A stretch of DNA of 54,587 bases, taken from the NCBI GenBank assembly GCA_021324165.1, contig JAJPJR010000003.1:1-54587 (forward strand), in the 5' to 3' direction. Numbering within the stretch: position 1 is the stretch's first letter; every line of letters starts with the position of its first letter. Source of the DNA: Armatimonadota bacterium. Its GTDB lineage: Bacteria > Armatimonadota > Fimbriimonadia > Fimbriimonadales > ATM1. A model generated the notes under the pieces. That model saw nothing but the letters and a program-made list of their open reading frames with translations. It searched no databases and was not told the origin of the DNA. The translations under genes and the position numbers were made by a program. Positions 1-54,587 of this stretch are shown one piece after another.

Positions 1-1
1 C

Positions 2-757
2 TATGACGGGAGCGATTTTTGTGGATGGGCCGAACAGCGCGAAAGGCGCACGGTCTGCGGAACATTGAAAACTTGCATCAGCCGGGCAGCCGGCGAACAG
101 ATCGAACTGCGCGGAGCGAGCCGCACGGATTCGGGTGCGCACGCCGTGGGTCAAACCGCGGATTTCGCAACCCGAAAGAACCTGCCAGTCGAAAAGTGGA
201 CTCAAGTTCTGAATAAACTGCTTCCACCCGACGTGATGATTCTTTCGTGCGACGAGGTGCCGCTCGAGTTCCATTCGAGATTTTTCGCAAGATCGAGAGT
301 GTACGAATATCGAGTTTCCGAACGGTCGAAACTTGAACCTGCGGCCGCAAGGTACGTTCATCCGCTCGGCGCAGAACTCGATTTGAACTTAATGAAAAGA
401 GCGGCGCGCTTGTTGAAAGGCGAACACGATTTTCGAATGTTCGGAGAACAACTTTCGGGAGTAAAAAACACCGTTCGCACGATGAAGAGCGTTGCAATCT
501 TCCGTCAAGACGATCTAATCGTAATTCAATTTGAAGCGAACGCGTTTTTGCGAGGAATGGTGCGGAGGCTCTCAGGGGCGCTCGTAGAACTGGGCGCAAA
601 AAGAAGGACGTTCGAATCGTTCGAGGCGCTTCTAAACGGAAAGAATGTGCGGCACACTCCAAAAGTGCTTCCCGCAAACGGGCTCTGGTTGATGCAAGTG
701 AAATATGGAAAAAGGCTGAGAGATTTGAGACAAGAAAAAATGTTTGAACTGGAATAA
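2..757 (+). CDS. truA: tRNA pseudouridine synthase A (5' end outside window)
   Basis: TruA isomerises uridine to pseudouridine at positions 38-40 in the anticodon arm of tRNAs. The frame is open from base 2, and codons before the first ATG already read like TruA (YDGSDFCGWAEQ), so the gene is truncated by the window edge rather than starting at the ATG at 65. The catalytic aspartate lies in the SRTDSGAH motif, and the C-terminal FLRGMVRRLSGALVELG stretch is typical of the family. The stop is just upstream of rplM. A rplM-rpsI-truA neighbourhood is common in bacteria. The true start cannot be seen. Confidence 0.95.
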   Translation, partial: YDGSDFCGWAEQRERRTVCGTLKTCISRAAGEQIELRGASRTDSGAHAVGQTADFATRKNLPVEKWTQVLNKLLPPDVMILSCDEVPLEFHSRFFARSRVYEYRVSERSKLEPAAARYVHPLGAELDLNLMKRAARLLKGEHDFRMFGEQLSGVKNTVRTMKSVAIFRQDDLIVIQFEANAFLRGMVRRLSGALVELGAKRRTFESFEALLNGKNVRHTPKVLPANGLWLMQVKYGKRLRDLRQEKMFELE

Positions 758-761
758 TAAG

Positions 762-1193
762 ATGAGTACGTACACGGCAAAACCGAAAGAGATCGAACGG
801 GAATGGTTCCTTGTGGATGCAACGAACCAACCGGTCGGGCGCGTGGCCTGCACCGTTGCACAACTGCTGCGAGGCAAACATAAGCCCACGTTCGCTTATC
901 ACTTGGACGTTGGCGATCACGTGGTGGTCATCAACGCCGACAAAGTGGTGCTTACCGGAAACAAAAAAGACGAACTCATTTATTGGCACACGCTGCATCC
1001 GCAGGGCTTGCGCAGCCGATCAAGAGGCAAAATGCTCGAAACCGAACCGGAAAGATTGCTCACAAAGGCGATTTGGGGAATGCTGCCCAAACACAAACTG
1101 GGAAGGCAAATGCTCAAGCGCGCGAAAGTGTATCGCGGAAGTGTGCATCCGCACTCCGGACAAAATCCGAAAAAAGTGGAGGTGGGCGCGTAA
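762..1193 (+). CDS. rplM: 50S ribosomal protein L13
   Basis: Structural protein of the large ribosomal subunit that binds 23S rRNA early in assembly. The protein of about 143 aa contains family signatures such as WFLVDATNQPVGRVA near the N-terminus and GMLPKHKLGRQMLKRAKVY in the C-terminal half. I chose the ATG at 762 (MSTYTAKP) over an in-frame upstream ATG at 744 that overlaps truA; a weak GGA lies 8 nt upstream. The TAA stop overlaps the rpsI ATG (TAATG), so L13 and S9 are translationally coupled. Confidence 0.97.
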   Translation: MSTYTAKPKEIEREWFLVDATNQPVGRVACTVAQLLRGKHKPTFAYHLDVGDHVVVINADKVVLTGNKKDELIYWHTLHPQGLRSRSRGKMLETEPERLLTKAIWGMLPKHKLGRQMLKRAKVYRGSVHPHSGQNPKKVEVGA

Positions 1194-1585
1194 TGGCGGT
1201 GGAAAGTTATTACGCAACGGGACGCCGTAAAAACGCCGTCGCGCGCGTTTGGCTGAGTTCGGGCACAGGGCAGATCACCATCAACGGCCGCCCGATGGCC
1301 GAATATCTTGGAAGAAAAGTTTTGGAGATGGAAGTCGAGAGTCCGCTGAAACGGGCGGGCATCGCCGGAACGGTGGATGTCGTCGCAAAAACCTTGGGCG
1401 GCGGGTTGGCAGGGCAAGCCGGTGCCGTGAAACTTGGCATCGCCCGCGCGATCTGCGAAATGGCTCCAGATCTCAGGCCGTCGCTGCGGCAGGGCGGATA
1501 TCTGCTTCGCGATCCGCGAGTCAAAGAGCGCAAGAAATACGGGCGCAAAAGAGCCCGCCGCGGATTCCAGTTCGTCAAGCGCTGA
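1193..1585 (+). CDS. rpsI: 30S ribosomal protein S9
   Basis: Small-subunit protein whose basic C-terminal tail reaches towards the P-site tRNA. The 130-aa product starts MAVESYYATGRRKNAVARV, includes GQITINGRP, and ends with the expected basic tail (GRKRARRGFQFVKR). The ATG shares a base with the rplM stop. An open frame runs further upstream to 983, but it lies inside rplM and is not S9-like. Confidence 0.97.
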   Translation: MAVESYYATGRRKNAVARVWLSSGTGQITINGRPMAEYLGRKVLEMEVESPLKRAGIAGTVDVVAKTLGGGLAGQAGAVKLGIARAICEMAPDLRPSLRQGGYLLRDPRVKERKKYGRKRARRGFQFVKR

Positions 1586-1637
1586 GGTGCAGCATTAGGC
1601 TCCTTTCGCGCTCGTTCGCGCATAAGGTCGGCGTTCC

Positions 1638-2894
1638 GTGCTGAAAGGCGCGGTGCTCCGAAAGCCTGGCATCATCAGCCTGCTCGCAATGGCGCTGTTT
1701 GCCGAACTCGGAGTGGCCGTGCTCAACGTTTCCGCCATGCCGGTGTATCTCACCGCTCCCGACGGGCGCGGCTTCAAAACAGGCTGGCTCGGCCTTGTTA
1801 TGACCGTGTTCCTTCTTTCCGAGGCCATGCTCAAATGGTTTTTCGGACACTTGGCCGATAAGCACGGAAGGTTAATCTTCTTGATTTCCGCTCCGCTTTT
1901 GTGGACGATCACGCCGCTTCTCATTCTTGCAATCCCTTATTCGTGGGGACTGATGGCGATTCCCATCATCACAATTCTCAGCCTCGTTAACGGCATGGCG
2001 GCGGCGATGCTTTGGCCGTCCCTCTACGCCGCCGTTGCCGAATCGGTTGACGAAACTCAAAAAGGCGAAGCGCTTTCGCTGCTCAACGTCTGCTTCATGC
2101 TCGGACTTGCATTGGGACTTCCGATCGGCGGAGTTGTGAACAGCGTGGCGCGGTCTTTGGATGCGAGTTTCTATTTGGCGTCGGCGCTGTTTTTGTGCAC
2201 GGCCGTTACCGCGATGATCATCGGGCCAAAACTTTCGTGCCTTTCGCGCCCCGATCATGCCGAACACGGCGAGCCGAATCTCAAAGAGATGTGGACCTGT
2301 GCACGAGCGATGCCTTCGGTGTTGGGAACGGCGTTCGTTACGTTTCTTGGCGTCGGATTTCCGATGACCATCATCAAGCTTTTTGCGTTGCAGCAGTACG
2401 GTCTGACCGAGGCGAAGTTCGGTTCGCTCACTCTTCCGGCGGCGCTCGCCATGGCGGTGTTCAGCGTGCCGTTGGGCAGGCGGGGTGAAAAACTGGGCCG
2501 GCAGCGCGCGGTGCGCATCGGGCTTTGGCTTTGCGCGGTGGGAGTCTGGTCGGTGGCGGTCGGCGGGTGGATCGCTGCTTTTCGCAATCCGGCAGTTTTG
2601 GCGGTTGGAGGCGTGCTCGTGGGCATCGGATTTCTGCTCGCTCTGCCGGCGTGGTATGCCAGCGTGAGCGCGATGAACCCTTCGCGGTCGGGAAGTTATC
2701 TCGGAACGGTGATGGCGGTGCAGGGGATCGGCGCGATCGTGGGCATCGCCGTCGGCTCGTATCTGTTTCAAATTGACGGCTATCTGCCTTTCTTGGGTTG
2801 CGCGATTGCCGTTACAACCGGCGCGCTGATGTCAATGTTCACTCTGCCGTCGCCGCCATCGAGAATTCAATCTGACGAGAGTGCGAGGTTTTGA
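1638..2894 (+). CDS. MFS transporter
   Basis: Predicted 12-segment inner-membrane transporter of the major facilitator superfamily; the substrate cannot be read from sequence. The 418-aa protein is dense in hydrophobic helices and carries an MFS-type loop 2-3 motif (GHLADKHGRLIF) near residue 72 and a related loop in the second half (PLGRRGEKLGRQRAV). The start is GTG. It follows rpsI by 52 nt but is probably independent of ribosome function. A strong terminator lies about 120 nt downstream. Confidence 0.85.
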   Translation: MLKGAVLRKPGIISLLAMALFAELGVAVLNVSAMPVYLTAPDGRGFKTGWLGLVMTVFLLSEAMLKWFFGHLADKHGRLIFLISAPLLWTITPLLILAIPYSWGLMAIPIITILSLVNGMAAAMLWPSLYAAVAESVDETQKGEALSLLNVCFMLGLALGLPIGGVVNSVARSLDASFYLASALFLCTAVTAMIIGPKLSCLSRPDHAEHGEPNLKEMWTCARAMPSVLGTAFVTFLGVGFPMTIIKLFALQQYGLTEAKFGSLTLPAALAMAVFSVPLGRRGEKLGRQRAVRIGLWLCAVGVWSVAVGGWIAAFRNPAVLAVGGVLVGIGFLLALPAWYASVSAMNPSRSGSYLGTVMAVQGIGAIVGIAVGSYLFQIDGYLPFLGCAIAVTTGALMSMFTLPSPPSRIQSDESARF

Positions 2895-3013
2895 GCGCGA
2901 CCTCCGACGATTCGGCGGAATTGGCACGTCCTTTGCCCTGAAAGGTGCACCGAAGCGGTTTGTTGGAACCGCAGACGACTTCTCTCAAGCGATGGGGGCA
3001 CTTCGCCACCCCG
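2895..3013 (+). other. Non-coding gap with small hairpins
   Basis: The gap between the transporter stop and a strong terminator holds two small stem-loops (CCTTT/AAAGG near 2930-2945 and GCGGTT/AACCGC near 2955-2972), followed by CTCTC and GGGG/CCCC segments. The arrangement faintly resembles a glycine-aptamer core (GCACCGAAG, then CTTCTCTCAAGCGATGG), but the 5' GGAGAG partner is absent. It could be a degenerate or unknown structured leader, or chance. No convincing protein is encoded here. Confidence 0.25.
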
Positions 3014-3050
3014 AGGGCGCGGCCCGTAAGCGGGCCGCGCTCTTTGCTTT
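3014..3050 (+). terminator. Rho-independent terminator
   Basis: A 10-bp perfect GC stem (GCGCGGCCCG / CGGGCCGCGC, extendable by about 3 bp) with a TAAG loop is followed by TCTTTGCTTT. It lies after the MFS gene and before rpoZ. Confidence 0.8.
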
Positions 3051-3091
3051 GCGGCAGTCAGCCGATGATCGGGGGTGGGAGGCTTGAAAGG

Positions 3092-3097
3092 TATAAT
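3092..3097 (+). promoter_or_regulatory. -10 box TATAAT before rpoZ
   Basis: A perfect TATAAT ends 10 nt before the ATG at 3108, which would put the transcript start almost at the start codon (leaderless or nearly so). No TTGACA-like -35 is visible 16-18 nt upstream. The upstream in-frame ATG at 3096 would overlap the box, which favours 3108 as the start. Confidence 0.5.
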
Positions 3098-3107
3098 GGA
3101 TGCCCGC

Positions 3108-3608
3108 ATGGCGCTTTACCCCGAACGAGACCGCTTAGACAAAATCGAGAGCCGATATGTGCTGGTGAACCTCGCAGCCCGGCGCGCAACCCAGATTTCG
3201 CACGATCACGCCCCGCCGCTGATTGACAACCCCGCCGAACACCCGCTTACCACCGCTTTGCTGGAGATCGCCGACGGGGCGGTCGAGCCCGTTTATGAAA
3301 TCGCCGCGCCGGGCGCGCCGTCAACCGAATACGGCGTGTCGGAGTTCGGCGCAGGCTCGGCCGACAGCCTGGATGCGGCATTTGTGGACTTTTTCGGCGA
3401 AGACCAGATGATCGAGGAAGATGTGGAAGGCGATCTTGGCGCGTTCGGCGCCGTTGGCGGAGAGGCCCGCGTCGAGCGCGATGAAGACACGATCAGCCTG
3501 AGCGACCTCGCGGATGAAGAAGAAGAACAGATGCCCGAGGATTCGGAAGAAAGCGCGTTCGATCTGTTCAGCCTGGAAGACGACGAAGAGAAACCCGGCT
3601 CACCCTAA
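3108..3608 (+). CDS. rpoZ: RNA polymerase omega subunit with long acidic tail
   Basis: The omega subunit helps the beta' subunit fold and join RNA polymerase. The first 35 or so residues (YPERDRLDKIESRYVLVNL, then AARRATQI) match the omega core. The protein is 166 aa, about twice the usual 60-100. The C-terminal 90 residues are strongly acidic and low in complexity (runs of D/E, ending DLFSLEDDEEKPGSP), with no known domain visible. The start was chosen from similarity and the TATAAT box. dnaJ follows after 6 nt. Confidence 0.75.
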   Translation: MALYPERDRLDKIESRYVLVNLAARRATQISHDHAPPLIDNPAEHPLTTALLEIADGAVEPVYEIAAPGAPSTEYGVSEFGAGSADSLDAAFVDFFGEDQMIEEDVEGDLGAFGAVGGEARVERDEDTISLSDLADEEEEQMPEDSEESAFDLFSLEDDEEKPGSP

Positions 3609-3614
3609 CCGCCT

Positions 3615-4724
3615 ATGCCCCAGCGCGACTATTACGCCGCACTTGGCGTTCCTCGCGATGCCGATGCCGACGAGATCAAAGCCGCTTTCCGCAGGCAGGC
3701 GCGCAGGCTTCATCCCGATGTCAACCGCGATGACCCAGAAGCCGAAGAGAAGTTCAAAGCGCTGAACGAAGCGTATTCTGTTCTCAGCGACGATCGAAAA
3801 CGCCAGCAGTACGACCGGTTCGGCACCGTGGATGACGTGCAGCCGGGTGTGGATTTCTCTTCGGGTTTCGGCGACATTTTCGAAATGTTCTTTGGCGGAT
3901 TCGGCGAGGCGCGCCGCACCGGGCCGCGTCCGCACGATGGAGCCGATCTGCGCGCATCCGTGCGCATCACGCTGCAAGAAGTCGTAACCGGCGCGCGGAA
4001 AACAGTGTCGCTGAACAGACAAGAAACGTGTCCCGACTGTTCTGGCACTGGTTCGGCAAGCGGCAAACGTCCCTCGGCGTGTCCCGATTGCGGCGGAACA
4101 GGCATGGTGGTAAGCGTTCAGCACACCATTCTCGGGCAGATTCGACAAACCACGATGTGCAGACGATGCGGCGGCGAAGGAACCTTGATCGGCGATCCGT
4201 GCAAAACGTGCAAAGGAAAACGGCTGATTGCAATCAGCAAACGCGTGGAGATTAACGTTCCGGCGGGAGTGGAAGACGGCACCGTGCTGAGAGTGCCGTA
4301 TCAAGGGGACGAGGGTCTGAACGGAGGGCGCGCAGGCGATCTGTTTGTGGGCGTGCGGATCGAACCCGACGCGCGATTTGGCCGAGACGATCGGGGAGTT
4401 TGGATGACGCTCGAGGTGAGCATTCCTGAAGCGGTATTGGGCGCGACTCGCGAATTCGAAGGGATCGGCGAGACTCTGCAAATCGAGATTCCGCCAGGAA
4501 CCCAGCCGTCGCAGGAGTTTCGAATCGCTGGGAAAGGTGTTCCAAAAATCGGCGCGGCAAAACGAGGCGACCTGCGGGTTCGCGTTTCGCTGAAAGTTCC
4601 CACGCGATTGAGTCAACAAGAGCGTGAGCTGTATCGGCGGCTGGCAGAATTGCAGAACGATGAGACGCCGAATAAACAGACAATTATTGATCAGTTGAAG
4701 CGAGGCTTCAAGGGCAAGAAGTGA
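3615..4724 (+). CDS. dnaJ: Chaperone protein DnaJ
   Basis: Hsp40 co-chaperone that delivers clients to DnaK and stimulates its ATPase. The J domain (residues 1-70) has the HPD motif (RLHPDV), followed by a Gly/Phe-rich stretch (about 75-105). A zinc-binding region with four CxxCxG-type repeats ([32 protein letters not shown]) comes next, then the two substrate-binding beta domains. At 369 aa it is full length. The ORF lies between rpoZ and prmA, and its stop overlaps the prmA GTG by 4 nt. Confidence 0.96.
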
Positions 4725-5566
4725 ATCCAGTTTGGCAGTGCGTGCGCGCTTCGTTCGATGCGAAGCCGGAAGACTGGTCGGCGGTTCACGAGCTGTTCGA
4801 ACGGTGCGGGTGCGCGGGCACAGTGGAGTGCGATTCTCCTGCTCAGATGTGGGCGTATGTTTACGAAGATGAAACCGCGGCGCATCGCATAGAAACGCTG
4901 CGCCGACTGCTTTTGGAAAGCGGAGCAGTTAAAGTTTCGCTCGATCGCGTAGAAGAGCAGAATTGGGCAGAATCTTGGAAGCAGTTTTTCAAACCGCGCG
5001 AGGTTGGAAACAGGTTCTTGATCGTTCCGAGTTGGCACGATGATTTGAGCGGCTCCGCTTCCGACCGGATTCGGATCGTGTTGGACCCCGGTCAGGCGTT
5101 CGGCACAGGAGATCATCCGACGACGCGGCTTGCGCTCGCCGCAGTAGAAAAGTATGTGCAAAAAGGGACGGCGATGCTGGACATTGGAACCGGCAGCGGG
5201 ATTCTTTCGATTGCAGGCGCAAGATTGGGCGCAAACGTGTGTGCGACCGAAATGGAACCCGCGGCGGCAGATGCGGCAGACGCGAATTTTCAACGCAACA
5301 ATGTGAGCGTGGAACTGCTCAAGACCGACGGCCTGCCCGAAAACAGAACTTTCGATCTGATCGTGAGCAACATTTTTACGGCGACGCTGCTCAGGCTGAT
5401 GCCGATCGTTCACGCGCGGCTTGCGATGAACGGAGTTTGGATCGCCACCGGAATCATCGAAGCCAACGGTGAGGAAATGCAAACCGCAGCATTAAAATGG
5501 CAATTTGAAACCGATGAACGAGAAGACGAAGAAGGCTGGGTTATGTTTGCGTTTCGAAAGCGGTGA
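4721..5566 (+). CDS. prmA: Ribosomal protein L11 methyltransferase
   Basis: SAM-dependent methyltransferase that trimethylates ribosomal protein L11. The 281-aa protein has an N-terminal substrate-recognition domain (about 1-100) and a Rossmann methyltransferase domain with [18 protein letters not shown]. The PrmA-like signatures [18 protein letters not shown] and [12 protein letters not shown] are present. It begins with GTG inside the dnaJ stop region (GTGA overlap), so it is coupled to dnaJ. Its 3' end overlaps the convergent pseudouridine synthase by about 26 nt. Confidence 0.93.
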
Positions 5567-6449
5567 TCAGATCGTGCGGCAGCGGCGCCTCGAACATCAT
5601 CTGCTCGCCGAACACCGGATGTACGAATTCTATTTGAAAACTATGCAGGGCTTGGCGGTTGAGGTTTTCGCAAGGGACGCCGTAAGTCCGATCTCCGAAC
5701 ACCGGCAGACCAACCGACGCCAGGTGCACACGAATCTGGTGCGTGCGGCCGGTTTCCAGTTCGATCAGCAGTTCAGTTCCGCGCAGCTGCTTGGTTGAAA
5801 ACCTTTGCATCAGTTGACAGTGTGTGACGGCCGGGCGCGCTCCGGGAGCGTGTTCGCTCAGCACTGCCATCCGCACGCGGTTCGTGGGATGTCTGCCGAT
5901 GTGTGAGCGGATCGAAAACTTGTCCTCGGCAGGCCATCCCTGCACCCATGCGAGGTACCGGCGACGAACGAGCTTCATCTGAATCGCTTTTTGCAGCGCG
6001 GCATGCACCGAGTCGGTTTTGGCAACCAGCATGGCGCCGCTGGTGTTTTTGTCCAGCCGGTGCACGATTCCCGGCCTGAAAGCGCCGCCCGTGCTGCTGA
6101 GAGGCCCTCCGCGCGAAAGAAGCGCTTCGACCAGCGTGGCAGAGCGTTCGGAGCGGGCCGGGTGCGTGGTGAGGCCCGCCGGCTTGTTGATGACCATCAG
6201 CCATTCATCTTCATAAAGCGTCTCGAGCGGGAGATCGGATGGGGTCAAGGCTTGCGGAGGCCGGTCGAGGATCGGCTCAATCTCCACCAGCTGGCCCGGC
6301 AGAAGGAGTCGGGACCGAGCGGCCCTTGTGCCTTCGACTTTTGCGGCGCCCGCGTCAATGTGCTGAGCGATCCGGCTGCGGCTGTGTTCGGGCAGCATGC
6401 GGGCGAGGAATCTGTCCAGGCGCTCGCGGGAGTCGGCAATAAACCGCAT
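5541..6449 (-). CDS. RluA-family 23S rRNA pseudouridine synthase (RluD-like)
   Basis: Converts uridines in large-subunit rRNA to pseudouridine. An N-terminal S4-like RNA-binding segment (RLDRFLARMLPEHSRSRIAQHID) is followed by the RluA catalytic domain. That domain carries the HRLDKNTSGAML signature with the catalytic aspartate, INKPAGL upstream, and GRTHQIRVHLA downstream. I chose the ATG at 6449 (MRFIADS) over a TTG six codons upstream because family members begin close to the S4 domain; TAGAAT lies 5 nt upstream. Specificity (RluC, RluD or other) cannot be settled here. Confidence 0.9.
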   Translation of the reverse strand: MRFIADSRERLDRFLARMLPEHSRSRIAQHIDAGAAKVEGTRAARSRLLLPGQLVEIEPILDRPPQALTPSDLPLETLYEDEWLMVINKPAGLTTHPARSERSATLVEALLSRGGPLSSTGGAFRPGIVHRLDKNTSGAMLVAKTDSVHAALQKAIQMKLVRRRYLAWVQGWPAEDKFSIRSHIGRHPTNRVRMAVLSEHAPGARPAVTHCQLMQRFSTKQLRGTELLIELETGRTHQIRVHLASVGLPVFGDRTYGVPCENLNRQALHSFQIEFVHPVFGEQMMFEAPLPHDLITAFETQT

Positions 6450-6520
6450 GGCGCATTCTACGCTCAAAGGGCCGAACCAAATTCAACGGGTTTTGAGTCC
6501 ATAATCAGACCCAACGAGCA

Positions 6521-7789
6521 ATGAAAAACTTAGGCACCAGCAACTACGGCGCGATGAAGCGCTTCCGATTGATCCTGCGCGAGCAGGGCGTTACCCGCGA
6601 AATGGGCGGCGAAGAGATGTCCATCGCCGTGCAGATTGTGGACAACATTTTTATGAACGCGATCGAGATCGGAGCCTCGGATATTCACCTTCAGCCCGAA
6701 CGCGATCAACTTAAGATCCGCTTCCGCGTGGATGGTCAGCTGACGGAAAACGGACAGCTGCCTCCCGAGACGGCAGCAAACGTGATCGCGAGAATCAAAC
6801 TCGCTGCTGGAATGCATATTGACGAGCGCAGGGAAGCACAAGACGGCCGCGTGGACATGGAGTATGTCAACCGAAAACTCAGCGCAAGGTGCTCGGTGAT
6901 TCCAGCGCTCAACGGCGAAAAAGTTGTGCTCAGAATACTCGACCCGGCGGCGACCCGGGTTGACTTGGCGACGCTCGGCATGAGCGGCGTTACGATGGAA
7001 AAATGGACGAAAGCGATCCAATCGCCTTATGGAATGATCCTTGTAACAGGACCAACCGGTTCAGGAAAAACCTCCACGCTGTACGCAAGTTTGCACAAGG
7101 TTGATCGCGTCAACCGCAATATCGTAACCGTTGAAGACCCGATCGAATATGAATTCACCGACAACGTAACGCAGGTGCAAGTTACCGAGAAGATGACGTT
7201 CCCGAGGGTGATGAGGACGTTTCTGCGTCAAGACCCCGACGTGATGCTGGTGGGAGAAATGCGCGACCCTGAGTCGCTCTCGATCGGAATTCAAGCGGCG
7301 TTGACGGGACACTTGGTTCTGACCACCTTGCACACCAACAACGCGATCGAAACGATCGGTCGAATGATTGACATGGGCGCCGAGCCGTATTTGGCGGCAG
7401 CCGTCATCGTTTGCGTGATGGCTCAAAGGCTGGTGCGGACGAACTGCATTCAGTGCAGCCAGCCGTACACTCCCACCGAGGATGAACTCGTGTCTTTGGG
7501 ATTCGAGCCTGGGATGACACCACAAGGTTCATTTCGAGCGGGCACGGGCTGCGCCGAATGCCGCGGCAAAGGCTACAAAGGGCGGACGGCGATTTTCGAA
7601 CTGTTTTTGGGAACGCCCGAGATGCGATCGCTCATCGCAAAAAGCGCTCCGTTTATCGAACTGCAGGCCGCGTGCCGAAGGCAGGGAATGCAGACGATGA
7701 TGGAAGACGGCCGCGACAAAGCGATGCGCGGAGTTACGACGCCCGATGAAGTGATCCGCGCGGTTTACACCGCGGCGATCGAGGCGTAA
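6521..7789 (+). CDS. Type IV pilus/type II secretion assembly ATPase (PilB/GspE family, short form)
   Basis: Hexameric cytoplasmic ATPase that powers pilin or pseudopilin polymerisation. Visible motifs are the Walker A GPTGSGKTSTLYA near residue 177, an Asp-box region (VEDPIEYEF), a Walker B-like LRQDPDVMLVGEMRDPES near 236, and a His-box (TTLHTNNA). A tetracysteine zinc motif (CIQC near 309, CAEC near 344) is typical of PilB/GspE rather than PilT. At 422 aa it lacks the N-terminal MshEN domains of many 550-aa homologues. No other pilus gene is in the window. Confidence 0.88.
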   Translation: MKNLGTSNYGAMKRFRLILREQGVTREMGGEEMSIAVQIVDNIFMNAIEIGASDIHLQPERDQLKIRFRVDGQLTENGQLPPETAANVIARIKLAAGMHIDERREAQDGRVDMEYVNRKLSARCSVIPALNGEKVVLRILDPAATRVDLATLGMSGVTMEKWTKAIQSPYGMILVTGPTGSGKTSTLYASLHKVDRVNRNIVTVEDPIEYEFTDNVTQVQVTEKMTFPRVMRTFLRQDPDVMLVGEMRDPESLSIGIQAALTGHLVLTTLHTNNAIETIGRMIDMGAEPYLAAAVIVCVMAQRLVRTNCIQCSQPYTPTEDELVSLGFEPGMTPQGSFRAGTGCAECRGKGYKGRTAIFELFLGTPEMRSLIAKSAPFIELQAACRRQGMQTMMEDGRDKAMRGVTTPDEVIRAVYTAAIEA

Positions 7790-7814
7790 GCCGAAACCGT
7801 TCGGTTTCGGCTTA
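7787..7814. terminator. Bidirectional hairpin between convergent genes
   Basis: A perfect 12-bp inverted repeat (TAAGCCGAAACC / GGTTTCGGCTTA) with a GTTC loop includes the stop codon of the ATPase gene and lies 6 nt from the sepF stop. There is no long T-run on either side, so termination is inferred from position and stem strength. Confidence 0.6.
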
Positions 7815-7820
7815 CTGGAA

Positions 7821-8228
7821 TCAGTTTTGCTGGGCGGCCATGCGCGGCGTTGGCGGCGCGGTTTCGACGAACGCCGTGGACGGCGCCAGAAGATAAACGT
7901 GCTCGCCGAGCTCTTCCCAAGTGCCTTCCTGAGCGTAGTTCACTCCCGCCAAAAAGTCCTTGATCTTTTCGCGCACCTGCGCATCGCATCCGCACAGATT
8001 CAAAATCTGCTGCTCGCCTTTTTTCAAACCGTCTGCGGTCGTAATGGCGTCGGCAAAACTCACCACCTGTCTTCGCACGGTGATGTGATAACTTTTGGCT
8101 GGCGAATGGGATCGCGTTTTCAGAAAATCTGGACCCTCTTCACCGAATTCGTCGTACTCTTCGATTCGGCGCGGCCCGAACAGCCGGGAAAAGATTCCGC
8201 GGCGCTCAACCTCTCTCAACTCTTCCAT
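7821..8228 (-). CDS. sepF: Cell division protein SepF
   Basis: SepF binds FtsZ and the membrane and helps align the Z-ring. The 135-aa protein has a variable, charged N-terminal part (starting MEELREVERRGIFSRLFG, which may be amphipathic). The SepF core spans residues 50-120 (VVSFADAITTADGLKKGEQ, ILNLCGCDAQVREKIKDFL, GEHVYLLAPS). An AGGAG 8 nt before the ATG supports the start. A good promoter overlaps the end of the upstream phoU gene and leaves a leader of about 160 nt. Confidence 0.85.
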   Translation of the reverse strand: MEELREVERRGIFSRLFGPRRIEEYDEFGEEGPDFLKTRSHSPAKSYHITVRRQVVSFADAITTADGLKKGEQQILNLCGCDAQVREKIKDFLAGVNYAQEGTWEELGEHVYLLAPSTAFVETAPPTPRMAAQQN

Positions 8229-8398
8229 GAGTCAATCTCCTTGTTTTGGTCGTTGTCTTGCCAAGCCTCCCAACGCGAAGCGGCTGTCCATCCTGGATCA
8301 TCGTTTCCCGTCTGCTCCCCAAAAAGAGCGGTTGGCAGGCAAAAGACGTGGTTCGGTTGTGTTTCGATTTACCGCCCTGGTTGAAGGGCGATGAAGGG

Positions 8399-8427
8399 AT
8401 TGTACTCGGAATGCGGGGATTCGTCAA
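8399..8427 (-). promoter_or_regulatory. Sigma-70-type promoter for sepF
   Basis: Read on the minus strand, TTGACG (8422-8427) and TACAAT (8399-8404) are separated by exactly 17 nt. The -35 box overlaps the phoU stop codon, so sepF probably has its own promoter although it lies downstream of phoU. Confidence 0.65.
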
Positions 8428-9119
8428 CTCCCCGGCTCATTGTGATCGAGGCCCATCTGTCTTTGAGGGCCCCCAAGGCGGCCGGTTTCCATGAAATACA
8501 CGCGCTCGGCGATGTTCGTAGCGTGGTCTGCGATCCGTTCGATGTGATGAAGGGCGAGCAGAAGCCAGCTGGCGTTTACATCTTGGTCGGGGTGTTTGCG
8601 CATCCATTCGTGAATCTGCGAGCGCATCACGTGATAGCTTTCATCAACTTCGTCGTCGCCGCGCAAAATTTGAGCGACCCGGTCGAGGTCGCGTTTCACA
8701 AAACATTCGATGGCCAGGCGGAACAACTGGCGGGCTTGTCCAGCGATTTTGCCGAAGTCAATCAGATCGGATTTTGCCATTGCGTGGTGCAGTTTTCGCG
8801 CCAGTTTTGCGATGTCCACCGCCAAGTCGCCCACACGCTCGATATCCGTGATGATTTTGAGACAGGTGCTCACCACGCGCAAGTCGCCGCCGGTGGGCTG
8901 CTGCAGGCCGATGATGCGCAGGCAGTGACGTTCGATGTCCACCTCCATCTGGTCAATCTTTTCATCGGCGATGATCACCTGATTCGCGAGCGCAAGGTCC
9001 ACTTTCACCAAACTTTCTGCGGCGTCGGCGACCATTTTCTCGGTGGCGGTCGCCATCGAGATCAACTCTTCCTGCAGATGCTGGAGGTCTTCGTCAAACG
9101 CTTGTCGCGGATTGTTCAC
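8424..9119 (-). CDS. phoU: Phosphate signalling regulator PhoU
   Basis: PhoU couples the PstSCAB phosphate transporter to the PhoR/PhoB two-component system and represses the Pho regulon when phosphate is plentiful. The 231-aa all-helical protein contains two PhoU repeats. The metal-binding signatures are visible (ERVGDLAVDIAKLA in the first, HIERIADHATNIAERV in the second). It overlaps the upstream HEAT-repeat gene by 4 nt. No pst or phoR genes are present in the window. Confidence 0.94.
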   Translation of the reverse strand: MNNPRQAFDEDLQHLQEELISMATATEKMVADAAESLVKVDLALANQVIIADEKIDQMEVDIERHCLRIIGLQQPTGGDLRVVSTCLKIITDIERVGDLAVDIAKLARKLHHAMAKSDLIDFGKIAGQARQLFRLAIECFVKRDLDRVAQILRGDDEVDESYHVMRSQIHEWMRKHPDQDVNASWLLLALHHIERIADHATNIAERVYFMETGRLGGPQRQMGLDHNEPGS

Positions 9120-10018
9120 GGCTGTTTATTGGGGACGGTTTGGAACCGCGTTTCGGATGTCAGATCGCGGACGTCGGGATCGTAATCGTGCGCGACCTCG
9201 GCGATGATGCCGCTGTCTTGAAGCACGATCAGTGCGCGGGCGCATGCGATTCTGAGCGCAGCCGGCGACCCCTCGTCCTCGAACGCCGCTCGAAACAGCG
9301 GGGCGAAATCGCGGGCGGGATAAGCGGCCATCGCCTCCAACAGGGCGTCTTGAGTCATTTTGTCGGTGGAGGAATTGTACAGTTCGAGCGCAGATTGTTG
9401 AACGAATGGCGGCACAACGGCGTTCACGCGGGCGGCTGCCTCCACGGCGGCGATTCTTGTTTCACGGTCGCTGGATCGGCACGCGCGCTCGATAACCGGC
9501 AGACCTTTGGCGCCGAGCCGTGCAAGCAGATTGGCGGCGAGGTCGCGCGAGGCGGCATTGGCAAACGCCCATTCCGCGACTTTGACTGCCGCGTCGGGAT
9601 TTTCGAGCGCAGCGGCCGTCAGCGCCGCTGCCCGCGCCGCATCCGCTCCTGCCATCTCGCGGGCGGCCGCCTTCGGATTGATCACGCAAAACTGGGCGAT
9701 CGAGCGGATGATCGCCGAACGCACTTCGGAATCAGGATCGGAATACAGTTGAAGCGCCAGCGCAGCCATTTTGGAATCGTGCCACTCGCCGAGGCGCGAG
9801 GCGATCTTTATGCGGGTGGGAGTTGGAAGAGATTGGAACAACGAAGCCGCATCGGAGCGTGAACTGAGTTCGGCGTATGCCGCTGTTCTCAACGCAGCGG
9901 AGTTGGAAGAAAGTTCGCGCAGCATCCGATCCGATTGAAGTTTGCTGCCGATGGCAACCGCGGCCGCGAAACACACAAGCATCGAGAAAACAATCCACCG
10001 GATCGTTCGAACGTTCAC
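9116..10018 (-). CDS. Membrane-anchored HEAT-repeat protein
   Basis: The function is unknown. The 300-aa protein starts with one transmembrane or signal-anchor helix (residues 7-24, IRWIVFSMLVCFAAAVAI). It continues as alpha-helical repeats rich in alanine (for example GLPVIERACRSSDRETRIAA and the DPDSEVRSAIIRSIA block), typical of HEAT-type scaffolds. It overlaps secG upstream and phoU downstream by 4 nt each, so the three genes form one operon. An extracytoplasmic scaffolding role is only an inference. Confidence 0.7.
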   Translation of the reverse strand: MNVRTIRWIVFSMLVCFAAAVAIGSKLQSDRMLRELSSNSAALRTAAYAELSSRSDAASLFQSLPTPTRIKIASRLGEWHDSKMAALALQLYSDPDSEVRSAIIRSIAQFCVINPKAAAREMAGADAARAAALTAAALENPDAAVKVAEWAFANAASRDLAANLLARLGAKGLPVIERACRSSDRETRIAAVEAAARVNAVVPPFVQQSALELYNSSTDKMTQDALLEAMAAYPARDFAPLFRAAFEDEGSPAALRIACARALIVLQDSGIIAEVAHDYDPDVRDLTSETRFQTVPNKQP

Positions 10019-10266
10019 GAATGAAGGAAGCGCGTTTGCACAATGTTAATCAAAAGACAAAGCGCCATGAACACCGCGCCCAGAATCATGGTGAACCGCG
10101 ACATAAAGTCGTCGAAACCCGGCTTGCCGCGATAGGTGGTGCGGATTTGGCTTGCACCGCCCGACATCGCGTCGGATTTGCTTCCAAAAACGCACGTAAT
10201 GATCACATAGATCACGCTGACGACAAGAAGCACGCCTATAAGAATCGAGTCAACCGTCTTCCACAC
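10015..10266 (-). CDS. secG: Preprotein translocase subunit SecG
   Basis: Small accessory subunit of the SecYEG channel that stimulates SecA-driven export. The 83-aa protein has two hydrophobic helices (residues 7-27 and 61-79) flanking a Gly/Ser-containing loop (FGSKSDAMSGGASQ), as in SecG. The start is GTG, with TATCCT ending 9 nt upstream and no clear ribosome-binding site. It is the first gene of the secG-HEAT-phoU operon and is divergent from hsp20 across 49 nt. Confidence 0.85.
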   Translation of the reverse strand: MWKTVDSILIGVLLVVSVIYVIITCVFGSKSDAMSGGASQIRTTYRGKPGFDDFMSRFTMILGAVFMALCLLINIVQTRFLHS

Positions 10267-10315
10267 AGGTGTTCAAGGATACCACCGAAAGGTAAACTCC
10301 TTACCAAACAAAACG

Positions 10316-10750
10316 ATGCCTAACCGCCGCTGGATTTGGAGAATCGGAGGCCCGTACCACCCCGACGAGATGTTCGGCGGGCTCGGGCGGCGTGGCGCGC
10401 GGGGGACGCTGTGGGAGCCCAATGCCGACGTGTACCTGGCCGCCAACAGCCTGGAGCTGGTTTTGGAACTGCCGGGCGTGCGACTGAACGACCTCGAGCT
10501 GAGTTTCGACGAGGCGCGCGGAGTGTTGACCCTGCGGGGCGTCCGGCGCGAAGGGAACGTATCGAGGCGCGTTTCCTGCCAGCAGCTGGAACTGTATTAC
10601 GGGGAGTTTTACCGGGAGTTTGCCCTGCCAAACATTGTGGTGGACACGAAGCAGATGCGAGCGAAATATGAAGACGGGATGCTTTTTGTGAGTCTGCCGA
10701 TCATCTCGCACGGGAATCCAAGTCAAACCATACAGGTTGAAGCGGATTAA
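10316..10750 (+). CDS. Hsp20/alpha-crystallin small heat-shock protein
   Basis: ATP-independent holdase that protects unfolding proteins. The 144-aa product has a short Arg/Gly-rich N-terminus. The alpha-crystallin domain follows (about 38-135: ADVYLAANSLELVLELPGV, then YGEFYREFALPNIV, then KYEDGMLFVSLPI). A 5-bp inverted repeat GGTAA/TTACC (about 10290-10304) sits just upstream and could be an operator. Its stop overlaps the lon ATG (TAATG), linking a holdase and a protease in one heat-shock-like operon. Confidence 0.88.
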   Translation: MPNRRWIWRIGGPYHPDEMFGGLGRRGARGTLWEPNADVYLAANSLELVLELPGVRLNDLELSFDEARGVLTLRGVRREGNVSRRVSCQQLELYYGEFYREFALPNIVVDTKQMRAKYEDGMLFVSLPIISHGNPSQTIQVEAD

Positions 10751-13170
10751 TGGCTGAGACAGAAGTAAGGCTTCCCGATTTGCGGGGAGAACAAGACGGC
10801 GACCAGCTGCCGCCCATTCCTGCCGAATTGAGTTTGCTTCCGCTGCGCGAGTCGGTGATTTTTCCCATGCTCATCGCGCCGCTTTCGGTGGGGCGCCCTT
10901 CGAGTTTGCAGTTGATTGATGAAAGCGTAACGGGTTCCAACCGAATTGTTGGAATCGTTGCGCAGCGCGAGCCTTCGTCGGATTCGCCAAAGTTCAACGA
11001 GGTGTATGGGGTCGGATGCGCGGCGATCGTCCGCACACTTGCCAAAGCACCTGACGGCGCGCGATTGATTGTGCAGGGGCTCGCAAGAATCCGGCTGATC
11101 GAACCGATTCAAGAGACTCCGTATTTGAAAGCAAAGGTGCAGGTGATCGAGGAGCCGCCGATCGAGGAATCGGACGATTTGGAAGCGCTGCGTCGAACGG
11201 TGATTCAGCTGTTCGAAAAGTGCGTTTCGCTCTCTCCTCAATTGCCCGACGAGCTGCAGTCTCTCACCTCTTCGGTGGATGAGCCGAACGTGATGGCCGA
11301 CCTTGTTGCCGCGCACATGCCGTTTGCGCTCGAGGACAAACAGCAAGTGCTGGAAACGATTGATTTGAACGAGCGCCTGCGGCTTGTGAGCGAACTTTTG
11401 GCGCGGGAAGCGCGCGTGCTGGAACTCACTTCGAAGGTGCAAACCGAAGTGCAGCACGAACTGACAAAAACGCAGCGCGAATACTATCTGCGCGAACAAC
11501 TAAAAGCGATTCAACGCGAACTGGGCGAATCGGACGAAAGGGAAGACGAACTTGAAGATCTGAAGCGCAGGATTGATGCGGCTGGGATGAGCGAAGAAGC
11601 GTTGAAAGAGACCACGCGCGAATATGATCGTTTGCGAAGGATGTCGCCGGGCGCGCCGGAGTACACCGTTGCAAGAACGTACATTGAATGGATGGTCTCG
11701 CTGCCGTGGTCGAAGCAGACCGAAGACTCGTTGGATTTGAAGCGCGTGCGGCGCGTGCTGGATAACGAGCATTTTGGTCTCGAAAAGATCAAAGAGCGGA
11801 TCATTGAGTTTTTGGCGGTGAGAAAATACAAAAAAAGCGGCGTGGTGCGGCAGCCGATTTTATGTTTCAGCGGGCCGCCCGGCGTGGGAAAGACTTCGCT
11901 TGGAAAATCTATCGCTCACGCGATGGGCCGCAATTTCGTTCGCATCTCGCTTGGAGGGATGCGCGACGAAGCGGAGATTCGCGGGCATCGTCGGACGTAC
12001 ATCGGGGCGCTGCCGGGGCAGATCATTCAGGGCCTTCGCCGTGCAGGCACTCGGAACCCTGTGTTCATGCTCGACGAAGTGGACAAACTGGGCGTGGATT
12101 TTCGCGGCGACCCGAGTTCGGCGTTGCTCGAGGTTTTGGATCCTGAACAGAACTTCAGCTTCCGCGACCATTACATTGACGCGCCGTTCGATTTGAGCGC
12201 GGTGTTTTTCGTGTGCACGGCGAACGTTCTTGACACGATCCCCCACCCTCTGCGCGACAGGATGGAGGTGATCGAACTTGGCGGCTATACCGAAGATGAA
12301 AAAATTCAGATCGCAAAACGCCACCTTGTTCCCAAGCAGCTTGCCGAGCACGGTTTGGAAGCGAGCCAAGCAACTTTGGGAACCGAACCGCTGCGATATC
12401 TGATTCGCAATTACACAAGAGAAGCCGGCGTGAGAAGTTTGGAGCGCGAGATCGCATCGGTTTTGCGCAAAGCCACAAGAATGCTGGCCGAAGGCCGCGA
12501 AACGCCGATCAAAGTGAATCGCAGGTTTATCGAGCAATGTTTGGGCGCTCCGCGATTCGCGCGCGAAGAAGCCGCCGAAAGAGAGCTGACGCCGGGAGTG
12601 GCGCTGGGGCTTGCATACACTCCCGTTGGAGGCGATGTGTTGTTCGTAGAATCCGCGGCATATCCGGGTTCGGGTGAACTGATTCTTACAGGACAGCTCG
12701 GCGATGTGATGAAAGAGTCGGCGCGCGCCGCGCTGAGTCATATCAAAACGCACGCCGAAGAGTTTGGGATTGATGCAGACCGGTTCAGAAACATGGATCT
12801 GCACATTCACGTTCCGGCAGGCGCGGTTCCCAAAGACGGGCCGAGCGCGGGCCTTGCCATCTTTATTTCCATTCTTAGTTTGATGAAGGGTGTGCCGATT
12901 CGAGAACGGTTGGCGATGACGGGAGAGATCACGCTGAGCGGAAATGTTCTTCCTATTGGCGGCGTCAAAGAAAAAACGCTTGCCGCGAGCAGAGGGGGTG
13001 TGCAGACGGTGGTCCTGCCGGAAGGCAACCAGAAGGATTACTATGAAGAAGTGCCCGAAAAGGTTCGGAAAAAACTGAAAGCGCACTTTGTGAAAACGGC
13101 CGTAGAAGCCGCCAAAATCGCGTTCGGAGACTCGATGAAACGCAAACCTGCGGTGCCGCATGAATCTTAG
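10750..13170 (+). CDS. lon: ATP-dependent protease Lon
   Basis: Hexameric AAA+ serine protease for damaged and regulatory proteins. The 806-aa protein has the N-terminal LON substrate domain (about 25-220), a coiled-coil linker (AIQRELGESDEREDELEDLK), and the AAA domain with Walker A GPPGVGKTS near residue 374. The protease domain has the catalytic serine in PKDGPSAGLA near 699 and the catalytic lysine in GGVKEKTLAA near 741. Length and motifs are complete. The start overlaps the hsp20 stop, and the end overlaps the next gene by 11 nt. Confidence 0.97.
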   Translation: MAETEVRLPDLRGEQDGDQLPPIPAELSLLPLRESVIFPMLIAPLSVGRPSSLQLIDESVTGSNRIVGIVAQREPSSDSPKFNEVYGVGCAAIVRTLAKAPDGARLIVQGLARIRLIEPIQETPYLKAKVQVIEEPPIEESDDLEALRRTVIQLFEKCVSLSPQLPDELQSLTSSVDEPNVMADLVAAHMPFALEDKQQVLETIDLNERLRLVSELLAREARVLELTSKVQTEVQHELTKTQREYYLREQLKAIQRELGESDEREDELEDLKRRIDAAGMSEEALKETTREYDRLRRMSPGAPEYTVARTYIEWMVSLPWSKQTEDSLDLKRVRRVLDNEHFGLEKIKERIIEFLAVRKYKKSGVVRQPILCFSGPPGVGKTSLGKSIAHAMGRNFVRISLGGMRDEAEIRGHRRTYIGALPGQIIQGLRRAGTRNPVFMLDEVDKLGVDFRGDPSSALLEVLDPEQNFSFRDHYIDAPFDLSAVFFVCTANVLDTIPHPLRDRMEVIELGGYTEDEKIQIAKRHLVPKQLAEHGLEASQATLGTEPLRYLIRNYTREAGVRSLEREIASVLRKATRMLAEGRETPIKVNRRFIEQCLGAPRFAREEAAERELTPGVALGLAYTPVGGDVLFVESAAYPGSGELILTGQLGDVMKESARAALSHIKTHAEEFGIDADRFRNMDLHIHVPAGAVPKDGPSAGLAIFISILSLMKGVPIRERLAMTGEITLSGNVLPIGGVKEKTLAASRGGVQTVVLPEGNQKDYYEEVPEKVRKKLKAHFVKTAVEAAKIAFGDSMKRKPAVPHES

Positions 13171-13924
13171 AACCGATCGGATGAGCCCGAAACCCGAAAG
13201 AGTCGAAGTTCTTGGCGTGGGAGTGGATGCCCTCGACGGAAAGGCGGCGATTCACCTGATCGAACAGTTCATAGCAGAGGGTTCGCCCAAAATTGTGGCG
13301 ACGGCGGACGCAAGCGCGGTCGTCATCGCTCAGAAAGACCGCCGATTTCGCGATGTGTTGGAAAAAGCCGACCTGGTGACGCCCGACAGCGTGGGCATTG
13401 TGTGGGCGATGCGCCGCGCTGGAGTGGGAATCGAGAATCGCGTGAGCGGCATTGATCTGGTTGATGCGATCTGCAAACTCAGTTCGCTGAAAGGGTACAG
13501 GCTTTATTTTTTGGGCGCGGCGCCGGGGATTGCCGAGCGCGCGGCGGACAAAATGCGCCTCAAATATCCTGGCGTGAACATTGTGGGCACGCATGACGGC
13601 TACTTCCACCGCGACGATGAGGCCGCGCTGGTGCGAACCGTGCGCGAACTGAACGTAGACGTGCTGTTCGTGGCGATGGGAATTCCAAAGCAAGAAACGT
13701 TCATCGCCGAAAACCTGTTTGCGCTCAACGCGAAAGTCGCGATGGGCGTTGGCGGAAGTTTCGACGTTTTGAGTGGAGCGGTGAAAAGAGCGCCGCGCTG
13801 GGTGCAAAGTCTGCGGCTCGAATGGCTTTGGAGGCTGATCTGCAACCCCAGGAAGTGGCGCAAAGTGGCAACACTGCCGAAGTTTTGGTGGATGGTGATG
13901 CGGACGCGGCGTCAACCGCGCTAA
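13160..13924 (+). CDS. WecG/TagA/CpsF-family glycosyltransferase
   Basis: Transfers N-acetylmannosamine-type sugars onto lipid-linked acceptors in cell-surface polymer synthesis. The 254-aa protein shows family signatures: TADASAVVIAQKDRRFRDVL, ADLVTPDSVGIVWAMR, YFLGAAPGIAERAA, FVAMGIPKQETFI and the VGGSFDVLSGAVKRAPRWVQ block. The start at 13160 overlaps lon; an ATG at 13181 is an alternative. The lon linkage is positional. The next gene, a membrane protein, is convergent. Confidence 0.88.
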   Translation: MNLRTDRMSPKPERVEVLGVGVDALDGKAAIHLIEQFIAEGSPKIVATADASAVVIAQKDRRFRDVLEKADLVTPDSVGIVWAMRRAGVGIENRVSGIDLVDAICKLSSLKGYRLYFLGAAPGIAERAADKMRLKYPGVNIVGTHDGYFHRDDEAALVRTVRELNVDVLFVAMGIPKQETFIAENLFALNAKVAMGVGGSFDVLSGAVKRAPRWVQSLRLEWLWRLICNPRKWRKVATLPKFWWMVMRTRRQPR

Positions 13925-15672
13925 CGCAGTTTGTACAACGAGTAGTTTTCACCCCTAACGACGCATTCGGCGCGGGGGCCCAAGATCGCCGACGAAGGAA
14001 TGCCCAGCTGCTGGAACGGCTGCGATGTGGGCATCACCACATAGTTGGTTTTCGAATCGGACAAAAGGCGTGCTGCCGATTCGGTTGTTGCTTCACGAGA
14101 ATAAAGGTCGCGCATCACGCGTTTCCTGCGCGCCAAATAGTCGGGCGTTTCGCTCCAATGCGCGCACCAAGCGCTGACTCCTCCCCAGCCAGCGAACACC
14201 GGATTGAGGTCGGAAACAAACGGCTCCGCGAACTGATCTTCGCCGATCGGATGCGGAATGCCTGGCATCGAGAGCACTGCGTCGCCCGGTTTCGCCTTGC
14301 TCACAAAATAGCGAAGCATCGCCGCGGCGTCCGCATCCAGATAGATCGAGTGCACGGTTGTGTTGCTCACGTTGTCTTGCGCCATCTGGATTTCTCGGCG
14401 CAGCCACAACAAAGAAGAAACCGAACAGAGCGCAACCGCGCAGACCATGAGAGGCTTTGTTCGTTCGAACAGTCTGCCTGCCGCCAAGCCCGCAAGAAGA
14501 CCAAGCGGAACGCCGAAATCTGCGATCAGCTTGCGTTGGAAAAGCGCTGGAAACTGAATCGCCAGAAATACTGCGCAGCACCATGATAAGCACAACGCGG
14601 CAGCAAGCGAATCCGACTTATACAAAACCATGGCTCCAATGCTCAGCGCCGCCATCAACGCAAAGAGACCGATATTCGGAAGCGTTTCCGATGGCGTCGC
14701 AAAAAAAACGATGAAGGATGCGCACAGTGCTGCGCCAAGGCATGCCCATGCGCCCCACTTTTGGCTGCGTGCGCTCATCGCTGAGCCGATTGCAGCCAGA
14801 GGCAGCAGAAACCCGATTCCAAACACAACCATCGCGAACGGAGCCGAAAACGTTGGAGTCGCCGCCCGCGCCGCAAACACCGGATCGTGAGCGCGGACAT
14901 ACGCAAACCAGATCAGCGATGGCGCGGCGCCGAGCCCGACAGCCGCCGCGCGTCCAACCCAGCCCCAATTAAACCTGCCGGAACCTAAAACAAAAACCAG
15001 AAACCATACGCACACAAGCGCGATGGTCAACACATCGTAAGTGTGAATATTGGCGAGCAGAAGGGTTGACGCGCTTCCGACAATGACCGGTTTCCACGAA
15101 GTTCGACAGTTCAAAATCGCTTCCAGCACCGTCAGCATCAGCCACGATGACGCGCAGAACAGCCCGTTGGTCATCAGCGAAGGGAAACCGAACGCCTCGG
15201 GCTGCCAAACGTCAATGGGAGAATCGTGTCCATAGCGGCGCCAAACGATCCATCCGATTCCGGCTCCGAACACCGCGAGCAAAAACGCGCACACGCACTC
15301 CGATTCTGTGTTCGTCATTCGGCGCGCAAAACGGTAAACCGCCTGCAAAAACAACAAACCGAACACGATTCGACAAAGGTGCATCGCCAACGGAATTCCG
15401 AAGACCCGCGCAAGATTTCCAACCAAAAGAAAGTAAAAATTCAAAGTCAACCGCGGCTGATCGTCGGTGGTAAAACGATTTTCAAAAAACAGTCTGCCTT
15501 CCTGTGCCTGTTTCGCCCACGCCGCATACACCGCGTGATCATCGAAGTTGGTGTGCGCAGCCAGGTACGCGCTTCCCGAAGGAGCCGTGGCCCAGCCGAT
15601 AAGATAAGGCACAGAAGACAGAAACAGCGCGATGCCTGCCGCGCACCAAAACCATGTTGGATAAGAACGCAT
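13921..15672 (-). CDS. Polytopic membrane protein, possibly glycosyltransferase-like
   Basis: I do not recognise a specific family. The 583-aa protein has 11-13 predicted transmembrane helices and a soluble C-terminal region (about 430-583). The early loop after the first helix contains NFDDHAVYAAWAKQ and ENRFTTDDQP, and acidic pairs in such a loop are typical of GT-C membrane glycosyltransferases. That reading is inference only. The neighbouring gene is a glycosyltransferase in convergent orientation, which fits surface-polymer work. An upstream lipoprotein gene ends 11 nt before it. Confidence 0.6.
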   Translation of the reverse strand: MRSYPTWFWCAAGIALFLSSVPYLIGWATAPSGSAYLAAHTNFDDHAVYAAWAKQAQEGRLFFENRFTTDDQPRLTLNFYFLLVGNLARVFGIPLAMHLCRIVFGLLFLQAVYRFARRMTNTESECVCAFLLAVFGAGIGWIVWRRYGHDSPIDVWQPEAFGFPSLMTNGLFCASSWLMLTVLEAILNCRTSWKPVIVGSASTLLLANIHTYDVLTIALVCVWFLVFVLGSGRFNWGWVGRAAAVGLGAAPSLIWFAYVRAHDPVFAARAATPTFSAPFAMVVFGIGFLLPLAAIGSAMSARSQKWGAWACLGAALCASFIVFFATPSETLPNIGLFALMAALSIGAMVLYKSDSLAAALCLSWCCAVFLAIQFPALFQRKLIADFGVPLGLLAGLAAGRLFERTKPLMVCAVALCSVSSLLWLRREIQMAQDNVSNTTVHSIYLDADAAAMLRYFVSKAKPGDAVLSMPGIPHPIGEDQFAEPFVSDLNPVFAGWGGVSAWCAHWSETPDYLARRKRVMRDLYSREATTESAARLLSDSKTNYVVMPTSQPFQQLGIPSSAILGPRAECVVRGENYSLYKLR

Positions 15673-15683
15673 CGAAGTTCGGT

Positions 15684-16103
15684 TTATCGGCCCGATTTCG
15701 GCGGCGATTTGCCCATGCTCTTATAAACCGCCTCGATATTCATTTTGGTGGTCTTGGCAAAATCGTTGTTCGGATCAACTTCTAACGCTTCGTTGGCAAG
15801 AGCGAGCGCCTCGGGGTATTTGACTTTTGGCGGCCCATCGGAAATCATCATTCCGTACGCATACTCTCCGGCGGCCTTGGCGAACTTCGCTGCGAGCATT
15901 TTGTCTGCTTTCTCGGCTTGCCATGCGGCTTTTGCATCGTCGTACTCCTTCTTCAGTTCCGCCAACGGAGGGAGTTCGCTTGAAACTTTTGGGGTGTCAG
16001 CCGAATCCTTTGGCACGGAAGATTTTGGTGCATCGCCCGTCCCCGAACACGCACCGAGAGCCGCGCACAGAATAAGCAGTCCGAATCGCATATTGCCTAT
16101 CAT
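15684..16103 (-). CDS. Small lipoprotein with TPR-like segment
   Basis: The protein of about 139 aa has a lipoprotein signal (hydrophobic stretch ending LGAC, predicted lipidated Cys about residue 19). A Ser/Pro-rich linker follows, then a helical region with a TPR-like pattern (YPEALALANEALEVDPNNDFA). The ATG at 16103 overlaps the upstream stop (ATGA), favouring this start; an internal ATG at 16091 is also possible. It sits at the end of the DUF4129-DUF4350 cluster, so a role with those membrane proteins is likely but unproven. Confidence 0.65.
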   Translation of the reverse strand: MIGNMRFGLLILCAALGACSGTGDAPKSSVPKDSADTPKVSSELPPLAELKKEYDDAKAAWQAEKADKMLAAKFAKAAGEYAYGMMISDGPPKVKYPEALALANEALEVDPNNDFAKTTKMNIEAVYKSMGKSPPKSGR

Positions 16104-17185
16104 AGCCGCTTCACCTCCTCTTCGAGCTGAGCAACGAGCCTCAGCGCGTCTTTTGGGCTGACCTTTGAAGAAGCGAGCCCAGAAATCGAACGCATGAGAT
16201 CGCCGACCTTGCCGGGGATTCGCCTCAGTTTTTCTTCTTTGTTAAGATCGGCGCCAAGCGCATACTTTTTGCCCGCGATGCGCAGCGCCCGGTTCAGCGC
16301 GGCGTCGAGCACAACGTCGGTGCTCCGGCCCCTTCGGAACAGCTCGCCGATAGCGCGGAAGTATCGCGGCGCGCCGGGATGCGTCACCGCATCCGCTTCG
16401 GGATATCCGAATCTCTTTCCAAGCGCATAAATCAGCAGCGCGAACATCAGAGCGGCCTGAATTGCGGAGGCCGAATACGAAGGTCCCAAACGGGTGAAAA
16501 GGTTGTCCGGTGCGGTGACGCCGTAAAAATATTCCGGCAGCACGACCGTTTCACCGTTCGGCGCCAACGCCTTGATGATCGCGAGCAGCATTTCGGCGTT
16601 GTCGGCTTTTCCGATAAACCGATTGAGCAGCGATGATCCCGACGAAATATAAACTGTGGGCACTTTTGCGTTGGGCACAAACTCTGCCAGCACGGTTCGC
16701 TGCTCAGTCATTTGGAGTGGAATCCTCGCTCGCTGACCTCGCAAAGTTTCCGCCGGCCAAGCCGAAATCCGTTTGACGCGCTTGAATGCAGGAAACTCTG
16801 AAATTGCGGGCAGTTCGGGAATGTCGCGCGGAGGAAGTTTGTCGGTAAGCGACGCCACGACGACCGCCTTTGCCAACGGAAACTCTTCTGCCACCGAATC
16901 CGAAAACGCGTCGTCCTCTTCGGAATAGTAAGCGGAATTGACCAAGTATACGAGTACGATTTTTCCCCGTGTTTCTTCTCGGAGCGGCTGAACATAAACC
17001 CGCTCGAGTTTGACACCCGCGCGTTCCAAAACTGCCGCGGCTCCCAACGTGCCGCCGGGCTGCGAATTCAACGAACTTGGAAACACGCGGTAATCCGGCT
17101 TTCCCAATGCCGCGATCATAAACATCGCAAGACCGAAAAACGAAAGGGCGATCAGAGCAGAAAGCCATCCAAGTTTCGGCTTCAC
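16100..17185 (-). CDS. DUF4350 domain membrane protein
   Basis: Function unknown. The 361-aa protein has an N-terminal transmembrane helix (about 8-28) and a GATase-like soluble domain typical of DUF4350 (LGAAAVLERAGVKLERVYVQPL near the start, then PTVYISSGSSLLNRFIG). A second hydrophobic helix follows (IQAALMFALLIYALG, about 246-260) with a cytoplasmic helical tail. It overlaps DUF4129 upstream and the lipoprotein downstream by 4 nt each. In other bacteria DUF4350 and DUF4129 genes cluster with MoxR and DUF58 genes, which are not in this window. Confidence 0.75.
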   Translation of the reverse strand: MKPKLGWLSALIALSFFGLAMFMIAALGKPDYRVFPSSLNSQPGGTLGAAAVLERAGVKLERVYVQPLREETRGKIVLVYLVNSAYYSEEDDAFSDSVAEEFPLAKAVVVASLTDKLPPRDIPELPAISEFPAFKRVKRISAWPAETLRGQRARIPLQMTEQRTVLAEFVPNAKVPTVYISSGSSLLNRFIGKADNAEMLLAIIKALAPNGETVVLPEYFYGVTAPDNLFTRLGPSYSASAIQAALMFALLIYALGKRFGYPEADAVTHPGAPRYFRAIGELFRRGRSTDVVLDAALNRALRIAGKKYALGADLNKEEKLRRIPGKVGDLMRSISGLASSKVSPKDALRLVAQLEEEVKRL

Positions 17186-18093
17186 GCTTTTTTCTCCTTC
17201 AAAAGCTTAACCAAGAGCGTGTACTGATCGCGAACCTCCTGACATTGACTTTTGGAAGAGGGCCGCTGGCCGTACCATGCAAAGTCAAAAACCTGCGTCA
17301 CTCCTCGATACGAAACCTCTTTGGGAGCATCGGAACGCAGAATTCGGTGCAAGTGCTCCCAGTTGGTTTGATACCGATCGAACCGGCATATCCGCGCTTC
17401 ATCGAGGCGCAGCAGCATCGCCAAATAAAGGCACCGAATCGCTTCGCGATACCTTCCTTCGGCCTCGAGCGCGTCTGCCTTGTGCAGCCATTCGTCATAG
17501 GTGCCGATCTCCTCCTCGTCGGTCAAGAGCGAAGCAGGCTTCGGTTTTGATTTGCCGCGAAAGCCGAACCGCTCGGAGCGTGCGATCGCAAACGCGCAAA
17601 ACCCGATGATCGCCAGACCCACAATCACCGCCACCACAATGAACAGCGGCCTGGTATCGGGAACGCGGATTTGTTTTGGCTTCTCGGGCTCCTTTTCCTC
17701 TTTTTGCGGCGGCTGCTCTGCTTTTTCATTCATGCCGTTCAGCGCGCGCGATATCCAGTTGTCTTTCGCCGATTCGTCTTCATCGCGCAGGGGAAGATTT
17801 CGAAGCGCAGTTTTGTCGGCAGCGGGGCCTGGGGTCGAGAACTTGTCCAAAGTTTTGAAATACGCATTCACGCGTTCGAAACTCAGCGCCTCGCGGTCGG
17901 ATTCGGCCGCTTTAGCCAGGGTATACAAACCTTCGGCTTTTGCGGCGGATTCAAGGGAAGTAAGCACAGCCTCGATCTCCTTGGACGATCGCGCGCGTTG
18001 AATTTTGGCGCGCCATTCGGTGGTAGAAATCGCCCAGCATTGGACGGCGAGCACGGCCGTCACGCTAAAGATCGAAATCAATCTTGCGGCCAC
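17182..18093 (-). CDS. DUF4129 domain membrane protein
   Basis: Function unknown. An N-terminal signal or anchor and an extracytoplasmic helical part come first, then a transmembrane helix about 20 residues long (LFIVVAVIVGLAIIGFCAFA). The C-terminal DUF4129 region follows (YDEWLHKADALEAEGRYREAI, RCLYLAMLLRLDEA). The GTG at 18093 was chosen because AGGAGG lies 9 nt upstream at 18103-18108. The upstream open frame to 18156 would overlap the preceding gene by 92 nt. It is coupled to DUF4350. Confidence 0.75.
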   Translation of the reverse strand: MAARLISIFSVTAVLAVQCWAISTTEWRAKIQRARSSKEIEAVLTSLESAAKAEGLYTLAKAAESDREALSFERVNAYFKTLDKFSTPGPAADKTALRNLPLRDEDESAKDNWISRALNGMNEKAEQPPQKEEKEPEKPKQIRVPDTRPLFIVVAVIVGLAIIGFCAFAIARSERFGFRGKSKPKPASLLTDEEEIGTYDEWLHKADALEAEGRYREAIRCLYLAMLLRLDEARICRFDRYQTNWEHLHRILRSDAPKEVSYRGVTQVFDFAWYGQRPSSKSQCQEVRDQYTLLVKLLKEKKA

Positions 18094-19078
18094 GCTTCCA
18101 CACCTCCTGCGCCAGAAATTCGATGTCCAACCCTTCGAGCGCCGCACGCCGGTCAAAATAAATCAGCGTTTGACCGCAAACCAGAATCGGCATGACGAGC
18201 AGGAATCCGATGAACCCGTTCAGATAGATCAGCATCTGATACAACGTTCGCATCAAAAGGTTCGCTTCGCTGATACTGTTCGCGTGGAGCAGATCAACGA
18301 TCCACGCAACGGGCAGGCTGGCGGCTTCCACAATCGCAAAATACAGAAGCAGGCACAGAAACAGCAGCCCGATCTGCGAATACTCCTTCGTCGCGGGCTT
18401 CGTCCGCAACAGTGTGATGGAGCGGCGAATGGACTCTCTCGCGCCCACGTTTTCGTGCAAAAGCACGATCGGCGCGATTCCAACTCGCGAAAAAACGAGC
18501 GCGAACACGATCGGCGACAACAATAGACCGAGCCACGCAAGAAACGACACATAGGGACCCAGATCTCCCGAAGTGTGGTCGCTGAGAACCGCGCTGATCA
18601 TCAGCAGCACAAACGAGACCAGCGTGCTGCCCAGAGCATACAGCGTTACGAGAATGCTCGAAAACGTGAGGCCCCCGAGTCGGCGAAAAATCAATCGTCG
18701 AATCGCGGCCACGTTCGGCCTCATGCCGAGCCGCAATTGCGATGCATAGGCCGACGCCATCCCCGCCATCCACGCGACCGCCGAAATCACCACCGGCACT
18801 GTGCAGATCACACCGAAAAACAGGAGCAGGCCCAACTGCCAAGCCTCTTGAATTGCGCTCCCCGTCTGCACTTCGGTTTCGAAAAGGTAGGGCCTGACAA
18901 AATTCCATGCAAGCACGATCATTCCGAACGCAACGGCGCTTGGAGCCAAAATCGCGCGGAACAGGTCAAAGCCGCCCTGACGATACAGTCCGATCGCCGC
19001 ATCCACCAGTTCGCCGGATGGCACGATCAGCGTCCGCGCCCTTTTTGAAAACCGGTTGGATGTGCCGGGTGCACTCAT
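18065..19078 (-). CDS. Multi-pass membrane protein
   Basis: I do not recognise a named family. The protein of about 337 aa has six or seven transmembrane helices (for example LFRAILAPSAVAFGMIVLAW, LGLLLFFGVICTVPVVISAV, FLAWLGLLLSPIVFALVF). A positively charged loop carries RESIRRSITLLRTKPATKEY. The ATG at 19078 has an AGGA about 8 nt upstream and is preferred over 19093. It is the first gene of the DUF4129-DUF4350 cluster and probably works with them at the membrane. Confidence 0.65.
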   Translation of the reverse strand: MSAPGTSNRFSKRARTLIVPSGELVDAAIGLYRQGGFDLFRAILAPSAVAFGMIVLAWNFVRPYLFETEVQTGSAIQEAWQLGLLLFFGVICTVPVVISAVAWMAGMASAYASQLRLGMRPNVAAIRRLIFRRLGGLTFSSILVTLYALGSTLVSFVLLMISAVLSDHTSGDLGPYVSFLAWLGLLLSPIVFALVFSRVGIAPIVLLHENVGARESIRRSITLLRTKPATKEYSQIGLLFLCLLLYFAIVEAASLPVAWIVDLLHANSISEANLLMRTLYQMLIYLNGFIGFLLVMPILVCGQTLIYFDRRAALEGLDIEFLAQEVWKRGRKIDFDL

Positions 19079-19101
19079 GTGAGAATCCTGCAAAAACCGT
19101 T

Positions 19102-19188
19102 TGGTGCCTTCGGGGAGACTCGAACTCCCAAGCCCTTGCGAGCACTAGAACCTGAATCTAGCGTGTTTGCCAATTTCACCACGAAGGC
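19102..19188 (-). tRNA. tRNA-Leu (CAG)
   Basis: 87 nt including an encoded CCA. The acceptor stem GCCTTCG/CGAAGGC is perfect. The anticodon stem CTAGA/TCTAG holds loop TTCAGGT (anticodon CAG). A long variable arm (TGCTCGCAAGGGCT) and a TTCGAGT T-loop are present, as expected for class II tRNA-Leu. Confidence 0.95.
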
Positions 19189-19222
19189 GCCCCAAATAAA
19201 GATACCCGAGGCGGTTCCGGGC

Positions 19223-19228
19223 TAAAAT
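19223..19228 (+). promoter_or_regulatory. -10-like TAAAAT before ubiX
   Basis: TAAAAT ends 13 nt before the ubiX ATG, leaving only a very short leader. No -35 consensus is visible. Confidence 0.35.
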
Positions 19229-19241
19229 CCCTCCTGAAGGC

Positions 19242-19832
19242 ATGACAGGCAGATTGGTCGTGGGAATCACGGGAGCCAGCGGAGCGATCTATGCGGATCG
19301 GTTCGTTCGGCGCGCCGCAAACCATTACAACAGAATCCACCTGATCGTTACCGATCAGGCCGTGGAAGTTTTTTCGACCGAACTATGCCGCGATGTTTCG
19401 AAAGCAAACCTTTCGGTGCAATCGTTGTTTGGTCAAAACGTTCAAAACGTCGAACTCGTTCAACAAAACCAGTTTTTCACACCGCCCGCCAGCGGCTCGT
19501 ATGCATGCGATGGAATGGTGATTGTGCCTTGCAGCATGGGAACCCTGGGGCGCATCGCAAACGGAATCAGCAACGATCTGATGACGCGGGCAGCCGACGT
19601 GGCGCTCAAAGAAAGCAGAAAACTGATTTTGGTGCCGCGCGAATCGCCCCTCAACCTGATCATGGTGCGCAATATGGCTGCCGTGATCGAAGCCGGCGCC
19701 ACGCTCATTCCCGCAATGCCTGCGTGGTATCACAGACCTTCGAACCTGGATGAACTCGCCGACACAGTCGTCGCGCGCATCTTTCAACACCTCGACCTTC
19801 CGCGCGAATTCGCTCCCGAATGGATGGTATGA
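19242..19832 (+). CDS. ubiX: Flavin prenyltransferase UbiX
   Basis: Makes prenylated FMN, the cofactor for UbiD decarboxylases, from FMN and dimethylallyl phosphate. The 196-aa protein has the N-terminal GITGASGAIYADR nucleotide-binding motif, PCSMGTLGRIANGISNDLMTR, and the VPRESPLNLIMVRNM block with conserved Arg/Glu. These are all typical of UbiX/Pad1. Its partner ubiD lies at 50664-52112, on the other side of the island, so without the island they would be about 8 kb apart. Confidence 0.94.
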   Translation: MTGRLVVGITGASGAIYADRFVRRAANHYNRIHLIVTDQAVEVFSTELCRDVSKANLSVQSLFGQNVQNVELVQQNQFFTPPASGSYACDGMVIVPCSMGTLGRIANGISNDLMTRAADVALKESRKLILVPRESPLNLIMVRNMAAVIEAGATLIPAMPAWYHRPSNLDELADTVVARIFQHLDLPREFAPEWMV

Positions 19833-20001
19833 TCGCTGGCAGAAAGAGGTTTGATGTTTAATCAGAACGCTTCAATAACGCATCGCCGAGCCTCCTTTCA
19901 GAAACCGTAAGCCAACCGGCTGATCGGCGGCAGGCAGCCCCTCTCCGTTTCGCGCTCGATGCGCGAGCGACCGGCGCTGTCGCGCCAAGGATTCCGATGC
20001 C

Positions 20002-20331
20002 ATGTTGAAAGCGTTCGTTTGTCAAAACTGCCGTTTCGTCGTAGAAGCGCCGGACTGCGGTACAAGAAACCGAAATCACTGTCCGAACTGCCTGTACTCG
20101 GTGCATTTGGACGATGTTTCAGGAGACCGCACCGCACACTGCGGCGGCCTGATGGAACCGATCTCCGTTTGGGTAAGAAAAAATGGGGAGTGGGCGGTTG
20201 TGCATCGCTGCGAAGATTGCGGCACGATTCATTCCAATCGAATCGCGCCCGACGATAACCCGCTGCTGCTGATGTCCATCGCGGTTCGTCCGCTTGCGAA
20301 CCCTCCCGTTCCGCTCGAAAGGATCGGATAG
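20002..20331 (+). CDS. RNHCP domain zinc-ribbon protein
   Basis: Small protein of 109 aa named after its RNHCP motif (NRNHCPNCLYSVHLD). Paired cysteines (CQNC, CPNC, CEDC with a lone C nearby) suggest one or two zinc-binding sites; the biochemical function is unknown. An AAGGA lies about 10 nt before the ATG. It is close upstream of tRNA-Thr. Confidence 0.8.
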   Translation: MLKAFVCQNCRFVVEAPDCGTRNRNHCPNCLYSVHLDDVSGDRTAHCGGLMEPISVWVRKNGEWAVVHRCEDCGTIHSNRIAPDDNPLLLMSIAVRPLANPPVPLERIG

Positions 20332-20351
20332 GTATCATCGCGTCTCGGCGG

Positions 20352-20426
20352 GCCGACATAGCTCAGTGGTAGAGCAGCTGTTTCGTAAACAGCAGGTCGC
20401 CGGTTCGAATCCGGCTGTCGGCTCCA
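20352..20426 (+). tRNA. tRNA-Thr (CGT)
   Basis: 75 nt with encoded CCA. The acceptor stem is GCCGACA/TGTCGGC, the D-arm contains AGCTCAGTGGTAGAGC, the anticodon stem is GCTGT/ACAGC with loop TTCGTAA (anticodon CGT), and the T-arm is CCGGTTCGAATCCGG. A T-run follows directly. Confidence 0.96.
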
Positions 20427-20500
20427 TTTTTTTTACCCTTGGCGGCAGAGTTTTCCGTGCGGAAATGCCGAAGCGGCGTATTCCAGTAAACTCGAACGGT

Positions 20501-22507
20501 ATGAAAATGAAACCGTTCGCTGCCGCCGCGCTGGCGCTTGCGGCTGCATCCGCTTTTTCCCAAGACGTGCCTGCCCCCATCGTGCAGGCATTAGCCAAAG
20601 CCGATGCAGGCGTTGCAAAGATCATTGCCGTCAAAGATTCCGAGCGCACTTTCGATAACACCTTAGGGGCTCTGGATAAGATTCTCAGTGATCTGGATCG
20701 CGACACGTCGCTGTTTGTGTTCATGCAGTTTGTTTCAACAAACGCCGCCGAACGCGATGCTGCACGCGCCGCCGACGAGGCGATATCGAACTGGACGATC
20801 GAGCTGGGAAAACGCGAAGATTTGTATAAGGCGATCAAAGCGTATGCCGACACGAATCCGAGGCTCGAAGGCGAGCAGGCGCGGCTGTTGATGTTCACCA
20901 TGCGCGACTATCGCAGGGCGGGAATGAATCTCCCCGCCGAAAAGCGCGCCGAACTCACCGAACTGCAAAAGAACCTGAACAAACTTGAAATCGAGTTTGG
21001 GCAGAACATCGCCGAAGACGAAACCCGCGTGGCCCTTATGAGCGCGGAACTGAAAGGCGTGCCCCAGGAAACGCTCCAAAGGCACCTGAAAATCGGAGAG
21101 ATGTATCTGATCAGGCTCGACGGCTCCACCTATAGTTCGATCATGGAAAACTGCTCGAACGCGGCAACGCGCGAAAAATGCTGGGTGATGTACCGCCGAA
21201 GAGGCGGCCAGCGCAACGTTCGCGTTTTAGAAAAAATCCTTAAAATGCGATATCAAGAAGCCAAAATGCTGGGCTACGACAACGTGGTGGATTATCAGAT
21301 CGAAACCCGCATGGCAAAAAACGCCGCAACGGTGAAAAAGTTCTATGATGATCTGATTCCGATCGTCAAAAAGAAAGCGGATGCCGACTTCGAAGAGTTC
21401 AACGCCATTAAAAGAAAGGACACTAAGGATCCTAAAGCAGTTCTGAATCCGTGGGACTACGCCTATTACAAACGGATGCTGGAAAAAACCAAGTACAAAG
21501 TGGATGGAGAAAAGGTCCGCGAATACTTTTCGATGGAAGACTGCATGAAAGGGCTGTTCTCAATCACCGCGTCGCTCTACGGCATCGAATACAAAGATGT
21601 TACTTCGCAGGCTGCCTCGCTCGGACTTCCCATCTGGCATCCCGAAGTGACACTGTACGAAGTGGTTGACAAAAAGACTGGGGAAACTCTCGGTCATATC
21701 TACACCGATCTTTATCCACGCGAGGATAAATATTCGCACGCCGCGTGCTGGGGCCTTCGCGGAAGAAGAGTGAATGAAGACGGAACCGTTGACAAACCGC
21801 TGTGCGCGCTGGTGTGCAACTTTGCAAAACCAAGCGCCGACAAGCCGTCGCTTCTTCCGCACGACGAAGTGGAAACGCTGTTCCACGAATTTGGTCACGC
21901 ACTTCACGGCGTGCTGACCCAAGTGCATTACGGAAGATTCAGCGGTACGGCGGTCGCGCGCGATTTTGTGGAGGCTCCCTCGCAGATGATGGAAAACTGG
22001 GTGTGGGATCCAAAAGTGCTCGCCACTTTTGCAAAGCATTACAAAACCGGTGCGCCGATCCCAGCGAGTCTGCTCGACGGAATGAACGCTGCGCGCACGT
22101 TGGGCTCGGGCCTTGAGACCGAAGGCCAGCTGTTCTTGGGACTCATGGATCAGGCTTTTCATCTGGCGCCCGAAGGCAGCGTGGACACCACCAAGGTCGC
22201 CAACCAGATTTATGAAACGTACACGCATTACAAGGCGGTGCCGGGAACGATGTTCCAAGCCGCGTTCACGCACCTGACCGGATATCAAGGCGCTTATTAC
22301 GGCTACTTGTGGTCGCTCGTGTATGCGCAGGATATGTTTCAGCGGTTCGAGCAGCTGGGCGTTCTGTCTCCCGAGACGGGAGCCTATTACCGCCAAAAAG
22401 TCCTGGCCAAAGGCGGAAGCGAAGACGAAATGCAGATGCTTCGCGAATACCTGGGCCGCGAGCCGAGCATGGATGCGTTCTACCGGCACCTGGGGCTGAA
22501 GAAATAA
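20501..22507 (+). CDS. Exported M3-family metallopeptidase (oligopeptidase)
   Basis: Zinc oligopeptidase of the thimet/oligopeptidase A family. The protein of about 668 aa starts with a signal peptide (FAAAALALAAASAFSQ). It has the HEFGHALHG zinc motif near residue 462 with a downstream zinc-binding region (ARDFVEAPSQMMENWVWD) and the MFQAAFTHLTGYQGAYYGYL block. I chose the ATG at 20501; the longer open frame runs back through the tRNA. TAAACT ends 8 nt upstream. A periplasmic or secreted peptide-degrading role is likely. Confidence 0.93.
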   Translation: MKMKPFAAAALALAAASAFSQDVPAPIVQALAKADAGVAKIIAVKDSERTFDNTLGALDKILSDLDRDTSLFVFMQFVSTNAAERDAARAADEAISNWTIELGKREDLYKAIKAYADTNPRLEGEQARLLMFTMRDYRRAGMNLPAEKRAELTELQKNLNKLEIEFGQNIAEDETRVALMSAELKGVPQETLQRHLKIGEMYLIRLDGSTYSSIMENCSNAATREKCWVMYRRRGGQRNVRVLEKILKMRYQEAKMLGYDNVVDYQIETRMAKNAATVKKFYDDLIPIVKKKADADFEEFNAIKRKDTKDPKAVLNPWDYAYYKRMLEKTKYKVDGEKVREYFSMEDCMKGLFSITASLYGIEYKDVTSQAASLGLPIWHPEVTLYEVVDKKTGETLGHIYTDLYPREDKYSHAACWGLRGRRVNEDGTVDKPLCALVCNFAKPSADKPSLLPHDEVETLFHEFGHALHGVLTQVHYGRFSGTAVARDFVEAPSQMMENWVWDPKVLATFAKHYKTGAPIPASLLDGMNAARTLGSGLETEGQLFLGLMDQAFHLAPEGSVDTTKVANQIYETYTHYKAVPGTMFQAAFTHLTGYQGAYYGYLWSLVYAQDMFQRFEQLGVLSPETGAYYRQKVLAKGGSEDEMQMLREYLGREPSMDAFYRHLGLKK

Positions 22508-22597
22508 CCTCGTTGTGTTGACAGGTGGCAGGACGTCCGCGGGCCGTGATAAGATATTTCCCGGACCTGCATTTCAGCGGGGCCAGGAGGAAAGGAG

Positions 22598-23362
22598 ATG
22601 TTCCGTATAACCTTAATTACGGCCATCGCATTTGGTGCAGCCGGCGCTTATGCCCAAACGTTGTACTACGTGGACGACTCGCGGGATTATCTGTACAGCA
22701 TTGACGTGAACACATTGAACGTCACGCCTATCGGAAGTCTTGGAGTCGGCGGCGACTTTGGAGACATGGCGTGGGATGCCACCACTTCCACGATGTATTA
22801 CATCGGAGGAAGAGGGAACGACAATCTGTACACCCTTAACCTGAACACCGGGGCGGCTACGCTCGTGGGCAATTATGGGGTGGACGACATGTTTACGCTC
22901 GCCGCAGACAACACAGGACAGTTGTACGCACAGTCCACGAACGGTTCGGTTTACAAAATCAACAAAACGAACGGTTCGGCGTCTGCGATCGGCTCAAACC
23001 AGGTTTATCCGGGCGGATATACCTGGGACTCGAAAAACGGCAGAGTTGTGTTTATGGAAGCCGGCGGCGGCAACGCCTATTCGGTGGACCGCTCGAACGG
23101 ATCGGTGACGCTGATCGGCGCTTCGCTCGGTTTCATCAACGACAACGACATCGCGTATGAAGCCGGCAGCAACCAGTACTACGCAATGGATTGGAGCGGC
23201 GACTTCTACCGATGGGACGGAGCGTTTTCGACGCGGACGCACATCGGCGGCGGCTATGCTGCTGTGGCTGCGTGCGACTTTGCGAACGTGGTTCCCGAAC
23301 CTGCAAGCGTGTCGGTGCTGGGCCTGGGCGTGCTCGCACTGCTTAGGCGAAAGCGAAAGTAG
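22598..23362 (+). CDS. PEP-CTERM sorting-domain exported protein
   Basis: The 254-aa protein has a signal peptide (residues 1-19, ending GAYAQ). A repetitive beta-rich body follows, with blades such as YSIDVNTLNVTPIGSLG and YTLNLNTGAATLVGNYG, which looks propeller-like. The C-terminal sorting signal is VPEPASVSVLGLGVLALL plus RRKRK. PEP-CTERM proteins are processed by an exosortase and usually displayed with extracellular polysaccharide. An AGGAGG lies 6 nt before the ATG. A strong terminator follows. The ligand or role is unknown. Confidence 0.9.
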   Translation: MFRITLITAIAFGAAGAYAQTLYYVDDSRDYLYSIDVNTLNVTPIGSLGVGGDFGDMAWDATTSTMYYIGGRGNDNLYTLNLNTGAATLVGNYGVDDMFTLAADNTGQLYAQSTNGSVYKINKTNGSASAIGSNQVYPGGYTWDSKNGRVVFMEAGGGNAYSVDRSNGSVTLIGASLGFINDNDIAYEAGSNQYYAMDWSGDFYRWDGAFSTRTHIGGGYAAVAACDFANVVPEPASVSVLGLGVLALLRRKRK

Positions 23363-23381
23363 TCGAACTTGATTAAAAAGA

Positions 23382-23413
23382 TCAGAGGCTCCATTCGGAG
23401 CCTCTGACTTTTT
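23382..23413. terminator. Bidirectional Rho-independent terminator
   Basis: An 11-bp perfect stem (TCAGAGGCTCC / GGAGCCTCTGA) with an ATTC loop is followed by CTTTTT on the plus strand and preceded by AAAAAGA, giving TCTTTTT on the minus strand. It serves the PEP-CTERM gene and the convergent DUF6159-like gene. Confidence 0.88.
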
Positions 23414-23415
23414 GT

Positions 23416-24255
23416 TTAGATTCCCTTAGGTTTTTTCGCTTTGAACGCCTGCGCAAAATCCACCGCGCGGTAGGCAGGCGGCGTTGTGCCGGTCGTAGCG
23501 TACAGATACAGCGCCGTTTGGTAGATGCCCTGAAGCGCCGCACCGACGATCGAAAGCGCGATAATCCACAACACGAACAGAGTGAACGCCGCAGCGATCA
23601 GCGGCACAATGCCGGTAACCAGCGCAAAGACAATCAGCGGAAGCGGCGCGATGATCAGAATCAGCATCGCAACGCCCATCGAAAGACCAGCGACCAGCCT
23701 TGCACCCCAAGTTTTCATCAACAGCTGTGCCGATTCTTTCACCGCAGGCATCGGGCGGCGGTTTTCGACCACCAAAATCGGAATCACGAAAAACGTGGCG
23801 ATGCTCCACGCAAGTCCGAAGATGGATTCGACGATCCGCGCCACCGGTCCCAAATACTCCGCCATCAAGCGAAGTATCACGCCGACCGTTGCCGAGATCA
23901 GCGACCATCCGATCACCGCAGGGAGCCGTTTCCGCGCTTCGCGCAAACCGATTGCGAACGTTGCCGGATTTCCTTTCAAACTTTCATGCGCACACGCCAC
24001 GAGTCCGGTGTTGAAGAAAATCACAATGAAGTACGTTACAAGGTAGAAGCCGAACAGAAACGGAATGTATGTCAGGGGCGGCGTTTCTTTGATGTCGTCA
24101 ACGCCGTACAAAAAATAGTACGGCACAAAGAACGCCGCGCAAGCGACCAAAGTGAACAGCCCCGATAGAATCGGAAACAGAGCGAGGCCAGGCGTGCGCC
24201 TGAGAATCGCCCACGATTCCTTCGCCAGGGCCCAACTGCTTGAAAATGACCCCAT
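23416..24255 (-). CDS. DUF6159-like integral membrane protein
   Basis: Protein of about 279 aa with around six transmembrane helices. The N-terminal SWALAKESWAILRRTPGLAL matches what I recall of the DUF6159 family; function unknown. I placed the start at the ATG at 24255 (MGSFSSSW). The longer open frame to 24597 runs antisense into rseP and its N-terminal part is not membrane-like. The stop lies 2 nt from the shared terminator. Confidence 0.7.
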   Translation of the reverse strand: MGSFSSSWALAKESWAILRRTPGLALFPILSGLFTLVACAAFFVPYYFLYGVDDIKETPPLTYIPFLFGFYLVTYFIVIFFNTGLVACAHESLKGNPATFAIGLREARKRLPAVIGWSLISATVGVILRLMAEYLGPVARIVESIFGLAWSIATFFVIPILVVENRRPMPAVKESAQLLMKTWGARLVAGLSMGVAMLILIIAPLPLIVFALVTGIVPLIAAAFTLFVLWIIALSIVGAALQGIYQTALYLYATTGTTPPAYRAVDFAQAFKAKKPKGI

Positions 24256-24322
24256 ACCGCAGATTATGGGGGGAAGCCTGCGAAATTGGCAACATCCACC
24301 CGGAAAAACCCTGCCTATGCCG

Positions 24323-24328
24323 TATAAT
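24323..24328 (+). promoter_or_regulatory. -10 box TATAAT before rseP
   Basis: A perfect TATAAT is followed by AGGAG at 24331-24335, 7 nt before the rseP ATG at 24343. The transcript would begin at or just before the ribosome-binding site. No good -35 is seen. Confidence 0.5.
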
Positions 24329-24342
24329 TTAGGAGCGAAAAA

Positions 24343-25467
24343 ATGTTGACTCTCGTCTGGCAGATTCTGGCCGTCGCGATCGTGTTCACCACCATTGTGG
24401 GTGTGCACGAATTCGGGCATTTCCTGTTTGCCAAACTTTTCAAAATGGATGTGGACGAGTTCGCCATCGGCTTCGGCCCGCGCATCGCCTCGAGAAAAAC
24501 CAAAACCGGCACCGTCGTCTCGCTCCGCTGCATTCCGTTGGGTGGTTTTGTCCGCGTGAAAGGTTCCGAACCGCGCGAAGATGGCGGGGAAGTGCATATC
24601 GAACGAGGGTTCTTCAGCCGAGGGCCGTGGCTGCGCCTGCTGGTTTTTTTGGCAGGGCCCGCGTTCAGTCTGCTGTTCGGCGTGGTGTGCTATTTCGCGG
24701 TTGCGATGTTCAACGGCACTCCCGACGCAGAGCCGATCATCGGAGGCGTGCCGAAAGATTATCCCGCCGAAGCGGCCGGCTTGCGCGAAGGCGACAAAGT
24801 GCTCGCGATCAATGGCGCTCCCATCCGCACCTATCAGCAGATTCGCGAAACCGTGCAGCCCTCAAAAGCCCCGCTCGATTTCCGAATCCTTCGCGGCGGA
24901 AAAGAAGTGACTCTGAAGGTCGCTCCCATTCAGCGGCTTCAGCTGCTCGATGACGCAGATGGCAACCCGAAGTTTGGGCCCGATGGCAAGCCGATTTATC
25001 AAGTGCTCGGATTCATCGGAATTCAAGCGAAGGTTGAAAAGTTCCAGATCGTTCCTTCGATGCAGTTTGCGGCTCGCAATTCGATGATGCTGATATCGCA
25101 GACCGTGCACGTGATGGGAAGCTGGTCGCGGCTGAAGCAGAATGCGGGAGGTCCCATTTCGATCGCGCGCGTCACATCCAGTGCGGCACAATCCGGCGCC
25201 GTCGCGCTGCTGTATCTTGCCGGCACAATCAGTTTCTCGTTGGGACTATTGAACCTCCTTCCGATTCCGCTGCTCGACGGTGGCCAGATCGTGATCGCAT
25301 TCATCGAAGGGCTCAGGCGCGGCAGGCGTCTTTCGATGAAAGTTCAAGAGTTGGTGGCGGGTGCGGGATTCGCGCTGATTCTGCTGATGATTGTGGGAGT
25401 GTTTGCTCTCGATATCGGGCATATCACCGAAGAGCGCGCGCAAAAGGCGTCGAGTTCGCAAAAATGA
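24343..25467 (+). CDS. rseP: RIP metalloprotease RseP (site-2 protease)
   Basis: Intramembrane zinc protease that cleaves membrane proteins, such as anti-sigma factors, after a first cut. The 374-aa protein has the HEFGH zinc motif at residues 22-26 in the first transmembrane helix. A PDZ domain follows (about 120-200, GGVPKDYPAEAAGLREGDKV), then the third ligand motif NLLPIPLLDGG near 303. The start is supported by AGGAG. Its TGA abuts the stop of the convergent gene at 25468. Confidence 0.94.
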   Translation: MLTLVWQILAVAIVFTTIVGVHEFGHFLFAKLFKMDVDEFAIGFGPRIASRKTKTGTVVSLRCIPLGGFVRVKGSEPREDGGEVHIERGFFSRGPWLRLLVFLAGPAFSLLFGVVCYFAVAMFNGTPDAEPIIGGVPKDYPAEAAGLREGDKVLAINGAPIRTYQQIRETVQPSKAPLDFRILRGGKEVTLKVAPIQRLQLLDDADGNPKFGPDGKPIYQVLGFIGIQAKVEKFQIVPSMQFAARNSMMLISQTVHVMGSWSRLKQNAGGPISIARVTSSAAQSGAVALLYLAGTISFSLGLLNLLPIPLLDGGQIVIAFIEGLRRGRRLSMKVQELVAGAGFALILLMIVGVFALDIGHITEERAQKASSSQK

Positions 25468-25971
25468 TCAGCGCGAAGCGCTGAACGGATCGGGTTCCTG
25501 AGCGCGCGACCGTCCGATGAATTCGTTCGCCAGATAATCGGCTTCCACGCTCAAGTCCTGCACATACCACGTTCCCGATTCAGGAAGCCGCACCGACCGG
25601 CCCTGCGAAATCAGCACGACAGCCCGCCCGCCCTTAGCAATCCGGTTGGTCGAATGATAATCAAACTTTTCGTGCCGAAAAGGACCGTCAATGCTCAGCG
25701 TGTCGTCCGAAAACGTAAGCGTCGCAATCCGATCGCGCGTGTTATACGAAACCGCAAGCATCAGCGAGCCGATCAGGGCGCACGCTGCGCACACCAAGAA
25801 CGACGCTCCCGCCTTCTGCCGCGACCGAAAACTGCATGCGAGCCACGCGCCAGCCGCAACCACCGCCCCGCAAATCAGTAAGGGCGTGATCACCGCGATC
25901 CATTCCCCCAAGCCCAAATCCGGCCTGAAAACGTAAACTTGGCTGCCTCCCATCATCTCAATTATCGGCAC
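25468..25971 (-). CDS. Small membrane protein, unknown
   Basis: Not recognised. The 167-aa protein has two transmembrane helices (about 24-43 and 58-74) followed by a soluble C-terminal domain of about 90 residues that looks like a small beta domain (IATLTFSDDTLSIDGPFRHE, RAVVLISQGRSVRLPE). The first start is GTG; ATGs at 25956 and 25953 are alternatives. The gene is tail-to-tail with rseP with no spacer. Confidence 0.55.
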   Translation of the reverse strand: MPIIEMMGGSQVYVFRPDLGLGEWIAVITPLLICGAVVAAGAWLACSFRSRQKAGASFLVCAACALIGSLMLAVSYNTRDRIATLTFSDDTLSIDGPFRHEKFDYHSTNRIAKGGRAVVLISQGRSVRLPESGTWYVQDLSVEADYLANEFIGRSRAQEPDPFSASR

Positions 25972-25980
25972 GTTACAGAC

Positions 25981-26652
25981 TCATCGTCCGCCGATTTGGT
26001 TCTCTGACCCCGAGGTTCCCCGGCGGATGCACGCAAGCCAGCCGGACGCCTCCGGGTTCTCGAACAGGGTCAGTATCGTTTCAGGAACGATCTCCACTGT
26101 GTTCCAGGCCTGCTCCTGACCGAAAACCTGCCGAATCTCCGCCCGGCTCACAGGGTGCGGGCCGATGTTCGTCCCCTCATCGGCGAAACACAACAAATAA
26201 ACCGCGGCCCGCACCCTCAGCACGTGTCTCAGCCCGCGAGCATAGACGCGGCGCTCGTCAGCATCAAAGGCGTGAAACAGCCCGCAGTCAAAAACGGCAT
26301 CGAACGATTCCCCGAGCCGCTCCAACCGCAAGGCGTCGTGAACCAAGAACCGCGCATCGACTCCGCGCAGTTCGGCCTTTTCCCTGGCGGATGCGATGGC
26401 GGCCTCCGCGACATCAATGCCTAGAACCCGGCGGCCAAGCGAAGCCAGATAGAGAGCGTTTTCTCCCGTTCCGCATCCTGCATCTAACACGTCTGTGCCG
26501 ATCTGTTCACGCTTCAGCAGTCTTTCGATTGCAGGCTGCACCCTGCCGATCTCCCACGGAGGCGGGGCCGCGCCGCAGTACGATGCGTTCCAAGGCTGTC
26601 CGGCCGACCTCTCATGGCTCGTAAGTTTTCGCGGCTCAGAATCGTGCTGCAT
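25981..26652 (-). CDS. Class I SAM-dependent methyltransferase
   Basis: The 223-aa protein has SAM-binding motif I (VLDAGCGTGENALYLASLG) and the following acidic residue in VLGIDVAEAAIASAREKA. DAVFDCGLFHAFDADER corresponds to motif IV/post I. The N-terminal PWNASYCGAAPPPWEIGRVQ resembles thiopurine/tellurite-resistance-type methyltransferases; the substrate is unknown. It is the last core gene before the island. Its upstream side faces the att site. Confidence 0.85.
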   Translation of the reverse strand: MQHDSEPRKLTSHERSAGQPWNASYCGAAPPPWEIGRVQPAIERLLKREQIGTDVLDAGCGTGENALYLASLGRRVLGIDVAEAAIASAREKAELRGVDARFLVHDALRLERLGESFDAVFDCGLFHAFDADERRVYARGLRHVLRVRAAVYLLCFADEGTNIGPHPVSRAEIRQVFGQEQAWNTVEIVPETILTLFENPEASGWLACIRRGTSGSENQIGGR

Positions 26653-26682
26653 GAACCAACGCCACTCCCCAAAAAAAAGAAC

Positions 26683-26700
26683 CTGGCGGAGAGGGTGGGA
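26683..26700 (-). repeat. Island att site, left (tRNA-Ser 3' fragment)
   Basis: 18 bp (CTGGCGGAGAGGGTGGGA on the plus strand) identical to 50118-50135, covering the acceptor and part of the T-arm of tRNA-Ser. The similarity continues imperfectly for 3 nt. Confidence 0.85.
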
Positions 26701-26789
26701 CTCCCCACACAGGGAACCTAAACCTTCACCGACCGATTCGAAGTGTACCAGCGGTTGAATCTGCGCTCACTACAAGGAGCGAAGACAAC

Positions 26790-26810
26790 GTGCGTACAGA
26801 CGTGCGTACA
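26790..26810 (+). repeat. Paired GTGCGTACA repeats, left end
   Basis: Two identical GTGCGTACA 9-mers (26790-26798 and 26802-26810), start-to-start 12 nt, between the att site and the integrase. A matching pair lies near the right end. Likely integrase arm-type binding sites. Confidence 0.6.
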
Positions 26811-26830
26811 AACTGGGCTGAAGGAACCGC

Positions 26831-26848
26831 TTGCAGCAAAAGCTGCAA
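26831..26848 (+). repeat. Hairpin directly before integrase ATG
   Basis: Perfect 7-bp inverted repeat TTGCAGC / GCTGCAA with an AAAA loop, ending at the base before the ATG at 26849. It could block translation from that ATG or be an operator. Confidence 0.45.
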
Positions 26849-28105
26849 ATGGCTGACCGAAAACAACCGAAAACGCATGACAGACCCCGTGTGCGAGCAT
26901 ACGCCACTGGGCATTTCGAATACAGAGAGAGGGTCGGGGCAACTGGTCGAGTGACCAGATTTGCGTACGGCTACGTCTTCTCGAAGCACCCGCTTCCCAA
27001 CGGACTGCGCAAGCATTACGCCTCGGGCAAGACAAAGACCCAGGCAGAGGCTGCTGCTCGGGCGAAAGCAGACGCCCACGACGCCAACTGGGTGCTGAGA
27101 AACGGAGTCGCACCCTGGGTCATACCGACTCTGCGTGAAGCTCTGACGAAGAAGCATCTCCACGATGACCAGCCTTACACATCGCTCAAGAAGTATCGTC
27201 CCGTGGTCAAGTTTGTGTCGGATTTCAGTCTCGTTGATGGTGGCAGGCTGCTGGGCGATTACAGGCTGGACGAAGTGCAACTCAGTCACCTTGTTCCCAT
27301 GTGGGATGCGTGGTGTAGGCAGCACGTTGGGCAAAGCCGACCCTTCATGCGGGACATGCTGAACGGTCTGTTCAAATGGCACATCAAGTTGCGAGACGTG
27401 ACCGAAAATCCCGCAGAGAACCTGCCAGCAGTCAAACGAAGGAAGGCTCGCAAGAAGCTCGGTGTCAGGGATGCCGACCTTCCAAAACTGTACAATGCAG
27501 CGGATGTTCGACTTAAGGCTGTGCTCATCCTCCTCAGACGTAGCCTTCGAATAGGCGAAGCATTAGCGGTTTCCGAAAGTTCCATCTCCGATAGAACGCT
27601 CACTGTGACGTACCAGGCAAACAATATTCGGAACCCTGACCGAACGTTGTCGAAAAGTGTGTGGGGGCTCACCAAGCTAAAACACGATGCCGAGGAAAAG
27701 AAGTTTGAACTCACCCAGTGTGAATTGGATGTGCTCCTTGAATCCCTGAAGTGTGCCAAGCCAACGAGGGTCTACAACGAAGTGACGAAGAAATGGGAAA
27801 CCCATCGGTTCGTTGTGCCCAATGCCAACGGAGCCGACTGGCACTACAACGACTTCCGGCTTGCCCTGAAAAAAGTCACCAACGCAGTAGGAGTGCCGTT
27901 TAATCCTCACGATGCCCGTAGGCTCTACGCCACTGCATTGGTTAGGTGTGATTCGGTGAGTCCTGACGCCATTCGCCACAGCATGGGGCACCTAAACTTG
28001 GACACCACCCTAATCTACATGATGAGCGATGAAGAAGACCAAGCGAGGGTGCATGACATTGTTGGACGCCATGTGACGGAGGCTTTTGGTCTCCGGTCTG
28101 ATTAA
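26849..28105 (+). CDS. Tyrosine recombinase/integrase of the island
   Basis: Catalyses site-specific integration and excision. The C-terminal catalytic domain shows the first Arg in RRSLRIGEAL, HDARRLYATAL (H-x-x-R), HSMGHLNLDTT, and the nucleophilic Tyr in TLIYM. The N-terminal region resembles SAM-like and arm-binding domains. The ATG at 26849 follows a hairpin. A TTG at 26831 with AAGGA 5 nt upstream is a real alternative and adds six residues. Its place next to the left att site suggests it drives this island. Confidence 0.93.
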   Translation: MADRKQPKTHDRPRVRAYATGHFEYRERVGATGRVTRFAYGYVFSKHPLPNGLRKHYASGKTKTQAEAAARAKADAHDANWVLRNGVAPWVIPTLREALTKKHLHDDQPYTSLKKYRPVVKFVSDFSLVDGGRLLGDYRLDEVQLSHLVPMWDAWCRQHVGQSRPFMRDMLNGLFKWHIKLRDVTENPAENLPAVKRRKARKKLGVRDADLPKLYNAADVRLKAVLILLRRSLRIGEALAVSESSISDRTLTVTYQANNIRNPDRTLSKSVWGLTKLKHDAEEKKFELTQCELDVLLESLKCAKPTRVYNEVTKKWETHRFVVPNANGADWHYNDFRLALKKVTNAVGVPFNPHDARRLYATALVRCDSVSPDAIRHSMGHLNLDTTLIYMMSDEEDQARVHDIVGRHVTEAFGLRSD

Positions 28106-28121
28106 CGTGGTTCGGTGAATC

Positions 28122-28203
28122 CTCGACTTGAAGTCGAGTCAGCTACTCCCAGGAGTCGAGCAATTTCAGACTTGAAGTCGAGTGATTTGCGACTTCAAGT
28201 CTG
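28122..28203. repeat. Intergenic palindromes and 14-bp stem-loop
   Basis: Palindrome CTCGACTTGAAGTCGAG at 28122-28138. A second copy of GACTTGAAGTCGAGT at 28170-28184 is part of a 14-bp perfect stem (28167-28180 with 28190-28203, 9-nt loop). It lies between the convergent integrase and ardC genes and may act as a terminator or protein-binding site. Confidence 0.6.
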
Positions 28204-28258
28204 ACCCACAGTGAATCTTAACGAGGAACTCAACCCTGAATTTTCAGAGTTCGAAGCT

Positions 28259-29134
28259 CTACATTGCGACTAGCTCGCCTGTCAGCCGAGGTTCGGGCTC
28301 CGTGCTGTCATCGTGATGACCGTCGCCGAGAATCCAATCGACCGCCTTTTGAGCACCCGAAGCCGCCTTTATGATGAGGCTCGAATCGGAGTTGAGCGCT
28401 TTGGTCAGCCAGGAATTGATATAGCTGGTTGTCGGTGAAAGATTCTCTATGCCAGCCTCGCTGCAAAGGAACGCTGCCCCGATTTCAGCCAAAATTTCTT
28501 CCCGACCGTATTCTTCCGTTCCAAAACAGATTCCGGTTTCGAGGGAGATTCTCCCGAGTCGAGACGGATGAGAAGTCGAATGGACTAGCTCGTGGTACAG
28601 CGTGCCGTAGAACCCTTGGGGAGTCTCAAAGTCTCGCATGTGAGGAACCACGACTGCATCCCGAACTGGGTAGTACGCCGCCTGTTCGGTGCCGAAGTGG
28701 AGCTTGGGGCAGTCCTTGTAACCAGCAACGATTCGCTCTGCAGCTTCCAAACCGCAAGCCTGACTTTGAACCATTGAGCCCTTCGGCAAGTCAAGCCCGC
28801 TGCACTGTTCGACGTTGAATACCGTGAAAGCTCGACAAATCAACCTCTCCCTTCCAGTTGTCTCGTCCTCGACATCTGACCAGAGCATGACGGTTGAACC
28901 CCGCTCCCCTTTGGCGACTGAGCCGCCGAGTGACTTCGCCTGATTGAAAGTCAGCCAACGGTGGTCGCTGAACTCGCTGAGCGAGAGCATAAGGCGATTG
29001 ATTCCCCGATAAGGGCGGTTGGTCACTGCATTGCAGGGTCGGCGGACTGCCCAAGGCTTGCGCCACGGCAAAACATCGCCAGCCTCGATAGCCTTGATGA
29101 CCTGTTCGGTGATTCTTTGGTAGGTGCTCTTCAC
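28259..29134 (-). CDS. ArdC-like antirestriction protein
   Basis: ArdC-type proteins protect incoming DNA from restriction; the family has an N-terminal ssDNA-binding domain and a C-terminal metallopeptidase-like domain. The 291-aa protein starts YQRITEQVIKAIEAGDVLPW and NAVTNRPYRGINRLMLSLS, typical of the N-terminal domain. HELVHSTSH around residue 180 plus EEILAEIGAAFL form the zincin motif. The start is GTG, preceded by AGGTAGGG. The TTCCTCAA motif lies 27 nt upstream. Confidence 0.85.
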   Translation of the reverse strand: MKSTYQRITEQVIKAIEAGDVLPWRKPWAVRRPCNAVTNRPYRGINRLMLSLSEFSDHRWLTFNQAKSLGGSVAKGERGSTVMLWSDVEDETTGRERLICRAFTVFNVEQCSGLDLPKGSMVQSQACGLEAAERIVAGYKDCPKLHFGTEQAAYYPVRDAVVVPHMRDFETPQGFYGTLYHELVHSTSHPSRLGRISLETGICFGTEEYGREEILAEIGAAFLCSEAGIENLSPTTSYINSWLTKALNSDSSLIIKAASGAQKAVDWILGDGHHDDSTEPEPRLTGELVAM

Positions 29135-29161
29135 CCCTACCTATTCAGAGGCGCATCCACT

Positions 29162-29169
29162 TTGAGGAA
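29162..29169 (-). promoter_or_regulatory. TTCCTCAA motif upstream of ardC
   Basis: TTCCTCAA on the minus strand, followed by AGTGG. There are 27 nt between TCCTCAA and the GTG start at 29134. Confidence 0.5.
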
Positions 29170-29170
29170 A

Positions 29171-29791
29171 TCAGTCTGAGTCCTGCTTTCCCTCGAAGAG
29201 CGTTCCCTCGTAACGCTTCTCCCAGTCGGGAATGAAGCCACTGGCAGCGTGAGAGAACAGGGTGAAGTTGTCCCTCTTGACTTTCAGAGTTAGAAAGTAG
29301 ATTGCGGCAGCGATGCGCCGATGCATGTCCGGCAAGAAGCTCAAGGGAGCTTTGAGCGGCACTTCACTGATGAGGCGCTCCAGGTAGGTCGGCTCCGTGC
29401 AGGGGAAGACGACTTCGCCCCGCATCAGATATGTGGTCAGCAGGGTGGTGTTCTCGACGAGGTGAACGACTGTCTTGTAAGCCACTTCCTCGACTACATC
29501 CCAGATATCGCTCTGGTCGAGCGGAGCGCCATCATAGAGGAGCCCTATGAGTTCCATTTTGGCGTCGAGTGCTGTTGCATCCCGAAGCCACTTGTACGTG
29601 TCTGGAAAGGGCTGGCTCATCGTTGCACGAGCCCCTTTTTCGTCTGCCGAACTTCTCCTGAGAGCCTTGCTCGACGATTCCGACCGAGAACGATGTGAGG
29701 CATGGTGAACCGCCTCGAACATGACTTTCTGTGCTTGTTTGCCTGTCGCATGCAGGCTTACCGGGATGGTGAGTGGATTTGAGGAATTCAT
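29171..29791 (-). CDS. Hypothetical protein, island
   Basis: Not recognised. The 206-aa soluble protein has a basic, Ser-rich N-terminus and a helical C-terminal half (DIWDVVEEVAYKTVVHLVEN, DMHRRIAAAIYFLTLKVKRD). The ATG at 29791 overlaps the stop of the upstream gene (ATGA), indicating translational coupling. A second possible start is MSQPFPDTY at 29620. Confidence 0.6.
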   Translation of the reverse strand: MNSSNPLTIPVSLHATGKQAQKVMFEAVHHASHRSRSESSSKALRRSSADEKGARATMSQPFPDTYKWLRDATALDAKMELIGLLYDGAPLDQSDIWDVVEEVAYKTVVHLVENTTLLTTYLMRGEVVFPCTEPTYLERLISEVPLKAPLSFLPDMHRRIAAAIYFLTLKVKRDNFTLFSHAASGFIPDWEKRYEGTLFEGKQDSD

Positions 29792-30240
29792 GCTGGGACG
29801 GAACCAAGGTCAACGACTCCGAACCGGGCAAGATGTACCTGGAGGTCTGACCACTCCTCGGATTCAACTTCCCGTCGATATTCCTCACCGCAATCTGACT
29901 CGATACCATAGAGCCCACCGCTGGAAAGTCGCTCGATTCGGAAGCTGCCATCGTAGAGTTCGTATCGAACCTCGGCTATTGCACGACAACCCTCAAACCA
30001 CCATTCACCGGTTCGAAAACCTCGAAGGCGTTGGGCGTCCTCTCTGGCGTATTGACGACATGCCGCTTTAATTGAACCGAATTGCTCGATGACCCGTGCC
30101 TTGTCCGCTTCGGACACGTGGCTCCATCCATCACCGAAGTGGTCTGCCGCAGAACGTTCCAGATAGTCGGGCTCGCCATACGGGTCGTGCTCCCAAACGA
30201 AGCTGACCGAGTGAACAAAAGGAGCGGATTGAACTGCCAC
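29788..30240 (-). CDS. Hypothetical protein common in mobile elements
   Basis: 150-aa acidic protein without a known function. The C-terminal pattern (SSGGLYGIESDCGEEYRREV, then DLQVHLARFGV) resembles small hypothetical proteins I associate with phages and plasmids. The start is GTG with AGGAG 3 nt upstream. The TTCCTCAA motif is 27 nt before the start, on the opposite strand from the defence operon it diverges from. First gene of a two-gene unit. Confidence 0.6.
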   Translation of the reverse strand: MAVQSAPFVHSVSFVWEHDPYGEPDYLERSAADHFGDGWSHVSEADKARVIEQFGSIKAACRQYAREDAQRLRGFRTGEWWFEGCRAIAEVRYELYDGSFRIERLSSGGLYGIESDCGEEYRREVESEEWSDLQVHLARFGVVDLGSVPA

Positions 30241-30267
30241 GTTCTCCTACCCCTTGCCCGAGCCAAC

Positions 30268-30275
30268 TTGAGGAA
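30268..30275 (-). promoter_or_regulatory. TTCCTCAA motif upstream of 30240 gene
   Basis: TTCCTCAA on the minus strand followed by GTTGG; 27 nt between TCCTCAA and the GTG start at 30240. It lies in the divergent region shared with the defence operon. Confidence 0.5.
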
Positions 30276-30335
30276 AAAGACGGGAAACTCAACCGGGGTA
30301 TCGTCTGAGAAAAGTATGATTGGAGAGGTGCGCCG

Positions 30336-30533
30336 ATGCTGGATTTGAGACAGGTCTACTCGCTGACCGACTTCCTGAGAAACCACAAAGAGCACGTTGC
30401 TCGACTGTCGGAATCCAAGGCACCGGTCGTCTTGACGGTCAAAGGAAAGGCGGCGTTGGTGCTCCAAGACGCCGAAGGTTATCAAGAGCTTCTGGAGCGA
30501 CTTGACCGGGCAGAGGGTAGAGGGCAGGAATGA
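30336..30533 (+). CDS. Phd/YefM-family antitoxin-like protein (no toxin)
   Basis: 65-aa protein with a Phd/YefM-type fold: YSLTDFLRNHKEHVARLSES, then APVVLTVKGKAALVLQDAEGY. Such antitoxins bind DNA and autoregulate. No toxin gene is adjacent; the stop overlaps the hsdM ATG by 4 nt (ATGA). It therefore heads the restriction-modification operon and may act as its repressor. TATGAT at 30315-30320 lies upstream, and an imperfect TTGAG...CTCAA repeat sits at about 30268-30293. Confidence 0.8.
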   Translation: MLDLRQVYSLTDFLRNHKEHVARLSESKAPVVLTVKGKAALVLQDAEGYQELLERLDRAEGRGQE

Positions 30534-32500
30534 ACGCACAGACGCTGGGCTGGATTACGAACTTCATTTGGGGCATCGCCGACGATGTGCTCCGGGACGT
30601 GTATGTCCGGGGCAAATATCGTGATGTCATTCTGCCGATGGTCGTCATCAGACGCCTCGACGCTGTTCTGGAGCCGACCAAGCAAGCCGTCCTCGACATG
30701 AAGAAGAACCTGGATGCAGCCGGGGTCGCCAACCAGGAAGTCGCGCTTCGACAAGCCGCTGGTCAGGCATTCTACAATGCATCCCCATTCACTCTCCGAG
30801 ACCTCAAGTCCAGGGCGACCGCTCAGCGCTTGAAGGACGATTTCGAGGCATACCTCGACGGTTTCTCCTCGAACGTTCAGGAGATTCTCGACAAGTTCAA
30901 GTTCCGCAACCAGATTCCGACCTTGGTCGAAGCCGACATCCTCGGCAGCCTCATCGAGAAGTTCCTCGACCGCTCCATCAACCTCTCCCCACAGCCAGTG
31001 CTCGACACGGATGGCAAGGAGAAGATTCCTGCCCTCGACAACCATGCGATGGGCACGATGTTCGAGGAGCTTATCCGCCGATTCAACGAGGAAAACAACG
31101 AGGAAGCAGGCGAGCACTTCACCCCTCGTGATGTTGTGAAGCTCATGGCGGAACTCATCTTCCGACCCATCTCAGACCAGATTGAATCGGGCACGTACCT
31201 GGTCTATGACGCCGCTTGCGGAACAGGTGGAATGCTGACCGTTGCTGAAGAGCGCCTCAAGGAACTGGCTGAAGAGCAGGGCAAAGCGGTGTCCATCCAC
31301 CTCTACGGTCAAGAGGTCAACCCGGAAACCTACGCCATCACCAAAGCCGACCTCTTGCTCAAAGGCGAAGGCGAGGAAGCCGAAAACTTCCGACTTGGCT
31401 CGACGCTCTCGCAAGATGGATTCCCGTCCCGAGAATTCGACTTCATGCTATCCAATCCGCCGTATGGCAAGAGTTGGAAGACCGACCTGGAGCGGATGGG
31501 CGGAAGGGGCGAACTCACCGACCAGCGCTTCATCATCGAGCATGCCGGTGACCCCGAGTTCAGCCTCATCACACGTTCCAGCGACGGGCAGTTGATGTTC
31601 CTAGTCAACAAGCTCGCCAAGATGAAGCACAACACGCCGCTGGGAAGCCGCATCGCCGAAGTCCACAACGGCAGTTCGCTTTTCACTGGGGATGCCGGGC
31701 AGGGTGAATCCAATATCCGCCGATGGATTTTGGAGAACGATTGGCTCGAAGCCATCATTGCCCTCCCGCTGAACATGTTCTACAACACGGGCATCGCCAC
31801 ATACATCTGGGTGCTGACCAACCGCAAGCCAGCGCACCGACGTGGCAAAGTCCAACTCATCGACGCCACCCAGTGGTTCAAACCGCTCCGCAAGAACCTT
31901 GGCAAGAAGAACTGCGAGCTTGCGCCAGAGGACATCCAGAAGGTCATGGACGCCTTCCTCGAATTCTCCGAATCGGAGCAGTCCAAGCTCTTCCCTAATG
32001 AGGCATTCGGATACTGGAAGGTCGTCGTCGAGCGTCCTCTGCGCATCAAGGGAATCGACCCGACCAGAGCCTACTCCTCCAAGGAAATCAAGGAGTTGAA
32101 GGCGACGAACGGAGTGGACGAGTCTGCTCCACCAGTAATCAGGAAGATTCACAAGAACGCCGCACCCGACCCAATGCACGGGCTTTTTGAGGTGGTCATC
32201 GGTGGCAAAACGTGCGTCGTCGAATACGAGCCGGACACTGACCTTCGAGACACCGAAAACGTGCCGCTCCTTGAAGACGGAGGCATCGAAGCATTCATCA
32301 AGCGTGAGGTCTTGCCCCACGTTCCCGACGCATGGGTGGATGACGACAAGACCCAGATTGGCTACGAAATCAGCTTCACCCGCTACTTCTACAAGCCCAA
32401 ACCGATGCGGACGCTGGAGGAGATTCGGCGGGACATCGAGGCGCTGGAGAAGGAGACTGAAGGGCTACTCGATGAGGTGTTGGTTGAGGTGGAGCAATGA
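30530..32500 (+). CDS. hsdM: Type I restriction-modification methyltransferase subunit HsdM
   Basis: N6-adenine methyltransferase subunit that, with HsdS, methylates the host copy of the target. The 656-aa protein has the HsdM N-terminal helical domain (about 8-150), SAM motif I (YDAACGTGGML near residue 226) and the catalytic NPPYGKSW near 310. The C-terminal part is longer than in classical 500-520 aa HsdM and ends in a helical tail for subunit contact. It is coupled upstream to the Phd-like gene and downstream to the 257-aa unknown. Confidence 0.95.
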   Translation: MNAQTLGWITNFIWGIADDVLRDVYVRGKYRDVILPMVVIRRLDAVLEPTKQAVLDMKKNLDAAGVANQEVALRQAAGQAFYNASPFTLRDLKSRATAQRLKDDFEAYLDGFSSNVQEILDKFKFRNQIPTLVEADILGSLIEKFLDRSINLSPQPVLDTDGKEKIPALDNHAMGTMFEELIRRFNEENNEEAGEHFTPRDVVKLMAELIFRPISDQIESGTYLVYDAACGTGGMLTVAEERLKELAEEQGKAVSIHLYGQEVNPETYAITKADLLLKGEGEEAENFRLGSTLSQDGFPSREFDFMLSNPPYGKSWKTDLERMGGRGELTDQRFIIEHAGDPEFSLITRSSDGQLMFLVNKLAKMKHNTPLGSRIAEVHNGSSLFTGDAGQGESNIRRWILENDWLEAIIALPLNMFYNTGIATYIWVLTNRKPAHRRGKVQLIDATQWFKPLRKNLGKKNCELAPEDIQKVMDAFLEFSESEQSKLFPNEAFGYWKVVVERPLRIKGIDPTRAYSSKEIKELKATNGVDESAPPVIRKIHKNAAPDPMHGLFEVVIGGKTCVVEYEPDTDLRDTENVPLLEDGGIEAFIKREVLPHVPDAWVDDDKTQIGYEISFTRYFYKPKPMRTLEEIRRDIEALEKETEGLLDEVLVEVEQ

Positions 32501-33270
32501 CTATCGAGTTGCTTGACGAGCAGGTTGAAGTCGAGGCGCGTTCTCTAGTTGGAGAGCAACTGCACACATTGCTTGCTGGAGCCATTTTCAATCCCTATGG
32601 ACCCACAATAGTAGCTTGTTGCTCGCCGGTGAGCGAGGGCGACGTGGCGTCGGCTGCACCACTCTACTATTTGAGCATTAATCCTTTCACGCAGTACGTT
32701 GCTCGAATAGGGGTTGTTGACTGTTCAGATGGAGTTGACGTCCAAAGTCTCGCAAGCCTGCATGGGGTGTTCACCTGCAGTTGCCCATCGCTCGCGTTTA
32801 CGACTTTCCTACTGGAGCCTCCTGATTCCCGCCTTGCCCTCAAACAGTGGATTGCGAGCTTTGAGGATGCTGAGAACACGTGGAGCTTTATCAAGAAACA
32901 CAAGTACGACCCCTGGGGTCGTGCCTCGGCGGAACAGGACGAAGGCTTTAAGCAAGCCATTGCAGAGTTGAAGCCGAACAAGAAATCCTCCGGTTTCCTG
33001 TCAAATCTGTTTGCGAAAAAGAAACGTGGCAGTGAGGATTGGTTGGCTGAGTTCACGAACCACCTTGAAGACCCTCGCCACCAGAAGACGGAACAAATGT
33101 GCTTCTTTCAGGCTTGGGAAGGCTCAATTGAGCATGCGCCAGGTGGTCAGATGATGAAGAACCTGGGAGGGAACATAGTGTCGATGGACGAGATGATTCG
33201 AGAGTGGTTCATACCCATCATGCTTAGTTGCCGGGTGTCGGACGGATTCTTTGGGGGGAAAGGCACTTGA
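32497..33270 (+). CDS. Unknown protein inside the restriction operon
   Basis: No recognised domain. The 257-aa protein is soluble, with a mixed N-terminal half (PTIVACCSPVSEGDVASAAP, YYLSINPFTQYVARIGVVD) and a charged middle (KPNKKSSGFLSNLFAKKKRG). Its start overlaps the hsdM stop by 4 nt (ATGA), so it is made together with HsdM. The next gene begins 34 nt downstream. Position suggests a modulator, toxin or immunity component of the defence locus; this is inference from context only. Confidence 0.7.
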   Translation: MTIELLDEQVEVEARSLVGEQLHTLLAGAIFNPYGPTIVACCSPVSEGDVASAAPLYYLSINPFTQYVARIGVVDCSDGVDVQSLASLHGVFTCSCPSLAFTTFLLEPPDSRLALKQWIASFEDAENTWSFIKKHKYDPWGRASAEQDEGFKQAIAELKPNKKSSGFLSNLFAKKKRGSEDWLAEFTNHLEDPRHQKTEQMCFFQAWEGSIEHAPGGQMMKNLGGNIVSMDEMIREWFIPIMLSCRVSDGFFGGKGT

Positions 33271-33304
33271 CGAGCCTGATAGATATTCGTGAGGCGGCAA
33301 ATCC

Positions 33305-35116
33305 ATGAGCACCCAGCGCTACTCCGTCACGCCTCACCCCATCGAGACCCTTCTGACCTGGGTCAAGTCGGGTGAAATCGCCATCCCCGAGATTCAGCGC
33401 CCGTTCGTCTGGGACGCCAGCAAGGTTCGAAATCTGCTCGACTCGCTGTACCTCGGCTATCCGGTCGGCTACCTCATCGCTTGGCGCAACCCGAACATCA
33501 GGCTCAAGGACGGCACGAGCAGCAGTGGCAAGCGCATCCTCATCGACGGGCAGCAGAGGGTCACGGCGCTCATGGCGGCGCTCCTCGGTCAAGAGGTCAT
33601 CACCAAGGATTACGAGACCACGAGAATCCGAATCGCCTTTAATCCTCAAGAAGAGAAGTTCGAGGTTGCCAACCCTGCCATCCGCAAGGACAGCGCCTGG
33701 ATTGACGATGTCGCCAAGGTCTTCGACCCCAGCGCCGACCTCATCGACCTGACGGAGAGCTACGCCGAGAGCAACCCGACTGCAGACCGGAAGAAGGTCG
33801 GCAAGGTGCTTCAGAAGCTCCAGAAAATCATCAACAATCACGTCGGCGTCATCGAACTCGCCGAAGACCTAGACATCGAGACCGTCACCGAAATCTTCAT
33901 TCGGGTCAACTCGGCAGGCGTCACTCTCAGCCAAGCCGACTTCGCTATGTCGAAAATCGCTGCCAACGAAACTTACGGCGGCAACCTGCTTCGCAAAGCC
34001 ATCGACTACTTCTGCCATCTCGCCATCTCTCCCGAGTTCTTCGACAGAATCAGCAAGTTCGACAAAGCGTTCGTCGAGTCTGAGCACTTCGGAAAAATCA
34101 AGTGGCTTAAGGACGCCAACGACGACATCTATGACCCGTCGTACACCGACATGCTCAGGGTGGCGTTCACCTCCGAGTTCCGTCGAGGCAAGCTCCAAGA
34201 CCTGGTGGCGCTGCTCTCAGGGCGAAACTTTGAGACCCGGATTTACGAGGAGGAAATCGCCGAAGCGTCATTCGCGCAACTCAAGAAGGGTGTTCATGCC
34301 TTTGTGAGCCAGACCCACTTCGAGCGCTTCACGATGATAATGCGGTCGGCTGGGTTCATCACCAACCGGCTCATAGGCGGTCAGAACGCCGTCAACTTCG
34401 CTTACATCGTCTATCTTCTCGGTCGGGCGCAGAGCCTGCCTCCGAGCCAAATCGAGGCTGCCGTGAGGCGCTGGTACGTGTTCTCAATTCTGCGAGGACG
34501 CTATTCGGGCAACTTCGAAGCAATGTTTGACATTGACGTGCGCCGCATCGAAACGCACGGGCTCCTGAGCTATCTGTCCACCACCATCGAAGCGGAGATG
34601 TCGGACTCGTATTGGCAGAACCTGCTGCCGCAGGAACTGGAGACCTCCTCAGCGACCAGCCCGCTGTTCCATGCCTACCAAGCCGCCCAGGTGGTGATGC
34701 AGGACAAAGGCTTCCTGAGCAGCCACATCCCGGTCGATGCGCTTCTGCTGAATCGCTCGGACGCCCATCACGTCTATCCGAAGGACTTGCTTAAGAAGCA
34801 GGGGCTTCAGCGAGGGCAATACAACCAGCTTGCCAACTTCGTTCTGGCTCAGAGCGAAATCAACATCGCCATCGGCAACAAGGCTCCCGAGGTCTATTTC
34901 GCTGAACTGAGAGCCCAGGTCAACGGCGCAGGGGCGAAGTACGGCGGCATTACCGACGAGGCGACTCTCAGAGCCAACTTCCGCATGCACTGCATCCCGG
35001 ACTCAATGCTCGACGGCGACGTGCCAAGTTACGAAGACTTCCTCGGTGCTCGTCGGTCGTTGATGGCGGCGAAGCTGCGAACATACTTTGAGAGACTCGG
35101 AGAGGTCAAGACCTGA
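33305..35116 (+). CDS. DUF262/GmrSD-like restriction protein
   Basis: The 603-aa protein has an N-terminal DUF262 (ParB/Srx-like) domain with [11 protein letters not shown] and the hallmark [10 protein letters not shown] near residue 80. A C-terminal HNH/DUF1524-like nuclease segment carries [11 protein letters not shown] near 488 and [20 protein letters not shown]. GmrSD-family enzymes are type IV systems that cut modified (for example glucosylated) phage DNA. Many DUF262 proteins also sit in type I operons. The stop overlaps the KwaA-like ATG (TGATG). Confidence 0.85.
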
Positions 35117-35694
35117 TGGCTCGAAATGCTCCATCTGCATCCCGCTTTATCCGCCCCCTTTACGCTTTGGGGAGCTTGGCTCCCTTGTTCATTGTCCTTC
35201 TAATCAAAGGCGAGCCTAGGGTTGAGGGCAAGCCCATTGTCCCAGTCTTGGGCTACTACATTGCAGTCATTGCTCTGGCAGTTCTGCCGATAGCGGCGAT
35301 TGCTTTTCGATGGCGTCAAGCCAATGCGAACCACGACCACTCGGTCATCCGTATCGCTCGACCTGCAGACAGCAAAGACCACTTGCTGGTCTATCTGCTC
35401 ACCGTCCTAACCCCACTTTACAGTGCCTCCTTTGGCTCTGTCAGAGATTGGTATGCCAGCGTCTTCATTCTGGTCGTCATCGTCTTCCTGTTCTGCCACT
35501 TCGACCTCTATCACATGAACCTCTTGTTCGCTCTGCGCGGCTATCGAACATTTGTGGTTCAGGGTCATGGCGACAGCCCGCTCGATTGCCGGAAGCCGGT
35601 CATCGTCCTAAGCAAGCGAACCTACCTCACTGAGATGGACTTGCACTGCGTGAGACTGTCGAACACCGTCTTTATCGAGAGAGAAGAACCATGA
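35116..35694 (+). CDS. kwaA: KwaA-like membrane protein of Kiwa anti-phage system
   Basis: KwaA is the membrane subunit of Kiwa and is thought to sense phage-induced membrane events. The 192-aa protein has four predicted helices: LGSLAPLFIVLLIKG, YYIAVIALAVLPIAAIAF, LLVYLLTVLTPLYSASF and FILVVIVFLFCHFDLYHM. A cytoplasmic-looking tail follows. Size, four-helix topology and an overlapping DUF4868-like partner fit KwaA. Sequence alone does not prove it; another membrane sensor is possible. Confidence 0.7.
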   Translation: MARNAPSASRFIRPLYALGSLAPLFIVLLIKGEPRVEGKPIVPVLGYYIAVIALAVLPIAAIAFRWRQANANHDHSVIRIARPADSKDHLLVYLLTVLTPLYSASFGSVRDWYASVFILVVIVFLFCHFDLYHMNLLFALRGYRTFVVQGHGDSPLDCRKPVIVLSKRTYLTEMDLHCVRLSNTVFIEREEP

Positions 35695-36572
35695 AGACCA
35701 TCACGTTCGGAGTCCTGGTCAAGCACCAAGGCGAGTTGAAGGCATTCCTAGTCCCGATTGACCAAGCGGGGCAGAGTCACATCGAGCAAATGTTCGCAAC
35801 GACTCATGGCAAGGTTGCGGTTGCGCAAGTGGAAGACTTCCAGCTTGCTGAAACATATTCGGAGAATCGGTGCGCCAAGTTGGGGTTGGCTGACCCGCTT
35901 GCTGAAACGATAAAGGGGCTGTACGATGCGACGAGTGTCGAGGTTAATCCCGATGTCCTCGAAGATATGGAGCACGTCGTCGCTTACTTCGGGGTGATTG
36001 AAGAAACGAACTCTCCCAGGAACCTCGGCATTCGACAAGCCCGAACGTTCAAGAGCTTGAGAACAAAGCCGGTGTGGACTTTCGCCGAAGGGCAGTTGAC
36101 GGAGGACAAACGCCCGAAGGTCACCCTCTCAGACAGTTGGGAATTGCTCACGGAGGGGGAGGAACTCTTTATCGTGAGTGCGACGGCATTGGAGCGAATC
36201 TGCGACCTGGCACCTGCGATTCGGAAATCCGCCCTCGATGGATTGGAGGAAATCTCTCCAAGCATTCCATTCCTCAACATGGAGCCTCTCAAATCCCGTG
36301 TTGAAAGCTATACGAGGTCTGCACGCATCGTCGCTGACCTTCGAAAGCGAGGTGACCTTGCTGTGGTTTCGGAAGGTGCGTTGAAGAGCGAGAGCGACAA
36401 ACAGGGCATCGAATACGAAATCATTGACAGCCAATACATGGTCAAAGTAGGCAGTGAAGAAGGATTGCTCATGCTGCTCGATAGGCGTCGCTATGCTGAC
36501 CCGCTCGTTGCCGTGAACCCAGACATTTATGAAGCAGATAGTCGGCACAAGGTTGGGAAGGCAAAGTCTTGA
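35691..36572 (+). CDS. kwaB: KwaB-like DUF4868 effector of Kiwa
   Basis: KwaB is the cytoplasmic DNA-binding effector partner of KwaA. The 293-aa protein begins with a beta-rich half (KTITFGVLVKHQGELKAFLV). The C-terminal half (from about 150) has the DUF4868 pattern: FIVSATALERICDLAPAIRK, LKSRVESYTRSARIVADLRK, then LMLLDRRRYADPLV close to the end. The ATG overlaps the KwaA-like stop by 4 nt. It is followed after 43 nt by hsdS. The assignment rests on domain pattern plus pairing. Confidence 0.7.
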   Translation: MKTITFGVLVKHQGELKAFLVPIDQAGQSHIEQMFATTHGKVAVAQVEDFQLAETYSENRCAKLGLADPLAETIKGLYDATSVEVNPDVLEDMEHVVAYFGVIEETNSPRNLGIRQARTFKSLRTKPVWTFAEGQLTEDKRPKVTLSDSWELLTEGEELFIVSATALERICDLAPAIRKSALDGLEEISPSIPFLNMEPLKSRVESYTRSARIVADLRKRGDLAVVSEGALKSESDKQGIEYEIIDSQYMVKVGSEEGLLMLLDRRRYADPLVAVNPDIYEADSRHKVGKAKS

Positions 36573-36615
36573 TGCTTCATGAAAGGATTAATAAGACGAC
36601 CGGCGAGGTGAAGGG

Positions 36616-37938
36616 GTGACCACAGTTTTGAAGCCCTATTCGTCGTACGCCCCCTCGCCGGTGCCATGGCTCGACGACGTTCCCGCTGAGTGGTCGGCGA
36701 TTCGGCTCGACCGATTGTTTCGATACCGAAGCGAGGAGCCTCTAGAGGGCGATGCTCGGGTCACAGGTTACTTGGATGGTCGAGTGACCCTGCGTTCAAA
36801 CGTCGCCGGTCAAAAGATTAAGGGTGTTGTCCACGAGACGGGTTGGCAGCGCATTCACGTAGGTGACTTCGCCATCAGCGGGATGAATGCACACCTCGGT
36901 GGGATGGGGGTGTCAGATTCCGAAGGCAAGTGCTCGCCCATTTACCTTGTCCTTGAACCAAGACCCGGAACGAATGCTCACTTCGTTTCCCTAGCTGTTC
37001 GGCATGCTGCCCATTTCGGTGCTATCAAGGCTCTCGTCCAGACGATTCGCTTTAACTCAGCCGACATGAAGCGGGCAGATTTGAAGTCAATCTACGTACC
37101 GCTTCCTCCACCCGAAGAGCAGGCGCAGATTGTGCGCTTCATCCGCCACCTCGACCAGCGGGTGAATCGGCTCATCAAGACCAAGCGGCGGCTCATCGAA
37201 CTGCTGAACGAGCAGAAGCAAGCCATCATCCACCGTGCCGTCACCCGAGGGCTCGACCCCACCGTCCCCCTCAAACCCTCCGGCATCGACTGGCTAGGGG
37301 ACATTCCAGCGCATTGGACTGTTGCTCGAATAAAGCACCTTGTTCGCATGCGAAGTGGCGATGGAATCACGGCTGAGCGCATCGAGGAAACGGGCGAGTT
37401 TCCTGTATTTGGGGGAAATGGTCTCCGAGGGTTCACAGACGCCTTCACGCACGTTGGAGACTACATTCTCATTGGAAGGCAGGGAGCCTTATGCGGAAAC
37501 ATCCAATATGCGTCGGGCAAGTTTTGGGCATCCGAGCACGCAGTTGTCTGCACCCCAATAAAGCCCTTTGACCAGAAGTGGCTCGGTGAACTTCTGAAAG
37601 TCATGAACCTGAACCAATATTCGATTTCAGCGGCGCAACCTGGGCTTGCTGTTGAGCGAATCAAGAGTCTGCAGCTTCCATTGCCACCCATCGCTGAACA
37701 AGAGCAGATATCCTTGTGGTTCCTAGAGCAAACCGCTGACCTGGAACTCGTTCTTGCTAAGGCAAGGTCTGAAATTGACCTCATCCGGGAGTACCGCACC
37801 CGCCTCGTCGCCGATGTGGTGACTGGTCAACTCGATGTCCGCCACCTCGACTTGCCCGAGGTCGAAGAATCGCTCATCGAAGCCATCGACACAGAATCCG
37901 ATTCAGAAGAAGACGAGCCGGACGAGGGTGTCGAGTGA
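36616..37938 (+). CDS. hsdS: Type I restriction specificity subunit HsdS (first copy)
   Basis: HsdS recognises the bipartite DNA target. The 440-aa protein has two target-recognition domains separated by conserved helices (LPPPEEQAQIVRFIRHLDQR and LIELLNEQKQAIIHRAVTRG near 165-210; LPPIAEQEQISLWFLEQTAD and IREYRTRLVADVVTGQLDVR near the end). The second domain begins PSGIDWLGDIPAHW. The start is GTG after GAGGTGAAGG. A Glu/Asp-rich tail ends the protein and overlaps the second hsdS by 4 nt. Confidence 0.92.
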   Translation: MTTVLKPYSSYAPSPVPWLDDVPAEWSAIRLDRLFRYRSEEPLEGDARVTGYLDGRVTLRSNVAGQKIKGVVHETGWQRIHVGDFAISGMNAHLGGMGVSDSEGKCSPIYLVLEPRPGTNAHFVSLAVRHAAHFGAIKALVQTIRFNSADMKRADLKSIYVPLPPPEEQAQIVRFIRHLDQRVNRLIKTKRRLIELLNEQKQAIIHRAVTRGLDPTVPLKPSGIDWLGDIPAHWTVARIKHLVRMRSGDGITAERIEETGEFPVFGGNGLRGFTDAFTHVGDYILIGRQGALCGNIQYASGKFWASEHAVVCTPIKPFDQKWLGELLKVMNLNQYSISAAQPGLAVERIKSLQLPLPPIAEQEQISLWFLEQTADLELVLAKARSEIDLIREYRTRLVADVVTGQLDVRHLDLPEVEESLIEAIDTESDSEEDEPDEGVE

Positions 37939-39269
37939 GCCGGAGCACCAGTTGTCAAGAAAGACTTGACAACTGGCGAAGGCAAGCGGATGAACCAGAA
38001 CCTTCTGTGGTGGTCGCCGCTGTAAATCGCTGTGCTCCTTTACCGCCGAAGTCACAGTACGACACGCTTCCCTGGCTGGAATCCTGCCCTGTTCACTGGC
38101 GCATCGTTCGCCCGAAGACCATCCTGCGGCGCATGCAGCGACCGGTAAGACTCTGCGACGAGGTGGTGACTTGCTTTCGAGACGGCGAGGTCACTCTGCG
38201 CCATTCCAAGAAGCCGCTCGGCATCATGGAGTCTCTGCAGGAGGTCGGCTATCAGGGAGTCCGAGAGGGTGACCTGGTTATTCACGACCTCGACGCCTAT
38301 GCCGGAGCCATCGGGGTCTCCGATTCGAATGGCAAGACCACTCCTGCCTGTGCTGTCTGCCAAACCCTTCCTGGAGCCGATGCCCACTACTTGGCGCTCC
38401 TGTTTCGAGAACTGGCTCGGAACGGCTACCTCTTTGCGGCTGCTCGTGGCGTTCGAGAGCGGGTCGCCGACCTGCTCTTCGGCAACTTCGCCTCATTGAA
38501 GATTCCCCTGCCACCGCTCCATGAGCAGCTTGCCATCGTGCGGCATGTGGCGGAGTTCGACGAGAAGATGAACCGCCTGGTGAGCGCCAAAGAACAGATG
38601 CTGGCGCTCTTGGACGAACAAGAGCAGGCACTGCTGCGGCAAGCAGTGGAGCGAGCGGAAAACGGTGAGACTATGAGACTGCCGTTCACACGATGCTTCT
38701 CGACTCGCATCGACAACCGAGGCACCACCCCCAAGCGAGGCGACTTTGGACGGCGTTTGGTGACTTCGAAAAACGTTCGGCAAGGCTATCTGGACTATGA
38801 GGTCTCGGTGGATTTCGTCTCAGAGTCTCACGAATTTGAGAATGCCCGTCAGCCCGAGGTGGGAGACCTGCTGATGACGACCGAGGCTCCGATGGGGCAC
38901 TTCGCCCTGGTTGCCCGACCGGACATCGCCATCGCCCAACGAGTGGTTGCATTCCGACTCCGTCTGGACGTAGTCGTTCCCGAGTATCTGCTGCTGGTCT
39001 GTCGTTCGAGAGTGTTTCAGGATGAGCTTCGACGGTTGGCGACCGGTGCCGGTGCGGTTGGGATTCGCACGAGCCGCCTCTCGCAGCCTAGAGTTGCCTT
39101 GCCTTCGTTGGAGAGCCAGCGCACGGCCGTGCGCTGGTTCGACGACCAAGTTCGTCCTGTCCTTCGTGCAAAGAGGAAACTGGCGAAGGAGTTGGCTCTG
39201 CTGAGGGAATACCGTGCGAGGCTGGTTTCGGAAGTGGTGACGGGACAGATTAGCTGTTCCCAAAAGTGA
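37935..39269 (+). CDS. Second HsdS specificity subunit
   Basis: The 444-aa protein again has two target-recognition domains and the central helix (LPPLHEQLAIVRHVAEFDEK, then QEQALLRQAVERAENG). The ending LREYRARLVSEVVTGQI matches the first HsdS ending. Its first domain partly resembles that of the upstream copy (GDLVIHDLDAYAGAIGVSDS versus GDFAISGMNAHLGGMGVSDS), while the second domain is different. It begins with GTG inside the stop of the first copy. Two HsdS proteins with one HsdM and one HsdR could give alternative specificities. Confidence 0.88.
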   Translation: MSRSTSCQERLDNWRRQADEPEPSVVVAAVNRCAPLPPKSQYDTLPWLESCPVHWRIVRPKTILRRMQRPVRLCDEVVTCFRDGEVTLRHSKKPLGIMESLQEVGYQGVREGDLVIHDLDAYAGAIGVSDSNGKTTPACAVCQTLPGADAHYLALLFRELARNGYLFAAARGVRERVADLLFGNFASLKIPLPPLHEQLAIVRHVAEFDEKMNRLVSAKEQMLALLDEQEQALLRQAVERAENGETMRLPFTRCFSTRIDNRGTTPKRGDFGRRLVTSKNVRQGYLDYEVSVDFVSESHEFENARQPEVGDLLMTTEAPMGHFALVARPDIAIAQRVVAFRLRLDVVVPEYLLLVCRSRVFQDELRRLATGAGAVGIRTSRLSQPRVALPSLESQRTAVRWFDDQVRPVLRAKRKLAKELALLREYRARLVSEVVTGQISCSQK

Positions 39270-39275
39270 GGGCAA

Positions 39276-40178
39276 ATGGGCAAGCAAAAGAAGGCAAAGG
39301 AGAATAAGAAGACGTGGTCGAACATCGTCGCCCTCAGCAAGAAGCATAACCTTCAGTTATCGCCACAGCTTGACAACGTTCCTCCTGAGTTTGAGGGTTC
39401 ATCACAACACCAGGAACTTGTCTTCGCCTTCTTGGAGAAGGCGGCTATGTTCCTCGAACCACTCGACAAGGAACGAAGCACGGCAGCGGTCAGGGAAGGA
39501 GCAAGAGCCATTCACCGCTCATTTGACCACCTGCAGAATCTAATGCCAAAGACCGTTCATTTCGGCAATGAGCCGGAACCGATGACGTTGGCTTGCAAAC
39601 CCGGATGCAATTACTGCTGCTCCATCCGAGTAACTGCTGTCGCTCCAGAGATTCTTACGCTCGCCTTCTACTTGAAGAAGAAGCTCAACGCAGATGAGAT
39701 GGGTGACCTGTTATCCAGAATCTCTGCCTTTGAAGCTGAGACAGCGACCTTGACAGCCTTGAGACAAGTGCTTCGCTCGACAATGTGCCCGTTAAACGTC
39801 GATGGGCTCTGCATCGGTTATGCGAACCGTCCAACAGGATGTATCGGTTACCACTCGTTTAACCTGCAAAAGTGTATCGAAGACCATCAGAATCCCGAAG
39901 GCGAGGCAATGGTTCCACAAGACCCTCAGCGGTGGATGTTCCGTGACATGCATGTCCAAGCGCTCGAAGCTGGCATGAGAGCTTTCGGATTGGATAACAC
40001 AGAGCTTGAATTCATTCCTGCACTACGCATTGCGCTAACCGATGATGATGCGGGCGAGAAGTACTTGCGAGGCGAGAGTGTCTTTGCGGAAGCCGACCGT
40101 CCCGAAGTTCGAACAGCCCAACGTGAAGACTTGAGCAATCGAGGGCTGTCGAACATTGGGATGAGAGAGCAACTGTGA
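39276..40178 (+). CDS. YkgJ-type cysteine-cluster protein
   Basis: The 300-aa protein has the clustered cysteines of the YkgJ/CxxCxxCC family (ACKPGCNYCCSIRVTAV near residue 110, then CPLNVDGLCIGY and RPTGCIGYHSF), a predicted metal (zinc or iron) site. A basic N-terminus starts MGKQKKAKENKKTW. It starts 6 nt after the second hsdS and is followed by a 176-nt gap. Its role in a restriction operon is not known to me. Confidence 0.75.
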   Translation: MGKQKKAKENKKTWSNIVALSKKHNLQLSPQLDNVPPEFEGSSQHQELVFAFLEKAAMFLEPLDKERSTAAVREGARAIHRSFDHLQNLMPKTVHFGNEPEPMTLACKPGCNYCCSIRVTAVAPEILTLAFYLKKKLNADEMGDLLSRISAFEAETATLTALRQVLRSTMCPLNVDGLCIGYANRPTGCIGYHSFNLQKCIEDHQNPEGEAMVPQDPQRWMFRDMHVQALEAGMRAFGLDNTELEFIPALRIALTDDDAGEKYLRGESVFAEADRPEVRTAQREDLSNRGLSNIGMREQL

Positions 40179-40221
40179 GCAGGGCACAAGCGAAATCGCA
40201 CGAAGGGTGCGCCGCTTTTAC

Positions 40222-40308
40222 TTGATGGGTATTTGATTGAGAGCCATTGAGAAGCCCGTTTTAGGTTCAAAATCTGCCCGAATCTTATTTGACGGTCATT
40301 TGATGGAG
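40222..40308 (+). repeat. Imperfect direct repeats before HTH gene
   Basis: TTGATGGGTATTTGATTGAG (40222-40241) and TTGACGGTCATTTGATGGAG (40289-40308) share about 16 of 20 bases. Nearby GAGAGCC (40239-40245) and GGCTCTC (40308-40314) form an inverted pair. This is the only sizeable gap in the operon and may hold the operator of the HTH protein. Confidence 0.4.
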
Positions 40309-40354
40309 GCTCTCCTGAGGTTGCGGATATTTCAGTTGGAGCCATAATTGGAGG

Positions 40355-40816
40355 GTGCGTGCCAGTCAGGACATCCGAATCGAGCCGGGTGCAGTCTCAG
40401 CAGAGTCTCTGCAGAGGCTGACCAAGCTTTGCCGAGAGGGAGAGATTGCCTCACTGGTCGGTCGAAACGGCGAGAAAGTCGCCCTGCCTCCAGAGTTGCG
40501 CAGGGTTCTTTCGTTCGTTTTGGGAGCCTTTGAAAAGCAGCAGTCGGTCTGCCTGATTCCAGAGGACGAGCCGTTCACCACCCAGGCGGCAGCGAACTTT
40601 CTGGGAATGTCTCGCCCGTACCTCATGAGGCTGCTCGATGCCGGAGAGATTCCCTTCCACCGTGTCGGGACTCACAGAAGAGTGCTGTATCGGGACTTGG
40701 TTGCATTCCAGGAACATCGGAGCGCCGTCCGCCAAGAAGCTCTCTCGAAGATGACTCAGGAACTGGACGAGGCAGGTGTCTATGACCGGGTTGCTCATAT
40801 GGAGCGAGGCTCATGA
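40355..40816 (+). CDS. Excisionase/VapB-type HTH antitoxin-like protein (no toxin)
   Basis: 153-aa protein with KVALPPELRRVLSFVL and an excisionase-type winged HTH (FTTQAAANFLGMSRPYLMRL, then IPFHRVGTHRRVLYRDLVAF) at about 70-125. This layout is typical of antitoxins normally followed by a PIN-domain toxin. No PIN gene is present; the stop overlaps the hsdR ATG by 4 nt. The GTG start at 40355 is abutted by GGAGG, so the exact start is uncertain. It may regulate hsdR expression. Confidence 0.78.
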   Translation: MRASQDIRIEPGAVSAESLQRLTKLCREGEIASLVGRNGEKVALPPELRRVLSFVLGAFEKQQSVCLIPEDEPFTTQAAANFLGMSRPYLMRLLDAGEIPFHRVGTHRRVLYRDLVAFQEHRSAVRQEALSKMTQELDEAGVYDRVAHMERGS

Positions 40817-43800
40817 GCACGGACACCAGCGAAAAGGGACTCGAACTGCTCATCATTCGCAGCCTCACTGGGCTGACCAACGAGCAAATTCTCAAGCCGG
40901 TCGCTCCAGGCATTGCCGAGAACCCGACTGGATACGGCGGCGCTGGCTACGTTCTAGGACGCTCGCAAGACTACAGTAGGGAATATGCCGTTGACCTCAC
41001 TTACCTCCTCCAGTTCATCGCGCAGACTCAACCGAAGATTTTCGCCCAGCTTGACATTGGCACCGATGGAATAAAACGAACGCAGTTTCTAACCCGGCTT
41101 CAGGGAGAAATCGCCAAGCGAGGCATCGTCGATGTCCTTCGTAAAGGTGTTTCTCATCAGGCAGCCCACGTGGAACTGTTCTACGGAACGCCCTCTCCAG
41201 GCAACCAGAAGGCAAAGGAGCGATGGGATTCCAACATCTTCAGCATCACTCGCCAACTGTGTTACAGCAAGGATGAAACCCAGCTTGCGCTCGACCTGTG
41301 CCTCTTCATCAATGGGCTGCCCATTGCCACATTTGAACTCAAGAACAGCCTGACCAAGCAGACCGTTGAGGACGCCGTCCAGCAATACAAGCGAGACCGG
41401 GACAGTCGGGAACTGCTCTTTCACTTCGCTCGATGCCTGGTTCACTTCGCCGTCGATGATGCTGAGGTTCGTTTCTGCACCCATCTTCGGGACAAGGGGT
41501 CTTGGTTCCTTCCGTTCAACAAGGGTTGGAACAATGGGGCAGGCAACCCGCCAAACCCCAACGGGCTCAAAACGGACTATCTCTGGAAGGAGATTCTCAC
41601 GAAAGAAGGTCTCACCGACATCATCGAAAACTATGCCGAGCGGGTAGAGGAGAAAGACCCGAAGACAGGCAAAGTCAAACGCCTGCTCATCTTCCCCAGG
41701 TTTCACCAGCGGGATGTTGTGCGGAAGCTCCTCGCCGACACTCGAACCCACGGCTCAGGCAAGCGTTACCTGATTCAGCACTCGGCAGGAAGCGGCAAGT
41801 CGAACTCGATTGCGTGGCTTGCTCACCAGCTTGTGGGGCTGGAAAAGGACTCCGTACCGGTCTTTGACTCCGTCATCGTCGTGACTGACCGGGTTATCCT
41901 CGACAAGCAAATCCGGGACACCATCAAGCAGTTCGCCCAAGTCGGTTCGGTGGTGGGGCACGCAGAGCGTTCGGGACAGCTTAAGGAATTCCTCAAGAAC
42001 GGAAAGAAAATCATTATCACCACCGTTCAGAAGTTTCCGTTCATCTTGGACGACATCGGCTCTGCGAACAAGGACAGCACGTTCGCTATCCTCATCGACG
42101 AAGCGCATTCAAGCCAAGGCGGTCAGACCGCAGCTAAGATGAACATTGCTCTCTCGGGCACCTCAGCCGAGGACGATGAAGAGGACGCGGAAGACCTAAT
42201 CAACCGCATCATGGCGGCTCGAAAGATGCTTCCGAATGCGTCTTACTTTGCCTTCACTGCGACTCCCAAGAACAAGACCCTTGAGGTCTTTGGAGAGCCG
42301 TACCCCGAGGGTGATGTGGTCAAGCATCGACCATTTCACAGCTACACGATGAAGCAGGCGATTCAGGAGGGATTCATCCTGGATGTGCTCAAGAGCTACA
42401 CGCCGGTCAACTCCTATTACAACCTCATAAAGACGGTTGAAGACGACCCTGAATTTGATTCGAAGAAGGCTCAGCGGAAGCTCCGCAAGTATGTCGAGTC
42501 ACATACCCACGCCATTCGGGAGAAAAGCGAAATCATGGTTGACCACTTCCACGACCATGTGATTGCCAAGCAAAAGATTGGCGGTCAGGCGAGGGCAATG
42601 GTCATCACCGGAAGCATCAAGCGAGCCATCGACTACTTCCACGCTTTCCAGGACTACCTGAAGGAGCGCAAGAGCCCGTACAAAGCCATCGTTGCCTTCT
42701 CTGGAGAGCACGAATACGGCGGTCAGAAGGTGACTGAGGCGTCATTGGACGGTTTTGCCAGCAACAAGATTGCCGAGATGATACAGGAAGACCCTTACCG
42801 CTTCCTCATCTGCGCTGACAAGTTTCAGACCGGGTACGACGAGCCACTGCTCCACACGATGTACGTTGACAAGCCTCTCTCGGGAATCAAGGCTGTCCAG
42901 ACCCTTTCACGCCTGAACCGAGCACACCCCAAGAAGCACGACACCTTCGTGCTCGACTTCGTGAATGACATTGACATCATTCAGATGGCGTTTGACGATT
43001 ACTACCGCACGACTGTTCTGGCTCGGGAGACTGACCCGAACAAGCTGCATGACCTCAAAGCTGACCTCGATGCCGCTCAGGTCTACAGCGATGCTGACGT
43101 TCGGCAGCTTGTCGAGCTTTATCTGGCTGGTGCTGACCGAGACGCGCTTGACCCGATTCTCGATGGCTGCGTTGCAACGTACCTGGAGTCTCTCGACGAG
43201 GATGGTCAGGTTGAGTTCAAGGGCAAAGCCAAGGCGTTTGTACGGACATACGGGTTCCTAGCTTCGGTGCTCACCTACAGCATCGCTTCCTGGGAACGGC
43301 TGTCCATCTTCCTGAATTTCCTCATTCCAAAGCTGCCAGCCCCTAAAGAAGAGGACTTGTCAAAGGGAATCCTGGAGTCCATCGACATGGACAGTTACCG
43401 AGTCGAGGTTCGGTCGGCTCTATCCATATCGCTTACGGACGAGGATTCCGAGATTGAGCCCGTGCCAACGGCAGGCGGAGGTCATCCTCCTGAACCCGAA
43501 CTTGACCGACTCAGCAACATCCTCAAGTCCTTCAATGACCAATTTGGGAATATCGAGTGGAAAGATGGAGACAAGATAAAGGAGGTCATCACGCAGGAAA
43601 TTCCTGCGAAGGTGGCGGCGGACAAGGCGTATCAGAACGCCATTGCCAACTCTGACAAGCAGAACGCCCGCATCGAGCACGACAAGGCTCTGCAGCGGGT
43701 GCTCGTCGAGCTACTCACCGACCACACGGAGTTGTTCAAGCAGTTCTCGGACAACCCCGCATTCAAGAAATGGCTGTCCGACACGAACTTCAACTCGACC

Positions 43801-43818
43801 TACACAGACGGGCGCTGA
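40813..43818 (+). CDS. hsdR: Type I restriction enzyme R subunit HsdR
   Basis: ATP-dependent translocase and nuclease subunit. The 1001-aa protein has the N-terminal PD-(D/E)xK nuclease region with LDLCLFINGLPIATFELKN (E-x-K near residue 173). The SF2 motor carries Walker A HSAGSGKSNS near 323 and IDEAHSSQGG near 428. Motifs ASYFAFTATPKNKTLEVFG, ADKFQTGYDEP and QTLSRLNRAHP follow, and the C-terminus is helical. It appears intact. It is translationally coupled to the HTH protein and ends the defence operon. Confidence 0.95.
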   Translation: MSTDTSEKGLELLIIRSLTGLTNEQILKPVAPGIAENPTGYGGAGYVLGRSQDYSREYAVDLTYLLQFIAQTQPKIFAQLDIGTDGIKRTQFLTRLQGEIAKRGIVDVLRKGVSHQAAHVELFYGTPSPGNQKAKERWDSNIFSITRQLCYSKDETQLALDLCLFINGLPIATFELKNSLTKQTVEDAVQQYKRDRDSRELLFHFARCLVHFAVDDAEVRFCTHLRDKGSWFLPFNKGWNNGAGNPPNPNGLKTDYLWKEILTKEGLTDIIENYAERVEEKDPKTGKVKRLLIFPRFHQRDVVRKLLADTRTHGSGKRYLIQHSAGSGKSNSIAWLAHQLVGLEKDSVPVFDSVIVVTDRVILDKQIRDTIKQFAQVGSVVGHAERSGQLKEFLKNGKKIIITTVQKFPFILDDIGSANKDSTFAILIDEAHSSQGGQTAAKMNIALSGTSAEDDEEDAEDLINRIMAARKMLPNASYFAFTATPKNKTLEVFGEPYPEGDVVKHRPFHSYTMKQAIQEGFILDVLKSYTPVNSYYNLIKTVEDDPEFDSKKAQRKLRKYVESHTHAIREKSEIMVDHFHDHVIAKQKIGGQARAMVITGSIKRAIDYFHAFQDYLKERKSPYKAIVAFSGEHEYGGQKVTEASLDGFASNKIAEMIQEDPYRFLICADKFQTGYDEPLLHTMYVDKPLSGIKAVQTLSRLNRAHPKKHDTFVLDFVNDIDIIQMAFDDYYRTTVLARETDPNKLHDLKADLDAAQVYSDADVRQLVELYLAGADRDALDPILDGCVATYLESLDEDGQVEFKGKAKAFVRTYGFLASVLTYSIASWERLSIFLNFLIPKLPAPKEEDLSKGILESIDMDSYRVEVRSALSISLTDEDSEIEPVPTAGGGHPPEPELDRLSNILKSFNDQFGNIEWKDGDKIKEVITQEIPAKVAADKAYQNAIANSDKQNARIEHDKALQRVLVELLTDHTELFKQFSDNPAFKKWLSDTNFNSTYTDGR

Positions 43819-43851
43819 AAATAGCGCTTGCGAGAATATGGGTGATTTGCG

Positions 43852-44166
43852 CTATTCCTGGTCGATGATTGCTTCAAGGTCAACCAACCAGCCATCGAGG
43901 GCTGCTTGGAACTTGTGATGCGAAAAGCCGTAGACGAGGATGCTGAAATTCAGGGACTTCTTGGTTTCCAAGCGTCGGGCGACCAGAATGTCCACCCACT
44001 CTTTCAGGTTGGCGTCATTAAACGGTGCTGGCGGCTCGTCGGCAGAAGACAATTCAGCGAGAAGCAACCCAAGCCTTGATGCCTCAGCTTCCAAGTCGAG
44101 GAGCCTATGAGAGAGCGAGCGAAGCGTAGTGGCGACTTCTTCGAGAGGAATCGTAAAGGTCGGCAT
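43852..44166 (-). CDS. Small hypothetical protein, island
   Basis: Not recognised. 104-aa acidic helical protein (EVATTLRSLSHRLLDLEAEA, then LKEWVDILVARRLETKKSLN). It is convergent with hsdR, 33 nt away. AGAGAGG lies just before the ATG, and the TTCCTCAA motif is 28 nt upstream, which supports a real gene of the same regulatory set. Confidence 0.55.
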   Translation of the reverse strand: MPTFTIPLEEVATTLRSLSHRLLDLEAEASRLGLLLAELSSADEPPAPFNDANLKEWVDILVARRLETKKSLNFSILVYGFSHHKFQAALDGWLVDLEAIIDQE

Positions 44167-44194
44167 ACCTCTCTAGTCATCCAATATGTCCACC

Positions 44195-44202
44195 TTGAGG
44201 AA
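44195..44202 (-). promoter_or_regulatory. TTCCTCAA motif upstream of 44166 gene
   Basis: TTCCTCAA on the minus strand followed by GGTGG; 28 nt between TCCTCAA and the ATG at 44166. With the plus-strand copy at 44233 it forms an inverted pair about 30 nt apart. Confidence 0.5.
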
Positions 44203-44232
44203 TCTCGTGAAAAAGGTGCTTCCTTCACTGTT

Positions 44233-44240
44233 TTCCTCAA
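44233..44240 (+). promoter_or_regulatory. TTCCTCAA motif upstream of AAA ATPase gene
   Basis: TTCCTCAA on the plus strand; 28 nt between TCCTCAA and the ATG at 44269. The bases after it (AAGCG) differ from the minus-strand copies. Confidence 0.45.
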
Positions 44241-44268
44241 AAGCGTGCTCCGGTCTGATTCCTAAGGG

Positions 44269-45084
44269 ATGAAGACCACAATCTCCACATATCACGAACT
44301 TCAGCGAGCAGTCGAGCACTTTGCTTCAACGGCTAGCAACATCATCCTCGTTGGCGAGCCGGGCTTAGCCAAGACCTCCATCGTCAAGAAAGCGGTCAAT
44401 GGCTCCGGTAAACACCTCGACGGAAACCTCTCGGCATTCGAGTTCTACAAGCTCCTGTACCAGCACCAGGATGAACTCTTTGTTCTCGACGATGTCGATT
44501 CGCTCTACGGCGACCGAGCCTTTATCCGGCTGCTCAAACAAGCCTGCCAGACGACGCCAGTCAAAACCGTGTCCTGGCGCACCAGGCACAGCGATATCGG
44601 CGATGAGGGTGTGCCAAGCGAGTTCGAGACGACCAGCCGCTTTGTCATCATTGCAAATGATTGGCGCACACTGAACCGGAACGTTGCGGCAATCGAAGAC
44701 CGGGGCATCCTCATCCACTTTGCGCCAAGCCCGGAGGATATCCACAAGTATGTCGAGACCTGGTTCGACGACCAAGAGGTTCTTGACTTCGTTTGGAGAT
44801 GGCTCCCATATGTCCGCTCAGTCAGCGCCCGACTCTACATCACGGCGTCGCAGTTGAGGGAAGGCAATCTGGATTGGCAGCGCACAGTCCTCGATACAAT
44901 GGGCATCGACAGCAACAATCGGCTCCTGGTGGACTTGCAGGCGCTCGACATCCCAACCGAGGCGAAGGTTGAGGAGTATGCGAGGCAAACCGGACGAAGC
45001 AGAGCAACCTACTTTCGTGACCTCAACCGGCTGATGGAGCGCCGCAATCGAGACCGCTCAACAGATGGAGAGTCAAAGTCGTGA
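44269..45084 (+). CDS. AAA-type ATPase of replication-like module
   Basis: The 271-aa protein has Walker A GEPGLAKTSIVKK near residue 29 and Walker B LFVLDDVDSLYG near 70, with a sensor-like IIANDWRTLNRN. The C-terminus carries a helix-turn-helix (VEEYARQTGRSRATYFRDLN). It resembles plasmid and phage ATPases that act on DNA; its partner is uncertain. Its stop overlaps the polymerase-like gene (GTGA), so they form a two-gene unit. AAGGG is at the ATG. The TTCCTCAA motif precedes it. Confidence 0.72.
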   Translation: MKTTISTYHELQRAVEHFASTASNIILVGEPGLAKTSIVKKAVNGSGKHLDGNLSAFEFYKLLYQHQDELFVLDDVDSLYGDRAFIRLLKQACQTTPVKTVSWRTRHSDIGDEGVPSEFETTSRFVIIANDWRTLNRNVAAIEDRGILIHFAPSPEDIHKYVETWFDDQEVLDFVWRWLPYVRSVSARLYITASQLREGNLDWQRTVLDTMGIDSNNRLLVDLQALDIPTEAKVEEYARQTGRSRATYFRDLNRLMERRNRDRSTDGESKS

Positions 45085-46451
45085 GCGTCGTCCGGTATTG
45101 CTCGCAATGGTTTCGGGATGAGATTTTGAGACTGTATCCGGCTCTCGATTCAAAGCCGGGACGATGGGAGTTCCTCCAGTATCTGATTTACTGCCAGCAC
45201 TTCGATTTTGCGACCGATAATCTTGTCGCCTCAGCAAAGGTTGTGTCGGAGTGGATGGACAAGGAGAAATCGTTCCATCAGAACAACTTCAGCGTTCGAG
45301 ATGTCGCCGAGGACTTCTCCGAGCATGTCTTTCGAGTGGCTCTCTCAGGATATGTGTATGAGCCTTCCAGGGGTAGGTGCGAATCTCGAATAGTGCTCAG
45401 CAGGTTTCCCAAGGAGGTCGAGGGGCTTTGGGAAAAGGAACGCCGTTCCCGGCGCACACCACGGGTTGAGTTTGTCACCGGCAAAAGGGCGGTGAACCCA
45501 AAGCGCAGCTTCACACTCACGTCAGCACCGGAAGCATCCCGGTTGATGGCTGAGTACATGAACGCATTGCCGACCAACCGATTCTCCAAGGCAGTTTCCG
45601 CTCATTGGGAGGAGGCAGCCGAGCTTGCCGCAAGCTTGGGTGAGATGCACACACCCGAGGGACGACAGAGTGCAGTCCTTGCCCAACTTTTGACCAGCCC
45701 CAAGCCTCTCTACAAGACCACAGAGAATAGCGCCCGAATCTTCTCGGCAACTGACACAAGCATCGCTAACCTGAAGCAATGTGTGCGGGATGTCCTGTGC
45801 CAAGACTGGCTCAAGTGCGACCTGGCGTCAGCCCAGTACAGCATCAATTACCGTGTCTGGGGAATGGAAGAGGCGGGTGTCCCGTTTGTGGCTTCGCCAT
45901 TTGACACTCTCATTGCAGACCTTCGGCTGACGCCGGATGCACGACCTGCGCTCAAGAAAATTATCTATTCCATTTGCTTTGGCATGAGCACTCGCCGAGA
46001 CCCGTCTCGTGAGAACGTCTGCGACCTGGCGAATGCAATCACCCCGAATCTCTGGTACCGCATGAAAAGCCATTCGCTCGTCAAGGGACTACTGGAAACG
46101 AGACAGGCGCAGTTCAAGCAGATTCGTGAAACTGGGTTTGCGCTCGACGCCTGGAAGAACGCCATCCTGTTGGAGCCGGAGCCTCACGATGGACTTCCTG
46201 GCGATGACGTGAGAAGTGTTCTGGCACAAGTAGCGCAATCCTATGAGCAAAGACTGATGTTTGAGGTCTACCGACTAGCGATTCAAAATCCTGGGAAGCA
46301 TGGGTTTAGCATCATGGTAAATGTTTATGATGGGCTCTACATTTGCGTCCACGACGCTTCCGACGCAGAGGACTGGAAGAGACGAATTTCTAGCGCCGTA
46401 GAGACTGAGGCTTCTACTCTCGGAATCAAGACTCAGCTTGAGTGGAATTAG
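45081..46451 (+). CDS. Compact family-A-type DNA polymerase-like protein
   Basis: 456-aa protein with palm/fingers motifs of family A DNA polymerases. Motif A is CDLASAQYSINYRVWG (Asp at residue 247). Motif B, RPALKKIIYSICFGMS, aligns base for base with the family R-x3-K-x6-Y/F-G-M-S pattern. Motif C is VNVYDGLYICV (YD in place of HD). No 3'-5' or 5'-3' exonuclease domain is visible, and the N-terminal 240 residues are unassigned. Coupled to the ATPase, it may be the island's replication polymerase. GTG start. Confidence 0.68.
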   Translation: MSVVRYCSQWFRDEILRLYPALDSKPGRWEFLQYLIYCQHFDFATDNLVASAKVVSEWMDKEKSFHQNNFSVRDVAEDFSEHVFRVALSGYVYEPSRGRCESRIVLSRFPKEVEGLWEKERRSRRTPRVEFVTGKRAVNPKRSFTLTSAPEASRLMAEYMNALPTNRFSKAVSAHWEEAAELAASLGEMHTPEGRQSAVLAQLLTSPKPLYKTTENSARIFSATDTSIANLKQCVRDVLCQDWLKCDLASAQYSINYRVWGMEEAGVPFVASPFDTLIADLRLTPDARPALKKIIYSICFGMSTRRDPSRENVCDLANAITPNLWYRMKSHSLVKGLLETRQAQFKQIRETGFALDAWKNAILLEPEPHDGLPGDDVRSVLAQVAQSYEQRLMFEVYRLAIQNPGKHGFSIMVNVYDGLYICVHDASDAEDWKRRISSAVETEASTLGIKTQLEWN

Positions 46452-46473
46452 GTATCTCTGCCACCTCGGGGAG

Positions 46474-46482
46474 TTGTCCACA
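46474..46482 (+). promoter_or_regulatory. DnaA-box-like TTGTCCACA
   Basis: Single exact TTGTCCACA (a recognised DnaA box variant) 23 nt after the polymerase-like gene, followed by a hairpin and a moderately AT-rich stretch. A replication origin is possible, but a single box is weak evidence. Confidence 0.3.
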
Positions 46483-46486
46483 GGGT

Positions 46487-46514
46487 AATGCCCTGAGCCC
46501 GAGCCTCGGGCATT
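46487..46514. terminator. Hairpin after polymerase-like gene
   Basis: AATGCCC (46487-46493) pairs with GGGCATT (46508-46514), with an inner GAG/CTC pair and a CCCGAG loop. It is followed by TCC rather than a T-run. Terminator or origin structure. Confidence 0.45.
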
Positions 46515-46679
46515 TCCTAATTTGCTTAACTGTCCTTCTTAGCTCACTCCTCATTACTCTGCCACTGGTACGTATCATTGAACCTGAACATAATCAGAAA
46601 TGCCCCCCGCAAGTTGAGAGCTTCGCAGACTGCCTTACCCTCAGGGCATGTCTCAAAGTCTCGCAACACACTTCTTGCC

Positions 46680-47630
46680 TCAGAGCCCTACGAGACCACT
46701 CAGGTTCTGGTCGAAGAGAGTGGCTTCCCTCAAGTAATCAGAGATGGCGTTCGACTTGTGTCGAGAGTGCTTGGCAATGACTGCTTGAGCGACCGACGCA
46801 GCGAAACCATCGGTGATGACTCCGGCTCGTCCTGAATGCCCACCGTAATCTTTCGGGTCGAGCCCCAAGAGCAGCGCAAACTCCTTGAAGATGGCGCAAA
46901 CAGTCTGGTCGGACAGCCGTGTCATCCCAAGGCGTCCGCCTCTCGTTATCGGGCGAAATAGCGCTCCTTCGGAGAGTTCAGCCGCCGAAATCCAATTCCT
47001 CAGCGCCCTGACGGGACATGTGTCCGCCCGGTTACCAGCTTTGATAGCAACCTTCACCCCTGAGCCCTCTTGGTCAGTCTTGCTCCGGCTCAACATGAGG
47101 ACGACGCCTTCCGGGGAAAACGTCAGGTCAGATAAATCAAGCCCCGTTACCTCCGAGCGTCGAAGTGCCCCTGCGTACGAAACGAGGATGATGGCGGTAT
47201 CACGTACGCCTTTCATATCTGACCGCATCAGGGAGAGCCCCTCACGGAAATGCCTCGCACGGATTGGCGACTTCTGGGTTCTTGACATACCCTTTGCCCT
47301 TCGAACCCCAGCCATCGTCGAATGGACGATTTCAGCAGCGATGGGTGATGGCACACCGGCTGTCTTGTGAGCCACCGAGATTGCAGCGAGTTTTCGTTGG
47401 ATGGAGGACGGTCGATGAGTTTCAGCGAGCTTTGTGATGAAGAGCGCCACTGTTGATGACTCAGCGGGAAGTGCTCCAAGTCCATGCGAGACGCAGAACT
47501 TCTCGAACAGGCTCCAATCGGATTGATATGCCTTCAACGTGGCGGGTGCTCTCGATTGGCGAGCGTAGTCAATCGCATCGACCACGAGGCGCTGGATTTC
47601 GGTGGTTTGGACAGGTTGGATTTCGTTCAT
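46680..47630 (-). CDS. Second tyrosine recombinase (XerC/D-like)
   Basis: Site-specific recombinase of about 316 aa with a SAM-like N-terminal domain (APATLKAYQSDWSLFEKFCV). The catalytic set is GALRRSEVTGL (Arg), SRSKTDQEGSG (Lys), GGHSGRAGVI (H-x-x-R), AKHSRHKS, and Tyr in SDYLREAT. The ATG at 47630 was chosen; a TTG at 47660 is possible and lies 24 nt from the TTCCTCAA-type motif. It is unlike the integrase at the left end, so it could resolve dimers, mobilise cassettes or be a relic of another insertion. Confidence 0.88.
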   Translation of the reverse strand: MNEIQPVQTTEIQRLVVDAIDYARQSRAPATLKAYQSDWSLFEKFCVSHGLGALPAESSTVALFITKLAETHRPSSIQRKLAAISVAHKTAGVPSPIAAEIVHSTMAGVRRAKGMSRTQKSPIRARHFREGLSLMRSDMKGVRDTAIILVSYAGALRRSEVTGLDLSDLTFSPEGVVLMLSRSKTDQEGSGVKVAIKAGNRADTCPVRALRNWISAAELSEGALFRPITRGGRLGMTRLSDQTVCAIFKEFALLLGLDPKDYGGHSGRAGVITDGFAASVAQAVIAKHSRHKSNAISDYLREATLFDQNLSGLVGL

Positions 47631-47684
47631 TTGAAGCCATCGAGAACTTTCAATTCTCAATGACTACTTTGCGCAGCTTTTGAC

Positions 47685-47691
47685 TTGAGGA
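47685..47691 (-). promoter_or_regulatory. TCCTCAA motif upstream of second recombinase
   Basis: TCCTCAA on the minus strand, 24 nt before the TTG at 47660 and 54 nt before the ATG at 47630. The spacing departs from the other copies. Confidence 0.35.
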
Positions 47692-47711
47692 TTTTCCTCC
47701 TCTTCACACGC

Positions 47712-47719
47712 TTCCTCAC
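47712..47719 (+). promoter_or_regulatory. TTCCTCAC motif upstream of DUF2293 gene
   Basis: TTCCTCAC, one mismatch to the consensus; 27 nt between TCCTCAC and the ATG at 47747. Confidence 0.4.
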
Positions 47720-47731
47720 GTTCTGTTGCTC

Positions 47732-47746
47732 GGCTCGTATCGAGCC
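47732..47746 (+). repeat. Palindrome directly before DUF2293 ATG
   Basis: GGCTCG TAT CGAGCC, a perfect 6-bp inverted repeat ending at the base before the ATG at 47747. Candidate operator or translation-blocking hairpin. Confidence 0.45.
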
Positions 47747-48118
47747 ATGTCAACGAACTTCGAAGAACCACAACACACTCATCATCAGCGGAACCAACTC
47801 GAAGCCGAGATTCTGCGCCTATACCCGAGCATCCCAGAGTTAGACCTGCGAGCTACTCTCGACCACACCCTGGAGGACGGTTGCCAGCGGGTCGGAACGA
47901 ACACAAATCTGCCTCTAGCCGACCGAGCGAGGCGTGCTGTTTGTGCCCACGTTCGACACAACCACACACTCTACGATGAGCTTCTGGCTGGGTACTTAGC
48001 CAACGACGAGCCGGAGGACGCTCGTGTGAGTGCTCGATTTGCCGTCGAGCGCAGAATTCGTAGCACTCTGCGGGTCTGGTCTAAGCCTAAGAAACAGCGC
48101 AAGAACCTGCGTCGATGA
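47747..48118 (+). CDS. DUF2293 domain protein
   Basis: Protein of about 123 aa containing DUF2293: ILRLYPSIPELDLRATLDHT, LPLADRARRAVCAHVRHNHT, YDELLAGY, then a basic tail (RVWSKPKKQRKNLRR). Function unknown. I chose the ATG at 47747; the in-frame codon at 47726 lies upstream of the palindrome. It is divergent from the second recombinase. Confidence 0.75.
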   Translation: MSTNFEEPQHTHHQRNQLEAEILRLYPSIPELDLRATLDHTLEDGCQRVGTNTNLPLADRARRAVCAHVRHNHTLYDELLAGYLANDEPEDARVSARFAVERRIRSTLRVWSKPKKQRKNLRR

Positions 48119-48282
48119 TGAAAGCTCGCCAGTGGCGTTGGGATGCTGCAAGACAGAGGTTGAGGCTGGGCAATGCGGTCAGTTGCCACAGCCTCTTTAT
48201 GCGCTGTTCACGTTGATGAGACCGCTGAACAATCTCTTCTTCGGCAAGTCCCTGAGCGGAACCTGCGAACTCTGCCAACAAG

Positions 48283-48942
48283 TTAGTTGATGTCGTCAAA
48301 CAAGTCGGCGAGCCTCTTGCATGCAGCTTTGAGACGGGACTGAACACGGTCAACCGAGATTCCAAGGATGCTTGCAGCTTCTCCATAGCTGAACTGCAGA
48401 ATCCTAACGAGTTCAAAGACCGCAGCATCGAGTTCAGGAAGCTGAGCCAGTGACCACCTTTCCAGAGCTTCTCCCTCGATGTCGTCGAGGGACGAGCACT
48501 GGCAGGCTTGACAACCGTCCTCGAAATCGCCGAAGCAAATCCTCTTGAACGAGAGGAACCCTGCAGCCTGGTGTTCTTCTTCGGTGCCAACTCCGCTTCG
48601 AACACGATTCCGAGCGCCCGTGACATGCGAAGGGCACGAAACGTGAGATTCAAGGTCGATGCGAGTCTTCAGGAAGTTCTCTGAGCGCATGACCATGTAC
48701 CGCCCTTGCTCACGAGTGGTCATCGACCTATCGAGCCTCTGGAGTGCAGTTTGAGCGCCGAGGAGAAGTGTCTGCAGGGCGTCGTCGAAAGTGAGCCACT
48801 CCTCCCGATTCGCATACTTAGATGCAAGTCGCTTGAGGTTCGGCAAGATGCCTCCGACTCGGGGGTCGAGGTCAGGATAGGTCGGGAGTGGTGAATCAGT
48901 CGTCGAGTCCCGTCTGGCTCGATATGCGCATGGATTTTCCAT
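48283..48942 (-). CDS. Sigma-70-like (ECF-type) factor
   Basis: The 219-aa protein has a region-2-like N-terminal half (KYANREEWLTFDDALQTLLL, RLDRSMTTREQGRYMVMRSE). A clear region-4 helix-turn-helix is at the C-terminus (LPELDAAVFELVRILQFSYG, EAASILGISVDRVQSRLKAA). A Cys-rich linker (FGDFEDGCQACQC) lies between. TTCCTCAA-type motif 27 nt upstream and a 9-bp hairpin covering the ATG suggest tight control. It could drive an island-specific promoter class; a non-sigma DNA-binding role cannot be excluded. Confidence 0.7.
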   Translation of the reverse strand: MENPCAYRARRDSTTDSPLPTYPDLDPRVGGILPNLKRLASKYANREEWLTFDDALQTLLLGAQTALQRLDRSMTTREQGRYMVMRSENFLKTRIDLESHVSCPSHVTGARNRVRSGVGTEEEHQAAGFLSFKRICFGDFEDGCQACQCSSLDDIEGEALERWSLAQLPELDAAVFELVRILQFSYGEAASILGISVDRVQSRLKAACKRLADLFDDIN

Positions 48943-48946
48943 GCGC
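48926..48946 (-). repeat. Hairpin covering start codon of sigma-like gene
   Basis: Perfect 9-bp inverted repeat (GCGCATGGA / TCCATGCGC) with a 3-nt loop; the ATG at 48942-48940 is inside the 5' arm. It would hide the start codon in the mRNA or serve as an operator. Confidence 0.6.
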
Positions 48947-48969
48947 CTTTACCAAGGAAGCGCCCCAAC

Positions 48970-48976
48970 TTGAGGA
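48970..48976 (-). promoter_or_regulatory. TCCTCAA motif upstream of sigma-like gene
   Basis: TCCTCAA on the minus strand followed by GTTGG, as at the 30240 gene; 27 nt between TCCTCAA and the ATG at 48942. Confidence 0.5.
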
Positions 48977-49111
48977 TGTTAGTGAAGGTCGCAGCGCAGG
49001 GCTTTCACCTTCGAATCGGAGAACATTTCAGAGAAATCTCGAACAGGGTGACCGGAATTCCTGGAAAGTGCACGACAGGCTTGGTGGCATCAAAGGAGTG
49101 CCATCAAACTT

Positions 49112-49843
49112 ATGGAAAAACACGAAGATACGAATAGCCTTTGCCGCTTTTGTCAGGAGCGCCCCGCTTCCGTTCAGAAGCGTTCACTGTGTCAACGTTG
49201 CTACCAGCGATGGCTGAAGTCGCCAGACCATCAACGTGAACTTCTTGTGAAGCGGAGTCGGGCTGCGCTAATGCCGCCATCGTCTCACTTCATCCACGCC
49301 GAGAGTGTTTCAAGTCCGGAGGAAGCGAAGGGGATTTACGTCGAACAAGAGGAAGCGTGGCAAGACGCACTTCGCCGGGCGAACCAGCACTACCGAAATT
49401 TGGGAGATGAAGCGGCAATCATGTTAGCGCAAATCAAGTCCTTCATCGGTAGCGTGAATCAGCTTGAAGTCAGTGCGATGCTTGCTGGGATGAGCGGCAT
49501 CCCGGAACGACCAAGCTTTATGAACGAACCTCTGTTGCCATTGAAGCGGAAGCAGCAGGAGATGTTGGTGAAGCAGGTAGACGAGCGCTTCAAAGCCATC
49601 AACAATATAGTCCTTGCCGCAGAGCAGATTGACTGTGCTCCGTCCTTCCGAAATCGGAAAGCCAGGGAGGTCGGGAAGTATGCCCGATTGATTTACGAGC
49701 GGTCAAAACCCCTGTTCTGGCACTTTGGCAAGGCACGTTCGCATCGTTACTACAAGAAGGCTCTCGTACGGGCAATCATGGAGAGTCAGGGTAACCCGAA
49801 CGCCAGGCTCTGGCTCTCCAAGAGAGGGATGTCTCCTCCCTAA
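49112..49843 (+). CDS. Zinc-ribbon hypothetical protein, island
   Basis: The 243-aa protein has an N-terminal four-cysteine zinc motif (CRFCQERPASVQKRSLCQRC), then a long helical region (EEAKGIYVEQEEAWQDALRR) and a basic C-terminus. No known family recognised. The TTCCTCAA motif is not present at the usual distance. It is the last gene before the island's right end and is followed by a terminator. Confidence 0.6.
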   Translation: MEKHEDTNSLCRFCQERPASVQKRSLCQRCYQRWLKSPDHQRELLVKRSRAALMPPSSHFIHAESVSSPEEAKGIYVEQEEAWQDALRRANQHYRNLGDEAAIMLAQIKSFIGSVNQLEVSAMLAGMSGIPERPSFMNEPLLPLKRKQQEMLVKQVDERFKAINNIVLAAEQIDCAPSFRNRKAREVGKYARLIYERSKPLFWHFGKARSHRYYKKALVRAIMESQGNPNARLWLSKRGMSPP

Positions 49844-49872
49844 AGAGCCCACACCTTTCCCACGGAGAACAT

Positions 49873-49912
49873 GAGCGAGCCTTCCTGACACCAGGAGGAC
49901 TCGCTCTGTTTT
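49873..49912 (+). terminator. Terminator after zinc-ribbon gene
   Basis: GAGCGAG / CTCGCTC outer stem with a mostly paired inner stem (CCTTCCTG / CAGGAGGA) and an ACAC loop, followed by TGTTTTGCTT. Confidence 0.7.
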
Positions 49913-50046
49913 GCTTGTGAGCCTCTCGGAAAATTGGGGCTTCCCAAATCGCAGAATGGAACCAGAAATCTTGACCTACCCCACCCCCTACGAGCGAAAA
50001 ATCGGTCTCCGCAGGGTCAATCGAGTTCGAAACATCGGAAGGTCAC

Positions 50047-50066
50047 GTGCGTACAACATGCGTACA
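50047..50066 (+). repeat. Paired TGCGTACA repeats, right end
   Basis: GTGCGTACA (50047-50055) and ATGCGTACA (50058-50066), start-to-start 11 nt, 52 nt inside the right att site. Same octamer as the pair at the left end; probable integrase arm sites. Confidence 0.6.
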
Positions 50067-50117
50067 GACCGGGGTAGATTGAGGCTTGGAGGCAAGCGGG
50101 AGCCTGAGATTTGTAGG

Positions 50118-50210
<93 letters not shown>

Positions 50211-50324
50211 GCGAAACACGATTGTATCCCAGCCCGAGTGAATTTACCAGCCGCGGCGCGCATCGCCCAAAAATCCAGGTGTTTTGGCAGTAAAGATCAC
50301 GCCCGCAAACGGAACGTACGAACC

Positions 50325-50636
50325 GTGAGCATCAACTTCCTTGAAGAAGGTCGAAAGTTCATTCCCACCGAGATCGTGCTGTACGCCGCCCTCGCGATGA
50401 TTGATTTCGCGCTCACCATTCTGGCGATTCAAACCGGACATCAAGAACTCAACCCTGTGCTGCGCTCCGCGCACGACCAAGGGTTGTTCGACTTTATGAA
50501 ACTGTCGCTCACGCTTCTGGTTGTGTGCATCGCGTGCTACATGTGGCGCAAGCGGATCACCAGACATATCATGGCGTTGGCGAACGCCGTAATGGTCAGC
50601 GTGATCGTTTACCACGTCAGCGTCCATCTGGCTTAG
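50325..50636 (+). CDS. DUF5658-like small membrane protein
   Basis: Protein of about 103 aa with three hydrophobic helices (EIVLYAALAMIDFALTILAI, FMKLSLTLLVVCIACYMW, IMALANAVMVSVIVYHVSVH) and a TGHQELNPVLR-type loop, as in DUF5658 proteins; function unknown. I chose the GTG at 50325; the longer frame to 50238 has an unconvincing N-terminus. It precedes ubiD by 27 nt. Confidence 0.65.
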   Translation: MSINFLEEGRKFIPTEIVLYAALAMIDFALTILAIQTGHQELNPVLRSAHDQGLFDFMKLSLTLLVVCIACYMWRKRITRHIMALANAVMVSVIVYHVSVHLA

Positions 50637-50663
50637 CCTTTGGACTGGTAGACTCGCCTCGAA

Positions 50664-52112
50664 GTGTTCGAGGGTTTTCAACCGTTTCTCGGTGCGCTGG
50701 AGCGCGCAGGCGAACTCCGCCGCATCTCCCACCCGCTCAGTCCGAATTTGGAGATCACCGAACTGGCCGACCGGTGCATGAAAATGCCGGGCGGCGGGCC
50801 AGCGTTGCTCATCGAACGGCCCGCCGGATTCGAGATTCCTGTGGCGATCAACTGCTTCGGTTCCGAAAAGCGGATGGGAATCGCGCTCGGCGTGGGATCG
50901 GTTCAGGAAATCGCCGACGAATTGGATAAAACGCTCCATTTCGAAATCCCAAGAGGCTTGAAGAACAAGATCGCGGCGCTCGCCAAACTCGGCAGGTTTG
51001 CAAAAGCGGCGCCGAAAACTGTGAGCAAAGCGGCCTGTCAAGCGCAAACCGTTCAAGGAACCGATCTGGACCTCACCAAACTTCCCGTTTTAAAGTGCTG
51101 GCCGATGGATGCGGGCCCGTTCATCACCCTTCCCATGGTGTTCACGCACGACCCCGCAACAGGGAAGCGCAACGTGGGAATGTATCGCATTCAGATTTAT
51201 GATGAGCGCACGACAGGCATGCATTGGCAGATGCACAAATCGGGAGCAGAACACGAACGTTTGGCGCGTGAAAGACGCCAGCGCATCGAAGCGTGCATCG
51301 TGTTGGGCTCCGATCCAGCGTGCATGTTTTCGGCGGTTGCCCCTTTGCCGCCGGGAATTGATGAGATGCTGTTTGCAGGATATCTTCGAAAACATCCCGT
51401 AGAGATGGTGAAAGCCAAAACCGTCAATCTGTCGGTGCCTGCCGACGCCGAAATTGTGATCGAAGGGCTGATTGATCCGGACGAAAAACGGATCGAAGGT
51501 CCGTTCGGCGACCACACGGGTTATTACTCGATGCCGGAACCGTTTCCAGTGTTTCATGCGCAATGCATCACGATGCGCGAAAACCCGGTGTACCCCGCTA
51601 CGATCGTGGGCGTTCCGCCGATGGAGGATGCGTACATCGGAAAGGCGATCGAACGAATCTTTCTGCCCCTCATTCGGTTGACGCTGCCTGAAATTGTGGA
51701 CATCAATCTGCCCGTTGAAGCGTGTTTTCACAACATGGCGTTCGTCAGCATCAAAAAGCGGTTTCCCGGCCACGCTTTCAAAGTGATGAACGCGCTGTGG
51801 GGGTTGGGCCAACTCACGTTTTCGAAATTCATCTTTGTGTTCGAACACGATGTAAACGTTCACGATCTGCGCGACGTTCTGTTCCGCATCGGCGCAAACT
51901 GCGATCCGCAGCGCGATTCGCTGCTGGTGCGCGGGCCGGTGGATCATCTCGATCATGCGGTTTCGCAGATCGGGTTCGGCGGCAAAATCGGTTTTGACTG
52001 CACGCACAAACTTCCTGCCGAAGGGTATCCGCGTGAGTGGCCGCCTTTGATTCAGATGGACAACGAAACGAAAACGAAGATTGATGCCATCTGGTCGCAG
52101 CTAAACCTTTGA
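50664..52112 (+). CDS. ubiD: UbiD-family decarboxylase (prenyl-FMN dependent)
   Basis: Reversibly decarboxylates aromatic or polyprenyl-benzoate-type acids using prenylated FMN made by UbiX, commonly in quinone synthesis. The 482-aa protein has GGGPALLIERPAGFEIPVAI, cofactor-site residues in MYRIQIYDERTTGMHWQMHK, and the ERIEGPFGDHTGYY-like segment containing catalytic E/R/E residues. Length matches UbiD. The start is GTG with TAGACT ending 9 nt upstream. Its 3' end overlaps the GNAT gene by 12 nt. Confidence 0.93.
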   Translation: MFEGFQPFLGALERAGELRRISHPLSPNLEITELADRCMKMPGGGPALLIERPAGFEIPVAINCFGSEKRMGIALGVGSVQEIADELDKTLHFEIPRGLKNKIAALAKLGRFAKAAPKTVSKAACQAQTVQGTDLDLTKLPVLKCWPMDAGPFITLPMVFTHDPATGKRNVGMYRIQIYDERTTGMHWQMHKSGAEHERLARERRQRIEACIVLGSDPACMFSAVAPLPPGIDEMLFAGYLRKHPVEMVKAKTVNLSVPADAEIVIEGLIDPDEKRIEGPFGDHTGYYSMPEPFPVFHAQCITMRENPVYPATIVGVPPMEDAYIGKAIERIFLPLIRLTLPEIVDINLPVEACFHNMAFVSIKKRFPGHAFKVMNALWGLGQLTFSKFIFVFEHDVNVHDLRDVLFRIGANCDPQRDSLLVRGPVDHLDHAVSQIGFGGKIGFDCTHKLPAEGYPREWPPLIQMDNETKTKIDAIWSQLNL

Positions 52113-52628
52113 TCGAAGGTACTCCTCGCGCGCCGCCACGAAAAGCTCCAACGTTTGGTTGTGAAACTCGTTCGTCTGCCCCTGATGCTTCAGCCCAATG
52201 CGAACCGCCACGTTCCAACTCCGCAAGTTCCATTCAAAAAGAATCGCATAAATCCGGTCGAGCATCAGCGTTTCAAAACCGTAGTGCAATGCAGCGCTTG
52301 CGAACTCGGTGGCGAAGCCGTATCCCCAAAACGCTCGGTTGAGATGCCATCCGATCTCAACTTTTTCTGAATTTGGAAGCGGTTTCAGAAGGCACGTGCC
52401 GATCATTTTGCGCGCATCGCAAAGTTCCACGGCCCAAACACCCATCCCGTTCAAATCTGCGTACTTTCCGCGGACAGCCCGAAGGTTTTCGCGCATCTGC
52501 TCGACGCTCGATGGAGCGGTTCCCATAATCCCGCGGTTGACTTCATCGTCCGAATACAGCTCGAACGCATCTTCGGCATCGGCGTCGCAGAAGTCGCGGA
52601 TCAAAAGGCGCGGAGTTTGCAATCTCAC
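52101..52628 (-). CDS. GNAT-family acetyltransferase (RimJ/RimL-like)
   Basis: The 175-aa protein starts MRLQTPRLLIRDFCDADAED, which is typical of the RimJ/RimL subgroup. VEIGWHLNRAFWGYGFATEF is the acetyl-CoA-binding region, and NLRSWNVAVRIGLKHQGQTN is near the end. The substrate may be a protein N-terminus or small molecule. GTG start; TATGAT ends 6 nt upstream. Confidence 0.88.
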   Translation of the reverse strand: MRLQTPRLLIRDFCDADAEDAFELYSDDEVNRGIMGTAPSSVEQMRENLRAVRGKYADLNGMGVWAVELCDARKMIGTCLLKPLPNSEKVEIGWHLNRAFWGYGFATEFASAALHYGFETLMLDRIYAILFEWNLRSWNVAVRIGLKHQGQTNEFHNQTLELFVAAREEYLRSKV

Positions 52629-52692
52629 CTCTGCATCATATCAGAGTTTCCAAAGCGCCTGCGCTTCGGCAAAAAAACGGTAACCTATCGCC

Positions 52693-53883
52693 ATGCCCAA
52701 AGTTTCCAAGCGCATCGAGACGATTCCGCCCTATCTGTTTGCCGAAATCTCAAGGATCAAAGCCGAGATGCGCGCGAAAGGCGAAGATATCATTGATCTG
52801 GGCATCGGCGATCCCGATCAGCCCACTCCCGAACCGATTGTCCGGTACGCGCAGCAGGCAGTCGAAAACCCCGCCGCACACACCTATGACGAATCGCCGC
52901 GCGGGTGGACTCCGTTCCTGGAAGCCGCGGCCCGATGGTATCAAAAAAACTTCGGCGTGAATCTCGATCCGAACAAAGAACTTTTGGAACTCATCGGCAG
53001 CAAAGAAGGACTTTCGCATCTCATCTGGGCATATATTGACGAAGGCGATGGCATCATTCTGCCCGATCCGGCTTATCCGGTTTATCGCATTCACGCGCGG
53101 ATGTGCGGCGCAAACATCTATGACGCAACTCTCGATGAGGCGAACGGTTTTCTGCCTAAACTTGAAGACATTCCAACCGATGCCGCAAGAAACGCCAAAC
53201 TGATGTTCACCTGCTATCCAGGAAATCCTACAGGCGCCGTTGCGCCGATCAGTTTCTATGAGGATGCGGTGCGGTTCTGCAAACATCATGACATCGTTTT
53301 GGTGTGCGACCTTGCGTATGCGATGGTCACGTACGACGGCTACAAAACGCCGAGCGCGCTTCAGGTGAATGGAGCCAAAGATTGTGTGATCGAATTCCAC
53401 TCTTTGAGCAAAGCGTTCAACATGACCGGTTGGCGCATCGGTTTCGCTTGTGGAAATCCCGACGCGATCGGCGCTCTCAGCCGATTGAAAGACAACATTG
53501 ACAGCAAGCAGTTCGCAGCGATTGCCGACACTGCGGCTTGGGCCTTAGATCATGGAGATAATTCGCGCACCATGGAGGTTTACAAAAAACGCCGCGATGT
53601 TCTGGTTCACGCGTTGAACGAGGCCGGATGGAACATTCAGCCGCCGAAAGCCAGTTTTTACATCTGGGCAAAAGTTCCCACCGATGAAACAAGCGCCGGA
53701 TTTGCCAAACGGTTATTGGAACAGGCCAAAGTGCTCGTGATTCCGGGCACTGGCTACGGCCCAGCCGGTGAAGGGTACGTGCGGATGAGCCTCACGGTGA
53801 AAGGCGATCAAAACGGAGAGCGGGTTGCCGAGGCCGCGCGCCGCATCGCGCAGCATGCGATCCGTTCAACCATCAAAACGTGA
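52693..53883 (+). CDS. dapL: LL-diaminopimelate aminotransferase
   Basis: Converts tetrahydrodipicolinate plus glutamate to LL-diaminopimelate in one step for lysine and peptidoglycan synthesis. The 396-aa class I aminotransferase begins MPKVSKRIETIPPYLFAEIS, has LGIGDPDQPTP, PGNPTG, and the PLP lysine in SLSKAFNMTGWRIGF at residue 240, and ends SLTVKGDQNGERVAEAA. It could be another class I aminotransferase, but the N-terminal pattern favours DapL. TAACCT ends 6 nt upstream. The stop overlaps the convergent last gene by 11 nt. Confidence 0.88.
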   Translation: MPKVSKRIETIPPYLFAEISRIKAEMRAKGEDIIDLGIGDPDQPTPEPIVRYAQQAVENPAAHTYDESPRGWTPFLEAAARWYQKNFGVNLDPNKELLELIGSKEGLSHLIWAYIDEGDGIILPDPAYPVYRIHARMCGANIYDATLDEANGFLPKLEDIPTDAARNAKLMFTCYPGNPTGAVAPISFYEDAVRFCKHHDIVLVCDLAYAMVTYDGYKTPSALQVNGAKDCVIEFHSLSKAFNMTGWRIGFACGNPDAIGALSRLKDNIDSKQFAAIADTAAWALDHGDNSRTMEVYKKRRDVLVHALNEAGWNIQPPKASFYIWAKVPTDETSAGFAKRLLEQAKVLVIPGTGYGPAGEGYVRMSLTVKGDQNGERVAEAARRIAQHAIRSTIKT

Positions 53884-54577
53884 GCGAATAGTAGATCTCT
53901 TTCAGTTCGTCGAACGAAATCTGTGTGCGGATTTTTGCGCCGGGAACCATCCATCCGTTCGAACTCTTCATCTGTGCCAGCTCGCTTGCGTTGAAGGGCG
54001 GGTGCATTTTCAAGCGATCCAGCCTTGCCTTCACTTCCGCCGAAAAAAGTTTGGACTGCGCCAAGAACGTTTTCACGCGCTCAAATCCTGTTTGCGAGTT
54101 TTCGGATGCGCCTTCCAAAGCGTCGTCCGCCTTCTTGAAATCGTCGAATGCGGGCTGCAACGCGCGGACGGATGTGGCATCATCTGCTCCCATCGCGGCA
54201 TCCTTCACTTTCCTTGCTTTTTCAAACACCGTGCGGCACAAAAACTCGATGCTCCCCGGCGGCAGCAGTTCGGATGTTGCGAGCATCTTTTCGTGCCAAA
54301 TCAGCATCAACTCATCCAGCCTTTCTCGCAACGGATTTCCGCCGCTTACAATTCCGTTCAGCGCACCGATCACCGGACTTTTGAGTGCGCCGCGCAGTTC
54401 TGCTTGTCTGCCCGCGCCGATGGCATCGTTGGCTTGATCCAAAACCGGGGCAGCCGATCGAACTGCCGCTGCAAAACGTTTCGCCAGCGCGTGGAGCCGT
54501 TCGTCTACGGGCGGCAGCTGTTCGCACGTGGAAGCCGCCGCATCAACGCGCTGAACCATGTTCGAAAACTGAAGCAT
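53873..54577 (-). CDS. Hydrophilic helical protein, unknown (5' end may be outside window)
   Basis: Not recognised. At least 234 aa, helical and hydrophilic (KARKVKDAAMGADDATSVRA, LQPAFDDFKKADDALEGASE). No signal peptide is visible from the first ATG at 54577. The frame stays open to the window edge, so the gene may begin further right. It is tail-to-tail with dapL. Confidence 0.55.
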   Translation of the reverse strand: MLQFSNMVQRVDAAASTCEQLPPVDERLHALAKRFAAAVRSAAPVLDQANDAIGAGRQAELRGALKSPVIGALNGIVSGGNPLRERLDELMLIWHEKMLATSELLPPGSIEFLCRTVFEKARKVKDAAMGADDATSVRALQPAFDDFKKADDALEGASENSQTGFERVKTFLAQSKLFSAEVKARLDRLKMHPPFNASELAQMKSSNGWMVPGAKIRTQISFDELKEIYYSLTF

Positions 54578-54587
54578 CCCCGAAGGC

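Follow-up and report, generated by a model that had tools for sequence, protein, structure and literature searches.

A probable two-box promoter class of an integrative element family and its candidate reader, a diverged sigma-70-family protein

Eight genes of an integrative element in an Armatimonadota bacterium are preceded by a pair of short boxes matching (T)TTCCTCA(A)-N18/19-TA exactly or nearly, and the first box stands 27-28 nt before the start codon in seven of the eight, the distal integrase gene being the exception. There is good support for taking the boxes as a promoter. The promoter class is probably private to the element family, would give rise mostly to leaderless mRNAs and is probably read by the family's own diverged sigma-70-family protein. 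In the mechanism we propose, the boxes would serve as -35 and -10 elements in the order (T)TTCCTCA(A), 18 (or 19) nt, TA, about 7 nt and start codon, and transcription would begin at or a few bases from the start codon. With this spacing most mRNAs would be leaderless; the window integrase mRNA would have a short leader. The most likely reader would be the sigma-70-family protein that the element itself encodes (48283-48942); the gene for this protein, standing under the same promoter, would be autoregulated. The boxes would drive the genes for ArdC and its neighbours, the distal integrase, the ATPase-like protein, the DUF2293 protein, orf104 and the sigma-like protein; the restriction cargo, the proximal integrase gene and the gene at 49112 would lie outside their control.

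In the window (the whole stretch analysed, 54,587 nucleotides), the element and the genes concerned are as follows.

26683..50135, no strand: integrative element of ~23.4 kb, between the copies of an 18-bp direct repeat
28259..29134, minus strand: ArdC-like antirestriction protein (PF08401 and PF18818; homologues 66% in G046 and 65% in G068)
29788..30240, minus strand: orf150, of unknown function, no Pfam or PHROG match
43852..44166, minus strand: orf104, of unknown function, no Pfam or PHROG match
44269..45084, plus strand: ATPase-like gene (phrog_1250)
46680..47660 as listed, minus strand: distal tyrosine integrase (PF00589), probable start 47630
47747..48118, plus strand: DUF2293 protein (PF10056)
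48283..48942, minus strand: sigma-70-family protein of 219 aa (PF08281, region 4), proposed reader of the boxes

The repeat copies lie at 26683-26700 and 50118-50135, the right copy lying at the 3' end of a tRNA-Ser(CGA) gene (50119-50210, minus strand). DNA similarity of the window to the related genomes G058 and G021 stops at 26684/26695 and 50211/50214, and tRNA-Ser also borders the elements of both. The element has the features of a tRNA-targeting integrative island (an integrase and an att direct repeat at a tRNA gene), with tyrosine integrases and a cargo including type I restriction-modification and other defence-like genes. Pfam scans of the element ORFs (all but 46442-46780) recognised neither virion or terminase genes nor relaxase or type IV secretion genes, nine of these ORFs having no significant Pfam match; a PHROGs scan of 10 ORFs recognised no virion gene either. 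Of the genes listed, orf150 is present in five of 151 genomes, which are the element carriers, and the ATPase-like gene has phage relatives 23-27% identical to it among the best matches listed. More recent exchange of the restriction cargo than of the core was considered and rejected, DNA identity to G058 being similar in both.

The first boxes and the TA dinucleotides that follow them were located as below.

48970..48976, minus strand: -35-like box TCCTCAA of the sigma gene (TA 48951-48950, start 48942)
29162..29168, minus strand: -35-like box of ardC (TA 29143-29142, start 29134), also in G058, G021, G046, G068 and G104
30268..30274, minus strand: -35-like box of orf150 (TA 30249-30248, start 30240), also in G058, G021, G046 and G068
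29779..29785, minus strand: -35-like box of a small ORF (TA 29760-29759, ATG 29751 at 27 nt), also in G021, G046 and G068, deleted in G058
44195..44201, minus strand: -35-like box of orf104 (TA 44175-44174, spacing 19; start 44166), also in G058
44234..44240, plus strand: -35-like box of the ATPase-like gene 44269 (no TA at spacing 18-19; TA 44263-44264, spacing 22), also in G058
47713..47719, plus strand: -35-like box TCCTCAC of the DUF2293 gene (TA 47738-47739, start 47747), also in G058
47685..47691, minus strand: -35-like box of the distal integrase (TA 47666-47665), also in G058, G046 and G068

In the window, G058 and G046 the sigma gene is preceded by its box at a gap of 27 nt; in G068 the variant CCCTCAG takes its place. 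An earlier note on this DNA had reported the motif before six or seven genes, with gaps of 27, 27, 28, 28, 27 and 27 nt before the starts at 29134, 30240, 44166, 44269, 47747 and 48942. The gaps were the same on re-measurement and the motif is real, but the count was low, the site at 29785-29779 having been missed. A TA at 18-19 nt after the 7-mer, described there for most copies, is found generally; the 44269 site has no TA at that place in the window or in G058. The longer form TCCTCAA(G/A)NTGG is seen at four window sites but lost in several orthologues (e.g., the sigma and orf150 genes of G058), and (G/A)NTGG was rejected as part of the signal.

The two boxes are constrained while the sequence between them drifts. 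Between the window and G046, whose sigma is ~30% identical, box positions are identical at 32/32, as against 23/72 in the spacer and 24/100 upstream (Fisher p 2.9e-12), and comparisons with G058, G021 and G068 agree on constrained boxes versus spacer. Nor is position a matter of chance: in the stretches of five related elements a TA occurs exactly 18 nt after TCCTCAn at 35 of the 141 TCCTCA copies, any other spacing from 8 to 29 being found at 7 copies at most, whereas in a host sample of 346 kb spacing 18 is seen at 0/82 copies. Measured from the box to the ATG or GTG of a reading frame of 40 codons or more, the gap in the related elements is most often 27 (20 cases) or 28 (8 cases), and no other value between 10 and 49 occurs more than 5 times; a random scatter of distances in these islands, which would have spoken against a common signal, was looked for and not seen.

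For genome-wide searches, the strict pattern TTCCTCA-N19-TA-N7-RTG was used, which includes the start codon and fits just four of the eight window sites. It has four matches in the 2.33-Mb genome of the bacterium, all inside the element (reversed-pattern control, 0). Five of 291 genomes of the phylum have at least two matches on one contig, and these are the genomes with the sigma-like gene; their 16 matches all lie at element genes. This co-occurrence is partly built in, because the sigma gene led to the elements and these in turn supplied the pattern. The motif was not found at the same distance before many core genes, in either the own genome or the 291. Along with the constrained boxes and drifting spacer, the confinement of pattern clusters to sigma-gene genomes supports the proposal of the earlier note that the boxes form a -35/-10 pair of an island-specific class including the sigma gene. 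A fragment found by the motif (G104) has no detected sigma gene, in a genome 74% complete whose contigs here measure 10.7 and 11.7 kb. With G046 and G068 as training set and the start codon left out, a weight matrix does not part all true sites from background: six of the eight window sites rank among its best, but equally high scores go to two positions within hsdR and to several in the host. In stretches of seven genomes taken as distant integrase relatives in a search for elements with a different sigma or box, several on short contigs (G105, G131, G031, G123, G093, G124 and G087), tblastn with the sigma and other window proteins matched the integrase only, and the single pattern match, in G131, is not before a recognised homologue. 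Upstream of weaker sigma matches (26 loci), the box was found at one of the eight plus-strand loci, L010, which is the G058 element.

We infer that the boxes are read by the sigma-like protein. Region 4 is recognised in the window protein above the cut-off (PF08281, E 7.9e-12) and in 4/4 intact members; region 2 (PF04542) is matched in 4/4 intact members with a best E of 2.5e-4, the window protein itself being under the cut-off (0.014), and Sigma70_ECF is matched weakly in 2/4 (best E 0.076). In a profile search of solved structures the best match shown covers region 4 only; Foldseek, run with a low-confidence model (mean pLDDT 61.7), returned mostly sigma factors, including whole ones. Counting against this protein as the reader, the region 4 helices of the two sigma sub-branches are unlike although the box is shared. 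No anti-sigma gene was recognised by Pfam domain among the neighbours of the sigma gene. The protein itself had no tblastn match in phage and plasmid collections, and two short peptide patterns searched in each of IMG/VR and GTDB r220 contigs gave pattern matches of which none was confirmed.

A host sigma factor might instead read a genuine promoter class while the element's sigma-like protein does something else, which we consider unlikely. In keeping with such a division of labour, the box sequence is unchanged between sub-families whose element sigmas are only ~30% identical, and region 4 is matched by the phylum's ordinary sigma genes as well. Host promoters of the same kind would then be expected, but the own genome has no strict match outside the element and, in the 291 genomes, more than one strict match per contig occurs in element carriers only.

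Less probable still is an operator role for the first box, in which a repressor or activator of the element would bind at a set distance from promoters of the ordinary kind. A second DNA-binding candidate beside the sigma-like protein is the HTH_17 protein at 40355, common to all five elements, and the fixed spacing to the start would suit an operator. In addition, four genes carry a TTCAC box 5 nt upstream of the first box, which resembles a site for a second protein:

48982..48986, minus strand: TTCAC of the sigma gene, 5 nt before TCCTCA
44207..44211, minus strand: TTCAC of orf104
44224..44228, plus strand: TTCAC of the ATPase-like gene
47703..47707, plus strand: TTCAC of the DUF2293 gene

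The other strongly conserved positions, however, are those of the TA, whose distance of 18-19 nt suits a -35/-10 pair, and the T at the sixth position of TANNNT is found at 0/26 TA sites, unlike a housekeeping -10, so that none is seen for an operator to serve.

Under the promoter reading, the TA begins 9 nt before the start codon. Sigma-70 geometry would start transcription inside the gene, and therefore another -10 geometry must be assumed, with the exact transcript start probably at or near the start codon. The Shine-Dalgarno signal points the same way: its mean energy is -2.86 at 26 motif starts versus -2.78 at random places, whereas 14 non-motif starts of the window element, one gene being counted with two possible starts, have a mean of -6.9, with 13 of them at -5.1 or lower. 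Motif genes without a Shine-Dalgarno excess beside other element genes that have it support the view of the earlier note that transcripts begin on the start codon or close to it. A fair match occurs at two of the 26 motif starts, those of orf150 in the window and G058 (-7.8 and -6.1). Absence of this signal combined with a -10-like box just upstream, which marks leaderless genes, is found for the motif genes except orf150 (window and G058), the ATPase site, which lacks the TA, and the window integrase.

An RNA-level signal, in which TCCTC within a longer leader pairs with a ribosome-binding site or enhances translation, is very improbable. TCCTC is the complement of GAGGA, and the earlier note had offered such pairing as its alternative; yet GAGGA lies between box and start at 0/28 aligned sites, there is no Shine-Dalgarno excess to hide, the conserved fixed-distance TA would go unexplained, and before the integrase genes of G046 and G068 the boxes stay 18 nt apart although the start moves by 2 nt. 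Coincidence of a common heptamer with the reader's choice of sites is scarcely credible: the 7-mer by itself is just mildly enriched (15 in the window versus 8.28 expected; one of 100 shuffles reaches 15), but genome confinement, fixed TA spacing and the box-versus-spacer comparison speak against it.

The regulons of phage-encoded sigma factors, which have their own promoters as in SPO1 and with T4 gp55, are the nearest known kind. As in these systems, the element's own sigma would direct RNA polymerase to private promoters, including those of core genes. Unlike them, the element has no recognised virion gene in its scanned ORFs, its genes look leaderless and its box sequence differs from SPO1 and T4 gp55 promoters. 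The protein resembles ECF (group IV) sigmas in its length of ~220 aa, its region 4 and weaker region 2 matches, the -35/-10 layout and the putative promoter at its own gene; the -35 boxes of ECF sigmas usually contain AAC, whereas the element box has TTTCCTCA. Integrative islands in tRNA genes usually use a host sigma and a regulator; the element resembles restriction-carrying islands of this type in its tyrosine integrases, att repeat at tRNA-Ser and type I restriction-modification and defence-like cargo, and differs from them in its putative private sigma. Among the matches listed in the open-access literature, no paper deals with leaderless promoters and a sigma factor belonging to an integrative element. 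As described in PMC3160421, leaderless bacterial genes have TANNNT ~12 bp before the start. The element genes would share with these a TA-containing box just before the start and no Shine-Dalgarno signal; they differ in having the TA 9 nt before the start with a sixth position that is never T (26 sites), a strong upstream box and a class limited to one element family.

A broader reading is tentative: an element family in which neither virion nor conjugation genes were recognised may carry a private expression system, composed of its own diverged sigma, a promoter unused by the host and start-codon transcript starts bypassing the Shine-Dalgarno step, in which the TTCAC sub-class (including the sigma and ATPase-like genes) could point to a second control layer. 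If the promoter reading is right, an apparently non-phage mobile element with a predicted eight-gene regulon joins those bringing their own promoter specificity, and would offer a clean system for how a sigma factor sets leaderless initiation. Promoter class would also tell core element genes and cargo apart from sequence alone.

In the element family, the motif would then serve to set gene starts and to find hidden small genes, one of which it revealed here. The TTG at 47660, considered earlier as a possible integrase start, is probably wrong, as in the orthologue of G058 a stop codon separates it from the ATG that follows in frame; the site before the gene is still conserved in G058. The distal integrase probably starts at ATG 47630, 36 nt after the T of the TA in the window. 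The hidden gene, and the gene after it with its revised extent, are these:

29617..29751, minus strand: small basic ORF of 44 aa, exposed by the motif, its frame showing excess synonymous change
29171..29620, minus strand: 149-aa gene (MSQPF...), the likely true extent of the 206-aa ORF 29171-29791

At its end the 44-aa ORF runs into the gene that follows, its TGA and that gene's ATG overlapping as ATGA, and homology in G046 and G068 starts at residues 58 and 56, respectively, of the 206-aa reading.

The integrative element spans about 23.4 kb (26683-50135) of the window, which is contig C55 of a 2.33-Mb genome in 83 contigs, and is flanked by an 18-bp direct repeat. The right-hand copy of the repeat falls at the 3' end of tRNA-Ser(CGA). 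For the aminotransferase at 52693, the closest named relative among the matches listed belongs to an Armatimonadetes MAG (69% identity), with the 79 others on the list at 51% or less; the host is thus probably a member of Armatimonadota. It encodes two tyrosine integrases that differ from each other, ArdC, a type I restriction-modification system, and GmrSD-like, HTH_17, DUF2293 and sigma-like proteins. Eight of its genes are preceded by a -35-like box, TCCTCA(A), most with a -10-like TA (spacing counted after TCCTCAn).

26831-28105 (+), proximal integrase, without a box
29617-29751 (-), small basic ORF of 44 aa, with a box
30530-43818, restriction region: type I genes and two hsdS-like ORFs, with a GmrSD-like gene and a weak KwaB-like match, under its cut-off, between
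40355-40816 (+), HTH_17 protein, among the restriction genes, without a box
44269-45084 (+), ATPase-like protein, with a box; tblastn matches in 866 phage records, 23-27% identity being the best among the matches listed
45081-46451 (+), 456-aa protein, no match in Pfam or PHROG
46680-47660 (-), distal integrase, with a box
48283..48942 (-), sigma-like protein, with a box

Judged by eye from a motif, the 456-aa protein may resemble a family A DNA polymerase.

The six sites described in the earlier note are all present in the sequence with the gaps that it gave; its list had missed a further site at 29785, 27 nt before the ATG (29751) of the small ORF. The 7-mer itself is only mildly enriched in the window (15 copies versus 8.28 expected); its position, not its count, is what matters. 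In the stretches of five elements, TA follows at spacing 18 in 35 of 141 TCCTCAn copies, and in at most seven at any other spacing from 8 to 29; in a host sample of 345,869 bases, none of 82 TCCTCA copies has TA at spacing 18. When 28 sites of the eight genes were aligned, with starts picked by the analyst and the ardC site of the element fragment G104 left out, T preceded the core in 23, TCCTCA was intact in 27 and A followed in 22. TA lies at spacing 18 in 24 of these sites and at spacing 19 in two, both from orf104; it is missing at spacing 18-19 from the two ATPase sites. Inside hsdR, at 41990 and 43319 (+), two further sequences resemble the box and are followed by TA at spacing 18; each recurs in hsdR of some other elements, and they are probably a coding coincidence.

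The signal is real, conserved and private to the element. In a genome-wide search, as the earlier note had proposed, the strict pattern TTCCTCA-N19-TA-N7-RTG has four matches in the whole genome, all inside the element, and the reversed pattern has none. The four other window sites deviate from it: the sigma site reads ATCCTCA, orf104 has spacing 19, the ATPase site lacks TA, and the integrase site differs in its start. Of 291 phylum genomes, 67 contain at least one match, and at least two on one contig occur only in the window's genome (four) and in the other carriers G046 (four), G058 (three), G068 (three) and G021 (two), every such match being at an element gene. The single match in G104 belongs to the ardC gene of an element of this kind, located at the end of a contig. 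As the pattern was derived from these five elements, their recovery is expected; that these genomes have no matches outside the elements is not expected from how the pattern was made.

Position-by-position comparison of orthologous upstream regions (orf104 pair omitted for its 1-nt shift, integrase not included) indicates that the surrounding sequence has drifted and the boxes are retained. Between the window and G046, identity is 24/24 in TCCTCA and 8/8 in TA, versus 23/72 in the spacer and 24/100 upstream (Fisher p 2.9e-12). The corresponding values for TCCTCA, TA and spacer are 23/24, 8/8 and 26/72 with G068, 30/30, 9/10 and 60/90 with G058, and 18/18, 6/6 and 33/54 with G021.

The best reading of the signal is a promoter class whose genes are probably leaderless. 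Shine-Dalgarno energy, computed for the 19 bases before each start against an assumed standard anti-Shine-Dalgarno sequence, has a mean of -2.86 for 26 motif starts, against -2.78 for random places and -4.23 for 100 host ORFs, whose start was taken as the first ATG. Only two motif starts fall below -5, both of orf150. At 14 non-motif starts of the window's element the mean is -6.9, with 13 at -5.1 or lower; the sole weak one is the second of two possible proximal integrase starts. A functional Shine-Dalgarno sequence is assigned to 25% of mRNAs in Fimbriimonadia, a class of Armatimonadota (PMC10783764). Leaderless genes have been recognised by TA-like signals located some 10-12 bp upstream of the start (PMC3160421); the element TA begins 9 nt before it. 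The distal integrase had been given a possible TTG start at 47660; G058 has a stop between that TTG and the next in-frame ATG, so that the window start is probably 47630 (energy -2.1). The G046 and G068 integrases keep TA at spacing 18, with ATG at 29 nt.

The sigma factor that serves this promoter class is probably the element's own. TANNNT lacks its final T at all 26 TA sites, consistent with a non-housekeeping sigma factor. In the sigma-like protein region 4 is clear; each of the four intact members matches region 2 (best E 2.5e-4), with only 0.014 for the window protein. The structural matches of a low-confidence model (mean pLDDT 61.7) have low TM-scores, and most of the first 50 are sigma factors. 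One other DNA-binding protein, HTH_17, is common to all five elements. The simplest account would be that the element's sigma reads the boxes; their co-occurrence and the presence of a box at the sigma gene itself support it. The system works like a phage sigma regulon; the element is not classed as a phage, nor its sigma as a confirmed ECF factor.

TTCAC lies exactly 5 nt before TCCTCA at the sigma, orf104, ATPase and DUF2293 sites of the window and at all four G058 orthologues; it is absent from the other four window sites and from the G046 and G068 sigma sites. The combined pattern occurs four times in the window (0.04 expected) and once in the rest of the genome (reversed control, two). 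TTCAC may serve as an extended contact or may be bound by another protein.

When 151 genomes were searched with the sigma-like protein, four others showed strong matches: G058 (87%), G021 (a broken remnant, 68% over 81 residues), G046 (32%) and G068 (29%). Weak matches, mostly to region 4, turned up in 18 further genomes (E 7.7e-8 or weaker). A profile search of the 291 genomes returned, at E 1e-8 or better, the same five carriers plus three weak matches to region 4. All four related elements have restriction gene homologues near sigma, and homologues of ArdC, its neighbour and orf150; three have the distal integrase. Full-length homologues of orf104, the ATPase-like gene and DUF2293 occur in G058 only; none was found in G046 or G068, and G021 has remnants of orf104 and the ATPase-like gene. 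GmrSD, 35116 and 35691 are matched in G021 and not in G058, G046 or G068, indicating that cargo varies among elements. The G021 copy (G021:C6:28000-51000) is decaying, with a sigma fragment and a broken orf150; it still keeps the boxes of ardC, orf150 and the small ORF.

The small ORF is conserved in three other elements, in a frame different from that of the listed 206-aa ORF. Its TGA stop and the ATG of a 149-aa ORF overlap (ATGA), an arrangement shared by G021 (44 codons) and G046 (46 codons; overlapping start TTG); in G068 the small ORF has 45 codons, and its stop has one base in common with the following ATG. In both G046 and G068 the small ORF starts with GTG. Between the window and G021, differences by codon position are 6, 7 and 14, changed codons are 10:10 synonymous:nonsynonymous versus 2:18 and 3:16 in the other two frames, and dN is 0.17 and dS 0.49. 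The G046/G068 pair (3, 4 and 3) is too close for discrimination. In G058, a deletion took out the site and joined orf150 in frame to the small ORF. The stretches around the elements of G046:C3 (~317.5 kb) and G068:C4 (~611.5 kb) contain tRNA-Met, not tRNA-Ser.

Follow-up and report, generated by a model that had tools for sequence, protein, structure and literature searches.

A TV-Pol-like family-A polymerase without exonuclease domains on a tRNA-integrated defence element of Armatimonadota, with a probable role in element replication

The window analyzed here comprises 54,587 nucleotides of contig JAJPJR010000003.1 from an Armatimonadota bacterium. Its gene at 45081-46451 (plus strand, GTG start) encodes a 456-residue polymerase, and we regard it as nearly certain, from fold and family, that this is a divergent family-A enzyme lacking an exonuclease. 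There is similarly little doubt that the locus lies in an integrative element, which is 23.4 kb long and occupies a tRNA-Ser gene. The reading we favor is that the polymerase is of the TV-Pol kind and probably serves the replication of its own element.

The polymerase motifs can be traced along the sequence: the motif 1 arginine (R219), the motif A aspartate (D247), motif B ([RK]288-x3-K292-x3-Y296-x3-F300-G301, with residues 288-303 reading RPALKKIIYSICFGMS), the pair Q386-x2-E389, and motif C (D417-G418, within VYDGLY at 415-420). D247, the motif B stretch, and VYDGLY lie at the places given in the initial annotation. Across 14 aligned homologues, residues G134, Y211, R219, R236, D247, K292, G301, Q386, E389, D417, and G418 are invariant. 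Homologues were found in other genomes within this order and phylum and on a Deinococcus plasmid (26.6% identity). On that plasmid (L002), the polymerase sits between two similar small proteins (11069-11416 and 13729-14064) that appear HNH-like by eye.

As a single-sequence query, the window polymerase had no match in Pfam, PHROGs, or the PDB, and it is also missed by NCBIfam; three of the 14 homologues match PF00476 on their own, at best with 8e-5. A seven-sequence profile matched Taq Pol I (E = 7e-5), and the 14-sequence profile matched human Pol nu (3.9e-7), Taq (1.4e-6), and Klenow (3e-4). Profile searches also found Pol theta and, weakly, T7 DNA polymerase. Alignment with the host’s own PolA using hhalign gave a probability of 96 and E = 2e-9, in a register that pairs R219 with the arginine of GRLSS. 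We take the Klenow counterparts to be D705 for D247, E710 for Q252, K758 for K292, F762 for Y296, D882 for D417, and E883 for G418.

The AlphaFold2 model of the polymerase (pLDDT 85.2, pTM 0.82) supports this assignment. Using Foldseek against the PDB, it matches KlenTaq, Klenow, Bst Pol I, and Pol theta at probability 1.00 and E of about 5e-8. Because whole-chain TM-scores against family-A polymerases reach only about 0.4, the relation covers the palm and fingers rather than the whole chain. In the model, R219 lies in a hairpin with strands at 211-213 and 220-222, and helices 166-186 and 193-202 were compared with the two-helix antiparallel thumb of TV-Pol. No exonuclease domain is present in the sequence or the model, nor was there a Pfam nuclease match. 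The initial annotation had proposed family-A motifs A, B, and C and a lack of exonuclease domains; the profiles, hhalign, conserved residues, and modeled fold bear out the motifs, and the sequence and model agree with the lack of exonucleases. An unrelated fold was looked for and Pol I-type polymerases were found; a loss of catalytic residues in homologues was likewise sought, and both aspartates were retained in all 14 sequences.

The enzyme is not an ordinary PolA. In the phylogenetic tree, its family separates from PolA as a distinct clade with 100/100 support, and this separation together with the profile scores led us to reject PolA membership. The host PolA is encoded by a separate gene (G000:C50). 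The tree of the family does not track host families, and many of its inner branches are weak. The in-depth search covered Armatimonadota genomes and plasmid, phage, and IMG/VR collections, with gene calls in relatives being longest-ORF choices. Polymerase queries had no match on phage and viral contigs, and hence this is not a phage gene as far as these collections show. Downstream of the gene, no hairpin or structure signal exceeded that of shuffled sequences.

The nearest described relatives are the TV-Pols. Iyer, Abhiman, and Aravind (2008, PMC2579912) described these as family-A polymerases without exonucleases that occur on mobile elements encoding integrases, close to restriction-modification (RM) operons, and counted phage Ma-LMM01 as a carrier. 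When the island profile was run on the first 50 kb of this Microcystis phage, MAP_030 was the top match (E = 0.001); the PolA profile did not find it in the same 50 kb. MAP_030 adjoins transposase genes and has the R-x-Y, QxxE, and HDG signatures of the island polymerases. On the basis of these motifs and neighbors, we take it to be the TV-Pol named in the paper, the text of which gives no locus tag in the sections used. Searching with MAP_030 led to plasmid proteins of Polaromonas and Calothrix. Aligned by hhalign, the island family and a profile of MAP_030 plus two Polaromonas proteins gave E = 1.2e-15 and probability 98.6, compared with 2e-9 for host PolA. In a pooled hmmsearch, the Polaromonas proteins reached 60-67 bits and the Calothrix protein 17.6, with no more than 24.5 for host PolA and only 9.9 for MAP_030. 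The TV-Pol-like genes are located on Polaromonas plasmids of 7 kb and 11 kb (L119 37-2497, L117 2287-3792); on pW9NP1, a RepA_C initiator gene follows 10 bp after such a gene. One of the Polaromonas genes carries the annotation ‘Clp protease N-terminal domain-containing protein’, which is probably misleading.

Judged from motifs and profiles, we file the window enzyme as TV-Pol-like. It has a family-A palm with two catalytic aspartates (D247 and D417, in a register set by hhalign and hmmsearch), the invariant beta-hairpin arginine before the palm, no nuclease domain, and the profile kinship described above. The RxxxK of the fingers occurs in the relaxed form [RK]xxxK, with K292 invariant and Lys more often than Arg at the first position. 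Two further features, a fused or neighboring D5 helicase and an all-helical N-terminal domain, were not found, the N-terminus being alpha/beta. Standalone TV-Pols are described, and these two features mark subsets rather than the whole family (PMC2579912).

The borders of the element are defined by 18-bp att repeats (CTGGCGGAGAGGGTGGGA) at 26683-26700 and 50118-50135. The repeat is the 3' end of tRNA-Ser(CGA) (50119-50210, minus strand), which the right copy overlaps, and 0.01 matches would be expected by chance. In a sister genome (G004), both flanking genes adjoin around an intact tRNA-Ser, and G005 agrees. This empty site rejects the window as ordinary chromosome and, with the repeats, upholds the earlier proposal that the polymerase lies on an integrative island. 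A tyrosine recombinase of 424 residues (26831-28105, plus) begins 130 bp inside the left repeat and is probably the element integrase. Towards the other side, a second, different tyrosine recombinase of 326 residues (46680-47660, minus) is convergent with the polymerase; either could integrate the element.

Much of the cargo relates to defence. An ArdC-like antirestriction protein (28259-29134, minus) is followed by a type I RM system with HsdM (30530-32500), HsdS (36616-37938), a second HsdS-like ORF identified by BLAST clustering (37935-39269), and HsdR (40813-43818), all on the plus strand. Between HsdM and HsdS lie a GmrSD_N/HEC-05-like defence protein (33305-35116, plus) and, after it, a Kiwa pair (35116-36572) of KwaA-like (35116-35694, plus) and KwaB-like (35691-36572, plus) proteins. 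The pair is also present in G021 and missing from the otherwise similar operon of G058. Beyond the second recombinase are a DUF2293 protein (47726-48118, plus) and a sigma-70 region-4 protein (48283-48942, minus). The latter is 87% identical in G058 and could drive element genes.

Comparable elements occur elsewhere in the phylum. Direct repeats of tRNA genes bound polymerase loci in nine Armatimonadota genomes, including the window; the repeats span 14-59 bp and eight of the nine loci are 19-33 kb long. Besides the window, the targets are tRNA-Ser in G058 (14 bp) and G021 (17 bp), tRNA-Pro in G031 (49 bp), G013 (46 bp), and G037 (43 bp, the tRNA 5' part), tRNA-Arg in G046 (45 bp) and G045 (59 bp), and tRNA-Ala in the 5.5-kb remnant of G061 (30 and 22 bp). 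The G058 repeat is the weakest of the set, yet its element shares the most genes with that of the window. No convincing repeats were detected at G222, G031b, and G124, and no tRNA lies within the stretches examined of G033, G227, and G129. The polymerase is common to all loci by choice of the loci; the commonest shared gene after it is a tyrosine recombinase, present in most att-bounded loci. Cargo differs across the elements. Type I RM systems are present in six loci, and the other genes include type IIG methylases accompanied by SNF2/PLD helicases, DrmE and MZB proteins of DISARM type, GmrSD, Kiwa, Mrr, and RhuM. The G031 element carries a phage-type pair, a Siphovirus Gp157-like protein beside an AAA_24 ATPase (L085 4146-6374). 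No helicase or SSB-type partner is conserved across the elements. Likewise, BLAST found no conserved small gene adjoining the polymerase, a search that OB folds may escape (PMC10061031). In G021, the polymerase and ATPase genes are disrupted but those for HsdR and HsdM are not, which indicates that a resident element needs no polymerase.

Directly upstream of the polymerase is an AAA-type ATPase of 271 residues with a C-terminal HTH-like tail (44269-45084, plus). It matches phrog_1250 (E = 4e-15), and more than 1000 phage records contain distant relatives, many of them from T4-like or jumbo phages and mostly annotated as hypothetical. The initial annotation had described the two genes as translationally coupled. 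Stop and start do overlap by 4 nt here, but the ATPase adjoins the polymerase only in the window genome (G000), G058, and G021, and copies without polymerase occur in G059, adjoining HsdR, and in an integrase-bearing region of G033. The coupling is therefore local, and a conserved ATPase partnership was rejected.

The roughly 240 N-terminal residues of the polymerase, previously left unassigned, can now be partly described. Residues of about 26-107 (45156-45401, plus) are predicted to be winged-helix-like, an appearance seen in two models; the AlphaFold2 secondary structure is H26-37, E47-51, H52-59, H72-82, E87-89, and E99-107. A PDB fold search with this region gave only weak, non-significant matches, some of them to winged-helix proteins (best E = 0.13). 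One homologue (L026) has a readable HTH at its N-terminus.

Comparison with the G058 element suggests that the polymerase is exchanged. In the two elements, HsdR is 98% identical, HsdM 96%, and the ATPase and second recombinase 90% each; shared genes other than the polymerase are mostly 76-98% identical. In contrast, identity is 50.5% for the polymerase and 37% for the first HsdS. At the DNA level, the two elements drop from 93% to 51% identity near 45205 (codon 41) and are back at 82% near 46700, as a putative exchange in situ of the body of the polymerase would explain. The same pattern has been reported for phage replicative polymerases (PMC11348598). Such a swap fits a replication gene under conflict and is also compatible with a defence gene; given that HsdS is as variable as the polymerase, it also fits a conflict gene.

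By analogy with characterized relatives, the most likely function of the enzyme is to prime and/or extend DNA so that the excised element is replicated. A tyrosine recombinase would excise the element, and either the N-terminal winged-helix-like domain or a partner ATPase may place the enzyme on element DNA. The polymerase would then start and/or extend strands, and the circular element would be copied before re-integration or transfer. A primer-independent start is suggested only by analogy with CCPol-MP. This replication role is proposed because of the fold and motifs, the att-bounded element with its empty site, the recurrence at nine loci with a recombinase in most, a polymerase that stays constant while cargo varies, the TV-Pol kinship, relatives on small plasmids (one beside RepA_C), and the in situ swap. 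Counting against it are the lack of a conserved helicase or SSB-type partner and of downstream DNA structure, the equal variability of HsdS, and the broken polymerase of G021.

Three other explanations were weighed. The polymerase could itself be an anti-phage enzyme, for example by synthesizing DNA upon infection in the manner of defence reverse transcriptases, and hence travel with restriction systems. It is mostly found among defence genes and is diversified like HsdS between two related elements; however, no PADLOC model matches, no conserved effector or partner gene adjoins it, neighboring cargo is unrelated between elements, and TV-Pol-like relatives reside on small plasmids without recognized defence genes, one beside RepA. 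We consider this unlikely. A role in strand completion or repair, whereby the enzyme would close gaps or synthesize the second strand following transfer or recombination instead of starting replication, is rather improbable. That CCPol without MP only extends primers (PMC10061031), that no OB-fold partner is recognized here, and that the initiator gene is separate on one TV-Pol-like plasmid would accord with it, whereas ordinary PolA in the host already serves gap filling and the winged-helix-like N-terminus seen in models may point to site recognition.

We give very little credence to the enzyme being an RNA primase or a single-subunit RNA polymerase. Like T7-type RNA polymerases, the family has no second acidic residue in motif C (HDG or YDG), the position of Klenow E883 is an invariant Gly, and that of E710, the ribose-discriminating residue, is mostly Gln in the family. 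Against this, Y296 keeps an aromatic residue at the Klenow F762 position, as in DNA polymerases, and the significant profile-search matches of the family are all DNA polymerases, with RNA polymerases absent. CCPol, moreover, prefers dNTPs (PMC7581432).

The initial annotation considered a dedicated replication polymerase on a small integrative island unusual. This was overstated, because exonuclease-less family-A polymerases on RM-bearing integrative elements have been described (PMC2579912, PMC7581432, PMC10061031) and the window polymerase is profile-related to members of this kind. TV-Pols (PMC2579912) share with it a length of 400-600 residues, an exonuclease-less palm and fingers with two catalytic aspartates, the hairpin arginine and [RK]xxxK, and a place on mobile elements that also carry integrase and RM genes, and are proposed to be primase-polymerases. 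Here, by contrast, the N-terminal domain is predicted to be alpha/beta and winged-helix-like rather than all-helical, no D5-type helicase was found, and the elements are tRNA-targeted, carry tyrosine recombinases, and reside in Armatimonadota. CCPol, which is considered a TV-Pol, has DNA polymerase activity and together with MP acts as a DNA primase; CCPol-MP both primes and extends DNA (PMC7581432). Related PolA-SSB pairs are found on RM-carrying islands (PMC10061031). Like the window enzyme, CCPol-MP of SCCmec and these pairs combine a mobile-element family-A polymerase with islands that have empty sites and RM cargo (PMC7581432, PMC10061031). They differ in their large serine recombinases acting at rlmH or ssrA, their Bacillota hosts, and their OB-fold partner, which is not recognized here. 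Pipolins are also integrative elements with their own DNA polymerase, but piPolB belongs to family B (PMC7385651) whereas the present enzyme has the family-A fold. Host Pol I (PolA1) shares the palm and fingers fold and motifs, but has HDE in motif C, where the present family has HDG or YDG; the window enzyme also lacks both exonucleases, including the 5'-3' domain. The kind is already known; its lineage, tRNA and tyrosine-recombinase setting, and N-terminal domain are new.

More tentatively, and with considerable doubt, these may be distinct self-synthesizing tRNA-integrating elements, in which one family-A enzyme would join an origin-recognizing winged-helix domain to a primase-polymerase with no separate helicase or SSB. 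They would be regular carriers of defence islands in Armatimonadota and a family-A counterpart of pipolins, with the polymerase and recognition domain exchanged together as a replicon-specificity cassette.

These findings extend the little-studied TV-Pol kind, the biochemistry of which rests on SCCmec CCPol in the cited literature, to a deep bacterial phylum and link it to defence islands integrated at tRNA genes. Within family A, a 2026 survey of polymerases in bacteria names only PolA1, PolA1-like, PolA2, and PolA3 (PMC12926913). As no TV-Pol-like class figures in this survey and the window protein escapes Pfam, PHROGs, and NCBIfam, the number of such elements is probably underestimated. The polymerase provides a marker gene for locating integrative elements that carry defence systems, and its family offers compact enzymes for asking if family-A polymerases start DNA without a primer.
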